From Gemmatimonadota bacterium (GTDB lineage: Bacteria > Gemmatimonadota > Gemmatimonadetes > Longimicrobiales > Gaopeijiaceae): DNA of 64,000 nt. Below are positions 1 through 64,000 of the stretch, one piece after another. The notes beneath the pieces are model-generated. The model was not told where the DNA came from. It saw only the letters and a list, made by a program, of their open reading frames with translations, and did not search any database. Position 1 is the stretch's first letter; every line of letters begins with the position of its first letter. The DNA lies in NCBI GenBank assembly GCA_015664885.1, contig DQPL01000089.1, forward strand, positions 62,001 through 126,000. The letters are read 5' to 3'. Position numbers and translations under genes: made by a program.

Positions 1-1
1 C

Positions 2-1201
2 GACCTCAACGATCACTTTGCTGGCGCGGTCTCGGCGCTCTCGTACAACGACAACGTTGTCTCGTTCAGAGTGATCGCAGGCAATCGCAGCGGAGTGCGA
101 CCCGAGGTGCAAACGGTACCGGACCACGCCGGCCTCGACGTCGTGAACAACGCACTGACGGTCACCGGTCGAGCGCGCCCGCGCCTCGCCATTTTGCGCG
201 AGAACCCGCTTGATCCCATTCGGATCGAGGGTCGTGTCACGCGAGGGGCACGCGACGTATGGCGCCAGATGACGGTGTCCTCCCCGCCACACTTCGCGGC
301 ATCCGCGCTGCGAGCCGTGCTCGTGGAGCGCGGGATCCGAGTGCAAGGCGGAATCCGTGTCGTGGAGACACCCGCCAACTCGATTGTTGGGCGCATTACA
401 GCCCCCACGGTCACGGGTCGCCGCCGAACCCGGATCCTCGCCAAGCACGTCTCCGCGCCTCTGCACGAATACCTGGCCGTGGTCAACAAGAGAAGCAACA
501 ATCTCTACGCGGAGCTTCTCTTCCGTACCGTCGGCCGTAGTGTCGAGGGTAGCGGCAGTCCGGCGGCGAGCTCGAAAGCCGTTCTGGATGCTGCCGCCGA
601 GCTCGGCGTGGCGACCGCGGATCTAGTGCTGCTGGACGGCTCTGGACTCTCGGCCGGGAGTCGTGTAACGGCTGCCTCGTTCGTCGCCCTGCTCGCGGGC
701 ATGGCCGAGACCGAGCAGTGGCCCGAGTATTGGGCGTCGATGCCGGTGGCCGGACAACGTAGGGAGCTCGGCCGCATGTACCGTACCGCGGCCGCCGGCA
801 ATCTACGTGCAAAGACCGGCACGATCGAAGGTGTGTCCGCACTCAGCGGCATGGTGCGCTCTCGAGATCAAGAGCGTCTGGCGTTCTCGATTCTCCTGAA
901 CGGGGCACCGTCGACCACGAGGGCGAAGCGTGTCGAGAACATCATCGGCGCCCGCCTCGCTCAGTTCCAAAGAGCGCCGGGCCAAGCTCCGATGGTCACG
1001 GTCGCCGAGACGACCTCTGCCACGGAGGGGACAGCCGACGACGGTAGGTACCGGGTACGTAGCGGCGAGAGCCTCAGCCTGATCGCCCAACGTCTAGGGC
1101 TTACGCTCGACGCCATGCTTCGAGCCAACCCTCGTGTCGAGCCCAACCGCATCTTCGCCGGGCAGTGGCTCGCGGTTCCTCAACCTGGCGGAGGGAGCTA
1201 G
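2..1201 (+). CDS. dacB: D-alanyl-D-alanine carboxypeptidase/endopeptidase, PBP4 (peptidase S13) family, with C-terminal LysM domain; 5' partial
   Basis: Frame open from base 2 (DLNDHFAGAVSALSYNDN...); SGLSAGSRV and AKTGTIEGVSALSG motifs typical of S13; C-terminal YRVRSGESLSLIAQRLGLTLDAMLRANPRV = LysM. Confidence 0.9.
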   Translation, partial: DLNDHFAGAVSALSYNDNVVSFRVIAGNRSGVRPEVQTVPDHAGLDVVNNALTVTGRARPRLAILRENPLDPIRIEGRVTRGARDVWRQMTVSSPPHFAASALRAVLVERGIRVQGGIRVVETPANSIVGRITAPTVTGRRRTRILAKHVSAPLHEYLAVVNKRSNNLYAELLFRTVGRSVEGSGSPAASSKAVLDAAAELGVATADLVLLDGSGLSAGSRVTAASFVALLAGMAETEQWPEYWASMPVAGQRRELGRMYRTAAAGNLRAKTGTIEGVSALSGMVRSRDQERLAFSILLNGAPSTTRAKRVENIIGARLAQFQRAPGQAPMVTVAETTSATEGTADDGRYRVRSGESLSLIAQRLGLTLDAMLRANPRVEPNRIFAGQWLAVPQPGGGS

Positions 1202-1202
1202 C

Positions 1203-2351
1203 TCAACCCGCTGCTAGCAGCCCCACAACGCGCTCCATCTCTTCGACGGTGTTGTAGAAGTGCGGCGCGAAGCGAATCGCGCCGTCACGCACCGAGAATA
1301 CCACCCGCTCCCGCCGCAGGTCGGCAGCCACCGTGCTGACATCGGGGGGGAAGAACGAGATGATGCCGGCACGCCTCGCGGACTCCAACGGCGTCCACAT
1401 GCGCACGTCGGACCTCGCCGACGCCCACTCGATGAGCGGCTCATGCACGTGGAGGATGTGGTCCCGAATGGACTCGACCCCCACCTCGAGCAGAATCTCA
1501 ACCGACCGGGCTAGCCCGAGGTAGTCCTGAACGCCCAGAGTGGCTGGCTCGAACTTGCGGGCGTTGCCCCGCCACTCCTGTTCGTACTGTCGCGTATCCA
1601 AGACCCTCGGGGATCCCTCCAGGGCCAACCATGATGGTACCGGAGGATCGAAGCGACCGAGTAACTCCCGGCGAATCCAGGTAAAGCCGGATCCGAAGGG
1701 AGCGCATAGCCATTTCTGACCGCCCGCAGAGACGACGTCCGCGTGCACGTCGTGGACGCGAAACGGTGCCGCACCCAGGCCCTGAATCGCGTCGACACAG
1801 AACAACACATCGTGGGCCTTGCAACCGGCTCCGAGGCGCGCCAGGTCTGCTCGATATCCCGACGCGAACTGCACCATCGACACCGAGAGCGCTCGCACTC
1901 CCTGGCGCTCGACGGCGGCGAGAAGCGCTGTTTCGTCCGGCAATGCGTCCGAGTCACAGGGTACCACGACGACTCGGAAGCCGCGCTGCTGCAATGACTT
2001 CCACGGCAGCACGTTGGCCGGGAACTCACCGGCGCTGACGATCACGTCCCCCGGTGGTCCGCTTCCCACCAAAGCCGCTGCCAGGGTCATGCCGAACGTG
2101 GTGTTCGGTACGAGCGCGATTTCGCTTGCGGAACCGCCAATCAGCTCCGCGAGAGCGGACCGGCACCGGTGCTGCGCGGCTCCCAGTTCCCGCTCCTCGA
2201 AGCCATGCGTTCGGTTTCGGGAGAGCGTGAGATCGGCCGACTCGCGCGCCGAGGAGTCCGGCACCAATCCCCAGCTCGCGCTGTTGAAGAAGATGCCCTC
2301 GCAGGGCCGAGCGTACTCGCGGGCGCAGACCCGCGCGATGGTTTCGCTCAC
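1203..2351 (-). CDS. Aminotransferase class V family protein (cysteine desulfurase-like fold)
   Basis: 382 aa; FFNSASWGLVP, LVPNTTFGMTLAA, FCVDAIQGLGAAPF, SAGGQKWLCAPFGSGF (PLP-lysine region). Confidence 0.85.
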   Translation of the reverse strand: MSETIARVCAREYARPCEGIFFNSASWGLVPDSSARESADLTLSRNRTHGFEERELGAAQHRCRSALAELIGGSASEIALVPNTTFGMTLAAALVGSGPPGDVIVSAGEFPANVLPWKSLQQRGFRVVVVPCDSDALPDETALLAAVERQGVRALSVSMVQFASGYRADLARLGAGCKAHDVLFCVDAIQGLGAAPFRVHDVHADVVSAGGQKWLCAPFGSGFTWIRRELLGRFDPPVPSWLALEGSPRVLDTRQYEQEWRGNARKFEPATLGVQDYLGLARSVEILLEVGVESIRDHILHVHEPLIEWASARSDVRMWTPLESARRAGIISFFPPDVSTVAADLRRERVVFSVRDGAIRFAPHFYNTVEEMERVVGLLAAG

Positions 2352-2367
2352 GGCCCCCGAACGAGCG

Positions 2368-2616
2368 TCACGCCGGAGGTAGCGCGGTATCCCGCCCGAC
2401 CGCCGACTTGAGCCTCTTGCGCAGCTCTACGATGGACATCGTCATGAGCGTGCGCCGTGCAGTGCGCTCGGAGTTCCAGCGAACGTCCACCAGACAACTC
2501 TCCTCGCCCACGTCGTCCGCGAGTACCAGATAGAACCGACCCTTGTAGTCCGCGCCGTCCTGCTCACGGACGGACGCGGTCCAGGTCCGGCCTTCCGCGT
2601 CTGAAAAGTCTCGCAT
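2368..2616 (-). CDS. Small hypothetical protein
   Basis: MRDFSDAEGRTWTASVREQDGADYKGRFYLVLADDVG...; internal start within ORF 2368..2826, immediately upstream of the class V aminotransferase. Confidence 0.6.
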   Translation of the reverse strand: MRDFSDAEGRTWTASVREQDGADYKGRFYLVLADDVGEESCLVDVRWNSERTARRTLMTMSIVELRKRLKSAVGRDTALPPA

Positions 2617-2647
2617 CGTTCTCTCGATTCGGGTGCGACCGACGTCG

Positions 2648-3427
2648 CTACACGACGAACAAACCTCGCGGCTGGTGCCGTCCCAAGCCACACGTCGCCA
2701 GGAATGCGTCCAGCACCGGCTCGAGGCCTCCGGCCTCCCGGATCTCCATCGGGGTCGCGCCCGTGTAGTTCCGAAGAGCGCGACGAAACCCTGCGCCGCT
2801 GGAATATTCCAGTTGCCGAGACACACTCTCGCCTGTGCGACCAGCGTCCCCGAGCCAACGGCCCGCGTGCAGGAGCTTGGCCCACACGAGCAAGTGACCC
2901 GCCGAGGGAAGTCCGCTCGCCTTCAAGCGTACAGACAGGTGGGCCCTCGTGACCCCTGCACGTGCCGCCAGCTCGTCGGTCCTCCACCCGAGCTGCGCAC
3001 CGCGCAGCGCAAGGCGCACCGCCAAGGTCTCGCTGGCCGGTAGGTGGGCACTCACCGCGCGAGTCACCAGAGCCTCAGTGCTCAGGCCGAAGCCGGTGCG
3101 AATCGCCCTCGCGACCCCCGCATGCAACTCGTCGAGGTGAGTGAGCACGAGGTTTCCAAGCCCCGCACGTCCGAGCCGAAAGAGACCCCATGGATCGGTA
3201 CCCGAGCGCGCCACGAGTACGAGCCAGAGGCTGGGGAAGCGCACCGTGAACTCCTCGACAGCAGCCTTCAAGCCCACATCTTCGGGAACCAGCTCCGCAT
3301 CGAGCACCACGCCGGTCACCGGTCGCTCTGCGGCCAGACCCATCAAACACGCCCACGAACTCGCGTGCACGATCGCGATAATCCTCGAACCGGAGAACGT
3401 TCGAAGTGGACACAACTCTCCTCCCAA
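2648..3427 (-). CDS. AraC-type HTH transcriptional regulator-like protein
   Basis: C-terminal LARLVWAKLL-type HTH: SVSRQLEYSSGAGFRRALRNYTGATPMEIREAGG. Confidence 0.7.
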   Translation of the reverse strand: MGGELCPLRTFSGSRIIAIVHASSWACLMGLAAERPVTGVVLDAELVPEDVGLKAAVEEFTVRFPSLWLVLVARSGTDPWGLFRLGRAGLGNLVLTHLDELHAGVARAIRTGFGLSTEALVTRAVSAHLPASETLAVRLALRGAQLGWRTDELAARAGVTRAHLSVRLKASGLPSAGHLLVWAKLLHAGRWLGDAGRTGESVSRQLEYSSGAGFRRALRNYTGATPMEIREAGGLEPVLDAFLATCGLGRHQPRGLFVV

Positions 3428-3503
3428 ATACTATGTCGGAGGCACACTTCAATTTAGCGAACACCGCGAGGGTCCCACAACGACCCAGCGTCACCTATTC
3501 CCC

Positions 3504-4409
3504 ATGACTCTTCGCACGCGTGGCCTCCCCACCGATCTCGGACTGCTTTTCATGGCCGCGATCTGGGGCGTCAACTTCTCGGTCCTCAAGCTCGTGCTGA
3601 GGGACCTCGATCCGCTCGCGCTCAACGCGCTGCGCTTTCCGCTGGCGTCACTGGCGCTGTGGACCCTCGTCCGGCGGCTTCCTGGAGCCTCGAGGCCGAA
3701 GCCCGGTGACGTCGTCCGTATCCTCGCCCTGGGCATCTTCGGCAACATCGCCTACCAGCTCTGCTTCATCTTCGGGCTGGACTGGACCCTGGCGGGCAAC
3801 GCTAGCCTCTTGTTGGCGACTACCCCGATATGGACCGTCATTCTCTCGAGCGCCGTGGGGCACGAGCGGCCCGGGACGTGGGTGTTCGCCGGGATCCTCG
3901 GCACCTTCGCCGGCATGTTCCTGGTGATCGCGGGACGTGGCGACGCGCTCGACTTCGGCAACGATTCGCTACGCGGCGATCTCCTCATGGTAGTTTCCGC
4001 GATTCTATGGTCGATCTACACGGTCGGGGGCCGCACGCTCGTACGCAAATACGGCGCCCTACGCATGACCACGTGGACACTGTCGGCCGGGACGCCGGTT
4101 CTGGTGCTCATGGGGGTTCCGTCGCTTCTCAGCACCGACTTCAGTGCGGTCTCGACCGGCGCCTGGTTTGGCGTGCTGTTTTCAGGAGTGTTCGCGATCG
4201 GGGTCGCCTACCTGCTCTGGTACCGGGGCGTGCAGCGCCTGGGCAATAGCCGCACGGCGGTCTACTCCAACCTGGTGCCGGTAGCGGCTCTGATCACCGC
4301 ATGGATCTGGCTCGGCGAGGTGCCGACAGGACCGCAAATCGCGGGCGCCGGAGTGATTCTTGTGGGCCTGTCGGTGGCGAGGCTAGCTCAGGCGCCGGAG
4401 CCCAGCTGA
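3504..4409 (+). CDS. DMT superfamily (EamA) transporter
   Basis: Hydrophobic 10-TM pattern, MAAIWGVNFSVLKLVLRDLDPLALNALRFPLASLAL; ATG at 3504 in ORF 3141..4409. Confidence 0.9.
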   Translation: MTLRTRGLPTDLGLLFMAAIWGVNFSVLKLVLRDLDPLALNALRFPLASLALWTLVRRLPGASRPKPGDVVRILALGIFGNIAYQLCFIFGLDWTLAGNASLLLATTPIWTVILSSAVGHERPGTWVFAGILGTFAGMFLVIAGRGDALDFGNDSLRGDLLMVVSAILWSIYTVGGRTLVRKYGALRMTTWTLSAGTPVLVLMGVPSLLSTDFSAVSTGAWFGVLFSGVFAIGVAYLLWYRGVQRLGNSRTAVYSNLVPVAALITAWIWLGEVPTGPQIAGAGVILVGLSVARLAQAPEPS

Positions 4410-5164
4410 TCACGGTGGACGAGCTCGGGAAACTCGTAGTACAAGACGCCTTCCTTCGAGATTTCCGAGCGGATACGAAAGCCGTCGTCCATCGATGTGA
4501 GGATCTTGTCCGCCGTGGCAAGCGATAGGTTCATGTCCGCCGCGACCTCCGTGACGGTCAGCCTACCCCCCCTCATGCCGGCAAGCTTGAGGATCTTCCT
4601 TTCGAGTCCCTGCATGAGTGCCTTGCGGCGATCCTGCAGGCCCTGCCATCCCCAGTAAAACATGCCGGATCCACCAGCTCCGATGACGGAGCCGACCGCA
4701 ACCGCGGCCATCTCCCATTCCACGAACCCGATCAGCACCATCAAGCTCCCGAGCAGGACCATCCCCACACCAAGGACCCTGCGCTTGAGGCCCGCGCCCG
4801 GTAGGAGCTCGGCCGGCTGCGCCTCCATCATCATCATGCGCTCGGGCTCCGGACCCGTAACCGCGAGCGCTCTCGACGCATGCTCCCAACCCAGTCCGCA
4901 GCGCGGGCAGATCAAGTGCTTGCGACGGGCGGCCCAGTAGATGAGGCCACCAAATCCGTAGGTGAACAGCGACACACCGACGAGCATGCCCACGTGCCCA
5001 GCTCTACGGAAATACGGAATCCCCTCGCCCTGGTACGAGCATTTGGGGCACCGGCGCACGCCCGCCGGGCGCGTCAGTGCCGCTCCGACCGGCGTGGAGG
5101 TCCCGCAAGTGGGACACCGCGCAGCGCCCGGTTGGAGATTCTCGCCGCAAGTTGAACAGCGCAT
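4388..5164 (-). CDS. Zinc-ribbon membrane protein with C-terminal winged-helix-like segment
   Basis: MRCSTCGENLQPGAARCPTCGTSTPVG and CPKCSYQGEGIPYF...CPRCGLGW cysteine pairs, two hydrophobic segments, C-term LTVTEVAADMNLSLATADKILTSM. Confidence 0.7.
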   Translation of the reverse strand: MRCSTCGENLQPGAARCPTCGTSTPVGAALTRPAGVRRCPKCSYQGEGIPYFRRAGHVGMLVGVSLFTYGFGGLIYWAARRKHLICPRCGLGWEHASRALAVTGPEPERMMMMEAQPAELLPGAGLKRRVLGVGMVLLGSLMVLIGFVEWEMAAVAVGSVIGAGGSGMFYWGWQGLQDRRKALMQGLERKILKLAGMRGGRLTVTEVAADMNLSLATADKILTSMDDGFRIRSEISKEGVLYYEFPELVHRDQLGSGA

Positions 5165-5258
5165 GGACCGCCGGAAACAGATGGTTGCCTAAATCGACTC
5201 TGCTCCTTACGGGGAGCCAAGTGAGAAGATTCAGCCGTTTTTAGCCTGTTATTCCAGG

Positions 5259-7391
5259 CTAGTCCAGCCGAATCACGCGCATCCTGAGCACCGCGCCAGA
5301 GGGGCTCGCCCCCCCGGCCTCACCACCGAGCCGCAACGTCACCGAGCCCTGCAAGGTCGGTACCACAATGTAGTACTGCACGGACGAGGACCATAGCGAT
5401 CCCGACCGAGTGAAGTCAGCGGAGCCGAGCGCTTCAGGGTTCAAGGCAAAATCGTTGGCGAGGAATTCACGCAAATCCAGTCCCGGATACGTGAGTCGGC
5501 TCGCCACACCGTCCTGGCCATCCAGATAGACCGCTGCCCACCAGTCTGCGAGCAGTTCTTCCCATGGGACGCCAACACGAGCCGTGACATTGTCCGTCCC
5601 GGTGGTGGTCGTGCGCGTGAGCTGCCCGAGAACGCCGACTCCCTTCTGCGCGGCGAGATACAAGACGTGCAGCCACCCCACACCTCGCTCCTCAAGCGAC
5701 CCTCTACCACCCGCCCCCACGAGCAAGCTCGTCGAGGACGGGTTGGCCAGGTACCGGCGGGCCCGGCCCGAATTGCCTACTCTGAAAAGCTGGGTGGCGA
5801 AGGAGTTCTCTGCCAGCTCATACTCGCTGGCGACCAGCTCCTCCGCCATCTGCGCCAGCCCCTCGGAAAGCCACAGCGCCTCGGTGGACGCGGCCTCGAG
5901 CACTAGGACGCGTTCGTTGAAGTGCACCATGTGTTGGAACTCGTGTGCCAAAACCGCGGGCGTCACTTCGAGCACATTCTGCTTCGGCCTGGCGTCGGAA
6001 AACTCTCCGGCCGGGTCCGGCACGAGCGAGTAGAAAATCTCCCCGTTGTTGCTGCCTTCGCGATCGGGCAGCAGATCGATACCGTAGTAGAAACCGCCCA
6101 CGAAGCCGGTCGAGCCCCTCGGAGTGAGACTATTCACGGTGGGCGTGAAGAGGATCACCACGCGTTGGTTGCCATCCAGGTCCGACTCATCTCCAAACGC
6201 ATTCCTCACCGTTGGATAAATGACCTCGTCGAAGCGTCGCCCGAAGTCCGCCAGGTCGGACGTGCTGAGGCCGCCTCCGGGAGCCTTCTCATCGACGTAG
6301 AGCGCGGCCCGAGCACCCACGTACTTCGCTACTGCGTTGACTTCATCGAACTCACTGTCCGCATTGAATACCTGGAACGTCCGGGTGTGGCCTACGCTCG
6401 GCACCGCCCCCTCTACTCGAAGCGGTCCTGTCTGCCTGCGAGCGACCCCTTCGCGAACGAGCACCGCCTCGCTGCGCCTCAGCAGCTCCTCGAAACGCGC
6501 TTGGGGGCTTACCCCCCCCGCCACCTCGAGCGTCGCTTGAGCGCCGGCCTGCCGTTGAGCTTGCGGCGAAGCATCCCCTACGAGCCCGGTAACCTCGAAG
6601 TCATGCTGTGCCCCACCGATCGTGCTGGCCGACATCGCCTGCACTAGGTACGACGCACCACCGAGCCCCGACAGGCGCAGGCACGGAAAACTCGAGTCAT
6701 CGGCCATGTCGACGACCTCGCCCACGCTGAGCACAGTCGCGTCTGAAGCGCCCGTCACTTCAAGCGCGAGGGCTTCGCTCTTTACGGCGCCCAGCTGAGC
6801 GGTCACCTGAACCGACCGGGTAGGCAGGCACACAGGCACGAGCACCTCGAGCTCGGTCGAGCTCGCAGAGGTCACGCGCCCGCGGATGCCCGAGAAGAGA
6901 ACGACGTTGTGGTCTGGCGTTGGGCTGAAATTGTTTCCGGAGAGTGTGATCGCGGTGCCCGCGGCCGCCTCTGAGACAGACAGCGCATCCAAGGCCGGGC
7001 GGTCGACTGCGAAGACCGTGAAGTTGACGGTCGCGGACTCCTGCTCCGTGACGGAGGCCTTGATCACGACATCACCCGGCACACTGCCGAGCCGTATGCT
7101 CGCAAACGAAGAACCCGACTTGTCCGTCAGGGTAGCGGGTGAGCCCGAGAACGTCGCGTCGCCTTCGACGACCTGCCAGAGTACCCCGACTTCCTTCCTC
7201 GGCGTCCCAGTCGAAGTGGTACTCACCACTACTTGTAAGCGCGCAGGCAGCGCCTGTCCCACGGCCCCGAACTGTCCGTCGCCGCTCGCCGCCACGATCG
7301 ACACGGGCGGCAGACCTGGCTCGGTCGGATTCTCCCCACACGCGACCAAACAGAGCAAGAGGGCGGACGCCCGTACACGAACGGCCCTCAA
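5259..7391 (-). CDS. Secreted lipoprotein metallopeptidase-like protein with IPT/TIG-like domain
   Basis: LLLCLVACGEN lipobox; IPT-like ALSVSEAAAGTAITLSGNNFSPTPDHN; HEFQHMVHF (HExxH) followed by WLSEGLAQMAEEL. Confidence 0.7.
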   Translation of the reverse strand: MRAVRVRASALLLCLVACGENPTEPGLPPVSIVAASGDGQFGAVGQALPARLQVVVSTTSTGTPRKEVGVLWQVVEGDATFSGSPATLTDKSGSSFASIRLGSVPGDVVIKASVTEQESATVNFTVFAVDRPALDALSVSEAAAGTAITLSGNNFSPTPDHNVVLFSGIRGRVTSASSTELEVLVPVCLPTRSVQVTAQLGAVKSEALALEVTGASDATVLSVGEVVDMADDSSFPCLRLSGLGGASYLVQAMSASTIGGAQHDFEVTGLVGDASPQAQRQAGAQATLEVAGGVSPQARFEELLRRSEAVLVREGVARRQTGPLRVEGAVPSVGHTRTFQVFNADSEFDEVNAVAKYVGARAALYVDEKAPGGGLSTSDLADFGRRFDEVIYPTVRNAFGDESDLDGNQRVVILFTPTVNSLTPRGSTGFVGGFYYGIDLLPDREGSNNGEIFYSLVPDPAGEFSDARPKQNVLEVTPAVLAHEFQHMVHFNERVLVLEAASTEALWLSEGLAQMAEELVASEYELAENSFATQLFRVGNSGRARRYLANPSSTSLLVGAGGRGSLEERGVGWLHVLYLAAQKGVGVLGQLTRTTTTGTDNVTARVGVPWEELLADWWAAVYLDGQDGVASRLTYPGLDLREFLANDFALNPEALGSADFTRSGSLWSSSVQYYIVVPTLQGSVTLRLGGEAGGASPSGAVLRMRVIRLD

Positions 7392-8434
7392 CGTCGTCCA
7401 CCCTCGCGCGTGACGCTCAGGAGGTCGACGATTGGCGTACCGGTCAGGACGGACGCCCCAGTTCGGACTCTAGCCGTCACCGTCATGTACTCGAGCGGGA
7501 CGAAACCCTCCACTTCCGACAAGCGATCGGGCGGGATGGCCACGTATACGAACTGTCCGCCGTCGCCACCAAAACGACACAAGAGAAACGGCTCTCCCTC
7601 GAAAAAGTCGGTGCGTACCGCCTCCGCCTTCTCCTGGGAGATGAACTGCAAGCGCCACGAGATGACGCGCCCGGCAAACGCCTCGGAATCCAGCGCGATG
7701 TCATCCGGCGACAGGGCCCCGGGTTCAAGCGAACCATCCTGTGCGCTAGGGGTGTTCGGCTGCCATATCCACCCCTCCACGCGGACGCGGACCCAGTTCC
7801 CTTGCCTGGCGGTCACCTCGAGCTCGGCCCCTGGGGCCGCGGTTGCAAGCGTGTCGCCGTCCGGCGCACTGAGAATGACAGCCCCGACGTCTCCGACACC
7901 CGTGAACCCGGCGGGCCGGCTCACCGACGGAGACGAGGGAGTCGAGCTGGCGTCCGAGGGCGTCGCGCCGGTCGGCGAGGCGTCCGTGGGCGAGCCCGCA
8001 ACCTCCGCCACCGAGGGACCCCACACCCACCCCCTACGACGGATCAGAATCCACCCCGGTACTCGGCGGACCTCTTCGAGTAACGTGCCGCGCTCCAAGC
8101 GTCCAAGGATCGTCCCCGAGGGCGCGTCCCTGAGGTTTTCTCCCTCCGGCTCGGAAACCACGAGCTCGAACGCGGCGTCGCGACTCACCTGCAGGGAACG
8201 CGTCCACATCCATCCCTCGAGATCCACCTGGACCCAATTGCCCTGCCGCGCCACGATCTGCACCGAAACTCCCCCGGCCAGGCGGGCGAGGATCTGTCCA
8301 TTGGGGGTCCCGCGAAAATTCTCCTCCGCGCGCAAGCTTGCTAGGCCTTGTGCACGGACGCCCTCGGCGCCCAGTCCGAGCAACGACACGAGCAGGAGCA
8401 ACCATCCGTTCGTAGTACCTTTCGGGTTCGGCAT
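7388..8434 (-). CDS. Secreted protein with bacterial SH3-like repeats
   Basis: Signal peptide; repeated ...ILARLAGGVSVQIVARQGNWVQVDLEGWMW / ILGRLERGTLLEEVRRVPGWILIRRRGWVW / LEVTARQGNWVRVRVEGWIW units. Confidence 0.8.
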   Translation of the reverse strand: MPNPKGTTNGWLLLLVSLLGLGAEGVRAQGLASLRAEENFRGTPNGQILARLAGGVSVQIVARQGNWVQVDLEGWMWTRSLQVSRDAAFELVVSEPEGENLRDAPSGTILGRLERGTLLEEVRRVPGWILIRRRGWVWGPSVAEVAGSPTDASPTGATPSDASSTPSSPSVSRPAGFTGVGDVGAVILSAPDGDTLATAAPGAELEVTARQGNWVRVRVEGWIWQPNTPSAQDGSLEPGALSPDDIALDSEAFAGRVISWRLQFISQEKAEAVRTDFFEGEPFLLCRFGGDGGQFVYVAIPPDRLSEVEGFVPLEYMTVTARVRTGASVLTGTPIVDLLSVTREGGRR

Positions 8435-8552
8435 CAGGGCTGAAACGATCCGGGTCTGGTGGTGTTAGATGTGCGTTCGGTCAGCCTGAAGTCTGGCCGG
8501 GCTGTCGATTAGCGTCAATCAATCCAACGTAGGAGAGGAGCGCTCCGCCCCC

Positions 8553-9248
8553 ATGCGCGTTTCGTTTCGTACTCTTAGCAGCGCCGCGATGTTAGCGCTC
8601 ACGCTAGCGCCGTCGTGGGTGGAGGCCCAGAGCATTCCGTCTCCGTACTTGTATCTCACGGCCAAGAAGGAGACCGGTCCAGTCATCGGGTACATGAACG
8701 CCGCCACCGGTCGTTTCGGTTTCGGCCCTCCGGGAGGACGGTTGCTGGGAGTCCGCTGGGGAATCGAGCTCACAGGACCACTGTCCTTCGAGGTTGTGAG
8801 CGGCATGGTCGAGGGCATCCGAGACATCGTGAACCCCGGTCGCGACGAAGGAGAGCGCAAGGTTGGTGAAGCCGACGTGCGCATGATGACCGTGGACGCT
8901 CGCCTTAAGTTCAGCCTCACGGGAGACCGTACCTGGCACAGCATCGCGCCGTTCATCGTATTCGGGGGCGGCATGGCTTTCGATCTTGCCGGTGTCGATG
9001 CGGTCGAGGAGGACCTGCTACCGGAAGACCGGTTCGCGTTCGGCAAGTCCTTCTTCGGTACGCTCGGCGGGGGAACTCGATGGTTTCTCACAGATCGATT
9101 CGGTCTGCGCGCAGACGCTGTATTCTCGCTCTGGAGGCTCAAGACGCCCCCCGGTTTCAGTGATCCTGAGCGTGACTTCGGCAACGTTGAAGAAGGTGAG
9201 TGGGCCCGAGGCCTCACCTTCACGGTCTCTGGCCTTTGGCGCTGGTAG
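8553..9248 (+). CDS. Outer-membrane beta-barrel protein, hypothetical
   Basis: Signal peptide, alternating amphipathic strands, C-terminal aromatic residue pattern GLTFTVSGLWRW. Confidence 0.65.
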   Translation: MRVSFRTLSSAAMLALTLAPSWVEAQSIPSPYLYLTAKKETGPVIGYMNAATGRFGFGPPGGRLLGVRWGIELTGPLSFEVVSGMVEGIRDIVNPGRDEGERKVGEADVRMMTVDARLKFSLTGDRTWHSIAPFIVFGGGMAFDLAGVDAVEEDLLPEDRFAFGKSFFGTLGGGTRWFLTDRFGLRADAVFSLWRLKTPPGFSDPERDFGNVEEGEWARGLTFTVSGLWRW

Positions 9249-9258
9249 CGACAGAACG

Positions 9259-10569
9259 GTGAGCGATCCCTCTCCCACTCAGTTCGAAATCCGTGGCGCG
9301 GACTGGCTGAGTCTCGACGAGGCACAGAGCCGCATCTTTGAGGACGTCGGCCGACTACCGGCGGAACTCATCGACGTCGGTGACAGCCTGGGGCGAGCGT
9401 TGGCGGAGAACCTCAAGGCGACTGCGACGCTGCCGCCGTGGGACAACAGCGCCATGGACGGCTACGCCGTGCTCGGTGACGACATCGCGGGCGCGAGTGC
9501 GTCCACTCCGGTCGTGCTGACCGTGGCGGGGGCGGTTCGCGCGGGCGAAGTGCCCAGCACGCCCGTCGAGCCCGGGCAGGCCGTTCGCATCATGACCGGG
9601 GCTCCGGTCCCCGCAGGCTCAGATACCGTAGTGCGCGTGGAAGACACCGACGCCGAAGCCAATCCCGGACGGGTGTGCGTCCTTCGCGACCGGGATCGGG
9701 GCCGCAACATCCGGCCCGCCGGAGCCGACATGCAGCTGGGCGACGTGGTGCTCCTGGCTGGCCACGTGGTGACGCCGGGGTCGGTCGCGGCTCTCAGCGC
9801 CCTCGGTCTCACGTCGGTTTCCGTCGTGCGTCGCCCCTCGGTCGCGATTCTGGCCACGGGAGATGAACTGCGCACACCCGATCGATATGACGACGTCCGC
9901 ATCGGCGCCGGTGTACCCGAATCGAACGGGCCGATGTTGGCCGCCGCGGTATTGCACGCCTCAGCGGTCCCAGTCCGACTGGGAACTGCCATCGATGACG
10001 AGCACGACCTGCGCGAGCGAATCGAGAGCGCGGCAGATGCCGACACGCTCGTGACCATCGGAGGCGCCTCCATGGGTGAGGCCGACCTGGTGAAGCGGGT
10101 TCTCGACGACCTGGGATTCGAGCAGAGCTTCTGGCGAGTCCGCATGCGCCCCGGCAGCCCGTTCGGCTTCGGCTGGCTTCCGCGGCAGGACCGCAAGCAG
10201 CCGGTATTCGGGCTGCCCGGAAATCCGTCTTCGGCGTTCGTCACCTTCGAACTCTTGGTTCGACCGTTCCTACTCGCGCTGGCCGGGCACCGCAACATCT
10301 TGCGCCGAACCGTTCGGTGCATTGCGGGAGAGCCATTGAAGGGTCCGTCCGACGCGACTTGTTTCCTCAGGGTGGGCCTCGATTCGGCCTCACATCCGCC
10401 ACGCATCACTTTGGTCGGGCCGCAGGGCTCCGGACTGGTGCGAACGCTGCATGCTGCCGACGGGCTGGCGGTGCTGCCAGATGGAGTCCGAGAGATCGCG
10501 GAGGGAGAGCTCGTCGACGTGATGTTGATCGACGACGCTCCGGCGGCCGAGCCGTTCAGGGCGGTGTGA
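9259..10569 (+). CDS. moeA: Molybdopterin molybdotransferase MoeA
   Basis: WLSLDEAQSRIFEDV, PPWDNSAMDGYAV, IMTGAPVPAGSDTVVRVED, GLPGNPSSAFVTFELLVRPF; GTG start at 9259 assumed. Confidence 0.93.
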   Translation: MSDPSPTQFEIRGADWLSLDEAQSRIFEDVGRLPAELIDVGDSLGRALAENLKATATLPPWDNSAMDGYAVLGDDIAGASASTPVVLTVAGAVRAGEVPSTPVEPGQAVRIMTGAPVPAGSDTVVRVEDTDAEANPGRVCVLRDRDRGRNIRPAGADMQLGDVVLLAGHVVTPGSVAALSALGLTSVSVVRRPSVAILATGDELRTPDRYDDVRIGAGVPESNGPMLAAAVLHASAVPVRLGTAIDDEHDLRERIESAADADTLVTIGGASMGEADLVKRVLDDLGFEQSFWRVRMRPGSPFGFGWLPRQDRKQPVFGLPGNPSSAFVTFELLVRPFLLALAGHRNILRRTVRCIAGEPLKGPSDATCFLRVGLDSASHPPRITLVGPQGSGLVRTLHAADGLAVLPDGVREIAEGELVDVMLIDDAPAAEPFRAV

Positions 10570-11018
10570 GGGGCGTCTGCCTGGCTCTAGCGACCTGCGG
10601 GGTCGTCGCTTGCTCGGTGCCGCGATGGCCGGTCGATGCTCCGATGTCCTCTCCTTTCGGCCTGCGACTCACCGGGCTGCGACCGAACATCCATCGAGGC
10701 GTCGACCTGGAGGTGCCGGAGGGGACGCTCGTACGGGCGATGAACGACGGCCGCGTGCGCTTCGCCGGCATGATGAGCGGATACGGGAACGTCGTGTGGC
10801 TCGAGCATGGGAGGAACCTGCTCAGCCTATACGCGCATCTGTCCCGGATCGAAGTCGCTCGCGGGGATCAAGTAGGCGCCGGCGCCGTCATCGGGCTCAG
10901 CGGTGCGACCGGAGACGTAACCGGGCCCCACCTCCACTTCGAAGTGTGGAGATGGGGCCGCGAGGTCGATCCTGTGCCGCTCTTGGGTGGGCGCCCCGGG
11001 CGCCACTACTTGGATTGA
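10566..11018 (+). CDS. M23 family metallopeptidase (LytM-type), secreted
   Basis: SPFGLRLTGLRPNIHRGVDLEVPEGTLVRAMNDGRV...GNVVWLEHGRNLLSLYAHLS...GDVTGPHLHFEVW; GTG at 10566 overlaps moeA stop. Confidence 0.88.
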   Translation: MRGVCLALATCGVVACSVPRWPVDAPMSSPFGLRLTGLRPNIHRGVDLEVPEGTLVRAMNDGRVRFAGMMSGYGNVVWLEHGRNLLSLYAHLSRIEVARGDQVGAGAVIGLSGATGDVTGPHLHFEVWRWGREVDPVPLLGGRPGRHYLD

Positions 11019-11035
11019 AGACGGACTGGTCGGCT

Positions 11036-12025
11036 TCAGTCGGCTGCTTTCAGGGCTGCCACTTCTTCCGCGAGCCGCGGTAGGATCTCGAAGAGATCCC
11101 CTACGATGCCGTAGTCGGCCACCCCGAAGATGGGTGCGTCCGCATCCCTGTTGATCGCCACGATCGTCTGGGAGGTGCGCATTCCGGCGAGGTGTTGAAT
11201 CGCGCCTGAGATTCCGACCGCGAAGTACAGCTTCGGCGCCACAGTCTTGCCCGTCTGACCCACCTGCTCACCGTGTGGGCGCCATCCGGCGTCCACCACC
11301 GCCCTGGAGGCGCCGAGCGCCACGCCGGGCCCCAGAGCGTCTCTCAGCGACTCCAGTAGGCCCCAGTTCTCGGGATCCTTCATGCCGCGCCCTCCCGAGA
11401 CGATGGTGGTCGCCTCGGACACGTCGAGCGCCCCGTCCGCCGCAGCCTTGCGTTCTATGACGCGAATCCGCCACGCGGAAGGGTCGATGTCGGGCGTGAA
11501 CGTGCTCACGGCGCCCCCCGCAGCATGCTGCTCGACCGGGAAGATGTTGGGCCGGATCGTGACCATCGCCGGCACTGCATCGACCGACAGGTGCGCGAAG
11601 GCCTTGCCCGAGTACACCGGCTTGGTAATCGACAGCACTCCGTCGTCCACATCGATACTGGTGACGTCCGAGGCCAGCGGTACGTCGAGCATCGCCGCGA
11701 CGCGCGGGGCGACGTCCTTGCCGACCGTAGTGGCCGGCAAGATCACTGCCGCGAAGTCACCCGCTCGGACGTGGTCCGCTATAACCTGCGCGTAACCCTC
11801 TGGGTTGTACTCCACCAGCGCTTCGTGCTCTCCAACTGCGATCGAGGCCGCACCGACCTCGCCGAGCGCGCCGGCCGACTCGAACAGCCCTGGACCACCC
11901 AGGGTAATGACGTGCGCCGATCCACCTAGCTGGCCCGCCAGTCGCGCGGCAGTGCTGACCGCCTCGCGCGCAGCACTCCCGATTTGTCCGGCCCTTTGTT
12001 CTGCGAAAGCGAGTACGTCGCTCAT
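11036..12025 (-). CDS. etfA: Electron transfer flavoprotein subunit alpha
   Basis: C-term LYFAVGISGAIQHLAGMRTSQTIVAINRDADAPIFGVADYGIVGDLFEILPRL signature. Confidence 0.95.
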   Translation of the reverse strand: MSDVLAFAEQRAGQIGSAAREAVSTAARLAGQLGGSAHVITLGGPGLFESAGALGEVGAASIAVGEHEALVEYNPEGYAQVIADHVRAGDFAAVILPATTVGKDVAPRVAAMLDVPLASDVTSIDVDDGVLSITKPVYSGKAFAHLSVDAVPAMVTIRPNIFPVEQHAAGGAVSTFTPDIDPSAWRIRVIERKAAADGALDVSEATTIVSGGRGMKDPENWGLLESLRDALGPGVALGASRAVVDAGWRPHGEQVGQTGKTVAPKLYFAVGISGAIQHLAGMRTSQTIVAINRDADAPIFGVADYGIVGDLFEILPRLAEEVAALKAAD

Positions 12026-12765
12026 AGCGCGTTCGCCTCCTCACGCAGAAGCCGGAGCAGCTCGGGCACAGCGTCGGGGCCTTCGCCTACGATCCGGCCG
12101 GCCGCGCGCGCAGGAGGCTCGCTCAAGCGATCCACGCGAAGACGCTCAGGGACGGAGGTGGCCTCTTTCTCTTCGAGCGGCTTCCGCTTGGCGGCCATGA
12201 TGCCCTTCAGCGAGGCATAGCGTGGCTCGTACTCACCCTTGGTGATCGTGAGCACCGCCGGCAGGTCGACTTCGATGACCTCGACGCCCCCTTCTACCTC
12301 GCGGTGACAAACCGCCATGTCGCCTTGTACTTCAAAGGATGCCACCCCGGTCACGCAGGGGCGGTTCAGCAGCGTCGCCACCATCGGGCCGACCTGTTGC
12401 TGGTCGTCGTCGGCTGCCTTGACGCCAAAGAGGATCAACGCATCGTCAGAGCCCTGCAATTCGTTCGCCAATGCCTTGGCCGTCGCCAGCCCGTCGAGGC
12501 CCACGTCGGCAGTCAGGAGAAGCGCGCTGTCAGCGCCCATCGCAAGGCCCGCACGCAGCGACTCCGCCGTGGAGGCGTCGCCGAGACTCAACAAGGACAC
12601 GGCCCCGTCGCCGGCGGCTTCCTTGGTTCGAAGCGCTGCCTCGACCGCAAATTCATCGTAAGGACTGACGATGAACTTGACCCCGGTCGTCTCGATTCCG
12701 GTTCCATCGATTCGAACGCGGGTCTCGGTGTCAGGAACCCGCTTCACACAGACTGTGACGTTCAA
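12022..12765 (-). CDS. etfB: Electron transfer flavoprotein subunit beta
   Basis: NVTVCVKRVPDTETRVRIDG..., VEVDLPAVLTITKGEYEPRYASLKGIMAAKRK; putative TTG start at 12765; ATGA overlap with etfA. Confidence 0.93.
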   Translation of the reverse strand: MNVTVCVKRVPDTETRVRIDGTGIETTGVKFIVSPYDEFAVEAALRTKEAAGDGAVSLLSLGDASTAESLRAGLAMGADSALLLTADVGLDGLATAKALANELQGSDDALILFGVKAADDDQQQVGPMVATLLNRPCVTGVASFEVQGDMAVCHREVEGGVEVIEVDLPAVLTITKGEYEPRYASLKGIMAAKRKPLEEKEATSVPERLRVDRLSEPPARAAGRIVGEGPDAVPELLRLLREEANAL

Positions 12766-12851
12766 CGAGGTGCACTCCGCTGTGGCGTGGACGCTACCGC
12801 CCACCGTGTTATTGTCGCGCCGGGGTACCCCTGTCGCAGGGTCGTGATCCG

Positions 12852-14264
12852 CTACAATGTCGCGCCTAGAAGACCGAAGCAGACCGTGGCGATCGCGCCA
12901 CCGACCAGGGCGTAAGGCAGCTGAGTTCGAACGTGGTCGATGTGGTCGGTCGCCGACGCCATCGACGATATGATCGTAGTGTCGCTGATGGGTGAGCAAT
13001 GGTCGCCGAAGATGCCGCCAGACAACGCCGCGGCCAAGAACGGAGCGATCGGCAGACCCAGTCCCGCGGCAGCCGGTACCGCGATGGGGAGCATGATCGC
13101 GAACGTGCCCCAACTGGTGCCAGTGGAGAACGCGATGCCTCCCGAGACTAGAAACACGAGCGGTAGGTACACGAAGTTGGGCATCGTGCCTCTGGTCACC
13201 TCGGCGACGTATTCACCGGTCCCCATGAGCTGAACGACATCGCCGAGTGCGATCGCGAGCAGCAGGATCAGCGCGAGCGGCACCAGCCCCCCTGCTCCCT
13301 TCAGCCCGACCTTGACCAACTCGCTGGTGGTGAACGCTCCTTGCACGCGCAGCATCAACCACGCCACCGCAAGCCCGAAGAGCACCGACCACAGCACGCT
13401 CGTCGAGCCGCTGCCGTCGGCAAACACGCCGTTCCCGGTGATATAGAGCCCGATGGGCATGAAGAGAACCATCGCGGCGATCGGCGCGACCATGTTGATC
13501 GCTCTAGGCGGTATCGTGTCGATGGGATCGGGCGACAGCACGTCCTCGTCGATCATCGGGGTCGCGTCCGGCCACAGCAGCTCACCCGCCTTGGTGCGCT
13601 CCTCAGCCTTCTTCATCGGCCCCAAGTTGATGTTCCATAAGATCACAGCCAGTACCAGCAGTACCGCCACGATCGCGTAGAAGTTGAAGGCGATCGACTG
13701 CACGAAGACGCCCAGCGCATTCTCCACACCAAGACCCTCGAGAATCTGCAGGTTGTACGCCCCCCACGCGTTCAACGGGATGAGGATGCAGATGGGAGCG
13801 GATGTCGAGTCGATGATGTACGCGAGCTTTTCTCTCGAGCACTTGTAGCGATCGAAAAGAGGCCGAGCGGTCGAGCCGGCGACGAGCACTGTGATGTTCG
13901 ATTCGATGAAGATCACGACTCCGGTTGCCCACGCGAGCAGTTGCGCGCGTTTCGCAGAATTGACCCACTTGTTCTGCTCCAGGAAGAGCACGAAGCCGCG
14001 TACCCCCCCGGAGGCCTCCACCGTCGCGATGAGCGCTCCGATCGCGATCGTGAACATGATCGCGCGCGCGTCGCCGTCGCTGCCGAATACGTCGACCGTA
14101 CCTTGGATCGCCGCCGAGAGCCCGGTCAGGGGGTTCCAATCCGAGACGATGGTCCACGCCAGCCACAGCCCCCCCGCCAACGACAGATAGACCTGCTTCG
14201 TCCATATGGCGAGCACGATCGCGAGCACGGGCGGCAGCAAGGTGATCCAGGTCGGATCGCTCAT
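12852..14264 (-). CDS. Na+/H+ antiporter NhaC family protein
   Basis: MSDPTWITLLPPVLAIVLAIWTKQVYLSLAGGLWLAW; GTSWGTFAIMLPIAVPAA; GGIFGDHCSPISDTTIISSMAS. Confidence 0.9.
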   Translation of the reverse strand: MSDPTWITLLPPVLAIVLAIWTKQVYLSLAGGLWLAWTIVSDWNPLTGLSAAIQGTVDVFGSDGDARAIMFTIAIGALIATVEASGGVRGFVLFLEQNKWVNSAKRAQLLAWATGVVIFIESNITVLVAGSTARPLFDRYKCSREKLAYIIDSTSAPICILIPLNAWGAYNLQILEGLGVENALGVFVQSIAFNFYAIVAVLLVLAVILWNINLGPMKKAEERTKAGELLWPDATPMIDEDVLSPDPIDTIPPRAINMVAPIAAMVLFMPIGLYITGNGVFADGSGSTSVLWSVLFGLAVAWLMLRVQGAFTTSELVKVGLKGAGGLVPLALILLLAIALGDVVQLMGTGEYVAEVTRGTMPNFVYLPLVFLVSGGIAFSTGTSWGTFAIMLPIAVPAAAGLGLPIAPFLAAALSGGIFGDHCSPISDTTIISSMASATDHIDHVRTQLPYALVGGAIATVCFGLLGATL

Positions 14265-14923
14265 TCTTGGCTTCCTTCGGTCGCGGTTGCAGACGGTTTC
14301 GTCGGCCCCGGATGACGGGACACTCCAGAGGCGCCGAGAACATAGAACCGATAGGGCCAGTCCGCCGCCGCGCTCACCCCGATACGTGTGGAGATGCCCA
14401 CCATGTCGTGAGCCACGGCCCATCCGGCCTGCAGTCGCAGCGGTTCCTCTCGCAGGTCGTGTCCGTACAGCTCGCCGGTGATGCCGAGCGCCTCGCAGAG
14501 CCGGCCCGGACCCGTGCTCAACGGCTCGCAACCTCGGCGTTGCTTCATCACCTTCTGCCCCTCCATCGCGTGCAATCCTCGCAGCAGCACAGCTCCCGCG
14601 TCGCCTTCGGGCCCCGTGACCACGTTCATGCACCAGTGCATGCCGTAGATGCGATACACGTAACTGAAGCCCGCTGGGCCGAACATCACGGCGTTGCGCT
14701 TCGTCGGACCTCGGAGAGTCGCGGCATGTGACGCGGGATCATTGGGGCCGTCATAAGCCTCCGTCTCGACGATCACCCCCGACGTGCGTCGTCCGCCGAT
14801 CGTCGATACGAGTCGATACCCGAGCAGACCCCTAGCCACTTCGAGCGCGGGCCGAAGCAGGAAGCCCGCGGGAAGCTCGGCGCCAGGAGCGAGTCCGGAC
14901 TGCCACGGCAGGGGGCTCGGCAT
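14261..14923 (-). CDS. DNA-3-methyladenine glycosylase (AAG/Mpg family)
   Basis: ARGLLGYRLVS..., VIVETEAYDGPNDPASHA, VMFGPAGFSYVYRIYGMHWCMNVVTG, STGPGRLCEALGI. Confidence 0.95.
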   Translation of the reverse strand: MPSPLPWQSGLAPGAELPAGFLLRPALEVARGLLGYRLVSTIGGRRTSGVIVETEAYDGPNDPASHAATLRGPTKRNAVMFGPAGFSYVYRIYGMHWCMNVVTGPEGDAGAVLLRGLHAMEGQKVMKQRRGCEPLSTGPGRLCEALGITGELYGHDLREEPLRLQAGWAVAHDMVGISTRIGVSAAADWPYRFYVLGASGVSRHPGPTKPSATATEGSQE

Positions 14924-14965
14924 CGCGCTGCTCAGGCGCCGCTCCTGTTAGAAGGCTGTAGCCGT

Positions 14966-16786
14966 CTAGGACCGACTCCGCGAGCCACGGCCTCGACCGC
15001 CTCTACGTCCGCCACGTCCGCTCTCGCTTCCGCCCCCGTCCGATTCGCCGGCAGTCCGCCTGCTGTAGTCGGCGCGCCACGCTTCGAGCACCTGCTCCGC
15101 GCGGGCGGGTGGGACGGCTGCTGAGATCGCGGCCGGGTCATCGCGTAGGGTTCTGAAGAGGTCCGGGCCGAAGCGCTCGACCAGCGTCTCCGCGGTCTTG
15201 TCCCCCACGCCCTTGTAGCGGTGCGCCAGATAGCGGACGATGGCATCGGGCTCGCTCGGGAGACCGAGCGAGCCGAGATCGACTTCGCCGGCCGCTGCCG
15301 TCTCTGCGACTTGCGGCGACGCGGCCTCCACGGGCGCATCTTCAGTCGCCTCATCCGGCGCCACATACGGCGCCGGACTTGAAGCAGCGAAGGCCTGGCC
15401 CTCGAACAGTAACGGCTGGTCCTCGGCCCCTCGGCGGCGCGTGGACCCACGCCGCGGACCGAGACGCAGACCCAGGTCTGCCAGGTCGGAGGGCAGCACC
15501 TCGACGATCCTGGGCTCGCTGCTCTCCGCGACAGGCTCGGACGCCGACTCGGCATCGGGCACGTCGTCAGCCGCCGCTTGGGACTCGAGTCCTCTAGGAT
15601 CCTCATCCGCGACCGCCACCTCCGCAGCACCGGTCACCAGGCTCACCTGGAAGTTGCCGCGGTCCGTCCGCTCCGCTTCGATGATGCCGTGTTCTGTGGC
15701 CTGGGCCAGGAATTTCGAGAACTTCGGGAAGCCCAGCTCGGCCTCGTCGAACGAGCGGTCTCTCTGAAGCATCTTTCGCTTCACGTCGGAGTCACGAACG
15801 GACTCACGCCCCGCTGCTCGGAGATCCTCCAGCGCGGCCCTCAGCAAAGAATAGGCATCCTGGAGTGGGTCATCGGAGGCCTCCGACGCGTCCGCCGACC
15901 CGGACCCCTCTTCGGGCGTGTCGCGGTCAACGCGATCACGTCTGCCTCGGCCGCCGCCCCGGCGAGTGTGGCTCTCACGCGAGTTACTCGTGGCTGCGGG
16001 GCGCCGCCCGCGCCCTCTCATGGGCCCGACCTCGTACTGGCCGTTCTCCAGCTTCTTCAGCTTCACGAGCCCGCGCGAAGAAGCCTCCGCAAGGAACTTG
16101 CTGAACTTGCTGAAGCCCATGCCGGCCTCGTCGAAGTTCGCATCCAACTCCTGCATGACTTGCTTCAGCCGATCCGAGCGCATGACGTCGCTTCGCGCCA
16201 CCATTTTTTTCAGCGCCTCGCCGACAAGCACCCAGGGGTCCCGAGCCTTCTGGTGGAGTTCGGTCGTCTTGGTGAGACCGGTGAGGCTCGTGTAGGAGTA
16301 ATACTCGTCGCAGTTCTGAACGAGGATGTCCGAGCTCGATTCCTGAATGCCCACGCCGATGACGTACTTCCCGTACTCCTTGAGCTTGAGCACCAAGCTG
16401 GAAAAATCCGAATCCCCCGTGAGCAGGATATACGTCCCGATCTCGGGTCGAATGAAGACGAGCTCGACCGCGTCGATCGCCATGCGAATGTCGGTCGCGT
16501 TCTTCTTGTTGCTCCCGTAGGCGGGCGCGAAGATCAGATCGACCGACGCCTCCGAGAGCGGCACGATGTATTGCGGATAGCGACGCCAGTCGGCATAGGC
16601 TCGCTGGACGCTGACCTTGCCCTTGATGACATCGGTGTCGAGAAGGCTTTTGAGTTCCTTCGAGAGGTCGCTGCGCACACCCATCGTGACGTTGTCGAAG
16701 TCGATGAGCAGCGCTGCGTGAGGCGTGTCTTGCGCCGAGGAGCCCGGTCCCCCTTGGTGGGGGGCCCTGGTATACGGTGTACCCAT
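14966..16786 (-). CDS. NYN-domain protein with two OST-HTH/LOTUS domains, C-terminal HhH and RG-rich tail
   Basis: ALLIDFDNVTMGV, VDLIFAPAYGSNKKNATDIRMAIDAVEL, YILLTGDSDFSSLVLKLKEYGKYVIGVG (NYN); two GFSKFSKFLAEA / GFPKFSKFLAQA modules (LOTUS); YKGVGDKTAETLVERFGPDLF (HhH); GRGGRRGGRGRGSRSRS end. Confidence 0.88.
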   Translation of the reverse strand: MGTPYTRAPHQGGPGSSAQDTPHAALLIDFDNVTMGVRSDLSKELKSLLDTDVIKGKVSVQRAYADWRRYPQYIVPLSEASVDLIFAPAYGSNKKNATDIRMAIDAVELVFIRPEIGTYILLTGDSDFSSLVLKLKEYGKYVIGVGIQESSSDILVQNCDEYYSYTSLTGLTKTTELHQKARDPWVLVGEALKKMVARSDVMRSDRLKQVMQELDANFDEAGMGFSKFSKFLAEASSRGLVKLKKLENGQYEVGPMRGRGRRPAATSNSRESHTRRGGGRGRRDRVDRDTPEEGSGSADASEASDDPLQDAYSLLRAALEDLRAAGRESVRDSDVKRKMLQRDRSFDEAELGFPKFSKFLAQATEHGIIEAERTDRGNFQVSLVTGAAEVAVADEDPRGLESQAAADDVPDAESASEPVAESSEPRIVEVLPSDLADLGLRLGPRRGSTRRRGAEDQPLLFEGQAFAASSPAPYVAPDEATEDAPVEAASPQVAETAAAGEVDLGSLGLPSEPDAIVRYLAHRYKGVGDKTAETLVERFGPDLFRTLRDDPAAISAAVPPARAEQVLEAWRADYSRRTAGESDGGGSESGRGGRRGGRGRGSRSRS

Positions 16787-16928
16787 TTGATTTTGTCTCG
16801 CAAACTGAATTGTCTTGCCGCGAGACCTCCCCACCCTACTCGCGTCGTTGGATCACGAGCGGGGTCGGGGAAGCCTGCCGGGGGCGCCCACCGTGGACGC
16901 CGCGACCCCGTTAGACCGATTCGCTCTC

Positions 16929-18506
16929 CTACTGAACCACGCGGGAGAGCTCGACCCGCCGCACCTTACCCGTATCCGTTCGCGGTAGTCTGTCCAGGAA
17001 ACGAACCAGATCAGGGACCTTGTCCTCCGCGAGGGTCTCGCGGCACCAGTCCACGATCTCGTGACCTGTGACGATCGCACCTTCGACCAGAACGATGCAG
17101 GCGCAGATGGCTTCTCCGAGCAGCGCGTCAGCCATGCCGATCACCGCCACTTCTTGTACCGCCGGGTGAGACTCGATTCGAGTCTCTACTTCGCGGGGGT
17201 ACACGTTGAAGCCAGAACGGATGATAACCGTCTTGCGTCGGCCGACCAAATGCAGATACCCCTCTTCGTCCAGGAGCCCGAGGTCCCCCGTCAGGAAATA
17301 TCCCTTCTCGTCGTGGGCGTTCGCGGTCTCCTTCGGTTGTCGGTAGTAGCCGAGCATGACCCCGGGCCCTTTTACGGCGATCTCTCCAACACTCTCGACG
17401 GGCAGCTCTTCCCCGCTCGACTCGACGATGCGGATTTCCGTTCCAGGAAGCGGCTTGCCTACGGTGAATCGGCGCTTGTCCGCGGGGTCATCTATGCGGG
17501 CGACAGCGAGCGTCGAAGCGGTCTCCACCAGCGAGTATGCGTTCAAGACCGAAACCCTCAGATCATCCCCGATGCGCGCAATGAGATCGTCGTGCACAGG
17601 CGCCCCGGCCACCACAGCCAACCGCAGCGAGCTCAGGTCGCGGCGGCGAGCCGACAGCTGAGCGAGTTCACTCACGAAGAGCGTCGGAATCCCATAGTGG
17701 ACCGTAGCATCGTGCTGCTCAGCCAAATCGAGCGTGGCGGCGGCGTCCGCTTCATCCTGCAAGATGATGCTCGCGCCGACGAGCACCGCGGAGAGCAGCC
17801 CTGGCCCCAGTCCAAAGACGTGGAAGAGTGCCGTCACACCCACCAGCCGATCCGATTCCGTCAGCCCGAGCGCATCTGCCGTGCCCGCGGCCGTGTGAAT
17901 CAAGTTGGTATGACTGAGCTCGACCCCCTTCGGCTTTCCCATGGTTCCCGACGTATATACGATCGCGAAACAGTCGCGGCCCGGATCGACTACAGCGGCG
18001 GGAAAGTCGCGCCCCGCACCAGCGGAGATCAGGTCTTCGAACTGAAAGATGCGATCGTCATACCAAAGATTCTCCTCTCCGACGGTGGCCAAATACTGCA
18101 GCTCCGGGAGCTGCGGCATCAGGTCCTCGAAGAGCTGGAGATAGTCGACCCCGAAGGCGTGTTCCACCGTGACCGCACAGACCGCCTCCGAGTGCCGCAG
18201 CACGTACTTCAATTCGGATGTGGTGAGACGAGGATTGAGCGGCACGATCGTGGCTCCGAGCTTCGCCGCCGCGAACATCGCCACCACGAACTCCGGACAC
18301 GGCGGCAGTAGCAACGCGACTCGGTCACCGGCCTCGATGCCCAGGTTGGAGAAGGCTGCGGCGAGCGCTTCGGCGTCGCGCTCGATCTCACCGTAGGTCA
18401 GCACGCGGTCGTGGAGGCGCAGGTACACATGTCCGGGATCGGAGGTAGCCCTGTTGGCCAGTGCTGACGCGATCGTGAAGCCTCTGAAGCGCTCGGTGAG
18501 CGCCAT
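16929..18506 (-). CDS. Long-chain fatty-acid--CoA ligase / acyl-CoA synthetase (AMP-forming)
   Basis: IVYTSGTMGKPKGVELSH, GYFLTGDLGLLDEEGYLHLVGRRKTVIIRSGFNVYPREVE, PRTDTGKVRR. Confidence 0.93.
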   Translation of the reverse strand: MALTERFRGFTIASALANRATSDPGHVYLRLHDRVLTYGEIERDAEALAAAFSNLGIEAGDRVALLLPPCPEFVVAMFAAAKLGATIVPLNPRLTTSELKYVLRHSEAVCAVTVEHAFGVDYLQLFEDLMPQLPELQYLATVGEENLWYDDRIFQFEDLISAGAGRDFPAAVVDPGRDCFAIVYTSGTMGKPKGVELSHTNLIHTAAGTADALGLTESDRLVGVTALFHVFGLGPGLLSAVLVGASIILQDEADAAATLDLAEQHDATVHYGIPTLFVSELAQLSARRRDLSSLRLAVVAGAPVHDDLIARIGDDLRVSVLNAYSLVETASTLAVARIDDPADKRRFTVGKPLPGTEIRIVESSGEELPVESVGEIAVKGPGVMLGYYRQPKETANAHDEKGYFLTGDLGLLDEEGYLHLVGRRKTVIIRSGFNVYPREVETRIESHPAVQEVAVIGMADALLGEAICACIVLVEGAIVTGHEIVDWCRETLAEDKVPDLVRFLDRLPRTDTGKVRRVELSRVVQ

Positions 18507-18552
18507 GTCACCTCCAATCAAGACGGATACGTGCCGTCGGTCGTTTCGCAAT

Positions 18553-19683
18553 TCAAGCGATCTCCGCGAGCACGTCGCGCACGAGCGAGTCCGGAATCTC
18601 GCGACTCCACGCTTCTTCGTCCTCCACCTCGCCGAGCCGACGAAGTAATACGTATCGTGGCCTCCCGGAGCGAGCCTTCTTGTCCGAAGCGAGGAAACCC
18701 ATCGCCGCTTCCAGGTCGACCGATGGCACCGAGTCGAGCGACAGGCCCAGCCGGGAAAGACTGGATGCTATCTGGGCTCTCGTCCCGCCCTCGGTGATAC
18801 CGAGGCGTTCCCCGAGCTCCGCTTCGAGCAACATCCCCGCCGCCACCGCGGTGCCGTGGCCCATGGCGTACCCGGTAGCCGCCTCGAGCGCGTGGCCCAC
18901 CGTGTGGCCGAAGTTGAGCACTTGTCGAACGCCGCCCTCCCGCTCATCCCTCGTAACCACATCCGCCTTGATGCGGACCGAGCGCACGATGGCCTCCGTT
19001 GCGGTCTCGGTGTCGACCGCCAGAAGCATGTCAGCGGCGGTGGTGAGCCACTCGAGGTAGGCAGCGTCGAGAATCGCTCCGTGCTTGAAGGCTTCCACCA
19101 GCCCCTGTACGCGCTCAGCGTCGGGCAACGTCGCGAGCGTGTCGGAGTCGGCGAATACAGCTCTTGGCGCGTGGAACGAACCCACGAGATTCTTTCCCGC
19201 GCGCACATCGACCCCGGTCTTTCCGCCGACCGACGCATCGATCATCGCGAGGTAGCTCGTTGGGACTTGCACGACAGGAATGCCGCGCAGATACGTCGAG
19301 GCGACAAAGCCAGCCAGGTCCCCGGTAACACCGCCACCCACTGCGACTACACAACTATCGCGACCATGCCCATCGTCGAGCATGGCGTCCGTGAGCATCG
19401 ACCAATTCTCGCGGGTCTTGCTAGCTTCCCCGGGCGGAAAAGAGTAGAGCCGCGCGTCGACCCCGGTCGACGTCAACGCTTCGAGCACGGCAGAGCCGTA
19501 CAGCGGCGCTACGTTCTCGTCGGAGATCACCGCGTATCGGTGTGCCCGGGCGTTGTTTGGCAGCAACGTAGGGAGGCGAGCGAGCAACCCGGAGCCAACG
19601 ACGACTTCGTAGCTCCCGCCGGAGACTCCGACCTCGACGCCGGTCCCATGGGCGAGGTCCGGCACAGGAAGGCCGTCCGTCAC
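18553..19683 (-). CDS. aroB: 3-dehydroquinate synthase
   Basis: VVAVGGGVTGDLAGFVASTYLRGIPVVQVPTSYLAMIDASVGGKTGVD; NFGHTVGHALEAATGYAMGHGTAVAAGM. Confidence 0.97.
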   Translation of the reverse strand: MTDGLPVPDLAHGTGVEVGVSGGSYEVVVGSGLLARLPTLLPNNARAHRYAVISDENVAPLYGSAVLEALTSTGVDARLYSFPPGEASKTRENWSMLTDAMLDDGHGRDSCVVAVGGGVTGDLAGFVASTYLRGIPVVQVPTSYLAMIDASVGGKTGVDVRAGKNLVGSFHAPRAVFADSDTLATLPDAERVQGLVEAFKHGAILDAAYLEWLTTAADMLLAVDTETATEAIVRSVRIKADVVTRDEREGGVRQVLNFGHTVGHALEAATGYAMGHGTAVAAGMLLEAELGERLGITEGGTRAQIASSLSRLGLSLDSVPSVDLEAAMGFLASDKKARSGRPRYVLLRRLGEVEDEEAWSREIPDSLVRDVLAEIA

Positions 19684-20918
19684 GGACGACCTGGAAGCGT
19701 AACCTCTACCGAGACGCCATCGGTGGCGCCGACGCGGAGCACGGTGGCGGCCCGACCACCTACCTCCATGACCTCGAGCGACGCGCCGCCGCCGAGCGAG
19801 CCGAGCGCGTCACGGAAGCGCTCCACAAATCGGTCTCGGGCTGCCTCGTCGTCCCAGACCGAGTACCAGATCAGACCGCGTTCGCCCGTTCCTACTTCGA
19901 CGAGTACGTACCGGTCGCCACCCCAGCCGTCCGCGAAGCGGGCGCTCCCGGGCCCCAGGTGCTGGTCGAGCATCACGCCCAGCTCCAGGCGGCCGAGCAC
20001 ATCCTCGTGCAGGATGTCGGCGCCGGAGACCGACATCGCCAACTCGATCGGCACGTCATCGGCAGTGCCACCGAGGATCTGTTCGGTCGATTTAGGCAGG
20101 TACTCACCAAACGGCGCGACCCTATCCCCCTGCGCCCACAGGCCATGCACGTAACCCGCGCCCTCGAGGTACGGAAAGAGCAAGCTCTCCTGGATCACGG
20201 GGGGCGCGGCGGCGAGCGCCGGGAACTGATCTCTCGCGCCCTCGAGTTGAGAGCGCAGCAGGTTGGCGAAGTTGGGAAGCGCCCCCAAGTCAACTGGCGT
20301 GCCTTGCGCCTGCTCGGCCATGTACTCGAGCATCACGAGCGTCGCGTGACCTTCGATCGCCGCCTGAGCGGCGGTCGCCCGATCGCTCCCGAGCTTCGGG
20401 TCGGTAAGCGCGCCGAGGTCGACCCACTGGTCCTGCACTGCGTGCACGAGCTCGTGCACCAGCAGCCCCTCGAGCAAGGCTTCCGGTTGATCGTCCATCA
20501 CGAAGAGCGCGGTGGAGTCCGGTTCATAGAAACCCGCGACCTGCTCCGTGTACAGCGCCAGCAACACCTCGCGCAAATCAAGCGTGTCGGGCACGAGACC
20601 GAAGAGTGCATAGGCTTCGACCGTGGCCCGGGCCTCCTCCTCGGGCAGCTCCTCGTCGAGCTTGCTCTCGAGGTAGCGGACCAATTCCTCGCGGCTGCGC
20701 ATCTCGAGGCGCACGGGTTCGCGCAATTCGAGGCCGGAGCGTGCAGCGAGGTCCGGCAACAGCTCCGACGCCAGCTTCCGCAGCGTCGCGTCCGACGACA
20801 CCACCAGCTCGGACTCCGGTTGCTGCGCGGTCCCGCCGCACGCACCGAAGACGAGCAGCGCCACAGAGCAAGCGAGAATCCTGGTGACCCTGACCCCCGC
20901 CGAGATCCGCTCGATCAT
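19680..20918 (-). CDS. Putative lipoprotein with gluzincin-like HExxH motif
   Basis: Lipobox ALLVFGACGG; LLVHELVHAVQDQWVDLGALTDPKLGSDRATAAQAAIEGHATLVMLEYM; start by eye within ORF 19680..21038. Confidence 0.65.
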   Translation of the reverse strand: MIERISAGVRVTRILACSVALLVFGACGGTAQQPESELVVSSDATLRKLASELLPDLAARSGLELREPVRLEMRSREELVRYLESKLDEELPEEEARATVEAYALFGLVPDTLDLREVLLALYTEQVAGFYEPDSTALFVMDDQPEALLEGLLVHELVHAVQDQWVDLGALTDPKLGSDRATAAQAAIEGHATLVMLEYMAEQAQGTPVDLGALPNFANLLRSQLEGARDQFPALAAAPPVIQESLLFPYLEGAGYVHGLWAQGDRVAPFGEYLPKSTEQILGGTADDVPIELAMSVSGADILHEDVLGRLELGVMLDQHLGPGSARFADGWGGDRYVLVEVGTGERGLIWYSVWDDEAARDRFVERFRDALGSLGGGASLEVMEVGGRAATVLRVGATDGVSVEVTLPGRP

Positions 20919-21036
20919 CCTACTTTCGGGCGCTATTTGCTGCACGGTCATCGGGAGCATCACGTGGCGTATAGGGACGTGCGAGCGCGTACGAGGCGCC
21001 AGGCCCCGGAGCTTCGCCCCCACAATGCACGGGGTC

Positions 21037-21076
21037 AAGCCACGGTGGCTTTGCCTGTAAACGCCGGCGCTTACAG
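21037..21076. promoter_or_regulatory. Two adjacent palindromes in a divergent intergenic region, candidate operators
   Basis: aagccac-g-gtggctt (21037-21051) and ctgtaaacgccggcgcttacag (21055-21076, 20/22 self-complementary), followed by ttgaca at 21082. Confidence 0.45.
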
Positions 21077-21139
21077 ATTGCTTGACACGTGGAGCGGACC
21101 CGTCCCGCGCGTCGGTTCAACACGGATTGGAGGCAGCTA

Positions 21140-21871
21140 GTGAACGTACGGGCTACATGGATCGTCTCGGGCTTGTTGGCGCTGGCGCTCGTCCCCCCTT
21201 CACTCATCGCTCAGGACGGCTGGACGGTCCGGCTCGCAGGTGAGGTGGGTGGTTTCCTCTCCACTCGGGACCTTGGCAAGAACGTAGGGACTGTGCAGGA
21301 GCTCCAGGTGTTGCAGGTGACGTCCAGGATGGACCAGGCACCAGTCGTCGGAGGCGGTTTCGAGGCGGTGATGCCTGACGGTCGAACAATGTTTCGGGCG
21401 TTGTTTCGTACCACGGTGAGCGGGTCCGCTTCGGCTAAGGTGGCCTTATGCAAGATTGCCGATGACCGGGGCGCATTGTGCGTCCCGCGCGTAGTGGACG
21501 TCACAATGGCATCATTCCTCGGTGAGATCGTCTTCCTGCAAGGCGAAGCAGACGACACGTTCCGCCAGAACTTCATTATCGGCACCGGCCTCCGCTCCTA
21601 CCGCTTCACCGCCGAGGCTTGTGACCCCGATGTCAGCCTCTACGCCCTGTTCACAATCTGTGAGCTGGTGCTTCCGATGTTCCAGGACCAGGTGTCCGTG
21701 CAACCGTTTGTCGAGTTCGGCTTTGGGTGGTCGTACGGAGCGGGGCCGATCAACGCCTACGTACGCGCGCTTGGCGTCGTGGGGCCATACGCGGGCGGCC
21801 GCGGCACCGCGGAGGGCAGCTACCAGACGGACGCTACCTTCGTGGGCGGGCTCAGCTTCCGCGTGCGTTGA
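21140..21871 (+). CDS. Hypothetical secreted / outer-membrane protein
   Basis: GTG start 21140; signal peptide TWIVSGLLALALVPPSLIAQDG; beta-rich. Confidence 0.6.
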   Translation: MNVRATWIVSGLLALALVPPSLIAQDGWTVRLAGEVGGFLSTRDLGKNVGTVQELQVLQVTSRMDQAPVVGGGFEAVMPDGRTMFRALFRTTVSGSASAKVALCKIADDRGALCVPRVVDVTMASFLGEIVFLQGEADDTFRQNFIIGTGLRSYRFTAEACDPDVSLYALFTICELVLPMFQDQVSVQPFVEFGFGWSYGAGPINAYVRALGVVGPYAGGRGTAEGSYQTDATFVGGLSFRVR

Positions 21872-21878
21872 TCCGGCT

Positions 21879-23771
21879 GTGGCGAAAGGACTTAGCGGGG
21901 TGGCGATCGCGTTGCTCGCGTGGGCCACACCTGGGCTAGCCCAGAGCAACAGCGACCTCTTCACGCGAGCACACACGCTGGAGCGACAGGGAGACTGGCA
22001 GGGCGCTCTCTCTCTTTGGGCCAGCGCTCCGGACAGCGCCATCGGTACCGGTCGGTCGGACCCTCGCATCGGACCGGCGTTCATCGCCACGGCAATCGAG
22101 AACGACGCCCGTGACCGCCTGGAGGAGGCGTCCGCCCTGTATCTCTGGAGCTTCTCGGCCCCTGACCCGGAGGCCGATCGCGAGCACGTGACGCTCGAAG
22201 CCAGGCGGATCACGCCCCTGCTGACGCTGCGGGATTCCGCACGCTGGCAGCCCCTGTTGGAGGGGGACACGCCTACCTTGTCCATGCGCATCGCTCGCTA
22301 CTGGCTAGAGCACGACCCCACGCCGGAGACCGTACTCAACGAACGACTCGTGGAGCACTGGCAGCGCATCGTAGAGGCTCGGAAACGGTATCAATACAAC
22401 CGTTCGAGCGTTTACGAGACCGATGACCGGGGCATCATCTTCGTGAAGTACGGCCCGCCGGGCACCAGAAATCACGGCTTTCTGGGTTCGAACGAGATGG
22501 AACTCAAGATCCGGGTCGCCGACCCGATCGCGCGAGAGGTGATACGGCGCATGGACCCGCACCCGCAGTTCGATCTGTGGAAGTACGCGGGCCTCAACGC
22601 TGAGGAGTACACGTTCTACCTATTTGGCAACGTATGGGGCACCGGGCCCTTCGAGTTGGTCGAAGGTCCGCTCGACCTCATAAGCTCCAGCGCGCGCAAC
22701 CTCTCGTCCGCCAGCAAGAGCCCCGGCGGCGTTCGCGTGCAATACTACCACGAGCTCTTCTACTACCGTGACCTTGCCATCCTGGGTGGACGCTTTGGCC
22801 GCCGCTTCGACGAATTGGCGACGCTCTGGGACGGTTATACGATGCGGCGGAACGCATACGGCGCCGGGGCCGGTCAAGCTCCGACCGCTCCCACACTCCA
22901 GACCTACAGCTACCGTTTCGCGGAGGAAGACCGGTACGCGCCGGAAGGCGTGCCAAGCATCGAAGTGCGTTCAGAGTACGAGGGTGCCGCGCGCGCCGTA
23001 GAGATGGTCGTCCAGCCGGTACGAGTCTTGGACCCGTCGGACCAGCCGATGATCGTGGTGCAAGCTCTCTCAGCGCCCAGGCTGCGCCTAGGAGATCGGG
23101 CTGGGGCGGGCTACGTCTCGCCCCTGAGGGACACCGAACACACGCTGATCCTCCGAAACCGGGAAATGGAGGAGGCCGGCCGCATGACCCAGCTCGCGCC
23201 GGCGAGAGTCGGAGGAGTCTCGGTATTTCGCCTGAGACACCCGTCCCAGCCGGTGCACCTCACCGTGTATGCAAAGGCGATCGGCTCTCCGGTGATGGAC
23301 GCCGACACTATGACCTTGGCCGGGCAGGGCCACGCGTATATCGACGCGCCGCTGGTCGCCGATGCTTCGGTCTTCGAGGTGAGCGACCTGGCGGTCGGGA
23401 CTCCTGTCGACGCAGGGGCGCTCGAGCATGCACTCCCCTTCCCTCTGCTGCCCAGCGCCCGCATCTGGACCGGAGACGCGCTGCGCGTCTATCTCGAGCT
23501 CTATCATTTGACGGCAGATGCCGGGGGGACCGCGCGGTACGATCTCCGCTTCCGACTGCTGCCTTTGGACGACGTGGGCGAAGTGAAATCGTCCCCACCT
23601 CCCGTCACGCTCGGCATCCAGTTGGAGTCCTTCGACGAGCGAGCCCAACGTCACTTCGACATCGGGCTCGCCGGGCTCGAAATCGGCCTCTACCGGCTCG
23701 AGGTGGACGCCACCGACCTCGTCTCGGGCGCCTCGCGCTCGCGGGCGACCGAGATCGAGATCATCGGTTAG
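21879..23771 (+). CDS. GWxTD domain-containing protein
   Basis: RYQYNRSSVYETDDRGIIFVKYGPPGTRNHGF region typical of GWxTD proteins; signal peptide; GTG start at 21879 by eye. Confidence 0.75.
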   Translation: MAKGLSGVAIALLAWATPGLAQSNSDLFTRAHTLERQGDWQGALSLWASAPDSAIGTGRSDPRIGPAFIATAIENDARDRLEEASALYLWSFSAPDPEADREHVTLEARRITPLLTLRDSARWQPLLEGDTPTLSMRIARYWLEHDPTPETVLNERLVEHWQRIVEARKRYQYNRSSVYETDDRGIIFVKYGPPGTRNHGFLGSNEMELKIRVADPIAREVIRRMDPHPQFDLWKYAGLNAEEYTFYLFGNVWGTGPFELVEGPLDLISSSARNLSSASKSPGGVRVQYYHELFYYRDLAILGGRFGRRFDELATLWDGYTMRRNAYGAGAGQAPTAPTLQTYSYRFAEEDRYAPEGVPSIEVRSEYEGAARAVEMVVQPVRVLDPSDQPMIVVQALSAPRLRLGDRAGAGYVSPLRDTEHTLILRNREMEEAGRMTQLAPARVGGVSVFRLRHPSQPVHLTVYAKAIGSPVMDADTMTLAGQGHAYIDAPLVADASVFEVSDLAVGTPVDAGALEHALPFPLLPSARIWTGDALRVYLELYHLTADAGGTARYDLRFRLLPLDDVGEVKSSPPPVTLGIQLESFDERAQRHFDIGLAGLEIGLYRLEVDATDLVSGASRSRATEIEIIG

Positions 23772-23777
23772 TTCTAA

Positions 23778-24093
23778 CAGCCCGCGGTAGAAGTACAGTG
23801 GGCCGCGCGCAGGGGTCTCGCGCGTTCAAAAGTAGGCACGACGACGAGTCGTAGTTGTTCGGGCACCGCCGCCGAAGGCGGTGGTCGGAGGAGGAGAAAC
23901 GACCTATTGGGCCGCGACCCCCCTGCGCCCAACACCGTAACGAAAGGATACGCATGTTTGTGGGTTGCGGTGGCACGGCCCCATCTCCGTCGTTGGGGCT
24001 CCTAGCCGTAGCGACGGCTATGGCGTCGTCGCCCGCCTAGGATTTAGGGCCGTGGCACCGCAACGCGGCCCACTGTACTTCTACCACGGGCTG
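23778..24093. repeat. 316-bp compound palindromic element: 30-nt terminal inverted arms (29/30) plus two nested long-range inverted repeats; candidate structured ncRNA or palindromic element
   Basis: cagcccgcggtagaagtacagtgggccgcg (23778-23807) vs cgcggcccactgtacttctaccacgggctg (24064-24093); 23964-23981 vs 24047-24064 (17/18); 23807-23822 vs 23913-23928 (14/16). Confidence 0.85.
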
Positions 24094-24579
24094 CTAGCGC
24101 CGCACTCCCGTACGAATCTCGAGCGACATGTCCATGAACACCTGATCGAAAACGTCTTCAGCCTCATCGGGAACAGGCGCGGGACGCCAGTCGGTCGACA
24201 CGCCACCGCGAACTTCGTATTCGCCGTCGAAGGTGACACGGAACTGCAGTCCACCGTCCAGTTCCGCGACCATCCCGCGTCCCCGGATAATGATGCGCAT
24301 GCGCGCGTCCGTGGGACCGGTTACAGCCGCGCCTACGGGTGGCTCGAACGGCCGCCACTGAGACTCCCAGTACACCCTCGTTTGCGTGTTTTCCTGGCGC
24401 TGGACGTGCCAATTATCCTTGGCCCAAACCTTCATTACCGCCTCTTCCAGCGTCGGTACGAGTTGTCGTCCCAGGTCGCGGGTGTAGCGAGAGGACAGGC
24501 CCCCAGTCCCGCCCGAGGCACACGCGGCCAGAATCATGACGCACGGTGCGCAAACCAAGAACCTCTGCAGCTTCTTCAT
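24094..24579 (-). CDS. Hypothetical lipoprotein
   Basis: MKKLQRFLVCAPCVMILAACASGGTGG lipobox; start internal to ORF 24094..24666. Confidence 0.65.
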   Translation of the reverse strand: MKKLQRFLVCAPCVMILAACASGGTGGLSSRYTRDLGRQLVPTLEEAVMKVWAKDNWHVQRQENTQTRVYWESQWRPFEPPVGAAVTGPTDARMRIIIRGRGMVAELDGGLQFRVTFDGEYEVRGGVSTDWRPAPVPDEAEDVFDQVFMDMSLEIRTGVRR

Positions 24580-24650
24580 CCTATCCCTCCTGAGAACCTG
24601 AAGTACGCGCTTCACGCCGAGTATTCGCCACCAGCACCCGATCGTCAAGG

Positions 24651-24690
24651 CAAAAAGGCGGGCCACCGCGCTCGCGCGCGGCAGCCCGCC
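24651..24690 (-). terminator. Rho-independent terminator downstream of SusD-like gene
   Basis: On minus strand ggcgggctgccgcgcgcgagcgcggtggcccgcc then ttttt. Confidence 0.8.
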
Positions 24691-24728
24691 AAGTTCAGAA
24701 CTTAGAACTGGCTTTGCACAGCGTGACC

Positions 24729-26375
24729 CTAGTTGATCACCTGACCATGCTTCCCCTCGGCCTGAACCACTTCATCGTAGGCCTCGAGAGCTTTACGCTT
24801 CCAGCGGATCGACTCGGGGTCGATCGCGTCACGCCTGTTCTGAGGAGCGGCACCCGGGTTGCCCGCGCCACCGAAGGAGTAGATCTCCATCAGCAGCAGG
24901 TCCAGCTCGGCGCCCGGCACCGGGAACTGAATCGTGGTGTTCGTTACCAGGTCTCCCCAGCCACGATCATCGAAGAAGTCCGACCCTGCGCCGTAGTGGA
25001 ACAGCTCAATGCGCTTTTCGTACTTGATCGCCTCCCACAGGTCTTGGCAAGCACCGGTCGTGGGATGCCGTGGCACGCAACGGGCCGATTGGTCACCGTC
25101 TACGGTCACCGGAGGTAACTCGCCGTTGGCGACGCGGTGCACGTTGATCAGGTCCGCGGCACCCTGCATGTTGCCCGTCCGGTAGAGAGCCTCGGCCTTG
25201 ATGTAGTCGAGCTCCTTGGCCGGGAACGCACCGTGGATGCCGTTGCCACTGTTCAAACGTATGTGACGCCACCGCGAGTCGACGTAGTTCCCCCAGTGGT
25301 ACGTGCCACGCTCCGCGCGCATGTTGTTACCAGCTTGGAACTTCTGGTATTTTCCGTCCGCCGTCGGCGAACCGGCCGTGATGCGGCGGTCGTCCGTGTC
25401 GATATGGAACGGAGTGCGCAACTGGACGTTGGTGAGATTGGCCCACGCCTGGAACTCGCCGCTCTGGTCTGAGGGTCCGATCCATTGATAGTCCGACCGC
25501 CCCCAACCTTCGTGGGATCCCGCACGATAGTGCAGACGGGACCACGCCCAGTTGGTGTCGTCGCCGAGCAACTCGAAGTCCGTGTTGCCCGCGGCTGCGA
25601 CTTCGGCCAGCACCCCGCTCCAGTTCACTGCGGCGCGCGCGGCTTCGTCGCGCGCTACCTCGATCATCAGCCTCGCTTTGTAGGCATGCGCCATCTCAGC
25701 CAAACGCCCGTTGCTCCAGGAGCTGTTGTAACCGACCCAGGCCGCGGGTATCGTGAACGATGAGCTCGCCCCCGAGACGGCTGCGTCGAACTTGGCGATC
25801 GCGGCCGCCGCGACCTCCGTGTACGAAGACAGTTCCGGCAGAGCATTCGGATCATCGAGAGAAGTATTCTCGTCGATGATGAACGCCTTATCGAACGTCG
25901 TGGCGATCCGCGCAAGCGCCATGCCTTGAACGAACGAAGCGAACGCTAGCGCGCGGGCGTTGTCGGCACCGTCTACGCCTAACGCAACACCGCCCTGGAC
26001 CGCGAGAACGCCGTCCCGAACACCAGACAGCGCCTTGTAACTGTCGCGCCACACATTGAACAACGACGATGCATATGTAGCCGACGGATCGTTGTTCCAG
26101 CCCTCTCTGGGCTCAGAACCCATCTCGCGCATCCCGAAGTTGCCCCATGACGACGACCATGCGTCGGCCATGGTGGTCATCGGGATGAAGATGCGACTGT
26201 AGTGCCCCGATCCCCACCAACTCGAGAACGAGCCGGCGATGAGGGCCTCTACGTCGGTGGGGGTGGAGATCGCGCGCTCGCGGTCCGGATCGTTGAGGTT
26301 GACCACCTCAAGGTCACCGCATGCCGCTGCGCTTACTGCGATCACTACCACAGCAAGAAGTTTAGACAGCTTCAT
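24729..26375 (-). CDS. SusD/RagB family nutrient-binding outer membrane lipoprotein
   Basis: MKLSKLLAVVVIAVSAAACGDLEVVNLNDPDRERAISTPTDVEALIAGSFSSWW; directly downstream of SusC-like receptor. Confidence 0.88.
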   Translation of the reverse strand: MKLSKLLAVVVIAVSAAACGDLEVVNLNDPDRERAISTPTDVEALIAGSFSSWWGSGHYSRIFIPMTTMADAWSSSWGNFGMREMGSEPREGWNNDPSATYASSLFNVWRDSYKALSGVRDGVLAVQGGVALGVDGADNARALAFASFVQGMALARIATTFDKAFIIDENTSLDDPNALPELSSYTEVAAAAIAKFDAAVSGASSSFTIPAAWVGYNSSWSNGRLAEMAHAYKARLMIEVARDEAARAAVNWSGVLAEVAAAGNTDFELLGDDTNWAWSRLHYRAGSHEGWGRSDYQWIGPSDQSGEFQAWANLTNVQLRTPFHIDTDDRRITAGSPTADGKYQKFQAGNNMRAERGTYHWGNYVDSRWRHIRLNSGNGIHGAFPAKELDYIKAEALYRTGNMQGAADLINVHRVANGELPPVTVDGDQSARCVPRHPTTGACQDLWEAIKYEKRIELFHYGAGSDFFDDRGWGDLVTNTTIQFPVPGAELDLLLMEIYSFGGAGNPGAAPQNRRDAIDPESIRWKRKALEAYDEVVQAEGKHGQVIN

Positions 26376-26384
26376 GTCGGTCTC

Positions 26385-29300
26385 CTAGAAAACTAGTTCG
26401 AGAACCGCCGTAATCATACGGAAGTTCGGGTATTGGTAGTAATCCTCGGTGCCGATGATGCCACCGACCTCGGGATCGTAGCCCTGGTAATCGGTCCAAG
26501 TGAAGATGTTACGACCCGTGAGGGAAACGGCCATGGACTCGAGGCCCATGCCACCACCACCAAGACGCTCAAGCAGCTCGCTGTCCAGCGTGTAGCGCAG
26601 TCCGAGCTCGCGCAGCTTGATGTAGGTGCCGTCTTCTACGTAGTGGTCGTTGTCGGCGAAGATGTTGTAGAGGTCCGAGTAGTAAGCCACAGGCTTCTTG
26701 AGACCATCTTCCTTGCCGTACTGATCCGTCTCACCGCTGCGCCAGTCGCGCGCGGCCCACTGACGTGTGGAGTTGTACTTGTCTGCACCGAACTCACCGT
26801 CGAACAGCACGTTGAGCTGCAGGTTGCCACGGCGGATCGTGTTCGACCAGTTCAGGTTGAAGTCCGGAACCGCTACGCCGAGGAACAAGAAGGGGCTTCC
26901 CGTGTCCGGGTCCTTCATCTTGATGGGCCGGCCCCACTTCTCGCCGTTTGCGCCCGACGTGCCCCAGAGACCCTTGGCGATGCCGTCGGTGTAGCTGTTG
27001 CCGGCACCGACGTAGACCATGTATCCATCGTCGTTGGCCTGGAACATCGAGCAGTCGGTGCCCGCGGCCAGGTCGGCGCAACTCCGGGACCAGCGATCGC
27101 CGTAGAACGTGCCCAGCGCCTCACCCTCACGGATGTAGGTCGAGCCGCGGCGATATGCCGGTCGGTTGAGGTACGTGATTTCCTGCCTGGTACGGTCGTA
27201 GTTGATGCGCGACGACCAACCCATGTTCGGACTGTCGATGATCGCGGCTTCGATCGAGCCTTCCCACGTGTTGCTCTCGAGCGTACCGGCATTCTGCCAC
27301 TGGCTCCGGAAGCCTGCGTAACCCGGTAGCGGCACGTTGATCAGTTGATCTTCGATCTTGTTCTCGACGTACGCAGCTGTGATCATGAATTTGCCGTACA
27401 ACAACATCTCCAAACCAAACTCCTGCTCGGTGGACAGCTCAGGCTTGAGCTGGGTGTTGCCTAGCGTGTTCGGCGAGATGATGCCGCCCGAAACGCTGTA
27501 GGTCTCGTACTGGTTGGAGAAACTCGGACGACCGCCGGCCGTCCCGACCGAGTAGCGCAGCTTGAACTCGTCCATAAAGTCGATGGGCCACCAGCTTTCC
27601 TGCGCTATGCGCCACGCAGCGGAAGCACGGAAGTACGTCTGCCAGCGCTCCTTGGGGCCGAACAGCGAGCTGCCGTCGCGGCGCACCAGGAAGTCACCCA
27701 TGTACTTGCCCTGATAGTCGAGTGAGCTGATGAAGAAGTAACCCTGCGCAATGACGTCGCTCAGGCTCGACGAAGCCGTCGTCTGACCGGGTTCCGTGTT
27801 GTCCAGAACAAAGACGTTGCCGACGGTGAAGTTCTGACCCGTGACGCTGTAGTTCTCGCCGTGCTGATCCTCGAGCAGGTACCGCATCTTGGTGCGCGTG
27901 GTGAGGTCACCGAACGCACGGTTGAACGAAGCCGTGATCGACGCATTGATGTCGTTGCTGAGGCTGTTGTAACGGTGCAGCGAACCTGGGTCACGAGTGA
28001 TCGGCTGACCCGGCCCCAACTGTGTCTGCGCGTAGTTCAACGGAATGATGTTGAGCCGGTGGAAGTCGTACCGGTCGACGCTGTAGTTGGCTTCGAGGTC
28101 GAACCACGAGGCTGGGGACCAGCGCGCGTCCACCGCAGCCATGAAGCGCTGACGGTCGTCGTTGTAGTCCCGGTTCTCGATGCTGTACAGCGGGTTCCCC
28201 GTATTAGCGTGCGGGTCGGGGTTGATGAAGAGGCAGCCGCCCATCTTCTCGGCGAGCTTGCACTCCATGTCGTCCGGGTTCCGCGCGGCGAGATTAATGT
28301 GCGGGCCCATGAACGTCAGGCTGTAGAAGACGCTGCCGGTGACTTCGTCCTGATGGGACTTCGCGTAGTACGTGTTCAACGAGATGCTGAAGTTGTCGCG
28401 AACCTGGTGATCCAGGTTGACGCGGAACGTGCGACGGTCAAAGCCGTCGTTCCCCGCCATGACCCCCTGCTCTGCGCTGTTCGAGAACGACGCGCGGTAG
28501 TTCGTGTTACCCGAGCGGCCTTCGACCGCGATGTAGTTGACGTACGCGTCACCGGGATTGAAAAACAGATCGATCTGATCGTAGAGCGTGCCCGGATACG
28601 CGTTGTCCTGGAAGGCCGTATCAGGCGTGCCGCCATCAGCGAGCATGGGATCGCCGCTGTTGTACGGGTCGTTGTAGTCTACGAAATTGCCGTCTGAGTC
28701 GATGAAGTTACCCTGCGCGTCGAGCGCGTAGGGGTGGTACTTCGTCAGCGCGATCGAGTTGACGAGGTCGGACTTGCCGTACTCGTTGCGCACGGTCATG
28801 CGCGACTGATCGACTCGCAGGCCAGCGCCGCGGCGCGTCCTGATGTTGATCACGCCGTTCGATGCACGCGAGCCGTAGAGTGAGGCAGCGGCTGCGCCCT
28901 TCACGATTTCTACCGACTCGACGTCGAGTGCGTCGATGTCGGCCATCGTGTTGTCCGTGATCACGCCGTCGATGATGACGAGCGGCGAGTTACTCTTCGA
29001 GATGCTCGTCGGGCCACGCAGCATGATCTGCGCCGCGTCACCCGGCTTGCCGCTGCCGCTCTGTACTTTCACACCAGCGACTTGGGCCTGGAGAAGTCCG
29101 TCGGCGGACGGCGCCGGTATCGGCATGTCCGAGAAGTCCAGGTGCTCCACCGTGAACGGCAGCTTGATGCGAGGAGTCGAACCCGCCACGCCGGTCACGA
29201 TCAGCTCCTGCAGACGCAGGGCCGTGCCCCTAAGTCCCACCTCTACGATGGTTGTCTGACCCGCGGTCACCGTGATGGTCTGGGTGCCTGACGTGTAGCC

Positions 29301-29555
29301 GATGATCTCGGTAGTTAGCTCGTGCGAACCGGTCGGCACGTTGAGAATGAGGAACCGGCCCTGGTTGTTCGACAGTCCGCCAATATTGAGGGCGGAAATG
29401 TAAACCTGGGCCGATTCTAGAGTCTGCCCGGTCTCCTGGTCGGCGACTGTACCGGTGATGGTACCGGTCGCCTGCGCCAGAACGGGCGCGGCCGAGACAG
29501 CAAAAACCAGCGCTGCCCCTGCCAAAATCGGAATGCACTTACCCCAAAATTTCAT
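26385..29555 (-). CDS. SusC/RagA family TonB-linked outer membrane receptor
   Basis: CarboxypepD_reg (GTITGTVADQETGQTLESAQVYI), plug (VEIVKGAAAASLYGSRASNGVINIRTRRG), C-term WTDYQGYDPEVGG...YPNFRMITAVLELVF. Confidence 0.95.
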   Translation of the reverse strand: MKFWGKCIPILAGAALVFAVSAAPVLAQATGTITGTVADQETGQTLESAQVYISALNIGGLSNNQGRFLILNVPTGSHELTTEIIGYTSGTQTITVTAGQTTIVEVGLRGTALRLQELIVTGVAGSTPRIKLPFTVEHLDFSDMPIPAPSADGLLQAQVAGVKVQSGSGKPGDAAQIMLRGPTSISKSNSPLVIIDGVITDNTMADIDALDVESVEIVKGAAAASLYGSRASNGVINIRTRRGAGLRVDQSRMTVRNEYGKSDLVNSIALTKYHPYALDAQGNFIDSDGNFVDYNDPYNSGDPMLADGGTPDTAFQDNAYPGTLYDQIDLFFNPGDAYVNYIAVEGRSGNTNYRASFSNSAEQGVMAGNDGFDRRTFRVNLDHQVRDNFSISLNTYYAKSHQDEVTGSVFYSLTFMGPHINLAARNPDDMECKLAEKMGGCLFINPDPHANTGNPLYSIENRDYNDDRQRFMAAVDARWSPASWFDLEANYSVDRYDFHRLNIIPLNYAQTQLGPGQPITRDPGSLHRYNSLSNDINASITASFNRAFGDLTTRTKMRYLLEDQHGENYSVTGQNFTVGNVFVLDNTEPGQTTASSSLSDVIAQGYFFISSLDYQGKYMGDFLVRRDGSSLFGPKERWQTYFRASAAWRIAQESWWPIDFMDEFKLRYSVGTAGGRPSFSNQYETYSVSGGIISPNTLGNTQLKPELSTEQEFGLEMLLYGKFMITAAYVENKIEDQLINVPLPGYAGFRSQWQNAGTLESNTWEGSIEAAIIDSPNMGWSSRINYDRTRQEITYLNRPAYRRGSTYIREGEALGTFYGDRWSRSCADLAAGTDCSMFQANDDGYMVYVGAGNSYTDGIAKGLWGTSGANGEKWGRPIKMKDPDTGSPFLFLGVAVPDFNLNWSNTIRRGNLQLNVLFDGEFGADKYNSTRQWAARDWRSGETDQYGKEDGLKKPVAYYSDLYNIFADNDHYVEDGTYIKLRELGLRYTLDSELLERLGGGGMGLESMAVSLTGRNIFTWTDYQGYDPEVGGIIGTEDYYQYPNFRMITAVLELVF

Positions 29556-30039
29556 CGGGTGCCTCCGCGGGGGTTGGGAAGAGCGCGTAGGATGGTCGTC
29601 CCCCACGCGCGCGAACGAGCGTCCTAGCCCTCGTGGGCTGGAACACCAATATGGAAACGATCCCTTGGCCTGATCGGCCAACGGTTCGATCACTTACAAC
29701 AGTTTGTCGGAGAGTTTCGAACGGAAAACGCTTCAAAAGCTCAACTCCGAGTAGCACGGACAATATGGGACTCCCCCCTCACACCACCTCACCCGCCACC
29801 CTAAGGAGCCTTCCTCCTGACCAGAAATCTCCTGGCGATCATAAACTGTGACGCCAGCATGGCCAATGTCAAGCAGCAATCGTCCCTGGGTTACGAGAGC
29901 TTTCGTCGTTCGGCACCCTTTAGCCACGATCGTGTTTGAGGCGTAAGCCGAGCTTGCACTAGCTTCATGGGGCGGACGCGCTGGCATTCCGCTTGCATCG
30001 GTACCGGACAGACACTCCTTACCGACGGAAGCCGCACTG

Positions 30040-32232
30040 ATGACGAGAGCAAGGCCGGACACCGATAGCGAGCCGGAACGGGGCCTACGCGCCCTCCTCA
30101 GTAGGTTCTGGCACCCCCGGGCTTACCTGCTGGGCAGCGTCTTCCTGGTCGCGGGCGCGATCGGCGGAGTATGGGGCTCCTGGCAGAACATCTGCTCCGG
30201 CGACGGCTGCCCCTCCATCGCGCAGATCCGAACCTTCGAGCACGAGCAGACGAGCAAGCTGTTCTCCTTCGACGGCCGTCAGATTCACGAAATCGGGTTT
30301 GAGCGCCGCTCGCCGGTGTCGATCCACGCCATGCCGGACTATGTCCCCCATGCCGTCGTCGCGATCGAGGACAAGCGCTTCTACGAGCACAACGGGTTCG
30401 ATCCCATCGGAATCGCGCGTGCTGTATTCGGCGTACTCACGTTCCGCAACCTCGGGGGCGGCTCGACCATCACGCAGCAGCTCGCGCGCAATCTCTTCGA
30501 CGAAATCGGCTTCGAACGCCGAATGGTGCGGAAACTCAAGGAAGTTCAGGTCGCACGCGACCTCGAGCGCTCGTATACCAAAGACCAGATCCTGGAAGCT
30601 TATCTGAACGAAATCTACATGGGCCGCGGGTATGGCTTCCAAAACGCAGCGCGGGCCTATCTCGGCAAGAATGTCACCGACGTGAACGTGGCCGAGGCGG
30701 CACTACTGGCGGCGATCCTGAATGTGCCCGCGTGGTACGACCCATTCCGACATCCGGAGCGCGCGAAGAATCGTCGCGACCTGGTCCTGACGCGCATGGC
30801 AGCAGAGGGCTACCTCACCGTCGACGAGGCCGAGCGCTGGAAGCGCTTCCCGTTACCCGACACGGCACCGACGGGGAACGTCACGTCGGTGGCACCCTAC
30901 TTCGAAGAGTGGGTCCGTCAGATCCTGGACGATCGCTTCGGTGCCGAGATCTACCGGAGAGGCCTGCGCATCTTCACAACGCTCGACATCGACATACAGC
31001 GAGCGGCACGAGCATCGATGGAGGAGGGGTGGGCGGCCATCGAGGGAGACACGGTCAACTTCAAGCACCCCCACTATTCCGAGTTCGATACCGTGGCCAA
31101 GTTTCCTGGCTCCACGCCGTACCTGCAGGGAGCGTTCGTAGCGCTCGATCCCGTCACGGGGCACGTGAAAGCGATGATCGGAGGGCGGGACTTCGACCAG
31201 TCCAACTTCGACCGGGCTCGTCAAGCGGAACGCCAGGCGGGCTCCTCTTTCAAGCCGTTCGTATACACGTCGGCGATCGCGAGCGGGATCCCGGCGTCGT
31301 TCGTCATCGTCGACTCCCCAGTTGTGTACCCCCAGGTGAGCGGCGAAGACTGGCGTCCCGCGAACTTCGGCAATGACTTCAAGGGGCCGATGACGATCCG
31401 AGAGGGGCTGGTCACGTCGACGAACATGATCGCGATCAAGCTCGGCTGGGAAGAAGTAGGCATTGAGACCGTAGCGCAGACCGCGCACCGCATGGGCATT
31501 CGGACCGAGATCGAGCGGTTCCCATCGACCACGATCGGTGCCGCCGAGGTCAAGGTGCTCGAGGTTGCTGAAGCGTACTCGACATTCCCGAGCCTGGGCA
31601 CCAAGGTCCGTCCCTTCCCCATCATCCGTGTAGAGGACTCTCAGGGGAACCTACTCTGGGAGCCCCAGCCGGAGCGGACACAGGTGCTCGACAGCCTCGT
31701 CACGCGCATCATGGTGTCGATGCTCGAAGACGTGGTGACGCGCGGAACTGGCGCCAACGTCCGCCGGGCCGGCCTTCCTTTCTCGGTGCAAGCGGGTGGC
31801 AAGACCGGCACGACCAACGACGGCACCGACGTTTGGTTCAACGGCTTCACGCCGAGCTTGGTCGCAACCGTGTGGTTCGGCATGGACTCCCCCGTCCCGA
31901 TCTTCGAGGTGGGGCCGGGCAGGCGCCAGGCGACAGGAGGCGGGCTAGTCGCACCGGTCTGGGGTGCCTTCATGCGTCGCGTGTACGTGGGCGTCGACGG
32001 CGACGAAGACAACGGAGTCGCCGCTCAGCGTCCCTTGCTACCGATGCCGGACCGTATCCCCCTGCTTCCAGGACTGCACACCGTCCTGGTGGATCGAAAG
32101 ACCGGAAAGCTCGCTTCGCGCTGGTGCGCCGAAGAAGACCAGTACCTCGAGTACTACATCCCAGGCACGGCGCCGACCGAGTTCTGCGACCGATCGGATA
32201 GGCGCTTCAGGGTTCCGCGAGGCGGCCGCTAG
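30040..32232 (+). CDS. Penicillin-binding protein 1A (glycosyltransferase 51 + transpeptidase)
   Basis: AIEDKRFYEHNGFDPIGIARA, GGSTITQQLARNLF, EAYLNEIYMGRGYGFQNAARAYLGK, RQAGSSFKPFVYTSAI, AGKTGTTNDGTDVWFNGFTP. Confidence 0.95.
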   Translation: MTRARPDTDSEPERGLRALLSRFWHPRAYLLGSVFLVAGAIGGVWGSWQNICSGDGCPSIAQIRTFEHEQTSKLFSFDGRQIHEIGFERRSPVSIHAMPDYVPHAVVAIEDKRFYEHNGFDPIGIARAVFGVLTFRNLGGGSTITQQLARNLFDEIGFERRMVRKLKEVQVARDLERSYTKDQILEAYLNEIYMGRGYGFQNAARAYLGKNVTDVNVAEAALLAAILNVPAWYDPFRHPERAKNRRDLVLTRMAAEGYLTVDEAERWKRFPLPDTAPTGNVTSVAPYFEEWVRQILDDRFGAEIYRRGLRIFTTLDIDIQRAARASMEEGWAAIEGDTVNFKHPHYSEFDTVAKFPGSTPYLQGAFVALDPVTGHVKAMIGGRDFDQSNFDRARQAERQAGSSFKPFVYTSAIASGIPASFVIVDSPVVYPQVSGEDWRPANFGNDFKGPMTIREGLVTSTNMIAIKLGWEEVGIETVAQTAHRMGIRTEIERFPSTTIGAAEVKVLEVAEAYSTFPSLGTKVRPFPIIRVEDSQGNLLWEPQPERTQVLDSLVTRIMVSMLEDVVTRGTGANVRRAGLPFSVQAGGKTGTTNDGTDVWFNGFTPSLVATVWFGMDSPVPIFEVGPGRRQATGGGLVAPVWGAFMRRVYVGVDGDEDNGVAAQRPLLPMPDRIPLLPGLHTVLVDRKTGKLASRWCAEEDQYLEYYIPGTAPTEFCDRSDRRFRVPRGGR

Positions 32233-32257
32233 TGCAGAGGCCCGTTAGCCACCAGAT

Positions 32258-33592
32258 CTAGAGAGGGACCACCCCGCGCTCGTCGACCCGGTGAGAGACG
32301 AGCTGGCGGAGCTCGGGGGCTTGCTCGACGTCGCCCACGGTCACTGCACGGCGCACCACATGCTCGCCCGTGTTGGCACCCTCGGCGTCCCTGGCGTGCA
32401 CGGTCGCGAGCAGGTCCCCCGCCGACACCTCGTCACCCGGCTGCACGTGCATCTGGAAACCGACGCTCAGGTCCGGTTTCTGATCCATGTTGCGGCGCCC
32501 TCCGCCGAGCGCCACGACTCCCTGCCCCAGCATCTTGGGCGCCACCGCCAGAACGGTGCCTGCGCCCGCCGCAACCACGTCGAGCCTCTCAGGGGCCGTC
32601 ACGAGTCGCTCCGGAGAATCGATCACACCAGTATCTCCGCCCTGCGCCTCCACGAGGCGAGCCAACCGTGCGAGCGCAGCGCCCGAGTCGAGAGCCGCTT
32701 CGACACGTGAGACGGCTGCCTGCTCGGCAAGCCCGGGCTCCGCGAGCCGCACCATCTCGACGGCCTGGAGTTGCACGATCACGCGCAAGTCCTCCGGGCC
32801 CTCTCCGCTCAGGCACAGGATCGCCTCGGCGGTCTCCAAAGCATTGCCGATGGCGTAGCCGAGTGGTCGATCCATCGCGGTAAGCAACGCCACGGTAGGT
32901 AGACCGCGCCCGACACCGATCTCGACCATCGTCTGCGCCAGCTCGATCGCACGATGCTCCTCGGGAATGAATGCCCCGGCGCCGACCTTGACGTCGAGCA
33001 CCAGCCCGGTGAGCCCTTCCGCGAGTTTCTTGCTCATGATACTGGCGGCGATCAGCGGGCGGATGGGTACGGTCGCGGTGACATCGCGCAGCGCGTACAA
33101 ACGCCCGTCCAGCGGAGCGATCTCCGCAGTCTGCCCGATCATCGCACAACCGACTTCCCCGAGGACACGCTGAAATTCGTCCAGCGATAGGTCGGTTCGG
33201 AATCCCGGAATCGCCTCGAGCTTGTCCAGCGTACCACCGGTATGTGCCAAACCGCGCCCGGACATCATGGGCACATAGATGCCCAACGCGGCGACCAGCG
33301 GAGCGAGTGCTATGGAGACCTTATCGCCGACTCCGCCCGTGGAGTGCTTGTCGATGCGGGGGCCGGGCAGGTGACCCAGGTCCAGCACGGTCCCCGAGTG
33401 AAGCATGGTGTGAACGAAGACCTCGGTTTCTTCGGCGTCGAGGCCCTGATGGAATGCGGCCATCAAGAAGGCGGCCATCTGGTAGTCGGGGACCGAGCCT
33501 TCGAGGTACGCCGCAAGGAAAGCCGCGAGGGCTTTTCCGTCTATGGCACCGCCGTCGCGCTTCTGTTCGATGACCCTGCTCGGGATCATCAA
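32258..33592 (-). CDS. Thymidine / pyrimidine-nucleoside phosphorylase
   Basis: VDKHSTGGVGDKVS-like RIDKHSTGGVGDKVSIALAPLVAALG, MMSGRGLAHTGGTLDKLEAIPGF. Confidence 0.95.
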   Translation of the reverse strand: MMIPSRVIEQKRDGGAIDGKALAAFLAAYLEGSVPDYQMAAFLMAAFHQGLDAEETEVFVHTMLHSGTVLDLGHLPGPRIDKHSTGGVGDKVSIALAPLVAALGIYVPMMSGRGLAHTGGTLDKLEAIPGFRTDLSLDEFQRVLGEVGCAMIGQTAEIAPLDGRLYALRDVTATVPIRPLIAASIMSKKLAEGLTGLVLDVKVGAGAFIPEEHRAIELAQTMVEIGVGRGLPTVALLTAMDRPLGYAIGNALETAEAILCLSGEGPEDLRVIVQLQAVEMVRLAEPGLAEQAAVSRVEAALDSGAALARLARLVEAQGGDTGVIDSPERLVTAPERLDVVAAGAGTVLAVAPKMLGQGVVALGGGRRNMDQKPDLSVGFQMHVQPGDEVSAGDLLATVHARDAEGANTGEHVVRRAVTVGDVEQAPELRQLVSHRVDERGVVPL

Positions 33593-33638
33593 CGGCGCCT
33601 CCAGCCCATTCCGATCACCCCGCTAGTGTTCAGGCGCC

Positions 33639-33884
33639 CTAGCTCGCGAAGCGCTTCCTGGCCCCATCGATCGCGTCATCGACCTTGCCTTTCACTTCGT
33701 CGGCGAGGTCGTCCCAACGGTCGGTCGCGGAGTCGCGGATGGTGAGGGCAGTCTTCTTGATGCGTCGGCGCGTGCGGTGACCCAACTGCGGAGCCGTGAG
33801 CAAAGCTACGCCGGCGCCAATGACTGCTCCGAGCAGCAGCCCTGAAATGAAGTTGATAACCTGCGTCTCGTGATCGTATTCCAC
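33639..33884 (-). CDS. YtxH-like small membrane protein
   Basis: VINFISGLLLGAVIGAGVALLTAPQLGHRTRRRIKKTALTIRDSATDRWDDLADEVKGK; GTG start. Confidence 0.7.
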   Translation of the reverse strand: MEYDHETQVINFISGLLLGAVIGAGVALLTAPQLGHRTRRRIKKTALTIRDSATDRWDDLADEVKGKVDDAIDGARKRFAS

Positions 33885-33962
33885 GGTCCCCCTCCGGTCA
33901 GCGCACGCGCATCGTTGTTGTATATTAGCCTTTCCACGTACCGGCAACGAGACGGGAGGACG

Positions 33963-34499
33963 ATGGACGCACCGGCCACGACGCTTCGGGAAATCGCGGT
34001 TCCGGTTTCGATCTTCGTTACGCTCCGCACCGAGTTGGCGAAAGAGGCGGGGGCGCTGCCAACAATTCACGCACTTCACCACGCCGGCTACCAAGCCGGG
34101 TCGGAGGCCGCAGCCACCTTCGCGGTGGGACGCGAAGTCGGCAGCATGGGGCAGTCGGCCTTCTGGGTCAGGCTCTCGGAGTTCTTTTCCCGGAGAGGCT
34201 GGGGAACCCTCCGGCAAAGCGGTGATCACTCCGGAATCGCCTTGCTCTCAAGTCCAGACTGGGCCGAGGCTTCACCCGATGCGGACGACTCGGAAGCGAG
34301 TTGCTGCTTCAGCACGGGGTTCTTGTCGGGCCTGCTCTCCGAGCTGGCGGGAGGCCCAGTGGCGGTTTTGGAAGTCGACTGCCGCGCGCGAGGCGACGAG
34401 CAATGTTGCTTCGCCTTCGGATCCGAAGTCGCGATCCACGACCTGTATGGCCGATTGCTCGATGGGACCAATCTGGAAGGCGCACTCGCCGCGTTGTAG
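33963..34499 (+). CDS. V4R (4-vinyl reductase-type) domain protein
   Basis: SCCFSTGFLSGLLSELAGGPVAVLEVDCRARGDEQCCFAFG. Confidence 0.75.
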   Translation: MDAPATTLREIAVPVSIFVTLRTELAKEAGALPTIHALHHAGYQAGSEAAATFAVGREVGSMGQSAFWVRLSEFFSRRGWGTLRQSGDHSGIALLSSPDWAEASPDADDSEASCCFSTGFLSGLLSELAGGPVAVLEVDCRARGDEQCCFAFGSEVAIHDLYGRLLDGTNLEGALAAL

Positions 34500-34665
34500 C
34501 CACGTGTCCCTTCCCAGAAGTTCGGCGGGCACCGAGGGTGCCGAGGCGCCGCCCTGGCAAGGCGCGACGACGAGGAATAGCAGGGCTATTTTGAGGAGGA
34601 GCAACGCAGCCAGGGTGGATGCATCGGCGCCCGAATGCCGGCGAACTTCTGGGACGGGACACTGA

Positions 34666-35094
34666 GTGCGTGCGCTTGGAATCGACTATGGCCTGAGGAG
34701 GATCGGCCTGGCTTTGAGTGACCCGACCGGCACGATCGCGTCTCCGCTCGAAACGCTGGTGCGGCGAGCAGGCAAGCGGCCTCCGATCACGAAGCTCGAA
34801 ACCATCGCTCGGGAGGGGAACGTGGAACACCTCGTCGTCGGCCTACCCCTCGACCTCGACGGAAGCGAGAACGAGTGGTGCGCCGAGGTGCGCTCAGTCG
34901 GGGAGCGACTCGCCGGACGCCTTTCGGTGGAGGTGTCATTCGTGGACGAGCGCCTGACATCGGTTGCCGCTGAACGCGCCGTGCGGGCGTTGGGCCTGCC
35001 TAAACGCAAGCGCGAGGACAAGCGCCGCATCGACGCTGCGGCCGCCCAGCTGATCTTGCAGGCCTGGCTCGACCGGCGGACTGTATCGTCATGA
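34666..35094 (+). CDS. ruvX: Holliday junction resolvase-like RuvX/YqgF
   Basis: MRALGIDYGLRRIGLALSDPTGTIASPLETL, VVGLPLDLDGSENEW, VDERLTSVAAERA. Confidence 0.93.
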   Translation: MRALGIDYGLRRIGLALSDPTGTIASPLETLVRRAGKRPPITKLETIAREGNVEHLVVGLPLDLDGSENEWCAEVRSVGERLAGRLSVEVSFVDERLTSVAAERAVRALGLPKRKREDKRRIDAAAAQLILQAWLDRRTVSS

Positions 35095-36140
35095 ATCTGA
35101 AGAGAGTCGCCGCTGCTGGTGTCTTGGTCGCAGCTTCGGCCGCCGTGTTTGTTGTATTCGTGCTGGGCGCCGGAGGAGGAGGACCACGCGAGCCGGTGCA
35201 GATCACCGTGCCACCGGGGGCGATACTCTCCGAGGTCGCTGACACGCTTGCCGCACGCGGCGTAATCCGGTCCCAGCGCATATTCGGGCTCTACGCCCGC
35301 TTGCGCGGGGACGACCGGCGCGTCAAGTCGGGCATGTACGAGCTGCGAACGTCCAGCTCGTGGGATGAAGCACTCGAGCACCTGACACTGGGTACGGTCC
35401 TCACACGACTCATGACGATTCCGGAGGGCTTTCGCCTGCGCCAGATGGCGCCGCGCATCGCGCAGATCACAGGCACGGCAGTCGACTCCGTCGTCGCGCT
35501 CATGGAGGCCCCTGGCATCGAGCGACGACTAGGAGTCCCCGGGCCAGGGGTAGAAGGCTACCTCTTCCCGGATACGTACCGCTTCGCTCCGGGCGTTCCC
35601 GTGGAATCCGTGCTCAACGCAATGGTGGAACGCTACCAAGTGGTCTGGACCGAGGACCGCCGTTCCCGCCTCGCGGAGCTCGAGATGTCCGAGGCCCAGC
35701 TCGTGACGCTGGCGTCCATCGTGCAAGCAGAGGCCCGCGAAGTGACAGAGATGCCCAGCATCTCTGCGGTCTACCACAACCGCCTGCGTGACGGGTGGCT
35801 ACTGCAGGCCGACCCTACTGTGCTCTACGCCCTGGGAGGCCCACGCTCACGACTCCTCTACGCAGCGATCGATTCGGTCGCGGACAGCCCGTACAACACG
35901 TACAGCCAGCGAGGTCTCCCGCCCGGGCCAATCGGAGCACCGGGTGAGGCCGCGATCGACGCGGCGCTCCACCCCACCCAAGAGGACTTCATGTACTTCG
36001 TCGCTCGCCCAGACGGCTCACACCACTTCACCCGCACCCTCGCGGAGCACAACCGGGCCAAGGCCGACGCGCGACGCGCGTGGGATCGACTGGCGGCGGG
36101 GATCGACGGGTCAGACGGATCCAGCCCCAACCCTCGGTAA
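35091..36140 (+). CDS. mltG: Endolytic transglycosylase MltG
   Basis: EGYLFPDTYRFAPG, LVTLASIVQAEAREVTEMPSISAVYHNRLRDGWLLQADPTVLYALG, YNTYSQRGLPPGPIGAPGEAAIDAAL. Confidence 0.96.
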   Translation: MNLKRVAAAGVLVAASAAVFVVFVLGAGGGGPREPVQITVPPGAILSEVADTLAARGVIRSQRIFGLYARLRGDDRRVKSGMYELRTSSSWDEALEHLTLGTVLTRLMTIPEGFRLRQMAPRIAQITGTAVDSVVALMEAPGIERRLGVPGPGVEGYLFPDTYRFAPGVPVESVLNAMVERYQVVWTEDRRSRLAELEMSEAQLVTLASIVQAEAREVTEMPSISAVYHNRLRDGWLLQADPTVLYALGGPRSRLLYAAIDSVADSPYNTYSQRGLPPGPIGAPGEAAIDAALHPTQEDFMYFVARPDGSHHFTRTLAEHNRAKADARRAWDRLAAGIDGSDGSSPNPR

Positions 36141-36156
36141 CCGACACGCAGCCATC

Positions 36157-36810
36157 TTGACGCGGACGACCGACTCGATCTCGCTGCGCGAGGCGCTTCG
36201 TGTGATGGTGGTCGTGGAGGCCGGACTAGCCGCACCCCGGTCCTTGGTAGAGGTCGTGCAAGCCGCGCTGGCCGGCGGCGCGAGGGCGATTCAGCTGCGC
36301 AATAAGGGTGACGCCGCATCGGAGCTCGTGGCCGCCGGCGCACGATTGGCCCCGCTGCTGAGACAGGCCGGCGCGTTGTTCTTCGTCAACGACCGGCTCG
36401 ACGTAGCGCTCACCCTTGATGCGGACGGGGTGCACCTGGGTCCCGACGATCTGCCCGTCGCTGCGGTCCGCGCCGCGGCTCCGAAAGGATTCCTGATCGG
36501 GCGATCAGCCGACGAGCCACGGGTTGCGTTGCAAGCGGCCTCGGAGGGTGCCGACTACATCGGGTGCGGGACGGTCTTTCCAACCTCGACCAAGCCCGAC
36601 GCCGGGCAGGTCATCGGCGTGGAAGGACTTCGCCGAGTGGTGGAAGCAGTGCCGGTACCCGTGGTGGGAATCGGTGGAGTCACCGTCGAGAGAGTCCGCG
36701 ACGTCGCGCGAACCGGGGCTGCGGGCGTCGCGGTGGTCAACGCAGTAATGAGCGCCTCAGACCCGGCGTCCGTCGTGCGCCGCATGCTGCAAGGCTTCGC
36801 CGGCAACTAG
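36157..36810 (+). CDS. thiE: Thiamine phosphate synthase
   Basis: AIQLRNKGDA, FFVNDRLDVALTLDADGVHLGPDDLPV, ADYIGCGTVFPTSTKPDAG, VGIGGVTVERV; TTG start by eye. Confidence 0.93.
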   Translation: MTRTTDSISLREALRVMVVVEAGLAAPRSLVEVVQAALAGGARAIQLRNKGDAASELVAAGARLAPLLRQAGALFFVNDRLDVALTLDADGVHLGPDDLPVAAVRAAAPKGFLIGRSADEPRVALQAASEGADYIGCGTVFPTSTKPDAGQVIGVEGLRRVVEAVPVPVVGIGGVTVERVRDVARTGAAGVAVVNAVMSASDPASVVRRMLQGFAGN

Positions 36811-37751
36811 CGCCTCCGGTACCAGTCCTCGCGCATCAGGCGGAAGTGCATCAAGAAGGCTACCTTGCCAGCTCCGGTGCCGGTCACGCCCACGCCGTCG
36901 TCTTCGTAGTCCTTACGCTGATAGCAAACACCACCGCCGTTGATCTCACCGGTCGGACAAGGCGGAGCCCACAGGTAGGCGCCCCATCCGTACCATATTC
37001 CGTCCCGAGCCGGATTGTCAGCAAGCCAGGCGTTCAATGCGTGCCCCTCTTCGTAGCTCAGCGGCTCGGCGTGCCCTGGGTCGGACGAAAAACCGCCGTA
37101 ACTCCGGGATGACGTGTATACCGCCTGCACGTTCGAGAAGAAGGAGGGCACGCGACGAGAGAAGGCGGTCAGGTTGTTGTAGAACGCATCGTAGTCGGAC
37201 CCGGCGCTTGGGTACTCCGGGAGAACCGTTCCGTCCTCACGCGTCGTAAACTCGTTGGCCGCCTTGTGATAGATGACACGAACCTGGTCCGGCCGCAGGC
37301 CATGGAGGAGCCTCAGCCCCAGCAAGCATTCCTCCCAGAGGAAGTCGTACTCGGGGTCGATCCAATGTTCGATGGCGTGCCCGACCCTCCCACAGTTCAG
37401 GACCAGCACCTGGAACGAGACGTCGAAGATCCAGTGGGAGTTGATGCGCGCGGTGAAGTCTCCGCACTCCGAGCGAGCGTTGCTCATGCCGACGCATATC
37501 ACGACTATCCTACCGTCGACCGGAGTCACGACCGGCGAACCATTGTCTACGAGCCTGAGCCACAGCCCCTTGTACTTGCCCGGCGTCTGAATGCCGTCGT
37601 CGCCCCGGTCGATCGGGAACGGCTCGATGACGTCCAAACCGGGAGGAGACCCGTCCGAAGGGTTGGGGTTCAGGCCTGAGTCGCATGCGGAGAGGGCACA
37701 CGCTACGAACACCGGCACACACCAGCGCGTTGCGCAGGACTGTGAGCGCAT
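36807..37751 (-). CDS. Hypothetical lipoprotein
   Basis: VFVACALSACDSGLNPNPS lipobox; IVVICVGMSNARSECGDF and YHKAANEF weakly reminiscent of SGNH hydrolase blocks, not assigned. Confidence 0.6.
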   Translation of the reverse strand: MRSQSCATRWCVPVFVACALSACDSGLNPNPSDGSPPGLDVIEPFPIDRGDDGIQTPGKYKGLWLRLVDNGSPVVTPVDGRIVVICVGMSNARSECGDFTARINSHWIFDVSFQVLVLNCGRVGHAIEHWIDPEYDFLWEECLLGLRLLHGLRPDQVRVIYHKAANEFTTREDGTVLPEYPSAGSDYDAFYNNLTAFSRRVPSFFSNVQAVYTSSRSYGGFSSDPGHAEPLSYEEGHALNAWLADNPARDGIWYGWGAYLWAPPCPTGEINGGGVCYQRKDYEDDGVGVTGTGAGKVAFLMHFRLMREDWYRRR

Positions 37752-37825
37752 TCCAGGAGATGTCGTCAGACGTTTCGAGAGCACAGGCTGTCGCTTGGAA
37801 TCCCAGTCGGTAAAGTCACGCTACC

Positions 37826-37837
37826 CTTCGTACGAAG
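37826..37837. promoter_or_regulatory. 12-bp perfect palindrome in divergent intergenic region, candidate operator
   Basis: cttcgtacgaag between minus-strand start 37751 and plus-strand start 37969. Confidence 0.35.
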
Positions 37838-37858
37838 TATCGGATGAAACATGACTGC

Positions 37859-37919
37859 CCGCGAACCGGCAAGGTGGCTCACCCTCCTCCGGTGAACTCA
37901 CCAGGGTTGCGGTTCGCGG
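37859..37919 (+). promoter_or_regulatory. Long nested hairpin in leader of CRTAC1-like gene
   Basis: ccgcgaacc-g-gcaa-ggtg-gc-tcacc-(ctcctcc)-ggtga-act-cacc-aggg-ttgc-ggttcgcgg: 22 bp nested. Confidence 0.65.
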
Positions 37920-37968
37920 CGCCGACTTCCTCCTTTCCCGGGTCCTGACCGCTCGCTGCCGCCAAAAC

Positions 37969-40900
37969 GTGACGACGCCAAGAGCCCTGACACGCTTCGC
38001 TGTTCCGTGGATGCCGCTCGCCCCATGTGTGGCGGCACTGCTGCTCGTGAGTTGCGGTGACGCGCCGCCCGAGTGGATCGGAGAGTCGCCCCTCCGCTGG
38101 CACCAGCTGAATGTGAGCGGAACGGAAGCTGCCGGCTTCACGGCTCTCGGCGCGCGACAAACCGGCGTCGATTTCACGAATGACCCAAGCGCCGAGATGG
38201 TGACGCGCAACCAGCATCTGGCCAACGGCGGGGGAGTCTCCCTCGGCGACGTCGACGGCGATGGTCGCGTAGACATCTTCCTCGTCAATACGCGTGGCGC
38301 CAACGGCCTCTTCTTGAATCGGGGCGGCATGCGATTCGAGGACGCCAGCGATGCCGCCGGAGTGAACTTCGGTGACCGCCGGCCCAGCGGCTCCGCGCTG
38401 GTCGATATCGACGGAGACGGTGACCTGGACCTACTCGTCTCCTCGATGGGCGCGCCCGTCACGCTGCTCGAGAACGACGGCCTGGGCGTATTCACCGATC
38501 GCTCGCTGGAGTCCGGTTTCGAGACTTCGCGCGCTGGTAGCACGATGACCTTGGCCGACATCGATGGCGATGGAGATCTGGATCTGTACGCCGCCAACTA
38601 CCGCCTCGATCGCGCCGCCGACGTCTTCTCTTCCGCGGATCGACGGGAGACGCCGGTGCTCGAGCGGCGCGACGGAGAGTGGGTCGTGAACGAGATGTAT
38701 CGGGAGTACTACCGTGTCATCGAGGACGCTGAGGGCGTATTGAGCTGGGAATTCGGCCAAGCCGACGACCTCTACCTAAACGACGGCACCGGTGCCTTTC
38801 AGCGAGAGCCCATTTCAGGGAGTCGATTCCTCGACGCTGAAGGTGAGCCGCTGGAGGTAGAGGCGCAGGAGTGGGGACTGGCCGCGCGCTTCCGCGACCT
38901 CAACGGCGACGGCGCGCCGGACCTCTACGTCGCCAACGACTTCGAGAGTCCGGACCAACTGTGGATCAACGACGGGGCAGGAACCTTCCGGCTGACCGGT
39001 GCGGGGGCGCTGCGAAAAACGAGTCATGCTTCGATGTCCATCGCCTTCGCCGACGTCGACGCCAACGGTACCACCGATATCTTCGTGGCGGACATGCTCC
39101 CGCTCTCGAGCCGGCTCAGGAAAACGCAGGTCTCGACCTTGATGGAAGTCCGGCCGCCACCCGGCTCCGTCGAGGTCACGATGCAGGTGAACCGAAACAC
39201 GCTCTTGCTTGGAAACGATGACGGCGCCTGGACGGAGGCGGCGCAACAGGCTGGCCTCGACGCCTCCGGTTGGTCCTGGGGTGCGGAATTCGTGGACGTC
39301 GACCTCGATGGTCATCAGGACTTGCTGATTGCGACAGGCCACCCCTGGAACGCAATGGACGCAGACACGGGGGAGCGTCTGCGGCGCACCCAGGCTGGCG
39401 CCGAGTGGAAAGATGTGATGAACCTCTTCCCCGCGCTCAGACTACCCAACCGAGCGTTTCGCAACTTGGGGGACGGGACCTTCGAACTCGTGGAAGGCGC
39501 ATGGGGATTGGACCGAGGAGAAGACATCTCCCACGGCTTGGCGACCGCAGATCTGGACGGCGACGGCGACCTTGACGTCGTGGTCAATCGTCTGGGCGAT
39601 CCTGCCCTCGTGCTACGCAATGACTCCGAGGCGGCCCGACTCGCCGTGAAGCTCGTGGGCTTGGCACCCAACACGGGCGCGGTGGGCGCGAAGATCCTCG
39701 TCTCGGGCGGCCCCGTCGACCAGGTACGCGAAGTGGGCGCCGGCGGACTCTACCTCTCGCACTCCGACGGTCTGCAGAGCTTCGCCACGGGCTCGGCTTC
39801 CTCGCTAACGATCGAAGTCACCTGGCGGTCCGGGGCACGAACCGTGGTGGAGGCCGAACCAAATCGCCTCTACGAGATCACGGAAGTATTGAACCAGGGG
39901 GCAGGCCCGGCTCCGACAGGGTCACCCCAAGCCACCGAGGGCCCGCTCTTCGAGGACCTGCGCGCGGCACTCGCGCACACGCACGCCGATCGGCCCTTCA
40001 ACGTCACTGTCGCGCAGCCTCTTATCCCCCGCGAGCTGAGCCGACTCGGTCCCGGAATCACTTGGACGGACAGCGATGGCGACGGCGACCCGGATCTGGT
40101 AGTCGGCGCAGGTGCGGGCGGCGCTGTGGCGTACTTCGAGAACCAGAACGGTACGCTGCGCAGGGCGGTCGCCGGACCCGCGCTCGAGTATGATGTGACC
40201 ACGCTGCTTCCCGAGCCAGACGGGCGTTCCCTGTTGGCGGGAGTCGCCAACTACGAGGCCCCGTCTCCCACGGCCGCTGTCGAAGTGCCGACGGCTGTCT
40301 CGATCCGACTCGGCCCGGGCGGCCCCGGGATGGGCGTGCCTGCGCTTTCGTCGGACGGCTCGTCCACAGGCGCTCTGGCGTCGGCTGATGTGGACGGAGA
40401 CGGAGACCTCGACGTATTCGTCGGCGGGCGTGTCTACGCGAGTGCCTACCCGCTGCCTCCCACGTCACGGCTCTTCAGGCGCCAACAGGACGGCAGTCTC
40501 GTGTACGACTCCGCCGCGTCAGCGCCGTTTTCGCGAGTGGGACTAGTATCGGGTGTGACCTTCACGGACATCGACGGCGACGCCGACCCCGACTTGGTGG
40601 TCGCCACGGACTGGGGTCCACCGCGTCTTTTCATCAACAACCGCGGCGGCTTCACCGAGAGTACGCGGTCGTGGGGCCTCTCTCCATATCTGAGCTGGTG
40701 GAACGGCGTTACGGCCGGCGACCTGGACGGCGACGGCCGCATGGACCTGGTGCTTACGTCCTGGGGCCGCAACATCGGTCTCGAGGCTCGCACGGACCGG
40801 CCGCTGCTCGGCTACTGGGGTGACTTCGACCGGAACGGTCAGCTCGACTTCCTTCTGGCTGCACGGGACGACCGGATTGGATCAGTTGCCCCGCTCACCA

Positions 40901-41679
40901 GCTTCGGGCGTCTTTCGAGCGGACTGCCCTATGTCCGCCGGCAGACCACGACCACGTACGGTGCTTATGCCGACGCTTCCCTTGCCCAGGTGTTAGGACC
41001 CGCGATAAGCAGCGGGCAGGTGTCGGAGATCACCACGCTTCAGCACATGATTTTCCTGAACCGCGGGGATCGTTTCGAGCCGCGCGTGCTGCCGGCCGCG
41101 ACCCAACTCGCGCCTGCTTTCCATCCCTCGGTCGCGGACTTCGACGGGGACGGGCACGAGGACCTGCTGCTCACCCAGAACTTCTTCCCCAACACACTCG
41201 GAGCCGAGCGCTTCGATGCCGGTCGAGGACTGCTGCTGCTAGGGGATGGGTCGGGCGAATTCGTGCCCCAAACCCCCTCGCAGTCCGGCATAAACCTGAG
41301 AGGAGATCAGCGCGGAGCCGCACTCGCGGACTACGACGGCGACGGGCGTATCGACCTCGCGATCGGACAGAACAATGGGCAGACCGTGCTGCTTCACAAC
41401 CGCCGCGGCCGCCGCGGAATCCGGGTCCGCCTGCGAGGCGGCGCGGCTAATCCACACGGCATCGGAGCCACCCTGCGCGTGGTTTATGCGGACGGACTCG
41501 GACCCGCACGGGAGCTGCGGCTCGGCTCGGGTTATTGGTCCGTCGACGATCCGGTGGCGGTGCTGGGCCTACGAACGGAACCGGAAGGCATCGAAGTGCG
41601 CTGGCCAGATGGGGTTGTGCAGCGCGTGGACGTCACGAACGATCAGCTCGGCATCACAGTCGTGCGGGCGAACCGCTAG
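37969..41679 (+). CDS. CRTAC1-like FG-GAP/VCBS repeat lipoprotein with two ASPIC/UnbV-type regions (1236 aa)
   Basis: Lipobox AALLLVSCGDAPP; repeated DxDGDGxxDL units; ASPIC-like GAVGAKILVSGG...ITWRSG-type region mid-protein and GIGATLRVVYADGLGPARELRLGSGYWSVDDPVAVLG...VRWPDGVVQRVDV at C-term. Confidence 0.9.
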   Translation: MTTPRALTRFAVPWMPLAPCVAALLLVSCGDAPPEWIGESPLRWHQLNVSGTEAAGFTALGARQTGVDFTNDPSAEMVTRNQHLANGGGVSLGDVDGDGRVDIFLVNTRGANGLFLNRGGMRFEDASDAAGVNFGDRRPSGSALVDIDGDGDLDLLVSSMGAPVTLLENDGLGVFTDRSLESGFETSRAGSTMTLADIDGDGDLDLYAANYRLDRAADVFSSADRRETPVLERRDGEWVVNEMYREYYRVIEDAEGVLSWEFGQADDLYLNDGTGAFQREPISGSRFLDAEGEPLEVEAQEWGLAARFRDLNGDGAPDLYVANDFESPDQLWINDGAGTFRLTGAGALRKTSHASMSIAFADVDANGTTDIFVADMLPLSSRLRKTQVSTLMEVRPPPGSVEVTMQVNRNTLLLGNDDGAWTEAAQQAGLDASGWSWGAEFVDVDLDGHQDLLIATGHPWNAMDADTGERLRRTQAGAEWKDVMNLFPALRLPNRAFRNLGDGTFELVEGAWGLDRGEDISHGLATADLDGDGDLDVVVNRLGDPALVLRNDSEAARLAVKLVGLAPNTGAVGAKILVSGGPVDQVREVGAGGLYLSHSDGLQSFATGSASSLTIEVTWRSGARTVVEAEPNRLYEITEVLNQGAGPAPTGSPQATEGPLFEDLRAALAHTHADRPFNVTVAQPLIPRELSRLGPGITWTDSDGDGDPDLVVGAGAGGAVAYFENQNGTLRRAVAGPALEYDVTTLLPEPDGRSLLAGVANYEAPSPTAAVEVPTAVSIRLGPGGPGMGVPALSSDGSSTGALASADVDGDGDLDVFVGGRVYASAYPLPPTSRLFRRQQDGSLVYDSAASAPFSRVGLVSGVTFTDIDGDADPDLVVATDWGPPRLFINNRGGFTESTRSWGLSPYLSWWNGVTAGDLDGDGRMDLVLTSWGRNIGLEARTDRPLLGYWGDFDRNGQLDFLLAARDDRIGSVAPLTSFGRLSSGLPYVRRQTTTTYGAYADASLAQVLGPAISSGQVSEITTLQHMIFLNRGDRFEPRVLPAATQLAPAFHPSVADFDGDGHEDLLLTQNFFPNTLGAERFDAGRGLLLLGDGSGEFVPQTPSQSGINLRGDQRGAALADYDGDGRIDLAIGQNNGQTVLLHNRRGRRGIRVRLRGGAANPHGIGATLRVVYADGLGPARELRLGSGYWSVDDPVAVLGLRTEPEGIEVRWPDGVVQRVDVTNDQLGITVVRANR

Positions 41680-44600
41680 CGGCTCCCGCCACCCAGAACC
41701 GCCATGGGCGTCGGCGCCCGAGTATGGTACCGCCGCACGATGTCGGGATGCGGGTATACCTCACTCGGACCATAAGGGTACTCGGACATCGCGTGGAAGG
41801 GCAGCGGCTCCACCCTCCATCCGTCCGCGGTATTCAAGTCCGCGTCCTTGATCCATCCGTCCGAATAGATCATGAAATCCCGGGTCCACCCTTCGGGGAG
41901 CGGCGGAGCCTTGGCAGCATCGAAGCGAAGCGTGATCTCGTCACCCGGACCCATGATCGGGTAGATATCGTCCGACTCGCTTACCAAGTCGAGCACCGAG
42001 CCGTAGCGAGTGTACGCACCCACGATCGGCCGCCACGGTGACTGCATGGACACGCTTGCATAGTCGAACCAATGGGGGCCGAACCGCCCCCCCTTGCGGT
42101 ATAGCTCGGAAAAGCCACGATAGTGAAAGTCGGCCGCGACGGGCTGCAGAGTAGTGACCTCGATGGGGGCTGTTACCGCTCCGACGGTGAAGAACGCGTG
42201 GTCCCAGTAGATGTTCATGTTGGTTCGGATGCGCACGCGATGGTCTTCGCTGCGAAAGAGCCCAGATAGATCCTGAACGACGACCTTGTTCTTCCCCGCC
42301 GGGAAACTCAACGCTTCGACTGCGGTCACCCACGCTCCGGAGACGTCGATGACCTCGAGGTACGGCATGATCGTGCCCAGCGTCTCGGACTGTGAGAGCG
42401 CCACGTTGATGCTGGCGTCGGTCGGGAAGATCCAGCCACGCAGGTACAGCTCGACAGGCGCATCCACCGCGAATGCCCCGAGGTCGAGCACGAGATCGTG
42501 CAGCGCGCTCACGCCCTGGTAGCGATCTGGCAGGAATTCGTCCACGTACCGGTCGTCCGCGTGCAGCAGCCGAGGCAACACATCGGTCCCGTGCCCATCG
42601 ACCGCCGAGAGCGGCGTTCGTTGCTCGGCTACCTGGTGAAGCACGAGCGGCGGGTTCGGTTCCGGGAATACGAAGCGCTCGTCCACGAAGACGTCCACCG
42701 AATCCGGATGGTCCACGACGACGAGCTCCACCTCGTCGATGTAGAAGACCTCCCACAGCTCACCCGTGATCTGGAGCTCGTATGCTCCGTCGCGCGGCTG
42801 CAAAGCGTGTCCAGGAATCTTCACGAAGCCCTGAGACGCGGCAGGCGGCGCGTACGCCGTCCCGCCCTGAGCCATGAGACCCATGGGCATGCCCAGTGCG
42901 CTCTTCCACATGAGATCGGTCAAAAACTCGAAGCGCTCTCCATTCCACGTGTACAAGAAGGGGCAAGAGCCTTTCAGAATCTGCTCCTCGATCATCGACT
43001 GATTCGCGTTGGGATAGAACAGGTTCTGCGGGACTCCGTTGGTCCAGCGAACACGGACCACGTCGGCTCGGCTGTGTTGGCCCAGACCGATATGGATCTC
43101 GGGACCCGTAACCACTCGGGTCTGGTACAGGCCGCCCGCGCGCACCTCGATCTTCGCGCCGATCCCGAAGTGGTTGTTCTTGCCGCTGCCCGTCGATAGG
43201 CCGACGAGCTGCATTTTGAGGTACCGGTTCGCATTGCCGCCATCGTTGCGGATCAGTCGCACCGAGCCATCGACGGCTGATACGAACAGGTCGAGGTCGC
43301 CGTCATCGCCAAAGTCGGCGAACTCCAGTCGACGCAACGCAGGCAACTCGCCTTGCACGAGGCTGGAGAGGTCGTCGAATCGACCTGCCGAGGAGTTTCT
43401 GAAGAGGCGAATGGCCCCTGCCCCGCCGTCTTCGGACTCTCCGACCAGCACGACATCGAGCCATCCGTCGTTGTCGAAGTCCACCAGGGCCGCGTCGTGA
43501 ATGATGAGCGTCGCGGCACCTTCCAACAGTACCGTCGGGCGCTCGTCCACCGCGAACCCGCCGTCTCCGTCGTTCAAGTGCAGCACCAGCCCCCGACCGC
43601 CTCGTGGTGCCGTCAGCAGATCGAGAAAGCCGTCGTTGTTGTAGTCGCCCACACGCACCACGCCTGCGCTGCCTGGCGTGAGGCCCCGGGCATCGCTCAC
43701 CTCGACGAAGACCCCCGACCTCTGATTGTCGAAGAGGCTAGTCGTGGACGCGCCCGAAAAGATCAGTTCCAAGTCATCGTCGTCGTCGAAATCCCCGAAG
43801 GCGGCGGCGCCTTGCACGCCCCCTGTCGCGGCCTCCGTGCCGGCGCGCCCGCGTACATCGGTGAACGTCCCGTCCAGGTTGTTGCGGTACATGCCGGTAC
43901 TCAGGCTGCCCGCCACGACCAGATCGAGGTCTCCGTCCTGATCGAAGTCGATGAACAGCGGCGCCCCGCCAGCCAGCGACACCTCGAGCTGAGCCGAGAC
44001 GTCTTCGAACGTGCCGTCGCCCAGGTTACGGAACAGGACTCCGGTCGCGCCTCGGGAGAGAAACAGGTCGAGCGCGCCGTCGTTGTCGTAGTCGCCGAAG
44101 AGCGCGTGGTCCGGGGCCGACCCGGTCACACCCGCCTGCGTCGAGACGTCAACGAACCCGGTGGGATCGTTCCGCCATAGAGCGCCCCCGGAGAAGACGT
44201 CCCGGTCACCGTCACCATCATAGTCCGCCACCGCGAGCGAGCGCCCACCGCCCGCGCCGGGACCAGGCATGCCCACGGTCTGCGTCACATCCGTAAATCG
44301 CAGCGCGGCCAACACGGTCTCTGGATCGCGTACCCCGGGTGTGAGCGTCTCGCTGAACGTGACCACGGGGAAGCCGAGCAGTACCCCGCCAGGCCCACGC
44401 AGCTCGAGCAAACCCTGCTGGTAGATCGGTGTCGTGCGCATCACGTTGTGGAACGCGAACGCGGCGCCCTGAGCGCCCGCGGCGTCACCACGTTGCGCGG
44501 CGAGCGAGGCTTGTTCGAATAGGTCTCTCCCTTCGACCGGGATCTCGGGCACTAGCTGACGGATCTGCCCCAGATGGATCGAGGCGCCTTCGGCCGCGCC

Positions 44601-45161
44601 TGCCGCGAGGTGCGCATCCACCAACTGTACACGTGCGCTCACGTTGCCCGGTTGCAGCGCGACAACGCGCTCGAGTTGAGCGGCACGGCGGGCGGCTGGA
44701 CCGGCATCGGTCGAGTCGGCGTCCAGCGTCGCAAGCGCGTACAGCGTTTTCACGTGGCTAGAGTCGATGAGCAAAGACGCTTCGAGCTCCTGCCTGGCCT
44801 CCAGCTCACGCTCCTGCGAGCGGAGAATTTCGACGAGAATTAGTCGCACGTCGGGGTCGGAGGGCAGCAGCTCGATCGCATGTCGCAGCTCGGTCTCCGC
44901 GTCGGCCAGCCGCCCCTGCCTCAAATACGTGAGCCCCAGGTTCGCATAACCCAGTGGCTCGCCCGGCGCCATTTCCACGAGTCGCTGGAACTCTGCCTCG
45001 GCCTCCGGCAATCGATTTTCCTCCAGATACGCCAAGCCTAGTGTGCGGACGGTGAGCAGTGCGGCGGGATCGGCCGGAGCGTCCGCGTCCGCGCACACGG
45101 TCAGCAGAAGCGATGCCAGCATCAGGGAAGGAGCGCGACGGCGGGCACTGCGAACGTTCAT
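41676..45161 (-). CDS. TPR + FG-GAP + ASPIC/UnbV lipoprotein with long C-terminal extension
   Basis: SLLLTVCADAD lipobox; TPR YANLGLTYLRQGRLADAETELRHAIELLPSDP; VADYDGDGDRDVFSGG; HFGIGAKIEVRAGGLYQTRVV; KGSCPFLYTWNGERFEFLTDLMWKSALGMPMGL. Confidence 0.88.
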   Translation of the reverse strand: MNVRSARRRAPSLMLASLLLTVCADADAPADPAALLTVRTLGLAYLEENRLPEAEAEFQRLVEMAPGEPLGYANLGLTYLRQGRLADAETELRHAIELLPSDPDVRLILVEILRSQERELEARQELEASLLIDSSHVKTLYALATLDADSTDAGPAARRAAQLERVVALQPGNVSARVQLVDAHLAAGAAEGASIHLGQIRQLVPEIPVEGRDLFEQASLAAQRGDAAGAQGAAFAFHNVMRTTPIYQQGLLELRGPGGVLLGFPVVTFSETLTPGVRDPETVLAALRFTDVTQTVGMPGPGAGGGRSLAVADYDGDGDRDVFSGGALWRNDPTGFVDVSTQAGVTGSAPDHALFGDYDNDGALDLFLSRGATGVLFRNLGDGTFEDVSAQLEVSLAGGAPLFIDFDQDGDLDLVVAGSLSTGMYRNNLDGTFTDVRGRAGTEAATGGVQGAAAFGDFDDDDDLELIFSGASTTSLFDNQRSGVFVEVSDARGLTPGSAGVVRVGDYNNDGFLDLLTAPRGGRGLVLHLNDGDGGFAVDERPTVLLEGAATLIIHDAALVDFDNDGWLDVVLVGESEDGGAGAIRLFRNSSAGRFDDLSSLVQGELPALRRLEFADFGDDGDLDLFVSAVDGSVRLIRNDGGNANRYLKMQLVGLSTGSGKNNHFGIGAKIEVRAGGLYQTRVVTGPEIHIGLGQHSRADVVRVRWTNGVPQNLFYPNANQSMIEEQILKGSCPFLYTWNGERFEFLTDLMWKSALGMPMGLMAQGGTAYAPPAASQGFVKIPGHALQPRDGAYELQITGELWEVFYIDEVELVVVDHPDSVDVFVDERFVFPEPNPPLVLHQVAEQRTPLSAVDGHGTDVLPRLLHADDRYVDEFLPDRYQGVSALHDLVLDLGAFAVDAPVELYLRGWIFPTDASINVALSQSETLGTIMPYLEVIDVSGAWVTAVEALSFPAGKNKVVVQDLSGLFRSEDHRVRIRTNMNIYWDHAFFTVGAVTAPIEVTTLQPVAADFHYRGFSELYRKGGRFGPHWFDYASVSMQSPWRPIVGAYTRYGSVLDLVSESDDIYPIMGPGDEITLRFDAAKAPPLPEGWTRDFMIYSDGWIKDADLNTADGWRVEPLPFHAMSEYPYGPSEVYPHPDIVRRYHTRAPTPMAVLGGGSR

Positions 45162-46945
45162 CGGTGTTCTCGTACCGTAATCGTCTGGCCGGTGGGAACT
45201 GGACCAAGCTCGACCGTGCGCCCACCCCGAGGCCAACTGACGACGAAACTGTCCACCGCCGCAGCCTCCCCTAAAGCGAAGAGCAGCGGGTTCAGGACCG
45301 ACTGAGAGAGATAGGACGAACCCGCGCCCACATACCGCCGCTGGACTCCCGCCTCCGTGTAGACGAGAACCAACGCGCCCAAGGCGTCCCGGTTCGGATG
45401 CGCGCCTTCGAGCCTGAGCTCGATCCACTGAGCGGACCCGGGGTTCAGGTCGTTGCGGTAGAGCCTGGGCGCCCCGCCGTTCACGGTGAGCAGCGCGTCG
45501 AGATCGCCGTCACCATCGATGTCCGCGGTCACCACGCCTCGGCCCACGATGGGAGCCGCGAACGCTTCGCCGACCAGCCCACTGACGTCGGAGAAGCGCC
45601 CCGAACCGTCGCCCAAGAAGAGTTGCGGCGGCTGCTCGAACGTCTGGTCCGCCTGCACCGCATTCACACCGGGTTCGATGTGTCCGTTCGCGCTCATCAA
45701 GTCCGGATGGCCGTCCAGGTCGAAGTCCGCGAACAGCACGCCGAAGGTCAGCGGCCCCAGCGTCGAGCGCGTAAGGCGAGCGGCACCGGCTCGGTCCTGG
45801 AAGAGGTTGTCCCCAATCTGCGTGAAAAGCGCGAGCGGCTCGTGCGCGAAGTTGCCGATCGCGATCGACCACCGGCCCTCACCGGTCAGGTCCGCCACGG
45901 CAACACCCATGCCGGCGCGGGCCCTGCCGGCCTCATCGAACGCGACGCCCGCGCGCACTGCGATGTCGGAAAAGGAGCCATCGCCGACATTTCGGTACAG
46001 GAAGTTGCGCTGGGTGTCGTTGGCCACGATCAGGTCGGGCCACCCATCCGCATCGAAGTCCGCTACCGCGACGCCGAGCGATTTCCCTTCCGGGTTCGAC
46101 ACGCCGGCCGACTCGGTGACGTCGGCAAAGCGCCCGGACCCGTCGTTTCGGTAGAGCCTACACGACTCACCTTGGTACTGCTGGGGAGTCGCGTATGACT
46201 TGGTCGTGCCGTCGATGGTCGCGAACAGGTCGGTCTCGCTCGTCCAGCGCACGTAGTTGCAGACGAACAGATCGAGCCAGCCGTCTCGATCGTAGTCGAG
46301 CCACGCCGCTCCGGAAGACCACGCCGCCGGCGCGCCGGGTGCATTGCCCGTGACCCCGGCAGATACGGTGACGTCGGTAAAGCGTGCTCCGTCGTTGCGC
46401 AGAAGCACGTTGTCTCCGACCGCGGTCAAGTAGATGTCCGGGTCGCCGTCGCCGTCATAGTCCGCGACGGTCGCCCCCATCCCGTAGATCGACAAGGCGA
46501 GACCGGCACTGGCCGTGACGTCCTCGAAATGGCCGTCCCCCAGGTTGCGGTAGAGCCGCTGCGTAGGCGGGCGGCCCGTTCCCTCGTGTCCCGGCCACCA
46601 GGTCCCGTTTACGAGCAGGAGGTCGGGAGAACCGTCTCCATCGTAGTCGAAGAAGGCCGCTCCGCTGCCCACCGTCTCCGGCATCCACTTCTCGCCGAAG
46701 GCACCGTTCTCGTGCACGAAGTCGAGGCCCGATTCCCGAGCCACCTCGGTGAAGCGCAAGTCGGTGCCCTCACCGGCGCCGGGTGCCGTGGCATACGCGC
46801 CCTCCGAGTACTCGGGCGCGGATTCTTCGACTGGCTCTTCTCCCCCGCATGCCGAAATCGCGAGCACGCACGCGAAACGCAGGGCCGACGAGGGCTTCGC
46901 GACGTGCCACCTCGAGACATGGCTGGCCAGACCGAGCCGCTTCAT
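45158..46945 (-). CDS. CRTAC1 family FG-GAP + ASPIC/UnbV lipoprotein (595 aa)
   Basis: LAISACGGEEPVEES lipobox; FFDYDGDGSPDLLLVNGTWWPG, VADYDGDGDPDIYLTAVGDN; C-term VLVYTEAGVQRRYVGAGSSYLSQSVLNPLLFALG. Confidence 0.92.
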   Translation of the reverse strand: MKRLGLASHVSRWHVAKPSSALRFACVLAISACGGEEPVEESAPEYSEGAYATAPGAGEGTDLRFTEVARESGLDFVHENGAFGEKWMPETVGSGAAFFDYDGDGSPDLLLVNGTWWPGHEGTGRPPTQRLYRNLGDGHFEDVTASAGLALSIYGMGATVADYDGDGDPDIYLTAVGDNVLLRNDGARFTDVTVSAGVTGNAPGAPAAWSSGAAWLDYDRDGWLDLFVCNYVRWTSETDLFATIDGTTKSYATPQQYQGESCRLYRNDGSGRFADVTESAGVSNPEGKSLGVAVADFDADGWPDLIVANDTQRNFLYRNVGDGSFSDIAVRAGVAFDEAGRARAGMGVAVADLTGEGRWSIAIGNFAHEPLALFTQIGDNLFQDRAGAARLTRSTLGPLTFGVLFADFDLDGHPDLMSANGHIEPGVNAVQADQTFEQPPQLFLGDGSGRFSDVSGLVGEAFAAPIVGRGVVTADIDGDGDLDALLTVNGGAPRLYRNDLNPGSAQWIELRLEGAHPNRDALGALVLVYTEAGVQRRYVGAGSSYLSQSVLNPLLFALGEAAAVDSFVVSWPRGGRTVELGPVPTGQTITVREHR

Positions 46946-49845
46946 CGACGGATCTCCAAGCGATGGGTCGGGATCGGCTGGGCCATGATGTTGGCTCCGG
47001 GATCACGTGCTCGGTACGCCCGAGTGATCTCCTGTGCCGACTCGTCGATGCCGTAATACAAGTAGGCTGCCTCGGCGCGATCAGCCTCTGCCTCCCGCCC
47101 GAGCGCTCTCAAGGCAAGCATGCGGTTATAGTGCGCGACGCGGTCCTCAGGATCGATCTCGAGCACCTCCGCCAACGCTTCGAGCGCGCGTTCGAATTGC
47201 TGATCCAGGAAGAGCGTGCGCCCCATGGCCCGCCAGGTCGCGCGGTCCTCGGGGAAGACCTCGAGCACGCGCTCGTACGCGAGCACGGCCTCGGAGTAGC
47301 GGCCGTCTTCCTGTAAAACGCGGCCCCAGACCCACGCCGCACGAGCGTCGCCGGTGGCCACTTCCTCCGCGCGTGCCAACGCGTCGTAGGCGGCCGTGAG
47401 GTTGCCTTCCGCCAAAGCCGTCTTGGCGAGATTCAACGGTCCGTCCGAGACGTCCGGGCGCAACGCGGCTACAATCTCGAATGCGTTAGCGGCGCCTCGG
47501 GTATCTCCCTCGAGCAGCAGCCCGATACCGTAGTCGTTGTAGCGAACCCATTGTTCCGGGAGCCGAGGAAACGATGGACCCCCGTCGACTGCCGTCTGGC
47601 CCACCACGAGCACGCGCGCCGAGTCCGATGCGATTTCTGTGACCGGCAGGTCGGGCACGTCATCGAAGCTGGCAAAGCCCGCCGGGTTGCCTGCAAAGGC
47701 GAACTCCGTGTACGCGCGGTCGAACTTCCTCCACAGCAGCCGAGCCCGAACCGTAAGGCGCGACTCCACCCACGCATCGGGAAGTACGAGCTCGAAGTGC
47801 GCGATATCGGCTGAGCCTGGACCAATCACGTTCTGGTAGACCGTGACGTGGATGTCCTGCGCGTTACGCCTGTGGATGGCGTCTCCGTCCTCATCGACGA
47901 TGACCGCCTTGAACGTGTGCGCCATGGGGTCGAGGTAGCCGTCCGCGCCGATCTCGCCACTCGCGACGAGCAGGTTGCCCTCCTCGTCCTCGATCGTGAA
48001 CTCGAGCCAACCCTCATTCGAGTCGTTGGTACCGCCCGGGAACGTGTGTCCGACGCCCGCGTTGCGGACCACGACATCGAACGTTAAGGGAACGCCGGCC
48101 TCCACCTCGGAAGCATCCCACTCGAGCGGCATTGTCACGGCTCGACCAGGTGCCTTCACGGCCAGAACGTCCACGGTGAGCTTCGAATCTCTCAGGAACT
48201 CCTCGATGCGCCGGACCGTGGCGGTATCCGCACGCAGATAAGGCAGCGCGGTGTTGACGGCCAAGAAGCGATGAGAGCGTACCATGCCATTGTCCGCCGC
48301 CACATCGCCACGAGGCGCCGGCTCCAAGGGCATATGACAGTCCTGACAAACGCGTTTGCTCGGCGGTAGATAGAACGTGCGCGCCGCGTTCAGTGCGACT
48401 CCACTGTCGTCCCAATTGTCGAAGTCGTCCTGCCCCCGCAGCCATCGGTAGTTGTTGACCGGCTCGGTGAGGCTGACCTTGTGGCACGTCGCACAGAATG
48501 CGCTCTCTGAGTGGAACGGCTTGAGCAGTCGCGCCTTGTGCACCGCTGGCCGAGCCTTGACCGCCAGGTCATGCAGGTACCTGCCTGACGAGCCTGGCGG
48601 GGACGCAGGAAAGAGATAGGGGTCCTCCTGTTCGTCCGGGATGTTGTAGTTCCCGTTGCCGGTCTGGTCATGGACGCGGTCGATCGCGTGGCACGCCAGA
48701 CACGTCAGCCCTGCCTGGGCTTCGAGGCTGGTACGATCGATCTCCCGCCCCATGGTGCCTGCGAGCATCAACGCAGGGTCGTGACAGCCGCTGCACCACT
48801 TGCTCTTTCCGCGGCCAACGCCGTCAACGTCCTCGGGGAACGAAGCGATGTGCTCCTCCATCCACGGATTGGTCTCAAGTGCGCCTCTGCGCATATCCAT
48901 GATGGTCGCTTCGTAGAAGGGGTTGTTGAACGAAGCAAAACGGTGCGCCGAGGTCGCCCACTGATCGACCACGTCCGGATGGCAGGTCTCGCAGGACTCT
49001 GCGCCGATGCGCGCCTCCATCACGAAACCGCGATCGGCCACTTCCGCGCGTACTGCATCCCGCGACGTCCCAAAACCCGGAGTAGTCAAGATTCTCGCGG
49101 CCAGATACGCGCCGGTCGTGGTGGTCGTGGCAGAGGGGAAGAACGGGCTGGCAGGCGGCACCGCGGCAACCGGCACCCAGCCCGCCGGGCCGAACCTGCC
49201 CGCCAATAGCTGCTGTACATCGCGGTCCGCGCCGCCCGGAGCCGTCGACGGTGCGGCAAGTGTGCCGCCGCCGCCCAATACGAGCGCTCCGTGGGCCAGG
49301 AAGAGAGCGAGCGCGGCAACCGAGATCCCCCCCAGGTAGCGCGCGAACTGGAGCCCGTCAGGGCGGGCAAAGCTCACCATGCGATGCACGATGTACGCAC
49401 CCACCACGACCGACGATGCAACTACGTGCGTCCACCAAGCCCACTGGTTCTCTCGGGTTGCGGCGGCCGAGAGGATGAAGAGCCCGGTTACGAGCAACGT
49501 GATGCCCAGCACGGCGTACGCCCCTCCGGACCAAGCGGAGGCAGCGTGGTATCGGCGCCAGACAGTCGGCAGGTGCGCCACCAAGAACACGATCATTACG
49601 CCGACCAGCGCGATGCCCACCCCGGTGTGCGCGAGCAGCATGAACTGATAGAAGCGGGGTAGTGTGTCGGCTCCCAACGCAAAAGGCGTAAGCCCCACGC
49701 CTGATGCGAATCGCACCAGTAGTAGATAGACCGTATCCGCCAACAAGAACCCCGCCACCACAATCGCACCCGCGAGCAGCCGCCGTAGCCAGCCCGGCAA
49801 CAACGAGGGAAGTCGGGGACGTGGCTGCGCCTTCGAGCGACTCAT
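46942..49845 (-). CDS. Membrane-anchored multiheme cytochrome c with C-terminal TPR repeats (967 aa)
   Basis: Five CXXCH motifs: CETCH, CSGCH, CLACH, CATCH, CQDCH; N-terminal hydrophobic helices; TPR-type C-terminus. Confidence 0.9.
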   Translation of the reverse strand: MSRSKAQPRPRLPSLLPGWLRRLLAGAIVVAGFLLADTVYLLLVRFASGVGLTPFALGADTLPRFYQFMLLAHTGVGIALVGVMIVFLVAHLPTVWRRYHAASAWSGGAYAVLGITLLVTGLFILSAAATRENQWAWWTHVVASSVVVGAYIVHRMVSFARPDGLQFARYLGGISVAALALFLAHGALVLGGGGTLAAPSTAPGGADRDVQQLLAGRFGPAGWVPVAAVPPASPFFPSATTTTTGAYLAARILTTPGFGTSRDAVRAEVADRGFVMEARIGAESCETCHPDVVDQWATSAHRFASFNNPFYEATIMDMRRGALETNPWMEEHIASFPEDVDGVGRGKSKWCSGCHDPALMLAGTMGREIDRTSLEAQAGLTCLACHAIDRVHDQTGNGNYNIPDEQEDPYLFPASPPGSSGRYLHDLAVKARPAVHKARLLKPFHSESAFCATCHKVSLTEPVNNYRWLRGQDDFDNWDDSGVALNAARTFYLPPSKRVCQDCHMPLEPAPRGDVAADNGMVRSHRFLAVNTALPYLRADTATVRRIEEFLRDSKLTVDVLAVKAPGRAVTMPLEWDASEVEAGVPLTFDVVVRNAGVGHTFPGGTNDSNEGWLEFTIEDEEGNLLVASGEIGADGYLDPMAHTFKAVIVDEDGDAIHRRNAQDIHVTVYQNVIGPGSADIAHFELVLPDAWVESRLTVRARLLWRKFDRAYTEFAFAGNPAGFASFDDVPDLPVTEIASDSARVLVVGQTAVDGGPSFPRLPEQWVRYNDYGIGLLLEGDTRGAANAFEIVAALRPDVSDGPLNLAKTALAEGNLTAAYDALARAEEVATGDARAAWVWGRVLQEDGRYSEAVLAYERVLEVFPEDRATWRAMGRTLFLDQQFERALEALAEVLEIDPEDRVAHYNRMLALRALGREAEADRAEAAYLYYGIDESAQEITRAYRARDPGANIMAQPIPTHRLEIRR

Positions 49846-52055
49846 CGATCCGCTCCCAAAGCGAACGGCGCGCGCTCGAGCAACTCTGCCCCGGCAGCGC
49901 CTTCGGTCACCCGATAGGCCGAGTCCAATTCGAGGCCGATCAACTCCTGAGAGTTGCCTGTCGTCGGCCAGCGCACCGTGACCAACAAGACACGCTCGGC
50001 ACGGCCCAATCCAATGTCGAGCCGAAGAGGGTTACCGCCGAACGAGCTACCGCTCGACACGACTCGGTGGATATCTCGCGTTTCGCCATCCATCTCCACC
50101 GTGACGCGTACGCGCGCCCCGATCGCGGACCGATTGCTTTCGACTCCCACCAGCCAGAGGGAGAGCCAGCGATTGCCACGCCCTGGATTCTCGAAGAGCA
50201 CGTTGTGGGCTACGTCGCCCTCGTAGGCGCCACCCATCGCGGCAAACACGTCTTGATCGCCGTCGTGGTCGATATCGCCGAAAGCGACGCCATGGCCCTT
50301 CTGGATCAGCCCGAATCCCCCCGAAGTCGTCACGTCTTGAAAGTGCTCGCCCCTGTCGTTTCTAAACATCCGGTTGGGCATCAGCGCCTGGAAATATGCG
50401 TCCCCGGTGCCCACGTAGAAGTCGAGCCAACCATCGTTGTCAAGATCCCCGAAGTTGGACCCCATCGCGAACTGGATACGGTCGAGACGAACCGCCTCGG
50501 AGACCTCGTCGTAGGTGCCGTCGCCCCGGTTCCGATACAGACGGGGCAACTCCGATGCATGAGGCAAATCGAGGTACTCCGCGGCGATATCCCCGAAGTT
50601 CGTACGATACCCCGCCACGAAGATGTCGAGCCAGCCGTCGTTGTCGTAGTCCCAGAACCAGGTTGGGAACGCGTCGCGTGGCTCGGCCACGCCTGCCTCG
50701 CTCGTCCGGTCGCTGAAGCTCCACGCCCCGTCCGTCCCCGGGCCCTCGTTGCGCAGCAGGACGTTGGGCGCATTGGTGCGCGACACGTAGAGATCAGGGC
50801 GGCCGTCGTTGTCGTAGTCGCCCCACGTGACGCCCTTCACGATGCCCGTAATTGCCACACCCGCTTCATGGGCGATATCCAAGAACGTGCCGTCTCCAAG
50901 ATTTCGGAACAGTTGGCAGGGATGGGGCCGCTCGCCGAACGTTTCGTTGCCGACGAAGAGATCGAGCAACCCGTCGCCGTCGAAGTCCGCCCAGCTCGCG
51001 GTCTGGCTCGGATGCATGGGCCACAGAAGACCCGCCTGCTCCGTCACATCCTCGAACGTGCCGTCACCTCGGTTCCGCAACAGGGAGTTGACCTGCCCCT
51101 CGACCAGCCAACCGCCGCGCAGGACGAAAACATCGAGATCGCCGTCGTTGTCGTAGTCGGCCTGCACGAGGTTGCCGCCGCCCCAGAGACCCTCGAGCCC
51201 GGCCGCCCCAGTGAGTGACTCGAACGTGCCGTCGCCCCGGTTCAGGTGATATCTGAGCGGGTCCCGGAGCTGCCAAGACGACGCCATGAGGTCGAGCAGA
51301 CCATCTCCGTTGAAGTCGTCCATGACCCCGCCCCCTACGTGTCCGACATCGTCCACGCCCAGGGCTGGGGCGACGTCCCGGAACCGACCGATCTCGTATT
51401 CGGACCGGAAGGCAAGTTCGGGAATCCGGTGCGCATCAGGCACCCCCGTCGGGTACGTACCCACCATCATGTGGGCGACGTTGAGCATCCATCTGGCTCC
51501 GAGGTTGTCCGGGTCGCGCCCGAGCAGTTCTTCGTATATCGGAATCGATGCCAGCGCCCCCCTGGGAGCGGTGTGCACCAATTCCGCAGGCACAGGGACG
51601 AGGCAAGCGACCGCGCCGATGCCATCGATGCAGTTCTCGAACTCTCCAAGCCTAAGGTGTGCCGTCGCCAGGTAGTCCAGAAGAGACTCCAGGAAGCTCG
51701 CGGGCGCCCGCTCGGATGGCGGCGCATCAGCCTCGTACTCGGCCAGGTCGGCCCGCAAGGACTCCAGGAGCTCGATGGCGGTTTCGAGTCGTCCGGCGTA
51801 CAGCGTTTGCTCCGCGATGGCCAGCCGAAAGAGCATCCGTTCCCGGTCGTTCGTGCGAGCCGGCAGCGCCTCCATGGCCTCGAGCAGAGCGGAGTTCGCA
51901 AACCGGTTCTTCACCGGATCCACACCGACGACCGCCGCGTCCAGGTACGCGGCCATGTCGAATGGGGCCTCGGCTTCGGGCGAAGAGCACGCGACCGCCG
52001 CCAGGGCCAACGGGACACATAAGAGAAGCGCCGGCAGGCGGGAATCGATTGTCAC
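49842..52055 (-). CDS. CRTAC1 family FG-GAP + ASPIC/UnbV lipoprotein (737 aa)
   Basis: LALAAVACSSPEAEA lipobox; MDDFNGDGLLDLMASS, QADYDNDGDLDVFVLRGG, GDIDHDGDQDVFAAMGGAY; C-term SAIGARVRVTVEMDGETRDIHRVVSSGSSFGGNPLRLDIGLG. Confidence 0.92.
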   Translation of the reverse strand: MTIDSRLPALLLCVPLALAAVACSSPEAEAPFDMAAYLDAAVVGVDPVKNRFANSALLEAMEALPARTNDRERMLFRLAIAEQTLYAGRLETAIELLESLRADLAEYEADAPPSERAPASFLESLLDYLATAHLRLGEFENCIDGIGAVACLVPVPAELVHTAPRGALASIPIYEELLGRDPDNLGARWMLNVAHMMVGTYPTGVPDAHRIPELAFRSEYEIGRFRDVAPALGVDDVGHVGGGVMDDFNGDGLLDLMASSWQLRDPLRYHLNRGDGTFESLTGAAGLEGLWGGGNLVQADYDNDGDLDVFVLRGGWLVEGQVNSLLRNRGDGTFEDVTEQAGLLWPMHPSQTASWADFDGDGLLDLFVGNETFGERPHPCQLFRNLGDGTFLDIAHEAGVAITGIVKGVTWGDYDNDGRPDLYVSRTNAPNVLLRNEGPGTDGAWSFSDRTSEAGVAEPRDAFPTWFWDYDNDGWLDIFVAGYRTNFGDIAAEYLDLPHASELPRLYRNRGDGTYDEVSEAVRLDRIQFAMGSNFGDLDNDGWLDFYVGTGDAYFQALMPNRMFRNDRGEHFQDVTTSGGFGLIQKGHGVAFGDIDHDGDQDVFAAMGGAYEGDVAHNVLFENPGRGNRWLSLWLVGVESNRSAIGARVRVTVEMDGETRDIHRVVSSGSSFGGNPLRLDIGLGRAERVLLVTVRWPTTGNSQELIGLELDSAYRVTEGAAGAELLERAPFALGADR

Positions 52056-52150
52056 CCCGCGCTACTCCTGTGTGTGGTGCTCGACACGCTGCCGAGGATC
52101 GGTGTGGCGTGCGTAAGGACTGCGGAAGATGTTGTGGCGTTTCTACGCGA

Positions 52151-55100
52151 TCAAGACGAGGGCAGGCGGATCACGATGTGGACAGATCCCGCCTCGAGCG
52201 GCGTTTCTGACACGCTCCCGTCTGGCCAACGGACCTCGACCGCTCGCGCCCGCCCTGAAACGCCCAGAACCTGAACCGCGTCGTCGCTCGACCAGTAGCC
52301 GGATCCCGAGCGAATCTCCCGAGCGGGTCCGACCGTGTCATCGTACAGGAGCCGCATACGCGCCCCGATGGCGGTCGGATTCGAGGGCGGCCCCTCGAGC
52401 ACCACCCGCAGGCCGGGGCGGGCCCCCACGTTGTGGAATAGCTTTGTCTGCGTGCCGTTCTGCGCCACCGCCAGATCGATCCGAGCATCTCCGTCGTAGT
52501 CGGCGAACGCAGCGCCACGTTGGTCTCCATATACGATCAGGCCCGAGCGCGCCGCCGAGAGCGCACTCAGATCTCCCGTGCCGTCACCGAGGAGCACCAA
52601 CCCACGACCGGCGTCGTACCGGGGCGTGAAGCCCTCCGTCGGGAAGAAATTCTGCGTGATGACGACGTCCTCGTGCCCGTCCCCGTCGATATCGGCCACC
52701 CCCACGTGATGGGCGGGGGCGAGCTGCGCCTCGACAGGAAGCGGTCTCGCTTCGAAGCGCCCGCCGCGATTCAGGAGCACCGTGTGCTCCAACGTTTCCG
52801 CTCGCAGGAGGAAGAAACTCGACACGTCGGTGCCAATCACACCGGCAAGCGTCGACTCGGCGTAGTCGCCGAAGTTACCCAAGCGAGCGCGCAGGGATGG
52901 CACGGCGCTCCGCATCTGCTCGTAGCGCGCCAATGGATAAAGAGGACCTCCCTCGGTGCGCGCCCGCGCGAGCAATACTTCCCATGTGCCACTCTGGTCG
53001 ATGTCGCCGTGGACTAGGGTGAGGAGCCGGTCTGGTGACGTCACCAGTCGCGAATTGAGGCCTTCGTTGGTCGCGACCAGATCCATGCGGCCGTCGCCGT
53101 CGAGGTCTCCTGATGTGATGCCCCGCCAAAGGCCTGTGAGCGAAGCCAATCCCCACCGCTCGGTGACGTCCGTAAAAGTACCGCCCTGATTCAGGAAGAG
53201 GCGGATCGGACCCCATTCCACAGCCAGAGCGAGGTCGGGGTCACCGTCGTTGTCAATGTCGGTGAAGACCGCGCCCGAAACGAGTCCGAGATCTTCGAAT
53301 CCGGTCTGCTCGGTATCGCGATACACGCCTTCTTCGTTGATGAGCAGGCGAGACGTAGCCGGCAGTGGGTAAAAAGCCGGCACCGTACGGCCTCCAACGA
53401 ACAGATCCAGGTCCCCGTCCCCGTCTACATCGGCCTGAGCGAGCGGACCTACGGAGCTGAGCAGCGGTTCGGCAACCGCCTCTGACTCCGATCCGCCTCG
53501 CCAAGCGAGCCGCGTCACGCCGGCGAGGCCCCGTGCCTCCGCCGCCGACTCGGCGTCGAAGCTCGTCCTGCCGACAAGCAACGACACCACACCAGCACGC
53601 CAGGAAGGCAGGATCGTCGTCTGGTCGTGCAGACTCGTCGTGCCCGGCACCGACGTGAATCGCCCACCGTCGTTGAGCAGAACCGACGTCCGGCCCCCCT
53701 GCGCGGCGGCAATGATGAGATCGGGATCTCCGTCTCGGTCCACGTCGGCCCAGGTCACGCCGGGCCCGAGCCGGGACAATTCGTACGGCAGCAGCGGCTG
53801 GCGCGCGAGGTCCGCGAACGGCTGTTCTCGGTGCCGGTGGTCGAGCGAGCTGGAAACGTCCTCGAAGATAGCTTCCACGAAAGGGGACCCCGTGACGTCC
53901 GGCACCCGCTGAGCGCCTGATTCACGGACCTCGTACAGGCGGTTCGCAGCAACCGAGATCAGTGTCACCCCACCCCTCGGCCAGGTCACCTCGAGCCGCA
54001 TCTCCCCTTCCGAGGCCCCCGCCGCGAAGGACACGAGCGTCTCTGAACCCGAGAGGTAGAGTCCGCCCGCAGTGATTTGCTTGTCCTGAAACGGTACCGG
54101 CGTGCCTGTACCACCACCGCCCAGCAGTCTGACCCGAGCTCCGATCGCCTGGGTGTTGGGGGCGTCCCCGACGAGGCGCACCGCGACCCGTGCCCCGGGG
54201 GCGTCGTTGCGAAGCATCAGCACGGGCATGTTCAGGCGACTGAGAACGACGTCCAGGTCTCCGTCTCCGTCGAGATCGCCTGATGCGATCCCGTGAGAGA
54301 CGTCGGGTGAGCGGGAAAACCCCCACTCCTCGGCGACTTCCTCGAAGGTGAGGTCGCCGCGATTGCGGAAAGCTCGGTTTCTCGTCGGCAACTCCGGATA
54401 CAGCGACTTCGCCTCGTTCCACGTGACCGAGCCGCGCAGCCCAGTGATGCGCTCGAGCGCGTCGCCGTCCCTCATGTCCCTGCCGTGACCGTTGGCCACG
54501 AGCAAGTCCTCGAACCCGTCGAGGTCCACGTCTAGGAACAGGCTCCCCCAGGTCCACTCCGAACCGTCGACGCCCGCCATCTCGGCGATCTGCGCCCAGG
54601 TACCGTCACCGCGTCCCAGAAACAACGTGTTGCGGCCGGCTTGAGGGCGGTCGGCGATTCGGCCCGGCGGCTTGTCGAGAGCGGCGTGCAAGGGGACTTG
54701 CTCCAGCCTCCGCCCTGCCTCCGAGCTCAGCATGTCGGCTACGAAGAAGTCGACGTGTCCGTCGCGATTCACGTCTGAGAAATCGACCGCCATTGAAGCA
54801 TGGCTCTGAGTGCGCAGCGCGAACGGGTCCGCGAGGCGGAACGTGCCCGAGCCGTCGTTGAGCCACAGGTAGTCGGGGTCGTCGAAGTCGTTGCACACGT
54901 AGAGATCCACGTCGCCGTCGCCGTCCACGTCATAGAAACGTGCCGCGAGGCCGAAGTCGTCTACGTCACGAGCGAGCGGCACGCCATCCGCGTCGAGGAA
55001 ACGTCCTCCCGTCCAGGAGACCGCCTCGAAGTGACCCGTACCGTCATTCAAGTAAAGGCGATCCGGATCCGCCTGCTCCGCCGCGACCTGCACGCCGTCG

Positions 55101-55828
55101 CGCATTTCGAGTCGAAAGTGTTGCTGGAATTCCTCCGCGATCCGACGCTCACCGTCCAGCTCGACGACCAGATCGACCGAGGCTCGCTCGTAGGGGCGCA
55201 GCACATCGGCAGCACTCTCGACCTTGTAGTTGGCCACATACAAGTCGAGGTCGCCGTCGGCGTCCACGTCCGCGAACGTGGCGCTGGTGCTACCGAGCGC
55301 CGAGGAGAGGCCCGCGTCCGCGGTTGCGTCCTCGAAAGAGCCGTCCCCAAGGTTCAGGAAGAGCGCGTTCGGACCTCCGAGTGCGGTGACGAAGAGATCC
55401 AGGCGACCGTCGCCGTCGACGTCCGCGAACGATGCGCCCGTGGAGTAGCGGCCGGGCGCGCCTACCCCCGCCTCTTCGGTCACGTCTTCGAAGCGCCATC
55501 CGCCCAGATTCCGGTAGAGAGCGTTGGAGCCCTCCAGGCGAGGAAAATACAGGTCGGCAAGTCCGTCACCGTCGTAGTCCCCCACTGCCACACCCGAGCC
55601 CACGAGCAGGTGGTCATGCTCGATGGCCGCGACCCGCGACAGTCGATTCCCGAAGTCCACGCCTGTGCGGCGAGTCGACATCTCGGTGAATCCCGGGTTT
55701 CCCCGCTCGCGTATCGAGAGCTCGCGCCATCGGAAGTCCTCCGCCTCCTGCCACGGAGGGGTAGCCTCGCTTGCACAGCCGGCGACAGCGAGAAGCAATA
55801 ACAAGGACGCGCGCAGCGGACACACCAT
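52151..55828 (-). CDS. CRTAC1-like FG-GAP/VCBS repeat lipoprotein with two ASPIC/UnbV-type regions (1225 aa), paralog of 37969-41679
   Basis: LLAVAGCASEA lipobox; repeated DVDGDGRLDLF units; RRTGVDFGNRLS / LPYELSRLGPGVTWADVDRDGDPDLI blocks shared with the 1236-aa protein. Confidence 0.9.
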   Translation of the reverse strand: MVCPLRASLLLLLAVAGCASEATPPWQEAEDFRWRELSIRERGNPGFTEMSTRRTGVDFGNRLSRVAAIEHDHLLVGSGVAVGDYDGDGLADLYFPRLEGSNALYRNLGGWRFEDVTEEAGVGAPGRYSTGASFADVDGDGRLDLFVTALGGPNALFLNLGDGSFEDATADAGLSSALGSTSATFADVDADGDLDLYVANYKVESAADVLRPYERASVDLVVELDGERRIAEEFQQHFRLEMRDGVQVAAEQADPDRLYLNDGTGHFEAVSWTGGRFLDADGVPLARDVDDFGLAARFYDVDGDGDVDLYVCNDFDDPDYLWLNDGSGTFRLADPFALRTQSHASMAVDFSDVNRDGHVDFFVADMLSSEAGRRLEQVPLHAALDKPPGRIADRPQAGRNTLFLGRGDGTWAQIAEMAGVDGSEWTWGSLFLDVDLDGFEDLLVANGHGRDMRDGDALERITGLRGSVTWNEAKSLYPELPTRNRAFRNRGDLTFEEVAEEWGFSRSPDVSHGIASGDLDGDGDLDVVLSRLNMPVLMLRNDAPGARVAVRLVGDAPNTQAIGARVRLLGGGGTGTPVPFQDKQITAGGLYLSGSETLVSFAAGASEGEMRLEVTWPRGGVTLISVAANRLYEVRESGAQRVPDVTGSPFVEAIFEDVSSSLDHRHREQPFADLARQPLLPYELSRLGPGVTWADVDRDGDPDLIIAAAQGGRTSVLLNDGGRFTSVPGTTSLHDQTTILPSWRAGVVSLLVGRTSFDAESAAEARGLAGVTRLAWRGGSESEAVAEPLLSSVGPLAQADVDGDGDLDLFVGGRTVPAFYPLPATSRLLINEEGVYRDTEQTGFEDLGLVSGAVFTDIDNDGDPDLALAVEWGPIRLFLNQGGTFTDVTERWGLASLTGLWRGITSGDLDGDGRMDLVATNEGLNSRLVTSPDRLLTLVHGDIDQSGTWEVLLARARTEGGPLYPLARYEQMRSAVPSLRARLGNFGDYAESTLAGVIGTDVSSFFLLRAETLEHTVLLNRGGRFEARPLPVEAQLAPAHHVGVADIDGDGHEDVVITQNFFPTEGFTPRYDAGRGLVLLGDGTGDLSALSAARSGLIVYGDQRGAAFADYDGDARIDLAVAQNGTQTKLFHNVGARPGLRVVLEGPPSNPTAIGARMRLLYDDTVGPAREIRSGSGYWSSDDAVQVLGVSGRARAVEVRWPDGSVSETPLEAGSVHIVIRLPSS

Positions 55829-55942
55829 CAGGTCATCCTCGATTGTCCATGGCGTAGAGTAATCGGAAGCAGTTTGCCCGAGTTCCGTGCTCAGGCGAAT
55901 GTTCGCGTCGTCGTTTCACCCGCCCGCAACGAAAGCGTTCCT

Positions 55943-58900
55943 ATGGAAAGGGTTCCAAAACTGTTCGTCCGAGTGTTCGTCTGTCTAGCAGCCTGCCACC
56001 TGTTCCCGGCGGCAGGGCCCGGCGACGTCGCGGCACAGTCGCAAACCACGTCCGCGATACGAGGGATCGTACTCATGGCGAGCGATACCGCGCTAGCCGA
56101 CGCGACGGTGACGGTTCGGCACGTTCAGACGGGTGTCGAAAGGAGCGTGATCACCAACGCGGACGGGCGTTTCTTGTTGCTGCTCTTGCAGCCCGGCGGA
56201 CCCTACGAACTCACGGCCACGCACTTGGGTTACGCTGAACTCACGCTCGAGGGTATCCAGCTGCAGGTCGGGGAGATGCAGACGCTGGAATTGTACCTGT
56301 CCGAGCAGGCCATCGAGGTCGCGGGCATCGCGGTCAATGTCGAGCGTGCCGAGATCTTCAACCCAGGCCAGGTCGGGCCCGCCACGCTACTGAACGAGCG
56401 CTTCGTCGAGTCGGTGCCGATCCTCTCACGAGACGTCATGGAGCTGGCGCTCCTGTCCCCCCAGGTGACGACCACGGAGAACGGTGGCTTCTCGGTCGCG
56501 GGCCAGAACGACCGCTACAACCAGGTGCTCATCGACGGTGTGGGCAACAAGGACCCGTTCGGGCTGACGGCGGGCGGCGTGCCAGGCGGCCAGGCCGGCG
56601 CGAAGATGCTGCCCCTCGACGCCGTGGCCCAATACCAGATCCTGATCGCGCCCTTCGACGTTCGCCTCTCCGGCTTCGCCGGAGGCGTGATGAACGCGAT
56701 TACCAAGGTGGGCACCAACGAATGGAACTTCCGAGGCTTCGCCGTCGGGCGAAACGAAGCGCTCATGGGTGACCTCAATCTTCCGACCGGCATCGTCGAA
56801 GCGTCTGGCGTGGACCGATCGCTGTTCGGGTTCAGCGCGGGTGGGCCGATCGTTCGCGACCAGGTGCACTTCTTCATCGCGACCGAATTCGAGGAGCGAG
56901 CCAAACCTCCCACGGGCTTCAATCTCGTGCGCGACGATCCGGCCGTCATCCAGATATCACCGGCATCGATGGGGGCCTTCCAGGAACTGTTCGAGAGTTC
57001 GTTCGGCGTCGATACCGGAATCGGCGGTCCCTATTCGCTCAACCAGGAGCTCGCGAATATCTTCGCGCGAGTCGACGCAACGTTGGGAGGCGGTCACCGC
57101 CTCACGGCGCGCAACGTCTTTGCACGGGCACAAAACGACGATACGCCGAATCGCACGGTGTTCGAGCCCTACGAGCTGTCGTCCAACGCGGTCCTCCGCG
57201 AATCGGCGACGAATACGATGTCGATTCAGCTCTTCTCAGAGGCGAGCAACGGAGGAGGCAACGAGCTGGAGTTCTCGGTCCAGCGCACCACGGATCATAC
57301 GACGCCGATGAGTTCTTTCCCCCAAGTCGAAGTCGACCTCAAAAGTCCGGTCGGCGACGGTCTGGCTTTCACGCGCGCCGTCCGTGCCGGCGCTCAATTC
57401 TTCGCGCAGGCGAACGACCTCGAGCAAACGACGGTCAGGTTGACCAACACGTTCACGCTGCCGACCGCAGGGGGAAGCACCTACACGCTGGGCATGACCG
57501 GCTCCCTGAACAGTCTCCAGCACGAGTATCTGCCAGGCGCGCTCGGGGACTATTACTTCTCGAGCATGGGACACCTGGCTAACAACGCGCCCGAGAGATA
57601 CCAGCGTAGCATTCTGCTGCCGGGCCAGGATCCCGCGGTCAACTTCTCAGTGCTCGAGGTCGGCGCTTACGTCCAGAACGAGATCAACGCCGGAAAAGGG
57701 CTGACCATGCGCTTCGGCATGCGCGTCGACGTGCCGCACATGCTGGACACGCCCGAATACAACGCCGAATTCGACGACTTGTTCGGTTTCGACACGTCGA
57801 AGCCGCCGTCCGGGCAGATCCTCATCTCGCCGCGCTGGGGCTTCAATTGGCAGAGTGAGGGTCAGCGCACCACACAGGTCCGCGGCGGCGCCGGCTTCTT
57901 CACCGGACAACTGCCGTACGTGTGGCTCTCCAACGCGTTCCACAACACCGGTCTACGATCCATCACCGAGGTGTGCACGGGTCGGCGGACGGACGACCCG
58001 CTGACCGGAAACACGGCTCCCGGATATGATCTGGGCAACACCCCGGTGGGGTGCCTCAACGGCTCCCCCATTACCGTGCGGCCGGTCACGGTCTTCCACC
58101 CGGACTTCAAGTATCCACGCTACATCAAGTTCTCGGCGATCGTCGACCACGAGTTGACGTCGCGCCTGAGCGGATCGCTCGGCTTCCTGTTCAGTCACGC
58201 GCGCAAACAAGTCTCTGTCGAGGAGAGGAACCTCGACGGTCCGGACGGAGACATCGGCCCTCTCGAGGGATACGGAGGGTTCGAGCGTTCGCACTTCGGC
58301 AACCCCACGCCCAACGGATTCGCGCCGGTCCGCGACCATCCGGAGTACGACCAGGTGTTGCTCGTCACCAACAAGGGTAACGACTGGACCTATTCGCTCA
58401 CCGCAGAGGCACGCGGATTCATCACAGACGACCTGGCGTTCCAGGGCGGGTACTCGTTCGCGCGCTCGTTCGACAGACAAAGCCTGACCCAGGTCGACAT
58501 GATCTCCAATTTCGGATTCAACGCGACCGAGGGGAATCCCAACCAGCCGCTGATGACCGCTTCGAACTTCGACCGGCCTCACAAGTTCGTGATGTCAATC
58601 TACGGGAGTCCGCTGCCGGCTCTGAGAGACACCGACATCTCCCTGCTCTATACGGCTCAGTCTGGCCTGCCGTTCTCCTACGTTTACCGCGGTGACCTCA
58701 ACGGCGACGGGTATCCGGCGCTCGGGCCGGCGTTCGACCGCTTCAATGACCTGCTCTACGTTCCGAACCTCGCGACCGAACTGCCCGCAGGCTTCGCAAC
58801 CACTGCGCTGCTCGCCGCCGCATTGGTGGAGGACGAATGCCTTAGCGCGCATCGGGGAGAGATCCTTAGACGAAACGACTGCCGGGCTCCTTGGGAGCAC

Positions 58901-59233
58901 CGCCTCGACTTGCGCGTCACGCACGCGGTGCAGGCCGGTGACGCACGTATCCGCTTCGAGGTCGACATGATCAACCTGCTGAACTTCATCAACTCGGACT
59001 GGGGCGCCATTCAGTCCATCCGCAGCAACGTTCCGCTGCTGGAGCCGTCAGGGCGGGCGCAGAGCTTCGGCGAAGTGGGAGAGCTGTTCTCACGATGGGC
59101 CGGCGGAGCCTTGCCATCACGCGACCAAGAAGGGAGACTAGTACCACCGGACCCGTGGTCGGTGCTGACCCCCGATTCGCAATGGCAGGCGCAGTTCGGA
59201 ATCCGGGTAACGCTCGGGGGCAACCGGCGGTAA
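55943..59233 (+). CDS. TonB-dependent receptor with N-terminal CarboxypepD_reg-like domain
   Basis: SAIRGIVLMASDTALADATVTVRHVQTGVERSVITNADGRFLLLLLQPGGPYELTATHLGY; NQVLIDGVGNKDPFGL; beta-barrel C-term WQAQFGIRVTLGGNRR. Confidence 0.88.
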   Translation: MERVPKLFVRVFVCLAACHLFPAAGPGDVAAQSQTTSAIRGIVLMASDTALADATVTVRHVQTGVERSVITNADGRFLLLLLQPGGPYELTATHLGYAELTLEGIQLQVGEMQTLELYLSEQAIEVAGIAVNVERAEIFNPGQVGPATLLNERFVESVPILSRDVMELALLSPQVTTTENGGFSVAGQNDRYNQVLIDGVGNKDPFGLTAGGVPGGQAGAKMLPLDAVAQYQILIAPFDVRLSGFAGGVMNAITKVGTNEWNFRGFAVGRNEALMGDLNLPTGIVEASGVDRSLFGFSAGGPIVRDQVHFFIATEFEERAKPPTGFNLVRDDPAVIQISPASMGAFQELFESSFGVDTGIGGPYSLNQELANIFARVDATLGGGHRLTARNVFARAQNDDTPNRTVFEPYELSSNAVLRESATNTMSIQLFSEASNGGGNELEFSVQRTTDHTTPMSSFPQVEVDLKSPVGDGLAFTRAVRAGAQFFAQANDLEQTTVRLTNTFTLPTAGGSTYTLGMTGSLNSLQHEYLPGALGDYYFSSMGHLANNAPERYQRSILLPGQDPAVNFSVLEVGAYVQNEINAGKGLTMRFGMRVDVPHMLDTPEYNAEFDDLFGFDTSKPPSGQILISPRWGFNWQSEGQRTTQVRGGAGFFTGQLPYVWLSNAFHNTGLRSITEVCTGRRTDDPLTGNTAPGYDLGNTPVGCLNGSPITVRPVTVFHPDFKYPRYIKFSAIVDHELTSRLSGSLGFLFSHARKQVSVEERNLDGPDGDIGPLEGYGGFERSHFGNPTPNGFAPVRDHPEYDQVLLVTNKGNDWTYSLTAEARGFITDDLAFQGGYSFARSFDRQSLTQVDMISNFGFNATEGNPNQPLMTASNFDRPHKFVMSIYGSPLPALRDTDISLLYTAQSGLPFSYVYRGDLNGDGYPALGPAFDRFNDLLYVPNLATELPAGFATTALLAAALVEDECLSAHRGEILRRNDCRAPWEHRLDLRVTHAVQAGDARIRFEVDMINLLNFINSDWGAIQSIRSNVPLLEPSGRAQSFGEVGELFSRWAGGALPSRDQEGRLVPPDPWSVLTPDSQWQAQFGIRVTLGGNRR

Positions 59234-59287
59234 GGAGGAGTTGTAGGTTTCGCCGGAAGAGGCCGAAGCTTAGGCCAAGGAGGACGC

Positions 59288-60133
59288 ATGAGAACCCGAC
59301 GCACGGCGAGAGACCGAGCCTTACGAGGGGGGATCTTGACCGCGCTCGTCGTGCTGCTCGCGGCTGGGGCCGTGCCGGCCGAGGAAAGAGCTGCTAATCT
59401 GCTCGGTTACGTGCGCGGCCTCCAGACCCGTCAACCGATCACTGGGGCATCGGTCAAGCTCGAGTCGATGAACACCGTAAGGGTCACGAACGCGCTCGGC
59501 TTCTTCGCATTCACCGACGTACCGCTGGGAACGCACGAACTCGTCATCGAGTCGCTGGGGCACGAGGAGCGCCGCATCCAGGTGCGGCTCAGCGAGGACA
59601 AGAGCTACGAGACCGATGTCGAGCTCAGCACAGAGCCCATCTTGCTCGAGGGCTTGACGGTACGCGTGATCCCGCGGCGTACGTTCAACGAGCTCCGCGA
59701 TCTCGACATCCGCCTGTCGCGCGGCTTCGGCAATTTCGTGCTGCGCGAGGAGCTGGAACAGCGCGGAGGCAACCTCATCACGCTCATCCAGGGAATGCCG
59801 GGCGTCCGTGTCCAAGGTTCGGGCAGCACGATGATGGATCGGACAGTCGTGCTCCGGCGCGCGTCGCACATCGTGTCCCCTGAGCCAGGTGTCTACCGCA
59901 TCGAGTATTGCTACCCGGCAATCTTCGTCGATGGCCGCCGCTTCAGCCGCAGAGCATCGCTGGGTGATCAGCCCACGGACTTGACCGAGTTCCTGGCGTC
60001 CGACATGGACGCGGTGGAAGTGTACGGGGGAACGTCGGTGCCGGCGGCCTTCGGCGGAGGGGACGCCGCGTGCGGCGCGATCCTCATTTGGACCCGCCGC
60101 GGTCCGCGTTGGATCGGAGGCAGGGACAGCTAG
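59288..60133 (+). CDS. CarboxypepD_reg + TonB plug-like domain protein lacking a beta-barrel (281 aa)
   Basis: NLLGYVRGLQTRQPITGASVKLESMNTVRVTNALGFFAFTDVPLGTHELVIESLGHEERRIQV; plug-like LITLIQGMPGVRVQ...DMDAVEVYGGTSVPAAFGGGDAACGAILIWTRRG; SD aaggagg before ATG. Confidence 0.8.
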   Translation: MRTRRTARDRALRGGILTALVVLLAAGAVPAEERAANLLGYVRGLQTRQPITGASVKLESMNTVRVTNALGFFAFTDVPLGTHELVIESLGHEERRIQVRLSEDKSYETDVELSTEPILLEGLTVRVIPRRTFNELRDLDIRLSRGFGNFVLREELEQRGGNLITLIQGMPGVRVQGSGSTMMDRTVVLRRASHIVSPEPGVYRIEYCYPAIFVDGRRFSRRASLGDQPTDLTEFLASDMDAVEVYGGTSVPAAFGGGDAACGAILIWTRRGPRWIGGRDS

Positions 60134-60164
60134 CCCGCGGTCGAAGAGGTCCAGCGGCGCTGGG

Positions 60165-60683
60165 TCAGAGGCAGTCTCGAATCGTCCAACCCTCGGGCTC
60201 GCGCTCTGCCGAACAGCGAAAGCTGTACCAAGTGTGGTTGTTCTCCCGGATGGTTGCAGTCACGCGCGCGAGATTCGGCGTCACCCACTGCGGGTGACTG
60301 ATCCCGATCGCGATCGCGCGAGCCCCCGACTCCACGAGCACTTCCGATAGGTCGTCGCCCCACTGGCAGGCCGAGATGGGCAGCACCCGCGGCCGTACCT
60401 GGGCAAGCCGGGACAGCAGATAGGCGGGCGGATCCATGTCCTCGCTCCTGGCCGCGATCGCGGTCGCGATGCGGTCTCGTCGTCCAGCCCGCTGGCCCAC
60501 GACAAGGCAAATCGCCTCGGGCTTGCCGAGAAAGTCCGAGGGGTCGTAGTGCTCCGCGAGATAACGCACCGCGGCGCCTTGCACCGCCTGCGCCTCCCGA
60601 GCCGGCGTGCGCCCGCCCCACACCTCCTGACTGGCCGCGCATGCACCGAGCGCGAAGACAGAAAGCACGATCAATCGCTTCAT
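60165..60683 (-). CDS. Hypothetical lipoprotein
   Basis: MKRLIVLSVFALGACAASQEVWGG lipobox; internal start in ORF 60165..60920. Confidence 0.65.
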   Translation of the reverse strand: MKRLIVLSVFALGACAASQEVWGGRTPAREAQAVQGAAVRYLAEHYDPSDFLGKPEAICLVVGQRAGRRDRIATAIAARSEDMDPPAYLLSRLAQVRPRVLPISACQWGDDLSEVLVESGARAIAIGISHPQWVTPNLARVTATIRENNHTWYSFRCSAEREPEGWTIRDCL

Positions 60684-60753
60684 CGATCCTCCTGGCAATG
60701 CCGCACTAGGGCAATACGCCGCGGAGCGCCGGATGTTGCCTGCAGCAGGGGGA

Positions 60754-62661
60754 CTAGCCTGGAACGACCGTCGCCGAAAGGATCGCATCGAGTGGCTCGA
60801 GGAGGTCCACCACGTCCATGCCGCTGCTGACCCAACCGAAGGCCGTGAAGCCCCGAGCGAGGTGCGGCTGCCGCGAGTGCGTAATGAAGAACTGGCTGTT
60901 CTCAGAGTCGAGAGAGCCAAGGTTGGCCATCCCCACTACACCGGCCTCGAACGGAAGCTGTGTAAGCTCGGTTCGAATCGTGAAGCCTGGTTCACCCGTC
61001 CCGTCCCGCGCGACGATGTCGCCCGTCTGCGCCATGAAGTTCGGGAGTACGCGGTGAAACGGCACCCCATCGTAATGCCCGTCCAGCGCGAGCCTGGCAA
61101 CGGTCTGCACGGTGAGCGGCGCCTCGGCAGTCAGCAGCTGGAGGGTTACAGTGCCTCTCGTCGTTTCCAAGACCAGGCTAGGAGCGTTACCCAGTCCGCG
61201 CAGGAACCCCCAGTCGATGGTCTGCGCGTCCGGAAGCAGTGGTAGCGAGGGCTCGTCTTTAACCTGCGCTTCCGATGTTGGAGCCGAGGTTGCCCCGAGC
61301 GCTGCAAGGTCGAAGCTGCGGACTGCGAATTCTGGTGATTCGAGTCCTTGTCTCGCCGCCGCCGCGACCGAGGCTCGTGGGTCGTCGATCAGCTCTCTGA
61401 AGAGGTCGAAGTACAGATCATGAGCCTCCGCCGATTGGCGGTCCCCTTGCCACCGTCGCAGAAGCACCAAGGAAGCCTCCGCTGCGGTGCGTTCCGAGGG
61501 GTCGCGCGCCGCCCGAGCGATACGAGACAGCGACTCCTGCCCCGGGATGTAGGACAAGACCTCCAGTCCTACCACCCATCGACGCTCATCACCGGGTGCT
61601 GTGGCGTCCACCCATGCGAGGACCACGTCGATCTGCCGCATCAGCGCGAGTTGAATCAAGAGCTCACGGCTGACCGCGAGCCGGTTCGGATGACCCTCGA
61701 TCCAGCGCTCCAGGAGGGGCACCAGCGAGTCGTCCAAGGCCCCCCCGGTAAGTGCTCGCGCCGCCGCAAAAACAACGAGCGGTGACGGATCGGCGAGAGC
61801 GTCTACCAGCACCTGCACGGCCGAGCCAAGAGGATTGAGTCCCGACATCGCGTTTGCGCGTGTTCGCCAGTCCTGCGCCTGCGCGGCCCACCGTGAAAGC
61901 CGGCCGTAGTCGAGAAAGTCGTCAAGCCTCGCAAGGCCGACGACCAGATGCATCGCGGCCGGATCCGCCAGGTCGTAGCTGTCGAGGGCCTGTCTGACGT
62001 AGATCGCATGTCGGGCCCAGAGTCTGACGCCCGACTGGAGGCCAAAAAAGCTCGACGCGGCCAGCCGTACGGACGGGTCCTCGTGCGTCAGCGTCTCGAT
62101 CAAGTAGTCCCGCAAGCCCTCATGGCTGACCCCATACACGCCCCCGAGGACCGATAGCGAGCTAGCGCGGGCGGCTTCCTCCCAGCTTTCGAGATCGGCG
62201 CTGAGTAGCAGGTCCGCCGCTCGCTCGGTCGCCATGTGACCGAGCGCCTCGATCAGGCGCGAGCGTACGCCCGCATCCGCCTCCTCGGCCAAAGCGGCTC
62301 CGAGAGCACCCGTGCTCCCGGGATCACCGATCCGGCCGAGCGCAAAGGCCGCATCCCGTCGGACTTGGGCCTCCGCATCGTCGAGTAGTGGCGAAAGCGC
62401 AACGACGGACTCGGCAGCCTGAAAGGACGCCAGCGTCATCGCGGCTCGGGCGCGGACTTCGGGACGCTCGGCGAGCAAACGCTCGACGACGCCGTCGATA
62501 TCGCGCTGAATGCCCAGCTCCACCACGGTTTGCAGTTCGGCATCATCGAGCAGGCCGTCGGCGGGCCTCCCCGAGGAGGGCAATGAGGGTGCCGCCTCAC
62601 AACCCGCCGCACCGAATGTCGCGCATAGAACCACAGCCAAGCCCAGTCGTGGACGCCTCAC
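60754..62661 (-). CDS. HEAT-repeat protein fused to C-terminal cyclophilin-type peptidyl-prolyl isomerase
   Basis: RRDAAFALGRIGDPGSTGALGAAL HEAT-like units; YDGVPFHRVLPNFMAQTGDIVARDGTGEPGFTIRTE...LDSENSQFFITHSRQPHLARGFTAFGWV cyclophilin. Confidence 0.88.
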   Translation of the reverse strand: MRRPRLGLAVVLCATFGAAGCEAAPSLPSSGRPADGLLDDAELQTVVELGIQRDIDGVVERLLAERPEVRARAAMTLASFQAAESVVALSPLLDDAEAQVRRDAAFALGRIGDPGSTGALGAALAEEADAGVRSRLIEALGHMATERAADLLLSADLESWEEAARASSLSVLGGVYGVSHEGLRDYLIETLTHEDPSVRLAASSFFGLQSGVRLWARHAIYVRQALDSYDLADPAAMHLVVGLARLDDFLDYGRLSRWAAQAQDWRTRANAMSGLNPLGSAVQVLVDALADPSPLVVFAAARALTGGALDDSLVPLLERWIEGHPNRLAVSRELLIQLALMRQIDVVLAWVDATAPGDERRWVVGLEVLSYIPGQESLSRIARAARDPSERTAAEASLVLLRRWQGDRQSAEAHDLYFDLFRELIDDPRASVAAAARQGLESPEFAVRSFDLAALGATSAPTSEAQVKDEPSLPLLPDAQTIDWGFLRGLGNAPSLVLETTRGTVTLQLLTAEAPLTVQTVARLALDGHYDGVPFHRVLPNFMAQTGDIVARDGTGEPGFTIRTELTQLPFEAGVVGMANLGSLDSENSQFFITHSRQPHLARGFTAFGWVSSGMDVVDLLEPLDAILSATVVPG

Positions 62662-63476
62662 AACCCCCCCTCTTCGAGCAGCTGCTCGATTTCTGTCGCC
62701 TCTACGAAGAAGTCGCCCAGCGCGGTTCCGGCGTCGGGCGTATGCCAGTCCGAACCGCCACTCATGAGCAGGCCGGAGGTGCGGCAGATACCCTCGTAGC
62801 GAAGCATGTCATGGCGCTTGTGTGACGGGCGGTACACCTCCAATCCCCGTAGGCCGGCACGCACGAGCTCCGGCAGCAACGGATCCACTAAGTCTCCAGG
62901 TGGATGGGCCCAAATGGGAATGCCATGCGATGCCAGAATCAGCTCGACCGCTTCCACCGGCGTAAGCAAGCGCGTCGGAACGAAAGCGTCGCTGCCATCG
63001 CCGATGAGGGTGTTGAAGGCTCCATGCACGGACGAGGCGTGGCCGGCCGCCACCAAAGCTCTCGCCAAATGAGGTCGACCGATGGCAACGCGGTCAGGAC
63101 CGGCCTCCTCCTCGACTTGCTCGAACGTGATCTCGATCCCGCTCGCACTGAGCCTGTCCACCATCTCTTGCATTCGCTCGTCACGCCGGCTGGTCGCCCT
63201 CGCGCGGTGGGCGATCATCGCGTCGGCCTCGGGGTCGACGAAGTAGCCTAGCACGTGTACGTCACGATCGCGATGCGTCGAGCTGACCTCCAGCGCGGGA
63301 ATGACCTGTAGGCGCACTTCCGCAGCAACGGCCGACGCGGTCGCAAACGCCGCCGTTGTGTCGTGGTCCGAGACCGCGATTACATCGAGCCCGCCCTTCG
63401 CTGCTGCCCGCACAACGGCCTCGGGCGACCAAGCCCCGTCGGATGCGGTAGTGTGGATGTGCAGGTCGAGCTTCAT
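62658..63476 (-). CDS. PHP domain-containing phosphoesterase
   Basis: MKLDLHIHTTASDGAWSPEAVVRAAAKGGLDVIAVSDHDTTAAF; SGGSDWHTPDAG. Confidence 0.92.
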   Translation of the reverse strand: MKLDLHIHTTASDGAWSPEAVVRAAAKGGLDVIAVSDHDTTAAFATASAVAAEVRLQVIPALEVSSTHRDRDVHVLGYFVDPEADAMIAHRARATSRRDERMQEMVDRLSASGIEITFEQVEEEAGPDRVAIGRPHLARALVAAGHASSVHGAFNTLIGDGSDAFVPTRLLTPVEAVELILASHGIPIWAHPPGDLVDPLLPELVRAGLRGLEVYRPSHKRHDMLRYEGICRTSGLLMSGGSDWHTPDAGTALGDFFVEATEIEQLLEEGGL

Positions 63477-63503
63477 GCGCTAGGGCCGTGACGCACGACG
63501 ACG

Positions 63504-63824
63504 TCAGCCGTCGCTGTCGTCCGCGAACACGATCGCGTCGGCCGGAATCTGCTCGGGCGGTTCGTCACCCGCATACTCGGTCAGCAGCGTCACCCGATCG
63601 CGCTCCACTTTGAGCACGCCGGCGGCCACGTAGAACGAGTCACTTCCGCCGCTCGGCCGGTCGATGGTCATCTCGCCGGATCCGATCAGCGTCAGCATAG
63701 GGGCGTGCCCTCGCAGGATGCCGACCTGGCCATCCCACGCCGGCGCCACCACCGCAGATGCTTCGCCCTCGAAGACGATGCGATCCGGAGAGACTACGCG
63801 AACGTTCAGCAAACCGTCGGCCAC
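63504..63824 (-). CDS. atpC: F0F1 ATP synthase subunit epsilon
   Basis: NVRVVSPDRIVFEGEASAVVAPAWDGQVGILRGHAPMLTLIGSGEM; adjacent to atpD. Confidence 0.92.
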   Translation of the reverse strand: MADGLLNVRVVSPDRIVFEGEASAVVAPAWDGQVGILRGHAPMLTLIGSGEMTIDRPSGGSDSFYVAAGVLKVERDRVTLLTEYAGDEPPEQIPADAIVFADDSDG

Positions 63825-63827
63825 GAG

Positions 63828-64000
63828 CTAGCCCTCCTTCTCTAGGCGTTCGCCTTCCGCGATGACACCTTCGATGCCGCCCTGGAAGTAGAACGCCTGC
63901 TCCGGCAGGTGGTCGAACTCCCCTGCCACAACGCGCTCGAAGGACTCGATCGTGTCATCGAGTTTCACGTACTGCCCGGGTGTGTTGGTGAACACTTCCG
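63828..64000 (-). CDS. atpD: F0F1 ATP synthase subunit beta, C-terminal fragment (partial at window end)
   Basis: Manual translation: [56 protein letters not shown]. Confidence 0.93.

Follow-up and report, generated by a model that had tools for sequence, protein, structure and literature searches.

Do a membrane cytochrome and the five lipoproteins encoded around it form a single redox machine, and between which partners would its electrons move? The question is raised by six adjacent genes, here named A to F, in a window of 64,000 nucleotides from a Gemmatimonadota bacterium (contig DQPL01000089.1, positions 62,001 to 126,000). A first-pass annotation took them for one co-expressed cassette. 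The analysis described here leads to a conserved unit with fewer genes and a much wider distribution than was supposed: on the best reading, its core is a two-gene redox module formed by the cytochrome D and the lipoprotein C.

Organization of the gene cluster

The six open reading frames lie where they had been placed. The co-directional set occupies the minus strand and is headed by F (52151..55828), which encodes a 1225-aa bimodular FG-GAP/UnbV lipoprotein. It continues with E (49842..52055; a 737-aa FG-GAP/UnbV lipoprotein with a weakly TPR-like N-terminus), D (46942..49845; a 967-aa membrane cytochrome), C (45158..46945; a 595-aa CRTAC1-family lipoprotein with an FG-GAP propeller and UnbV) and B (41676..45161), a 1161-aa lipoprotein that combines TPR, FG-GAP and UnbV parts with a conserved C-terminal domain. 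The 4-bp overlaps at 49842-49845, 46942-46945 and 45158-45161 each consist of ATGA on the minus strand, and the start of B was set at 45161, instead of at the mechanical ORF start 45428, because of its ATGA overlap with C. Gene A (37969..41679, plus strand) encodes a 1236-aa bimodular lipoprotein paralogous to F; each has two UnbV_ASPIC domains by Pfam, and the identity is 46-48% per half. A is convergent with B, their 3' ends overlapping at 41676-41679. Lying on the opposite strand, A is therefore outside the operon: the five FG-GAP/UnbV lipoproteins do flank D, but only F-E-D-C-B is co-directional.

The protein families were also correctly named. Each of the five proteins other than D scores above the curated cut-offs for Pfam FG-GAP_3 and UnbV_ASPIC. 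DxDxDGxxD-type calcium loops number 13/5/6/7/12 in A/B/C/E/F, where 300 shuffles of each sequence never gave more than 2. All five carry a plausible lipobox (LVSC, LTVC, ISAC, AVAC and VAGC), from whose outer-membrane type a surface placement may be proposed. D contains exactly five CXXCH motifs, with TPRs at the C-terminus (Pfam).

The membrane and heme domains of D

The N-terminal domain of D (residues 18-191; 49273..49794, minus strand) contains five transmembrane helices, a feature absent from the first-pass description. Residues His73 and His91 are located in helix 2 (64-98) and His140 and His154 in helix 4 (131-157). These four histidines are invariant in all 72 aligned D homologues and lie within helices of the models, while His185 is found in 67 of the 72. 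The spacing is 18 residues in helix 2 versus 14 in helix 4. Two conserved histidine pairs on two membrane helices are the general mark of a diheme cytochrome b; no Pfam match to a cytochrome b family was obtained with D or with the separate membrane domain of a related locus (L043). From the alignment and the model, D may thus carry two b hemes.

The pentaheme c domain (residues 271-555; 48181..49035) follows, and after it an Ig-like beta domain, seen in the models, that bears the GHTFPGGTNDSNEGW motif (residues 556-750; 47596..48180) and a TPR domain (residues 763-947; 47005..47559), all on the minus strand. The five CXXCH cysteine pairs are invariant in the 72 homologues and the motif histidines are kept in at least 71. 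The genome carries cytochrome c assembly genes. A first AlphaFold model, based on 14 sequences, gave pLDDT values of 20-45 in the heme region; it was redone with 62 sequences and with the TPR omitted, giving a 744-aa model of pLDDT 81.7 and pTM 0.81. The first fold match of this model is the Thermochromatium tepidum pentaheme c552 5ze8 (Foldseek E 6e-10, TM 0.62 on the target). A PDB search with the whole of D was dominated by TPRs and was repeated with the c/Ig part, whose sequence profile agrees with the 5ze8 fold (hmmsearch E 4.7e-4). As modelled, the c domain belongs by fold with the PHC pentaheme cytochromes such as ExtKL.

The PHC cytochromes (ExtKL and Gsu2801 of Geobacter, sPHC/lPHC of cable bacteria, and 5ze8) have, like D, five CXXCH motifs and then an Ig-like domain. 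Unlike them, D contains a five-helix b-type-like membrane domain and a TPR in the same chain, and it has a CRTAC1 lipoprotein as its partner. The ExtKL family (NCBIfam NF040886) was the most frequent match, in 46/46 members, always below the cut-off; as D reaches 30.9 bits against a curated cut-off of 250 bits, it was rejected as an ExtKL orthologue. A second comparison is with CbcL, in which a periplasmic nonaheme c domain is attached to a six-helix diheme b-type domain (PMC9129911). D shares with the inner-membrane quinone oxidoreductases CbcL, MtrH and MtoC the layout of a diheme-b-type membrane domain plus a periplasmic multiheme c domain, and no sequence link to any of the three was found. 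D differs from CbcL in its five N-terminal helices, its five PHC-type c hemes and its Ig and TPR domains; with five helices and five CXXCH against six helices and nine c hemes, it was not assigned to CbcL. D is probably an inner-membrane-spanning protein with seven hemes in total.

Protein C and its CRTAC1 relatives

Many environmental phyla commonly encode proteins of the CRTAC1/FG-GAP-UnbV type, and no assignment of a function to the bacterial members was found in the literature searched. C scores 145.8 bits with FG-GAP_3 and 43.4 bits with UnbV_ASPIC (Pfam gathering cut-offs 26.9 and 23.4). It shares with CRTAC1/ASPIC-UnbV proteins the FG-GAP repeats and the C-terminal UnbV, and matches the human CRTAC1 structure 9etn (phmmer E 1.7e-21), from which it differs in being a predicted bacterial lipoprotein encoded together with a membrane multiheme cytochrome. 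The lipobox cysteine is kept in 60/62 homologues and an aspartate at +2 occurs in 1 of the 60, so that C looks like an outer-membrane lipoprotein under the +2 sorting rule, which is that of E. coli. CRTAC1 paralogues on two other contigs of this genome (C88 and C113) lie without a neighbouring cytochrome, so that a link to cytochromes does not hold for the entire family.

Conservation of the D-C pair

Had the cassette been one machine, its genes might be expected to be conserved together; this proved true of a part of it. A set of 223 D relatives was cut to 80 loci, from about nine phyla, that encode full-length homologues with the same domain order. D and C were adjacent in 66 of the 69 testable loci, again in about nine phyla, with C downstream on the same strand. 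The adjacency was counted with tblastn because greedy ORF calling sometimes chose antisense ORFs over C. In 49/68 cases the D gene terminates in ATGA, GTGA or TTGA and could overlap a start codon. Among 298 genomes of the phylum, D is present in 40, C in 41 and both in 40 (Fisher p 6e-49, uncorrected for kinship). A second D-type lineage, about 28% identical and mostly with four hemes, keeps the order and has its own CRTAC1 gene. Across phyla, therefore, D and C form a nearly obligate pair of neighbours. Clustering of the neighbours gave no further widely recurrent partner, only clade-specific ones.

B is often retained with the pair. It is present in 37 of the 40 D-bearing genomes (and in 27 genomes without D), and in many D loci it is the third gene, after C. 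Its C-terminal domain of about 430 aa (41679..42959, minus strand) has many invariant residues (GSCP, ELWE, GWIFPTDASIN, RTN..IYWD), and neither Pfam nor the PDB gave a match to it. The complete order F-E-D-C-B is seen again in family members and in one KSB1 MAG. E is found near D in L049-L051/L069, L079 and the KSB1 locus L122, an F-like gene in L069, L071, L079, L089, L092, L122 and L139, and A in the closest relatives alone (L049-L051/L069). E, F and A are accessory and missing in most cases, coming and going while D-C stays. The proposal of a single redox machine is thus supported for D-C, with B as a frequent member, but five FG-GAP proteins in one machine are not general.

One ORF of 272 aa, in L043, resembled a fusion of the D membrane domain to UnbV and was considered as a Rosetta-stone link. 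It was rejected as such: its make-up is exactly what a deletion within an ancestral D-C operon leaves, it sits just before B, and no such fusion was found in 101 other genomes of the same family. It is accordingly taken as a remnant and not as evidence of D-C contact.

A proposed route for the electrons

The first-pass suggestion that electron transfer involves a substrate in the envelope or outside the cell is plausible, and we favour, at slightly better than even odds (about 0.55), a trans-periplasmic redox module that would connect the quinone pool with the outer envelope, where it would meet a partner or substrate. D would act as the inner-membrane electron-transfer protein, the two putative b hemes on helices 2 and 4 exchanging electrons with the quinone pool and passing them to the five c hemes of the periplasmic PHC-type domain, where a catalytic site may also be located. 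C, a CRTAC1-type beta-propeller lipoprotein rich in calcium loops and predicted to sit on the outer membrane, would dock on the Ig/TPR part of D. Together they would span the periplasm and either hand electrons to an acceptor or substrate at the outer envelope or take electrons from it, the outward direction appearing the more likely. In this genome the core would be joined by B, and the accessory propeller lipoproteins E, F and A probably contribute binding surfaces. No match to the MtrB/PioB porin (PF11854) was found in the genome; a known outer-membrane conduit is therefore missing and the system is not of the MtrCAB/PioAB type.

The absence of any porin conserved near D-C would also fit a self-contained periplasmic respiratory reductase, in which a five-coordinate catalytic heme in the PHC domain would reduce a soluble substrate at the expense of quinol, C would be structural or substrate-binding, and no electrons would leave the periplasm. 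Conservation of the PHC core goes well beyond what electron conduction alone would call for: 82/285 c-domain positions are invariant at ≥98%, as compared with 11/174 for the membrane domain and 14/185 for the TPR domain. The PHC cytochromes of cable bacteria have been assigned to a group with five-coordinate hemes and potential catalytic activity (PMC11976967). However, at least seven conserved non-CXXCH histidines lie in the c/Ig region of the D homologues, a number sufficient to give each of the five hemes bis-His ligation, and we consider such a reductase unlikely, if worth serious attention.

The module might instead run inward, C or a partner bound to it oxidizing an envelope substrate and D feeding the quinone pool as a dehydrogenase-type system. 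CbcL-family b/c proteins are thought to be bidirectional (PMC6295460), and relatives encode, between B and A, a single-CXXCH/TPR protein with motifs that we interpreted as copper-monooxygenase-like. CRTAC1-family genes also flank the genes for multiheme enzyme subunits in hydrazine-synthase-like clusters, which differ from D-C in having other cytochrome subunits and, in the accessible part of that report, no 5-TM b-type domain with TPR (PMC12758564). Against the inward direction, neither C nor D has a dehydrogenase domain and no substrate-oxidizing neighbour recurs, which makes it rather improbable.

A surface nutrient-binding locus with the cytochrome as a passenger could be imagined from the clustering of five propeller lipoproteins and from G (55874..59233, plus strand), a divergent outer-membrane beta-barrel (CarboxypepD_reg plus OMP_b-brl_4) beside F. 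No SusD family member exists among A-F and G matches OMP_b-brl_4, so the locus is not of the SusC/SusD type; moreover, G is not core, a close orthologue lying near D in a few family members only, and G, A, E and F come and go where D-C stays, leaving this explanation very little credit. Chance linkage, which the multi-copy nature of FG-GAP/UnbV genes in this genome might suggest, is possible for A but excluded for D-C by adjacency across phyla in constant order and strand, near-perfect co-occurrence and the same order in a divergent paralogous lineage, and as a general account is next to negligible.

Significance

No description of the D-C pair was found in the full-text literature searched, where the hydrazine-synthase and PHC papers were the only neighbours. 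As a tentative proposal, which we would not rate as high as even, D-C may represent a class of energy-metabolism complexes, widespread but not yet described, in which a diheme b, pentaheme c, Ig and TPR protein is combined with a CRTAC1 propeller lipoprotein and which has its own envelope reaction, such bacterial CRTAC1 proteins being dedicated subunits of multiheme redox systems. With D, the PHC cytochromes, hitherto associated with cable bacteria and with extracellular electron transfer, gain a membrane-anchored representative that occurs in lineages not known for respiration of the extracellular electron transfer type. Because one branch of CRTAC1 is so nearly always accompanied by a membrane b/c multiheme cytochrome in about nine phyla, it can be connected with respiration or with redox chemistry of the envelope, and the role of these widespread uncharacterised proteins becomes testable, also in cultured and harmless marine Bacteroidota such as Lutimonas and Lutibacter.

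Organization of the gene set

Six long genes lie within 37969-55828 of the window. F (55828-52151), E (52055-49842), D (49845-46942), C (46945-45158) and B (45161-41676) follow one another in this order of transcription on the minus strand, with ATGA overlaps at the E/D, D/C and C/B junctions; A, at 37969-41679 on the plus strand, is convergent with B. A, B, C, E and F all score above the curated Pfam cut-offs for FG-GAP_3 and UnbV_ASPIC, A and F each having two UnbV domains, and D carries five CXXCH motifs and a C-terminal TPR region. These matches, motif counts and overlaps confirm the content proposed in the first-pass annotation, FG-GAP/UnbV proteins around a multiheme cytochrome. The 18-kb cassette stands for the co-directional F-E-D-C-B genes, but A falls outside the operon; the start of B, rightly assigned to its family, was corrected to 45161, and D, correctly read as a five-CXXCH membrane cytochrome/TPR protein, gains an N-terminal membrane domain. 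Elsewhere in the window, a TonB-dependent receptor with CarboxypepD_reg/Plug (26385-29693, minus) has behind it a 548-aa protein that matches no Pfam family (24729-26375, minus), a SusC/SusD-like arrangement spanning 24729-29693.

Distribution of the D-C pair

For D and for C, a 595-aa CRTAC1-family lipoprotein, the direct evidence consists of sequence, fold, adjacency and co-occurrence. D-type genes (E<=1e-20) occur in 40 of 298 genomes of the phylum and C-type genes (E<=1e-70) in 41; both occur in 40, a count over about 20 genera uncorrected for kinship, in which one genome, G086, may owe the pair to a misbinned contig. A scan with the D alignment, covering one genome for each of 84,980 species, gave 223 relatives. 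The best 80 of these are ~40-71% identical to D across nearly full length and come from Gemmatimonadota, Latescibacterota, Planctomycetota, Bacteroidota (with Lutimonas saemankumensis and Lutibacter citreus as isolates), Rhodothermota, Calditrichota together with KSB1, Neomarinimicrobiota (Fidelibacterota) and Handelsmanbacteria, and from two pseudomonadotal MAGs. In 66 of the 69 loci with enough sequence for the adjacency test, D has a C homologue downstream in the same orientation, no more than 3.5 kb away and usually no more than 100 bases, and clustering of all other neighbours yielded no third gene widely common to D-C loci.

In the D gene tree the phyla are broadly grouped, with Gemmatimonadota and Latescibacterota mixed (six and seven changes), a pattern that transfer, paralogy or misbinning could each produce. 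The loci of G086 (L059, contig C33) and of a MAG titled Gammaproteobacteria (L141) lie on contigs of equal length (26470) and have a layout resembling Palauibacter-type loci, which suggests a misbinned contig in both; the Kuenenia title of L143 may be wrong as well. At L067 (8509-16792, G035) genes for histidine ammonia-lyase (with a 4-bp overlap with C) and urocanase come after the pair, and there is a divergent barrel like G, the outer-membrane beta-barrel gene divergent from F.

The other genes of the set are less constant. B-type genes occur in 64/298 genomes of the phylum, 37 of which carry D, and B stands directly behind C or one gene later in a large share of Gemmatimonadota as well as in KSB1/Caldithrix loci. 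Near relatives retain the complete F-E-D-C-B order, and a KSB1 MAG (L122) has it with two extra genes inserted, one of them a transposase-type ORF; L089 and L139 have F-D-C-B. A is near D only in the closest relatives, as is G, apart from L067. One family carries an 841-aa FG-GAP_2/LVIVD lipoprotein between C and B (L058-L060, L062, L063, L077, L085, L088, L141). Between B and A, the close relatives L049, L050 (1045-3234, minus), L051 and L069 encode a ~730-aa lipoprotein with one CXXCH and TPRs, absent there from the window; the source genome has more than a dozen paralogues (~32%) of the N-terminal part on other contigs, and HH and HxH motifs in the middle part of the lipoprotein may resemble those of copper type II monooxygenases.

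Anatomy of D and C

Two predicted models of D agree on N-terminal helices at 18-50, 64-98, 101-127, 131-157 and 164-191. H73, H91, H140 and H154 are invariant in 72/72 D sequences and H185 is kept in 67/72. By the positive-inside rule, helices 2 and 4 would run in the same direction, which would put H73/H140 on the periplasmic side and H91/H154 toward the cytoplasm. Diheme cytochromes b usually follow this arrangement, with a histidine pair near each membrane face. D matches none of the Pfam cytochrome b families. Behind these helices come a pentaheme domain, an Ig-like domain, in which the motif GH.FPGGT.DSN is invariant, and the TPR. With the better model, Foldseek placed the pentaheme c552 of Thermochromatium tepidum (5ze8) first (E 6e-10; next 5e-4), and the sequence profile independently did the same. 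ExtKL was the commonest NCBIfam match among 46 members scanned, under its cut-off. The pentaheme cytochrome (PHC) family described in 2025 comprises ExtKL, Gsu2801 and cable-bacteria cytochromes, combines a pentaheme and an Ig-like domain, and has been connected with c552 as well as with an archaeal cytochrome nanowire (PMC11976967).

C matches human CRTAC1 (9etn) with E 1.7e-21. Its lipobox cysteine is aligned in 60/62 homologues, with Asp at +2 once; in E. coli, lipoproteins without Asp at +2 are sorted to the outer membrane, and because of this rule C would be an outer-membrane lipoprotein. Many polar residues outside its calcium loops are invariant (H78, W209, K249, H422), consistent with a conserved putative binding site.

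Proposed electron path

Most likely, electrons from the quinol pool would enter D at the inner membrane via two putative b hemes and pass to the five c hemes. From there they would either be consumed at the PHC site or go on to a partner that C holds at the outer membrane, with the TPR and Ig parts of D as the likely docking surface. CbcL joins a diheme b part to a nonaheme c part (PMC9129911); D has a similar layout, a putative b-type membrane part with a multiheme c part, but differs from the numbers that define CbcL, and therefore may work like CbcL without being one. A rival reading, catalysis at the PHC site, gains support from the high conservation of this core, where 82/285 positions are at least 98% conserved versus 11/174 in the membrane part. 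A textbook conduit is argued against by the absence of MtrB/PioB from the source genome.

Related arrangements and meaning

A second D-type lineage, of about 700 aa, with mostly four CXXCH and no TPR, is about 28% identical to D. A CRTAC1-like gene is called immediately behind it in eight loci (L039-L042, L044, L046-L048) and lies there too in L045 (by match coordinates) and L161; B is near in several loci. At L043 (8479-9297, minus; G198) a 272-aa ORF, joining the D membrane domain to an UnbV end immediately upstream of B, appears to be what remained after a deletion within a D-C operon. At L047 (355-2594) a separate 178-aa TPR protein, like the TPR of D, overlaps a C-type gene, as though D had been divided or its heme region lost. 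Another CRTAC1-multiheme pair is seen at L162 (5041-9745, minus; G219), where a C-like gene adjoins a 969-aa protein with ten CXXCH and a lactonase/cyt d1-like propeller.

A search of full-text literature, apart from subscription papers and preprints, yielded no description of the D-C pair. The closest statement there is that CRTAC1 genes flank hydrazine-synthase-like subunit genes (PMC12758564). Taken together, the D-C pair, those clusters and L162 suggest that one branch of bacterial CRTAC1 proteins serves as partners of multiheme redox enzymes.
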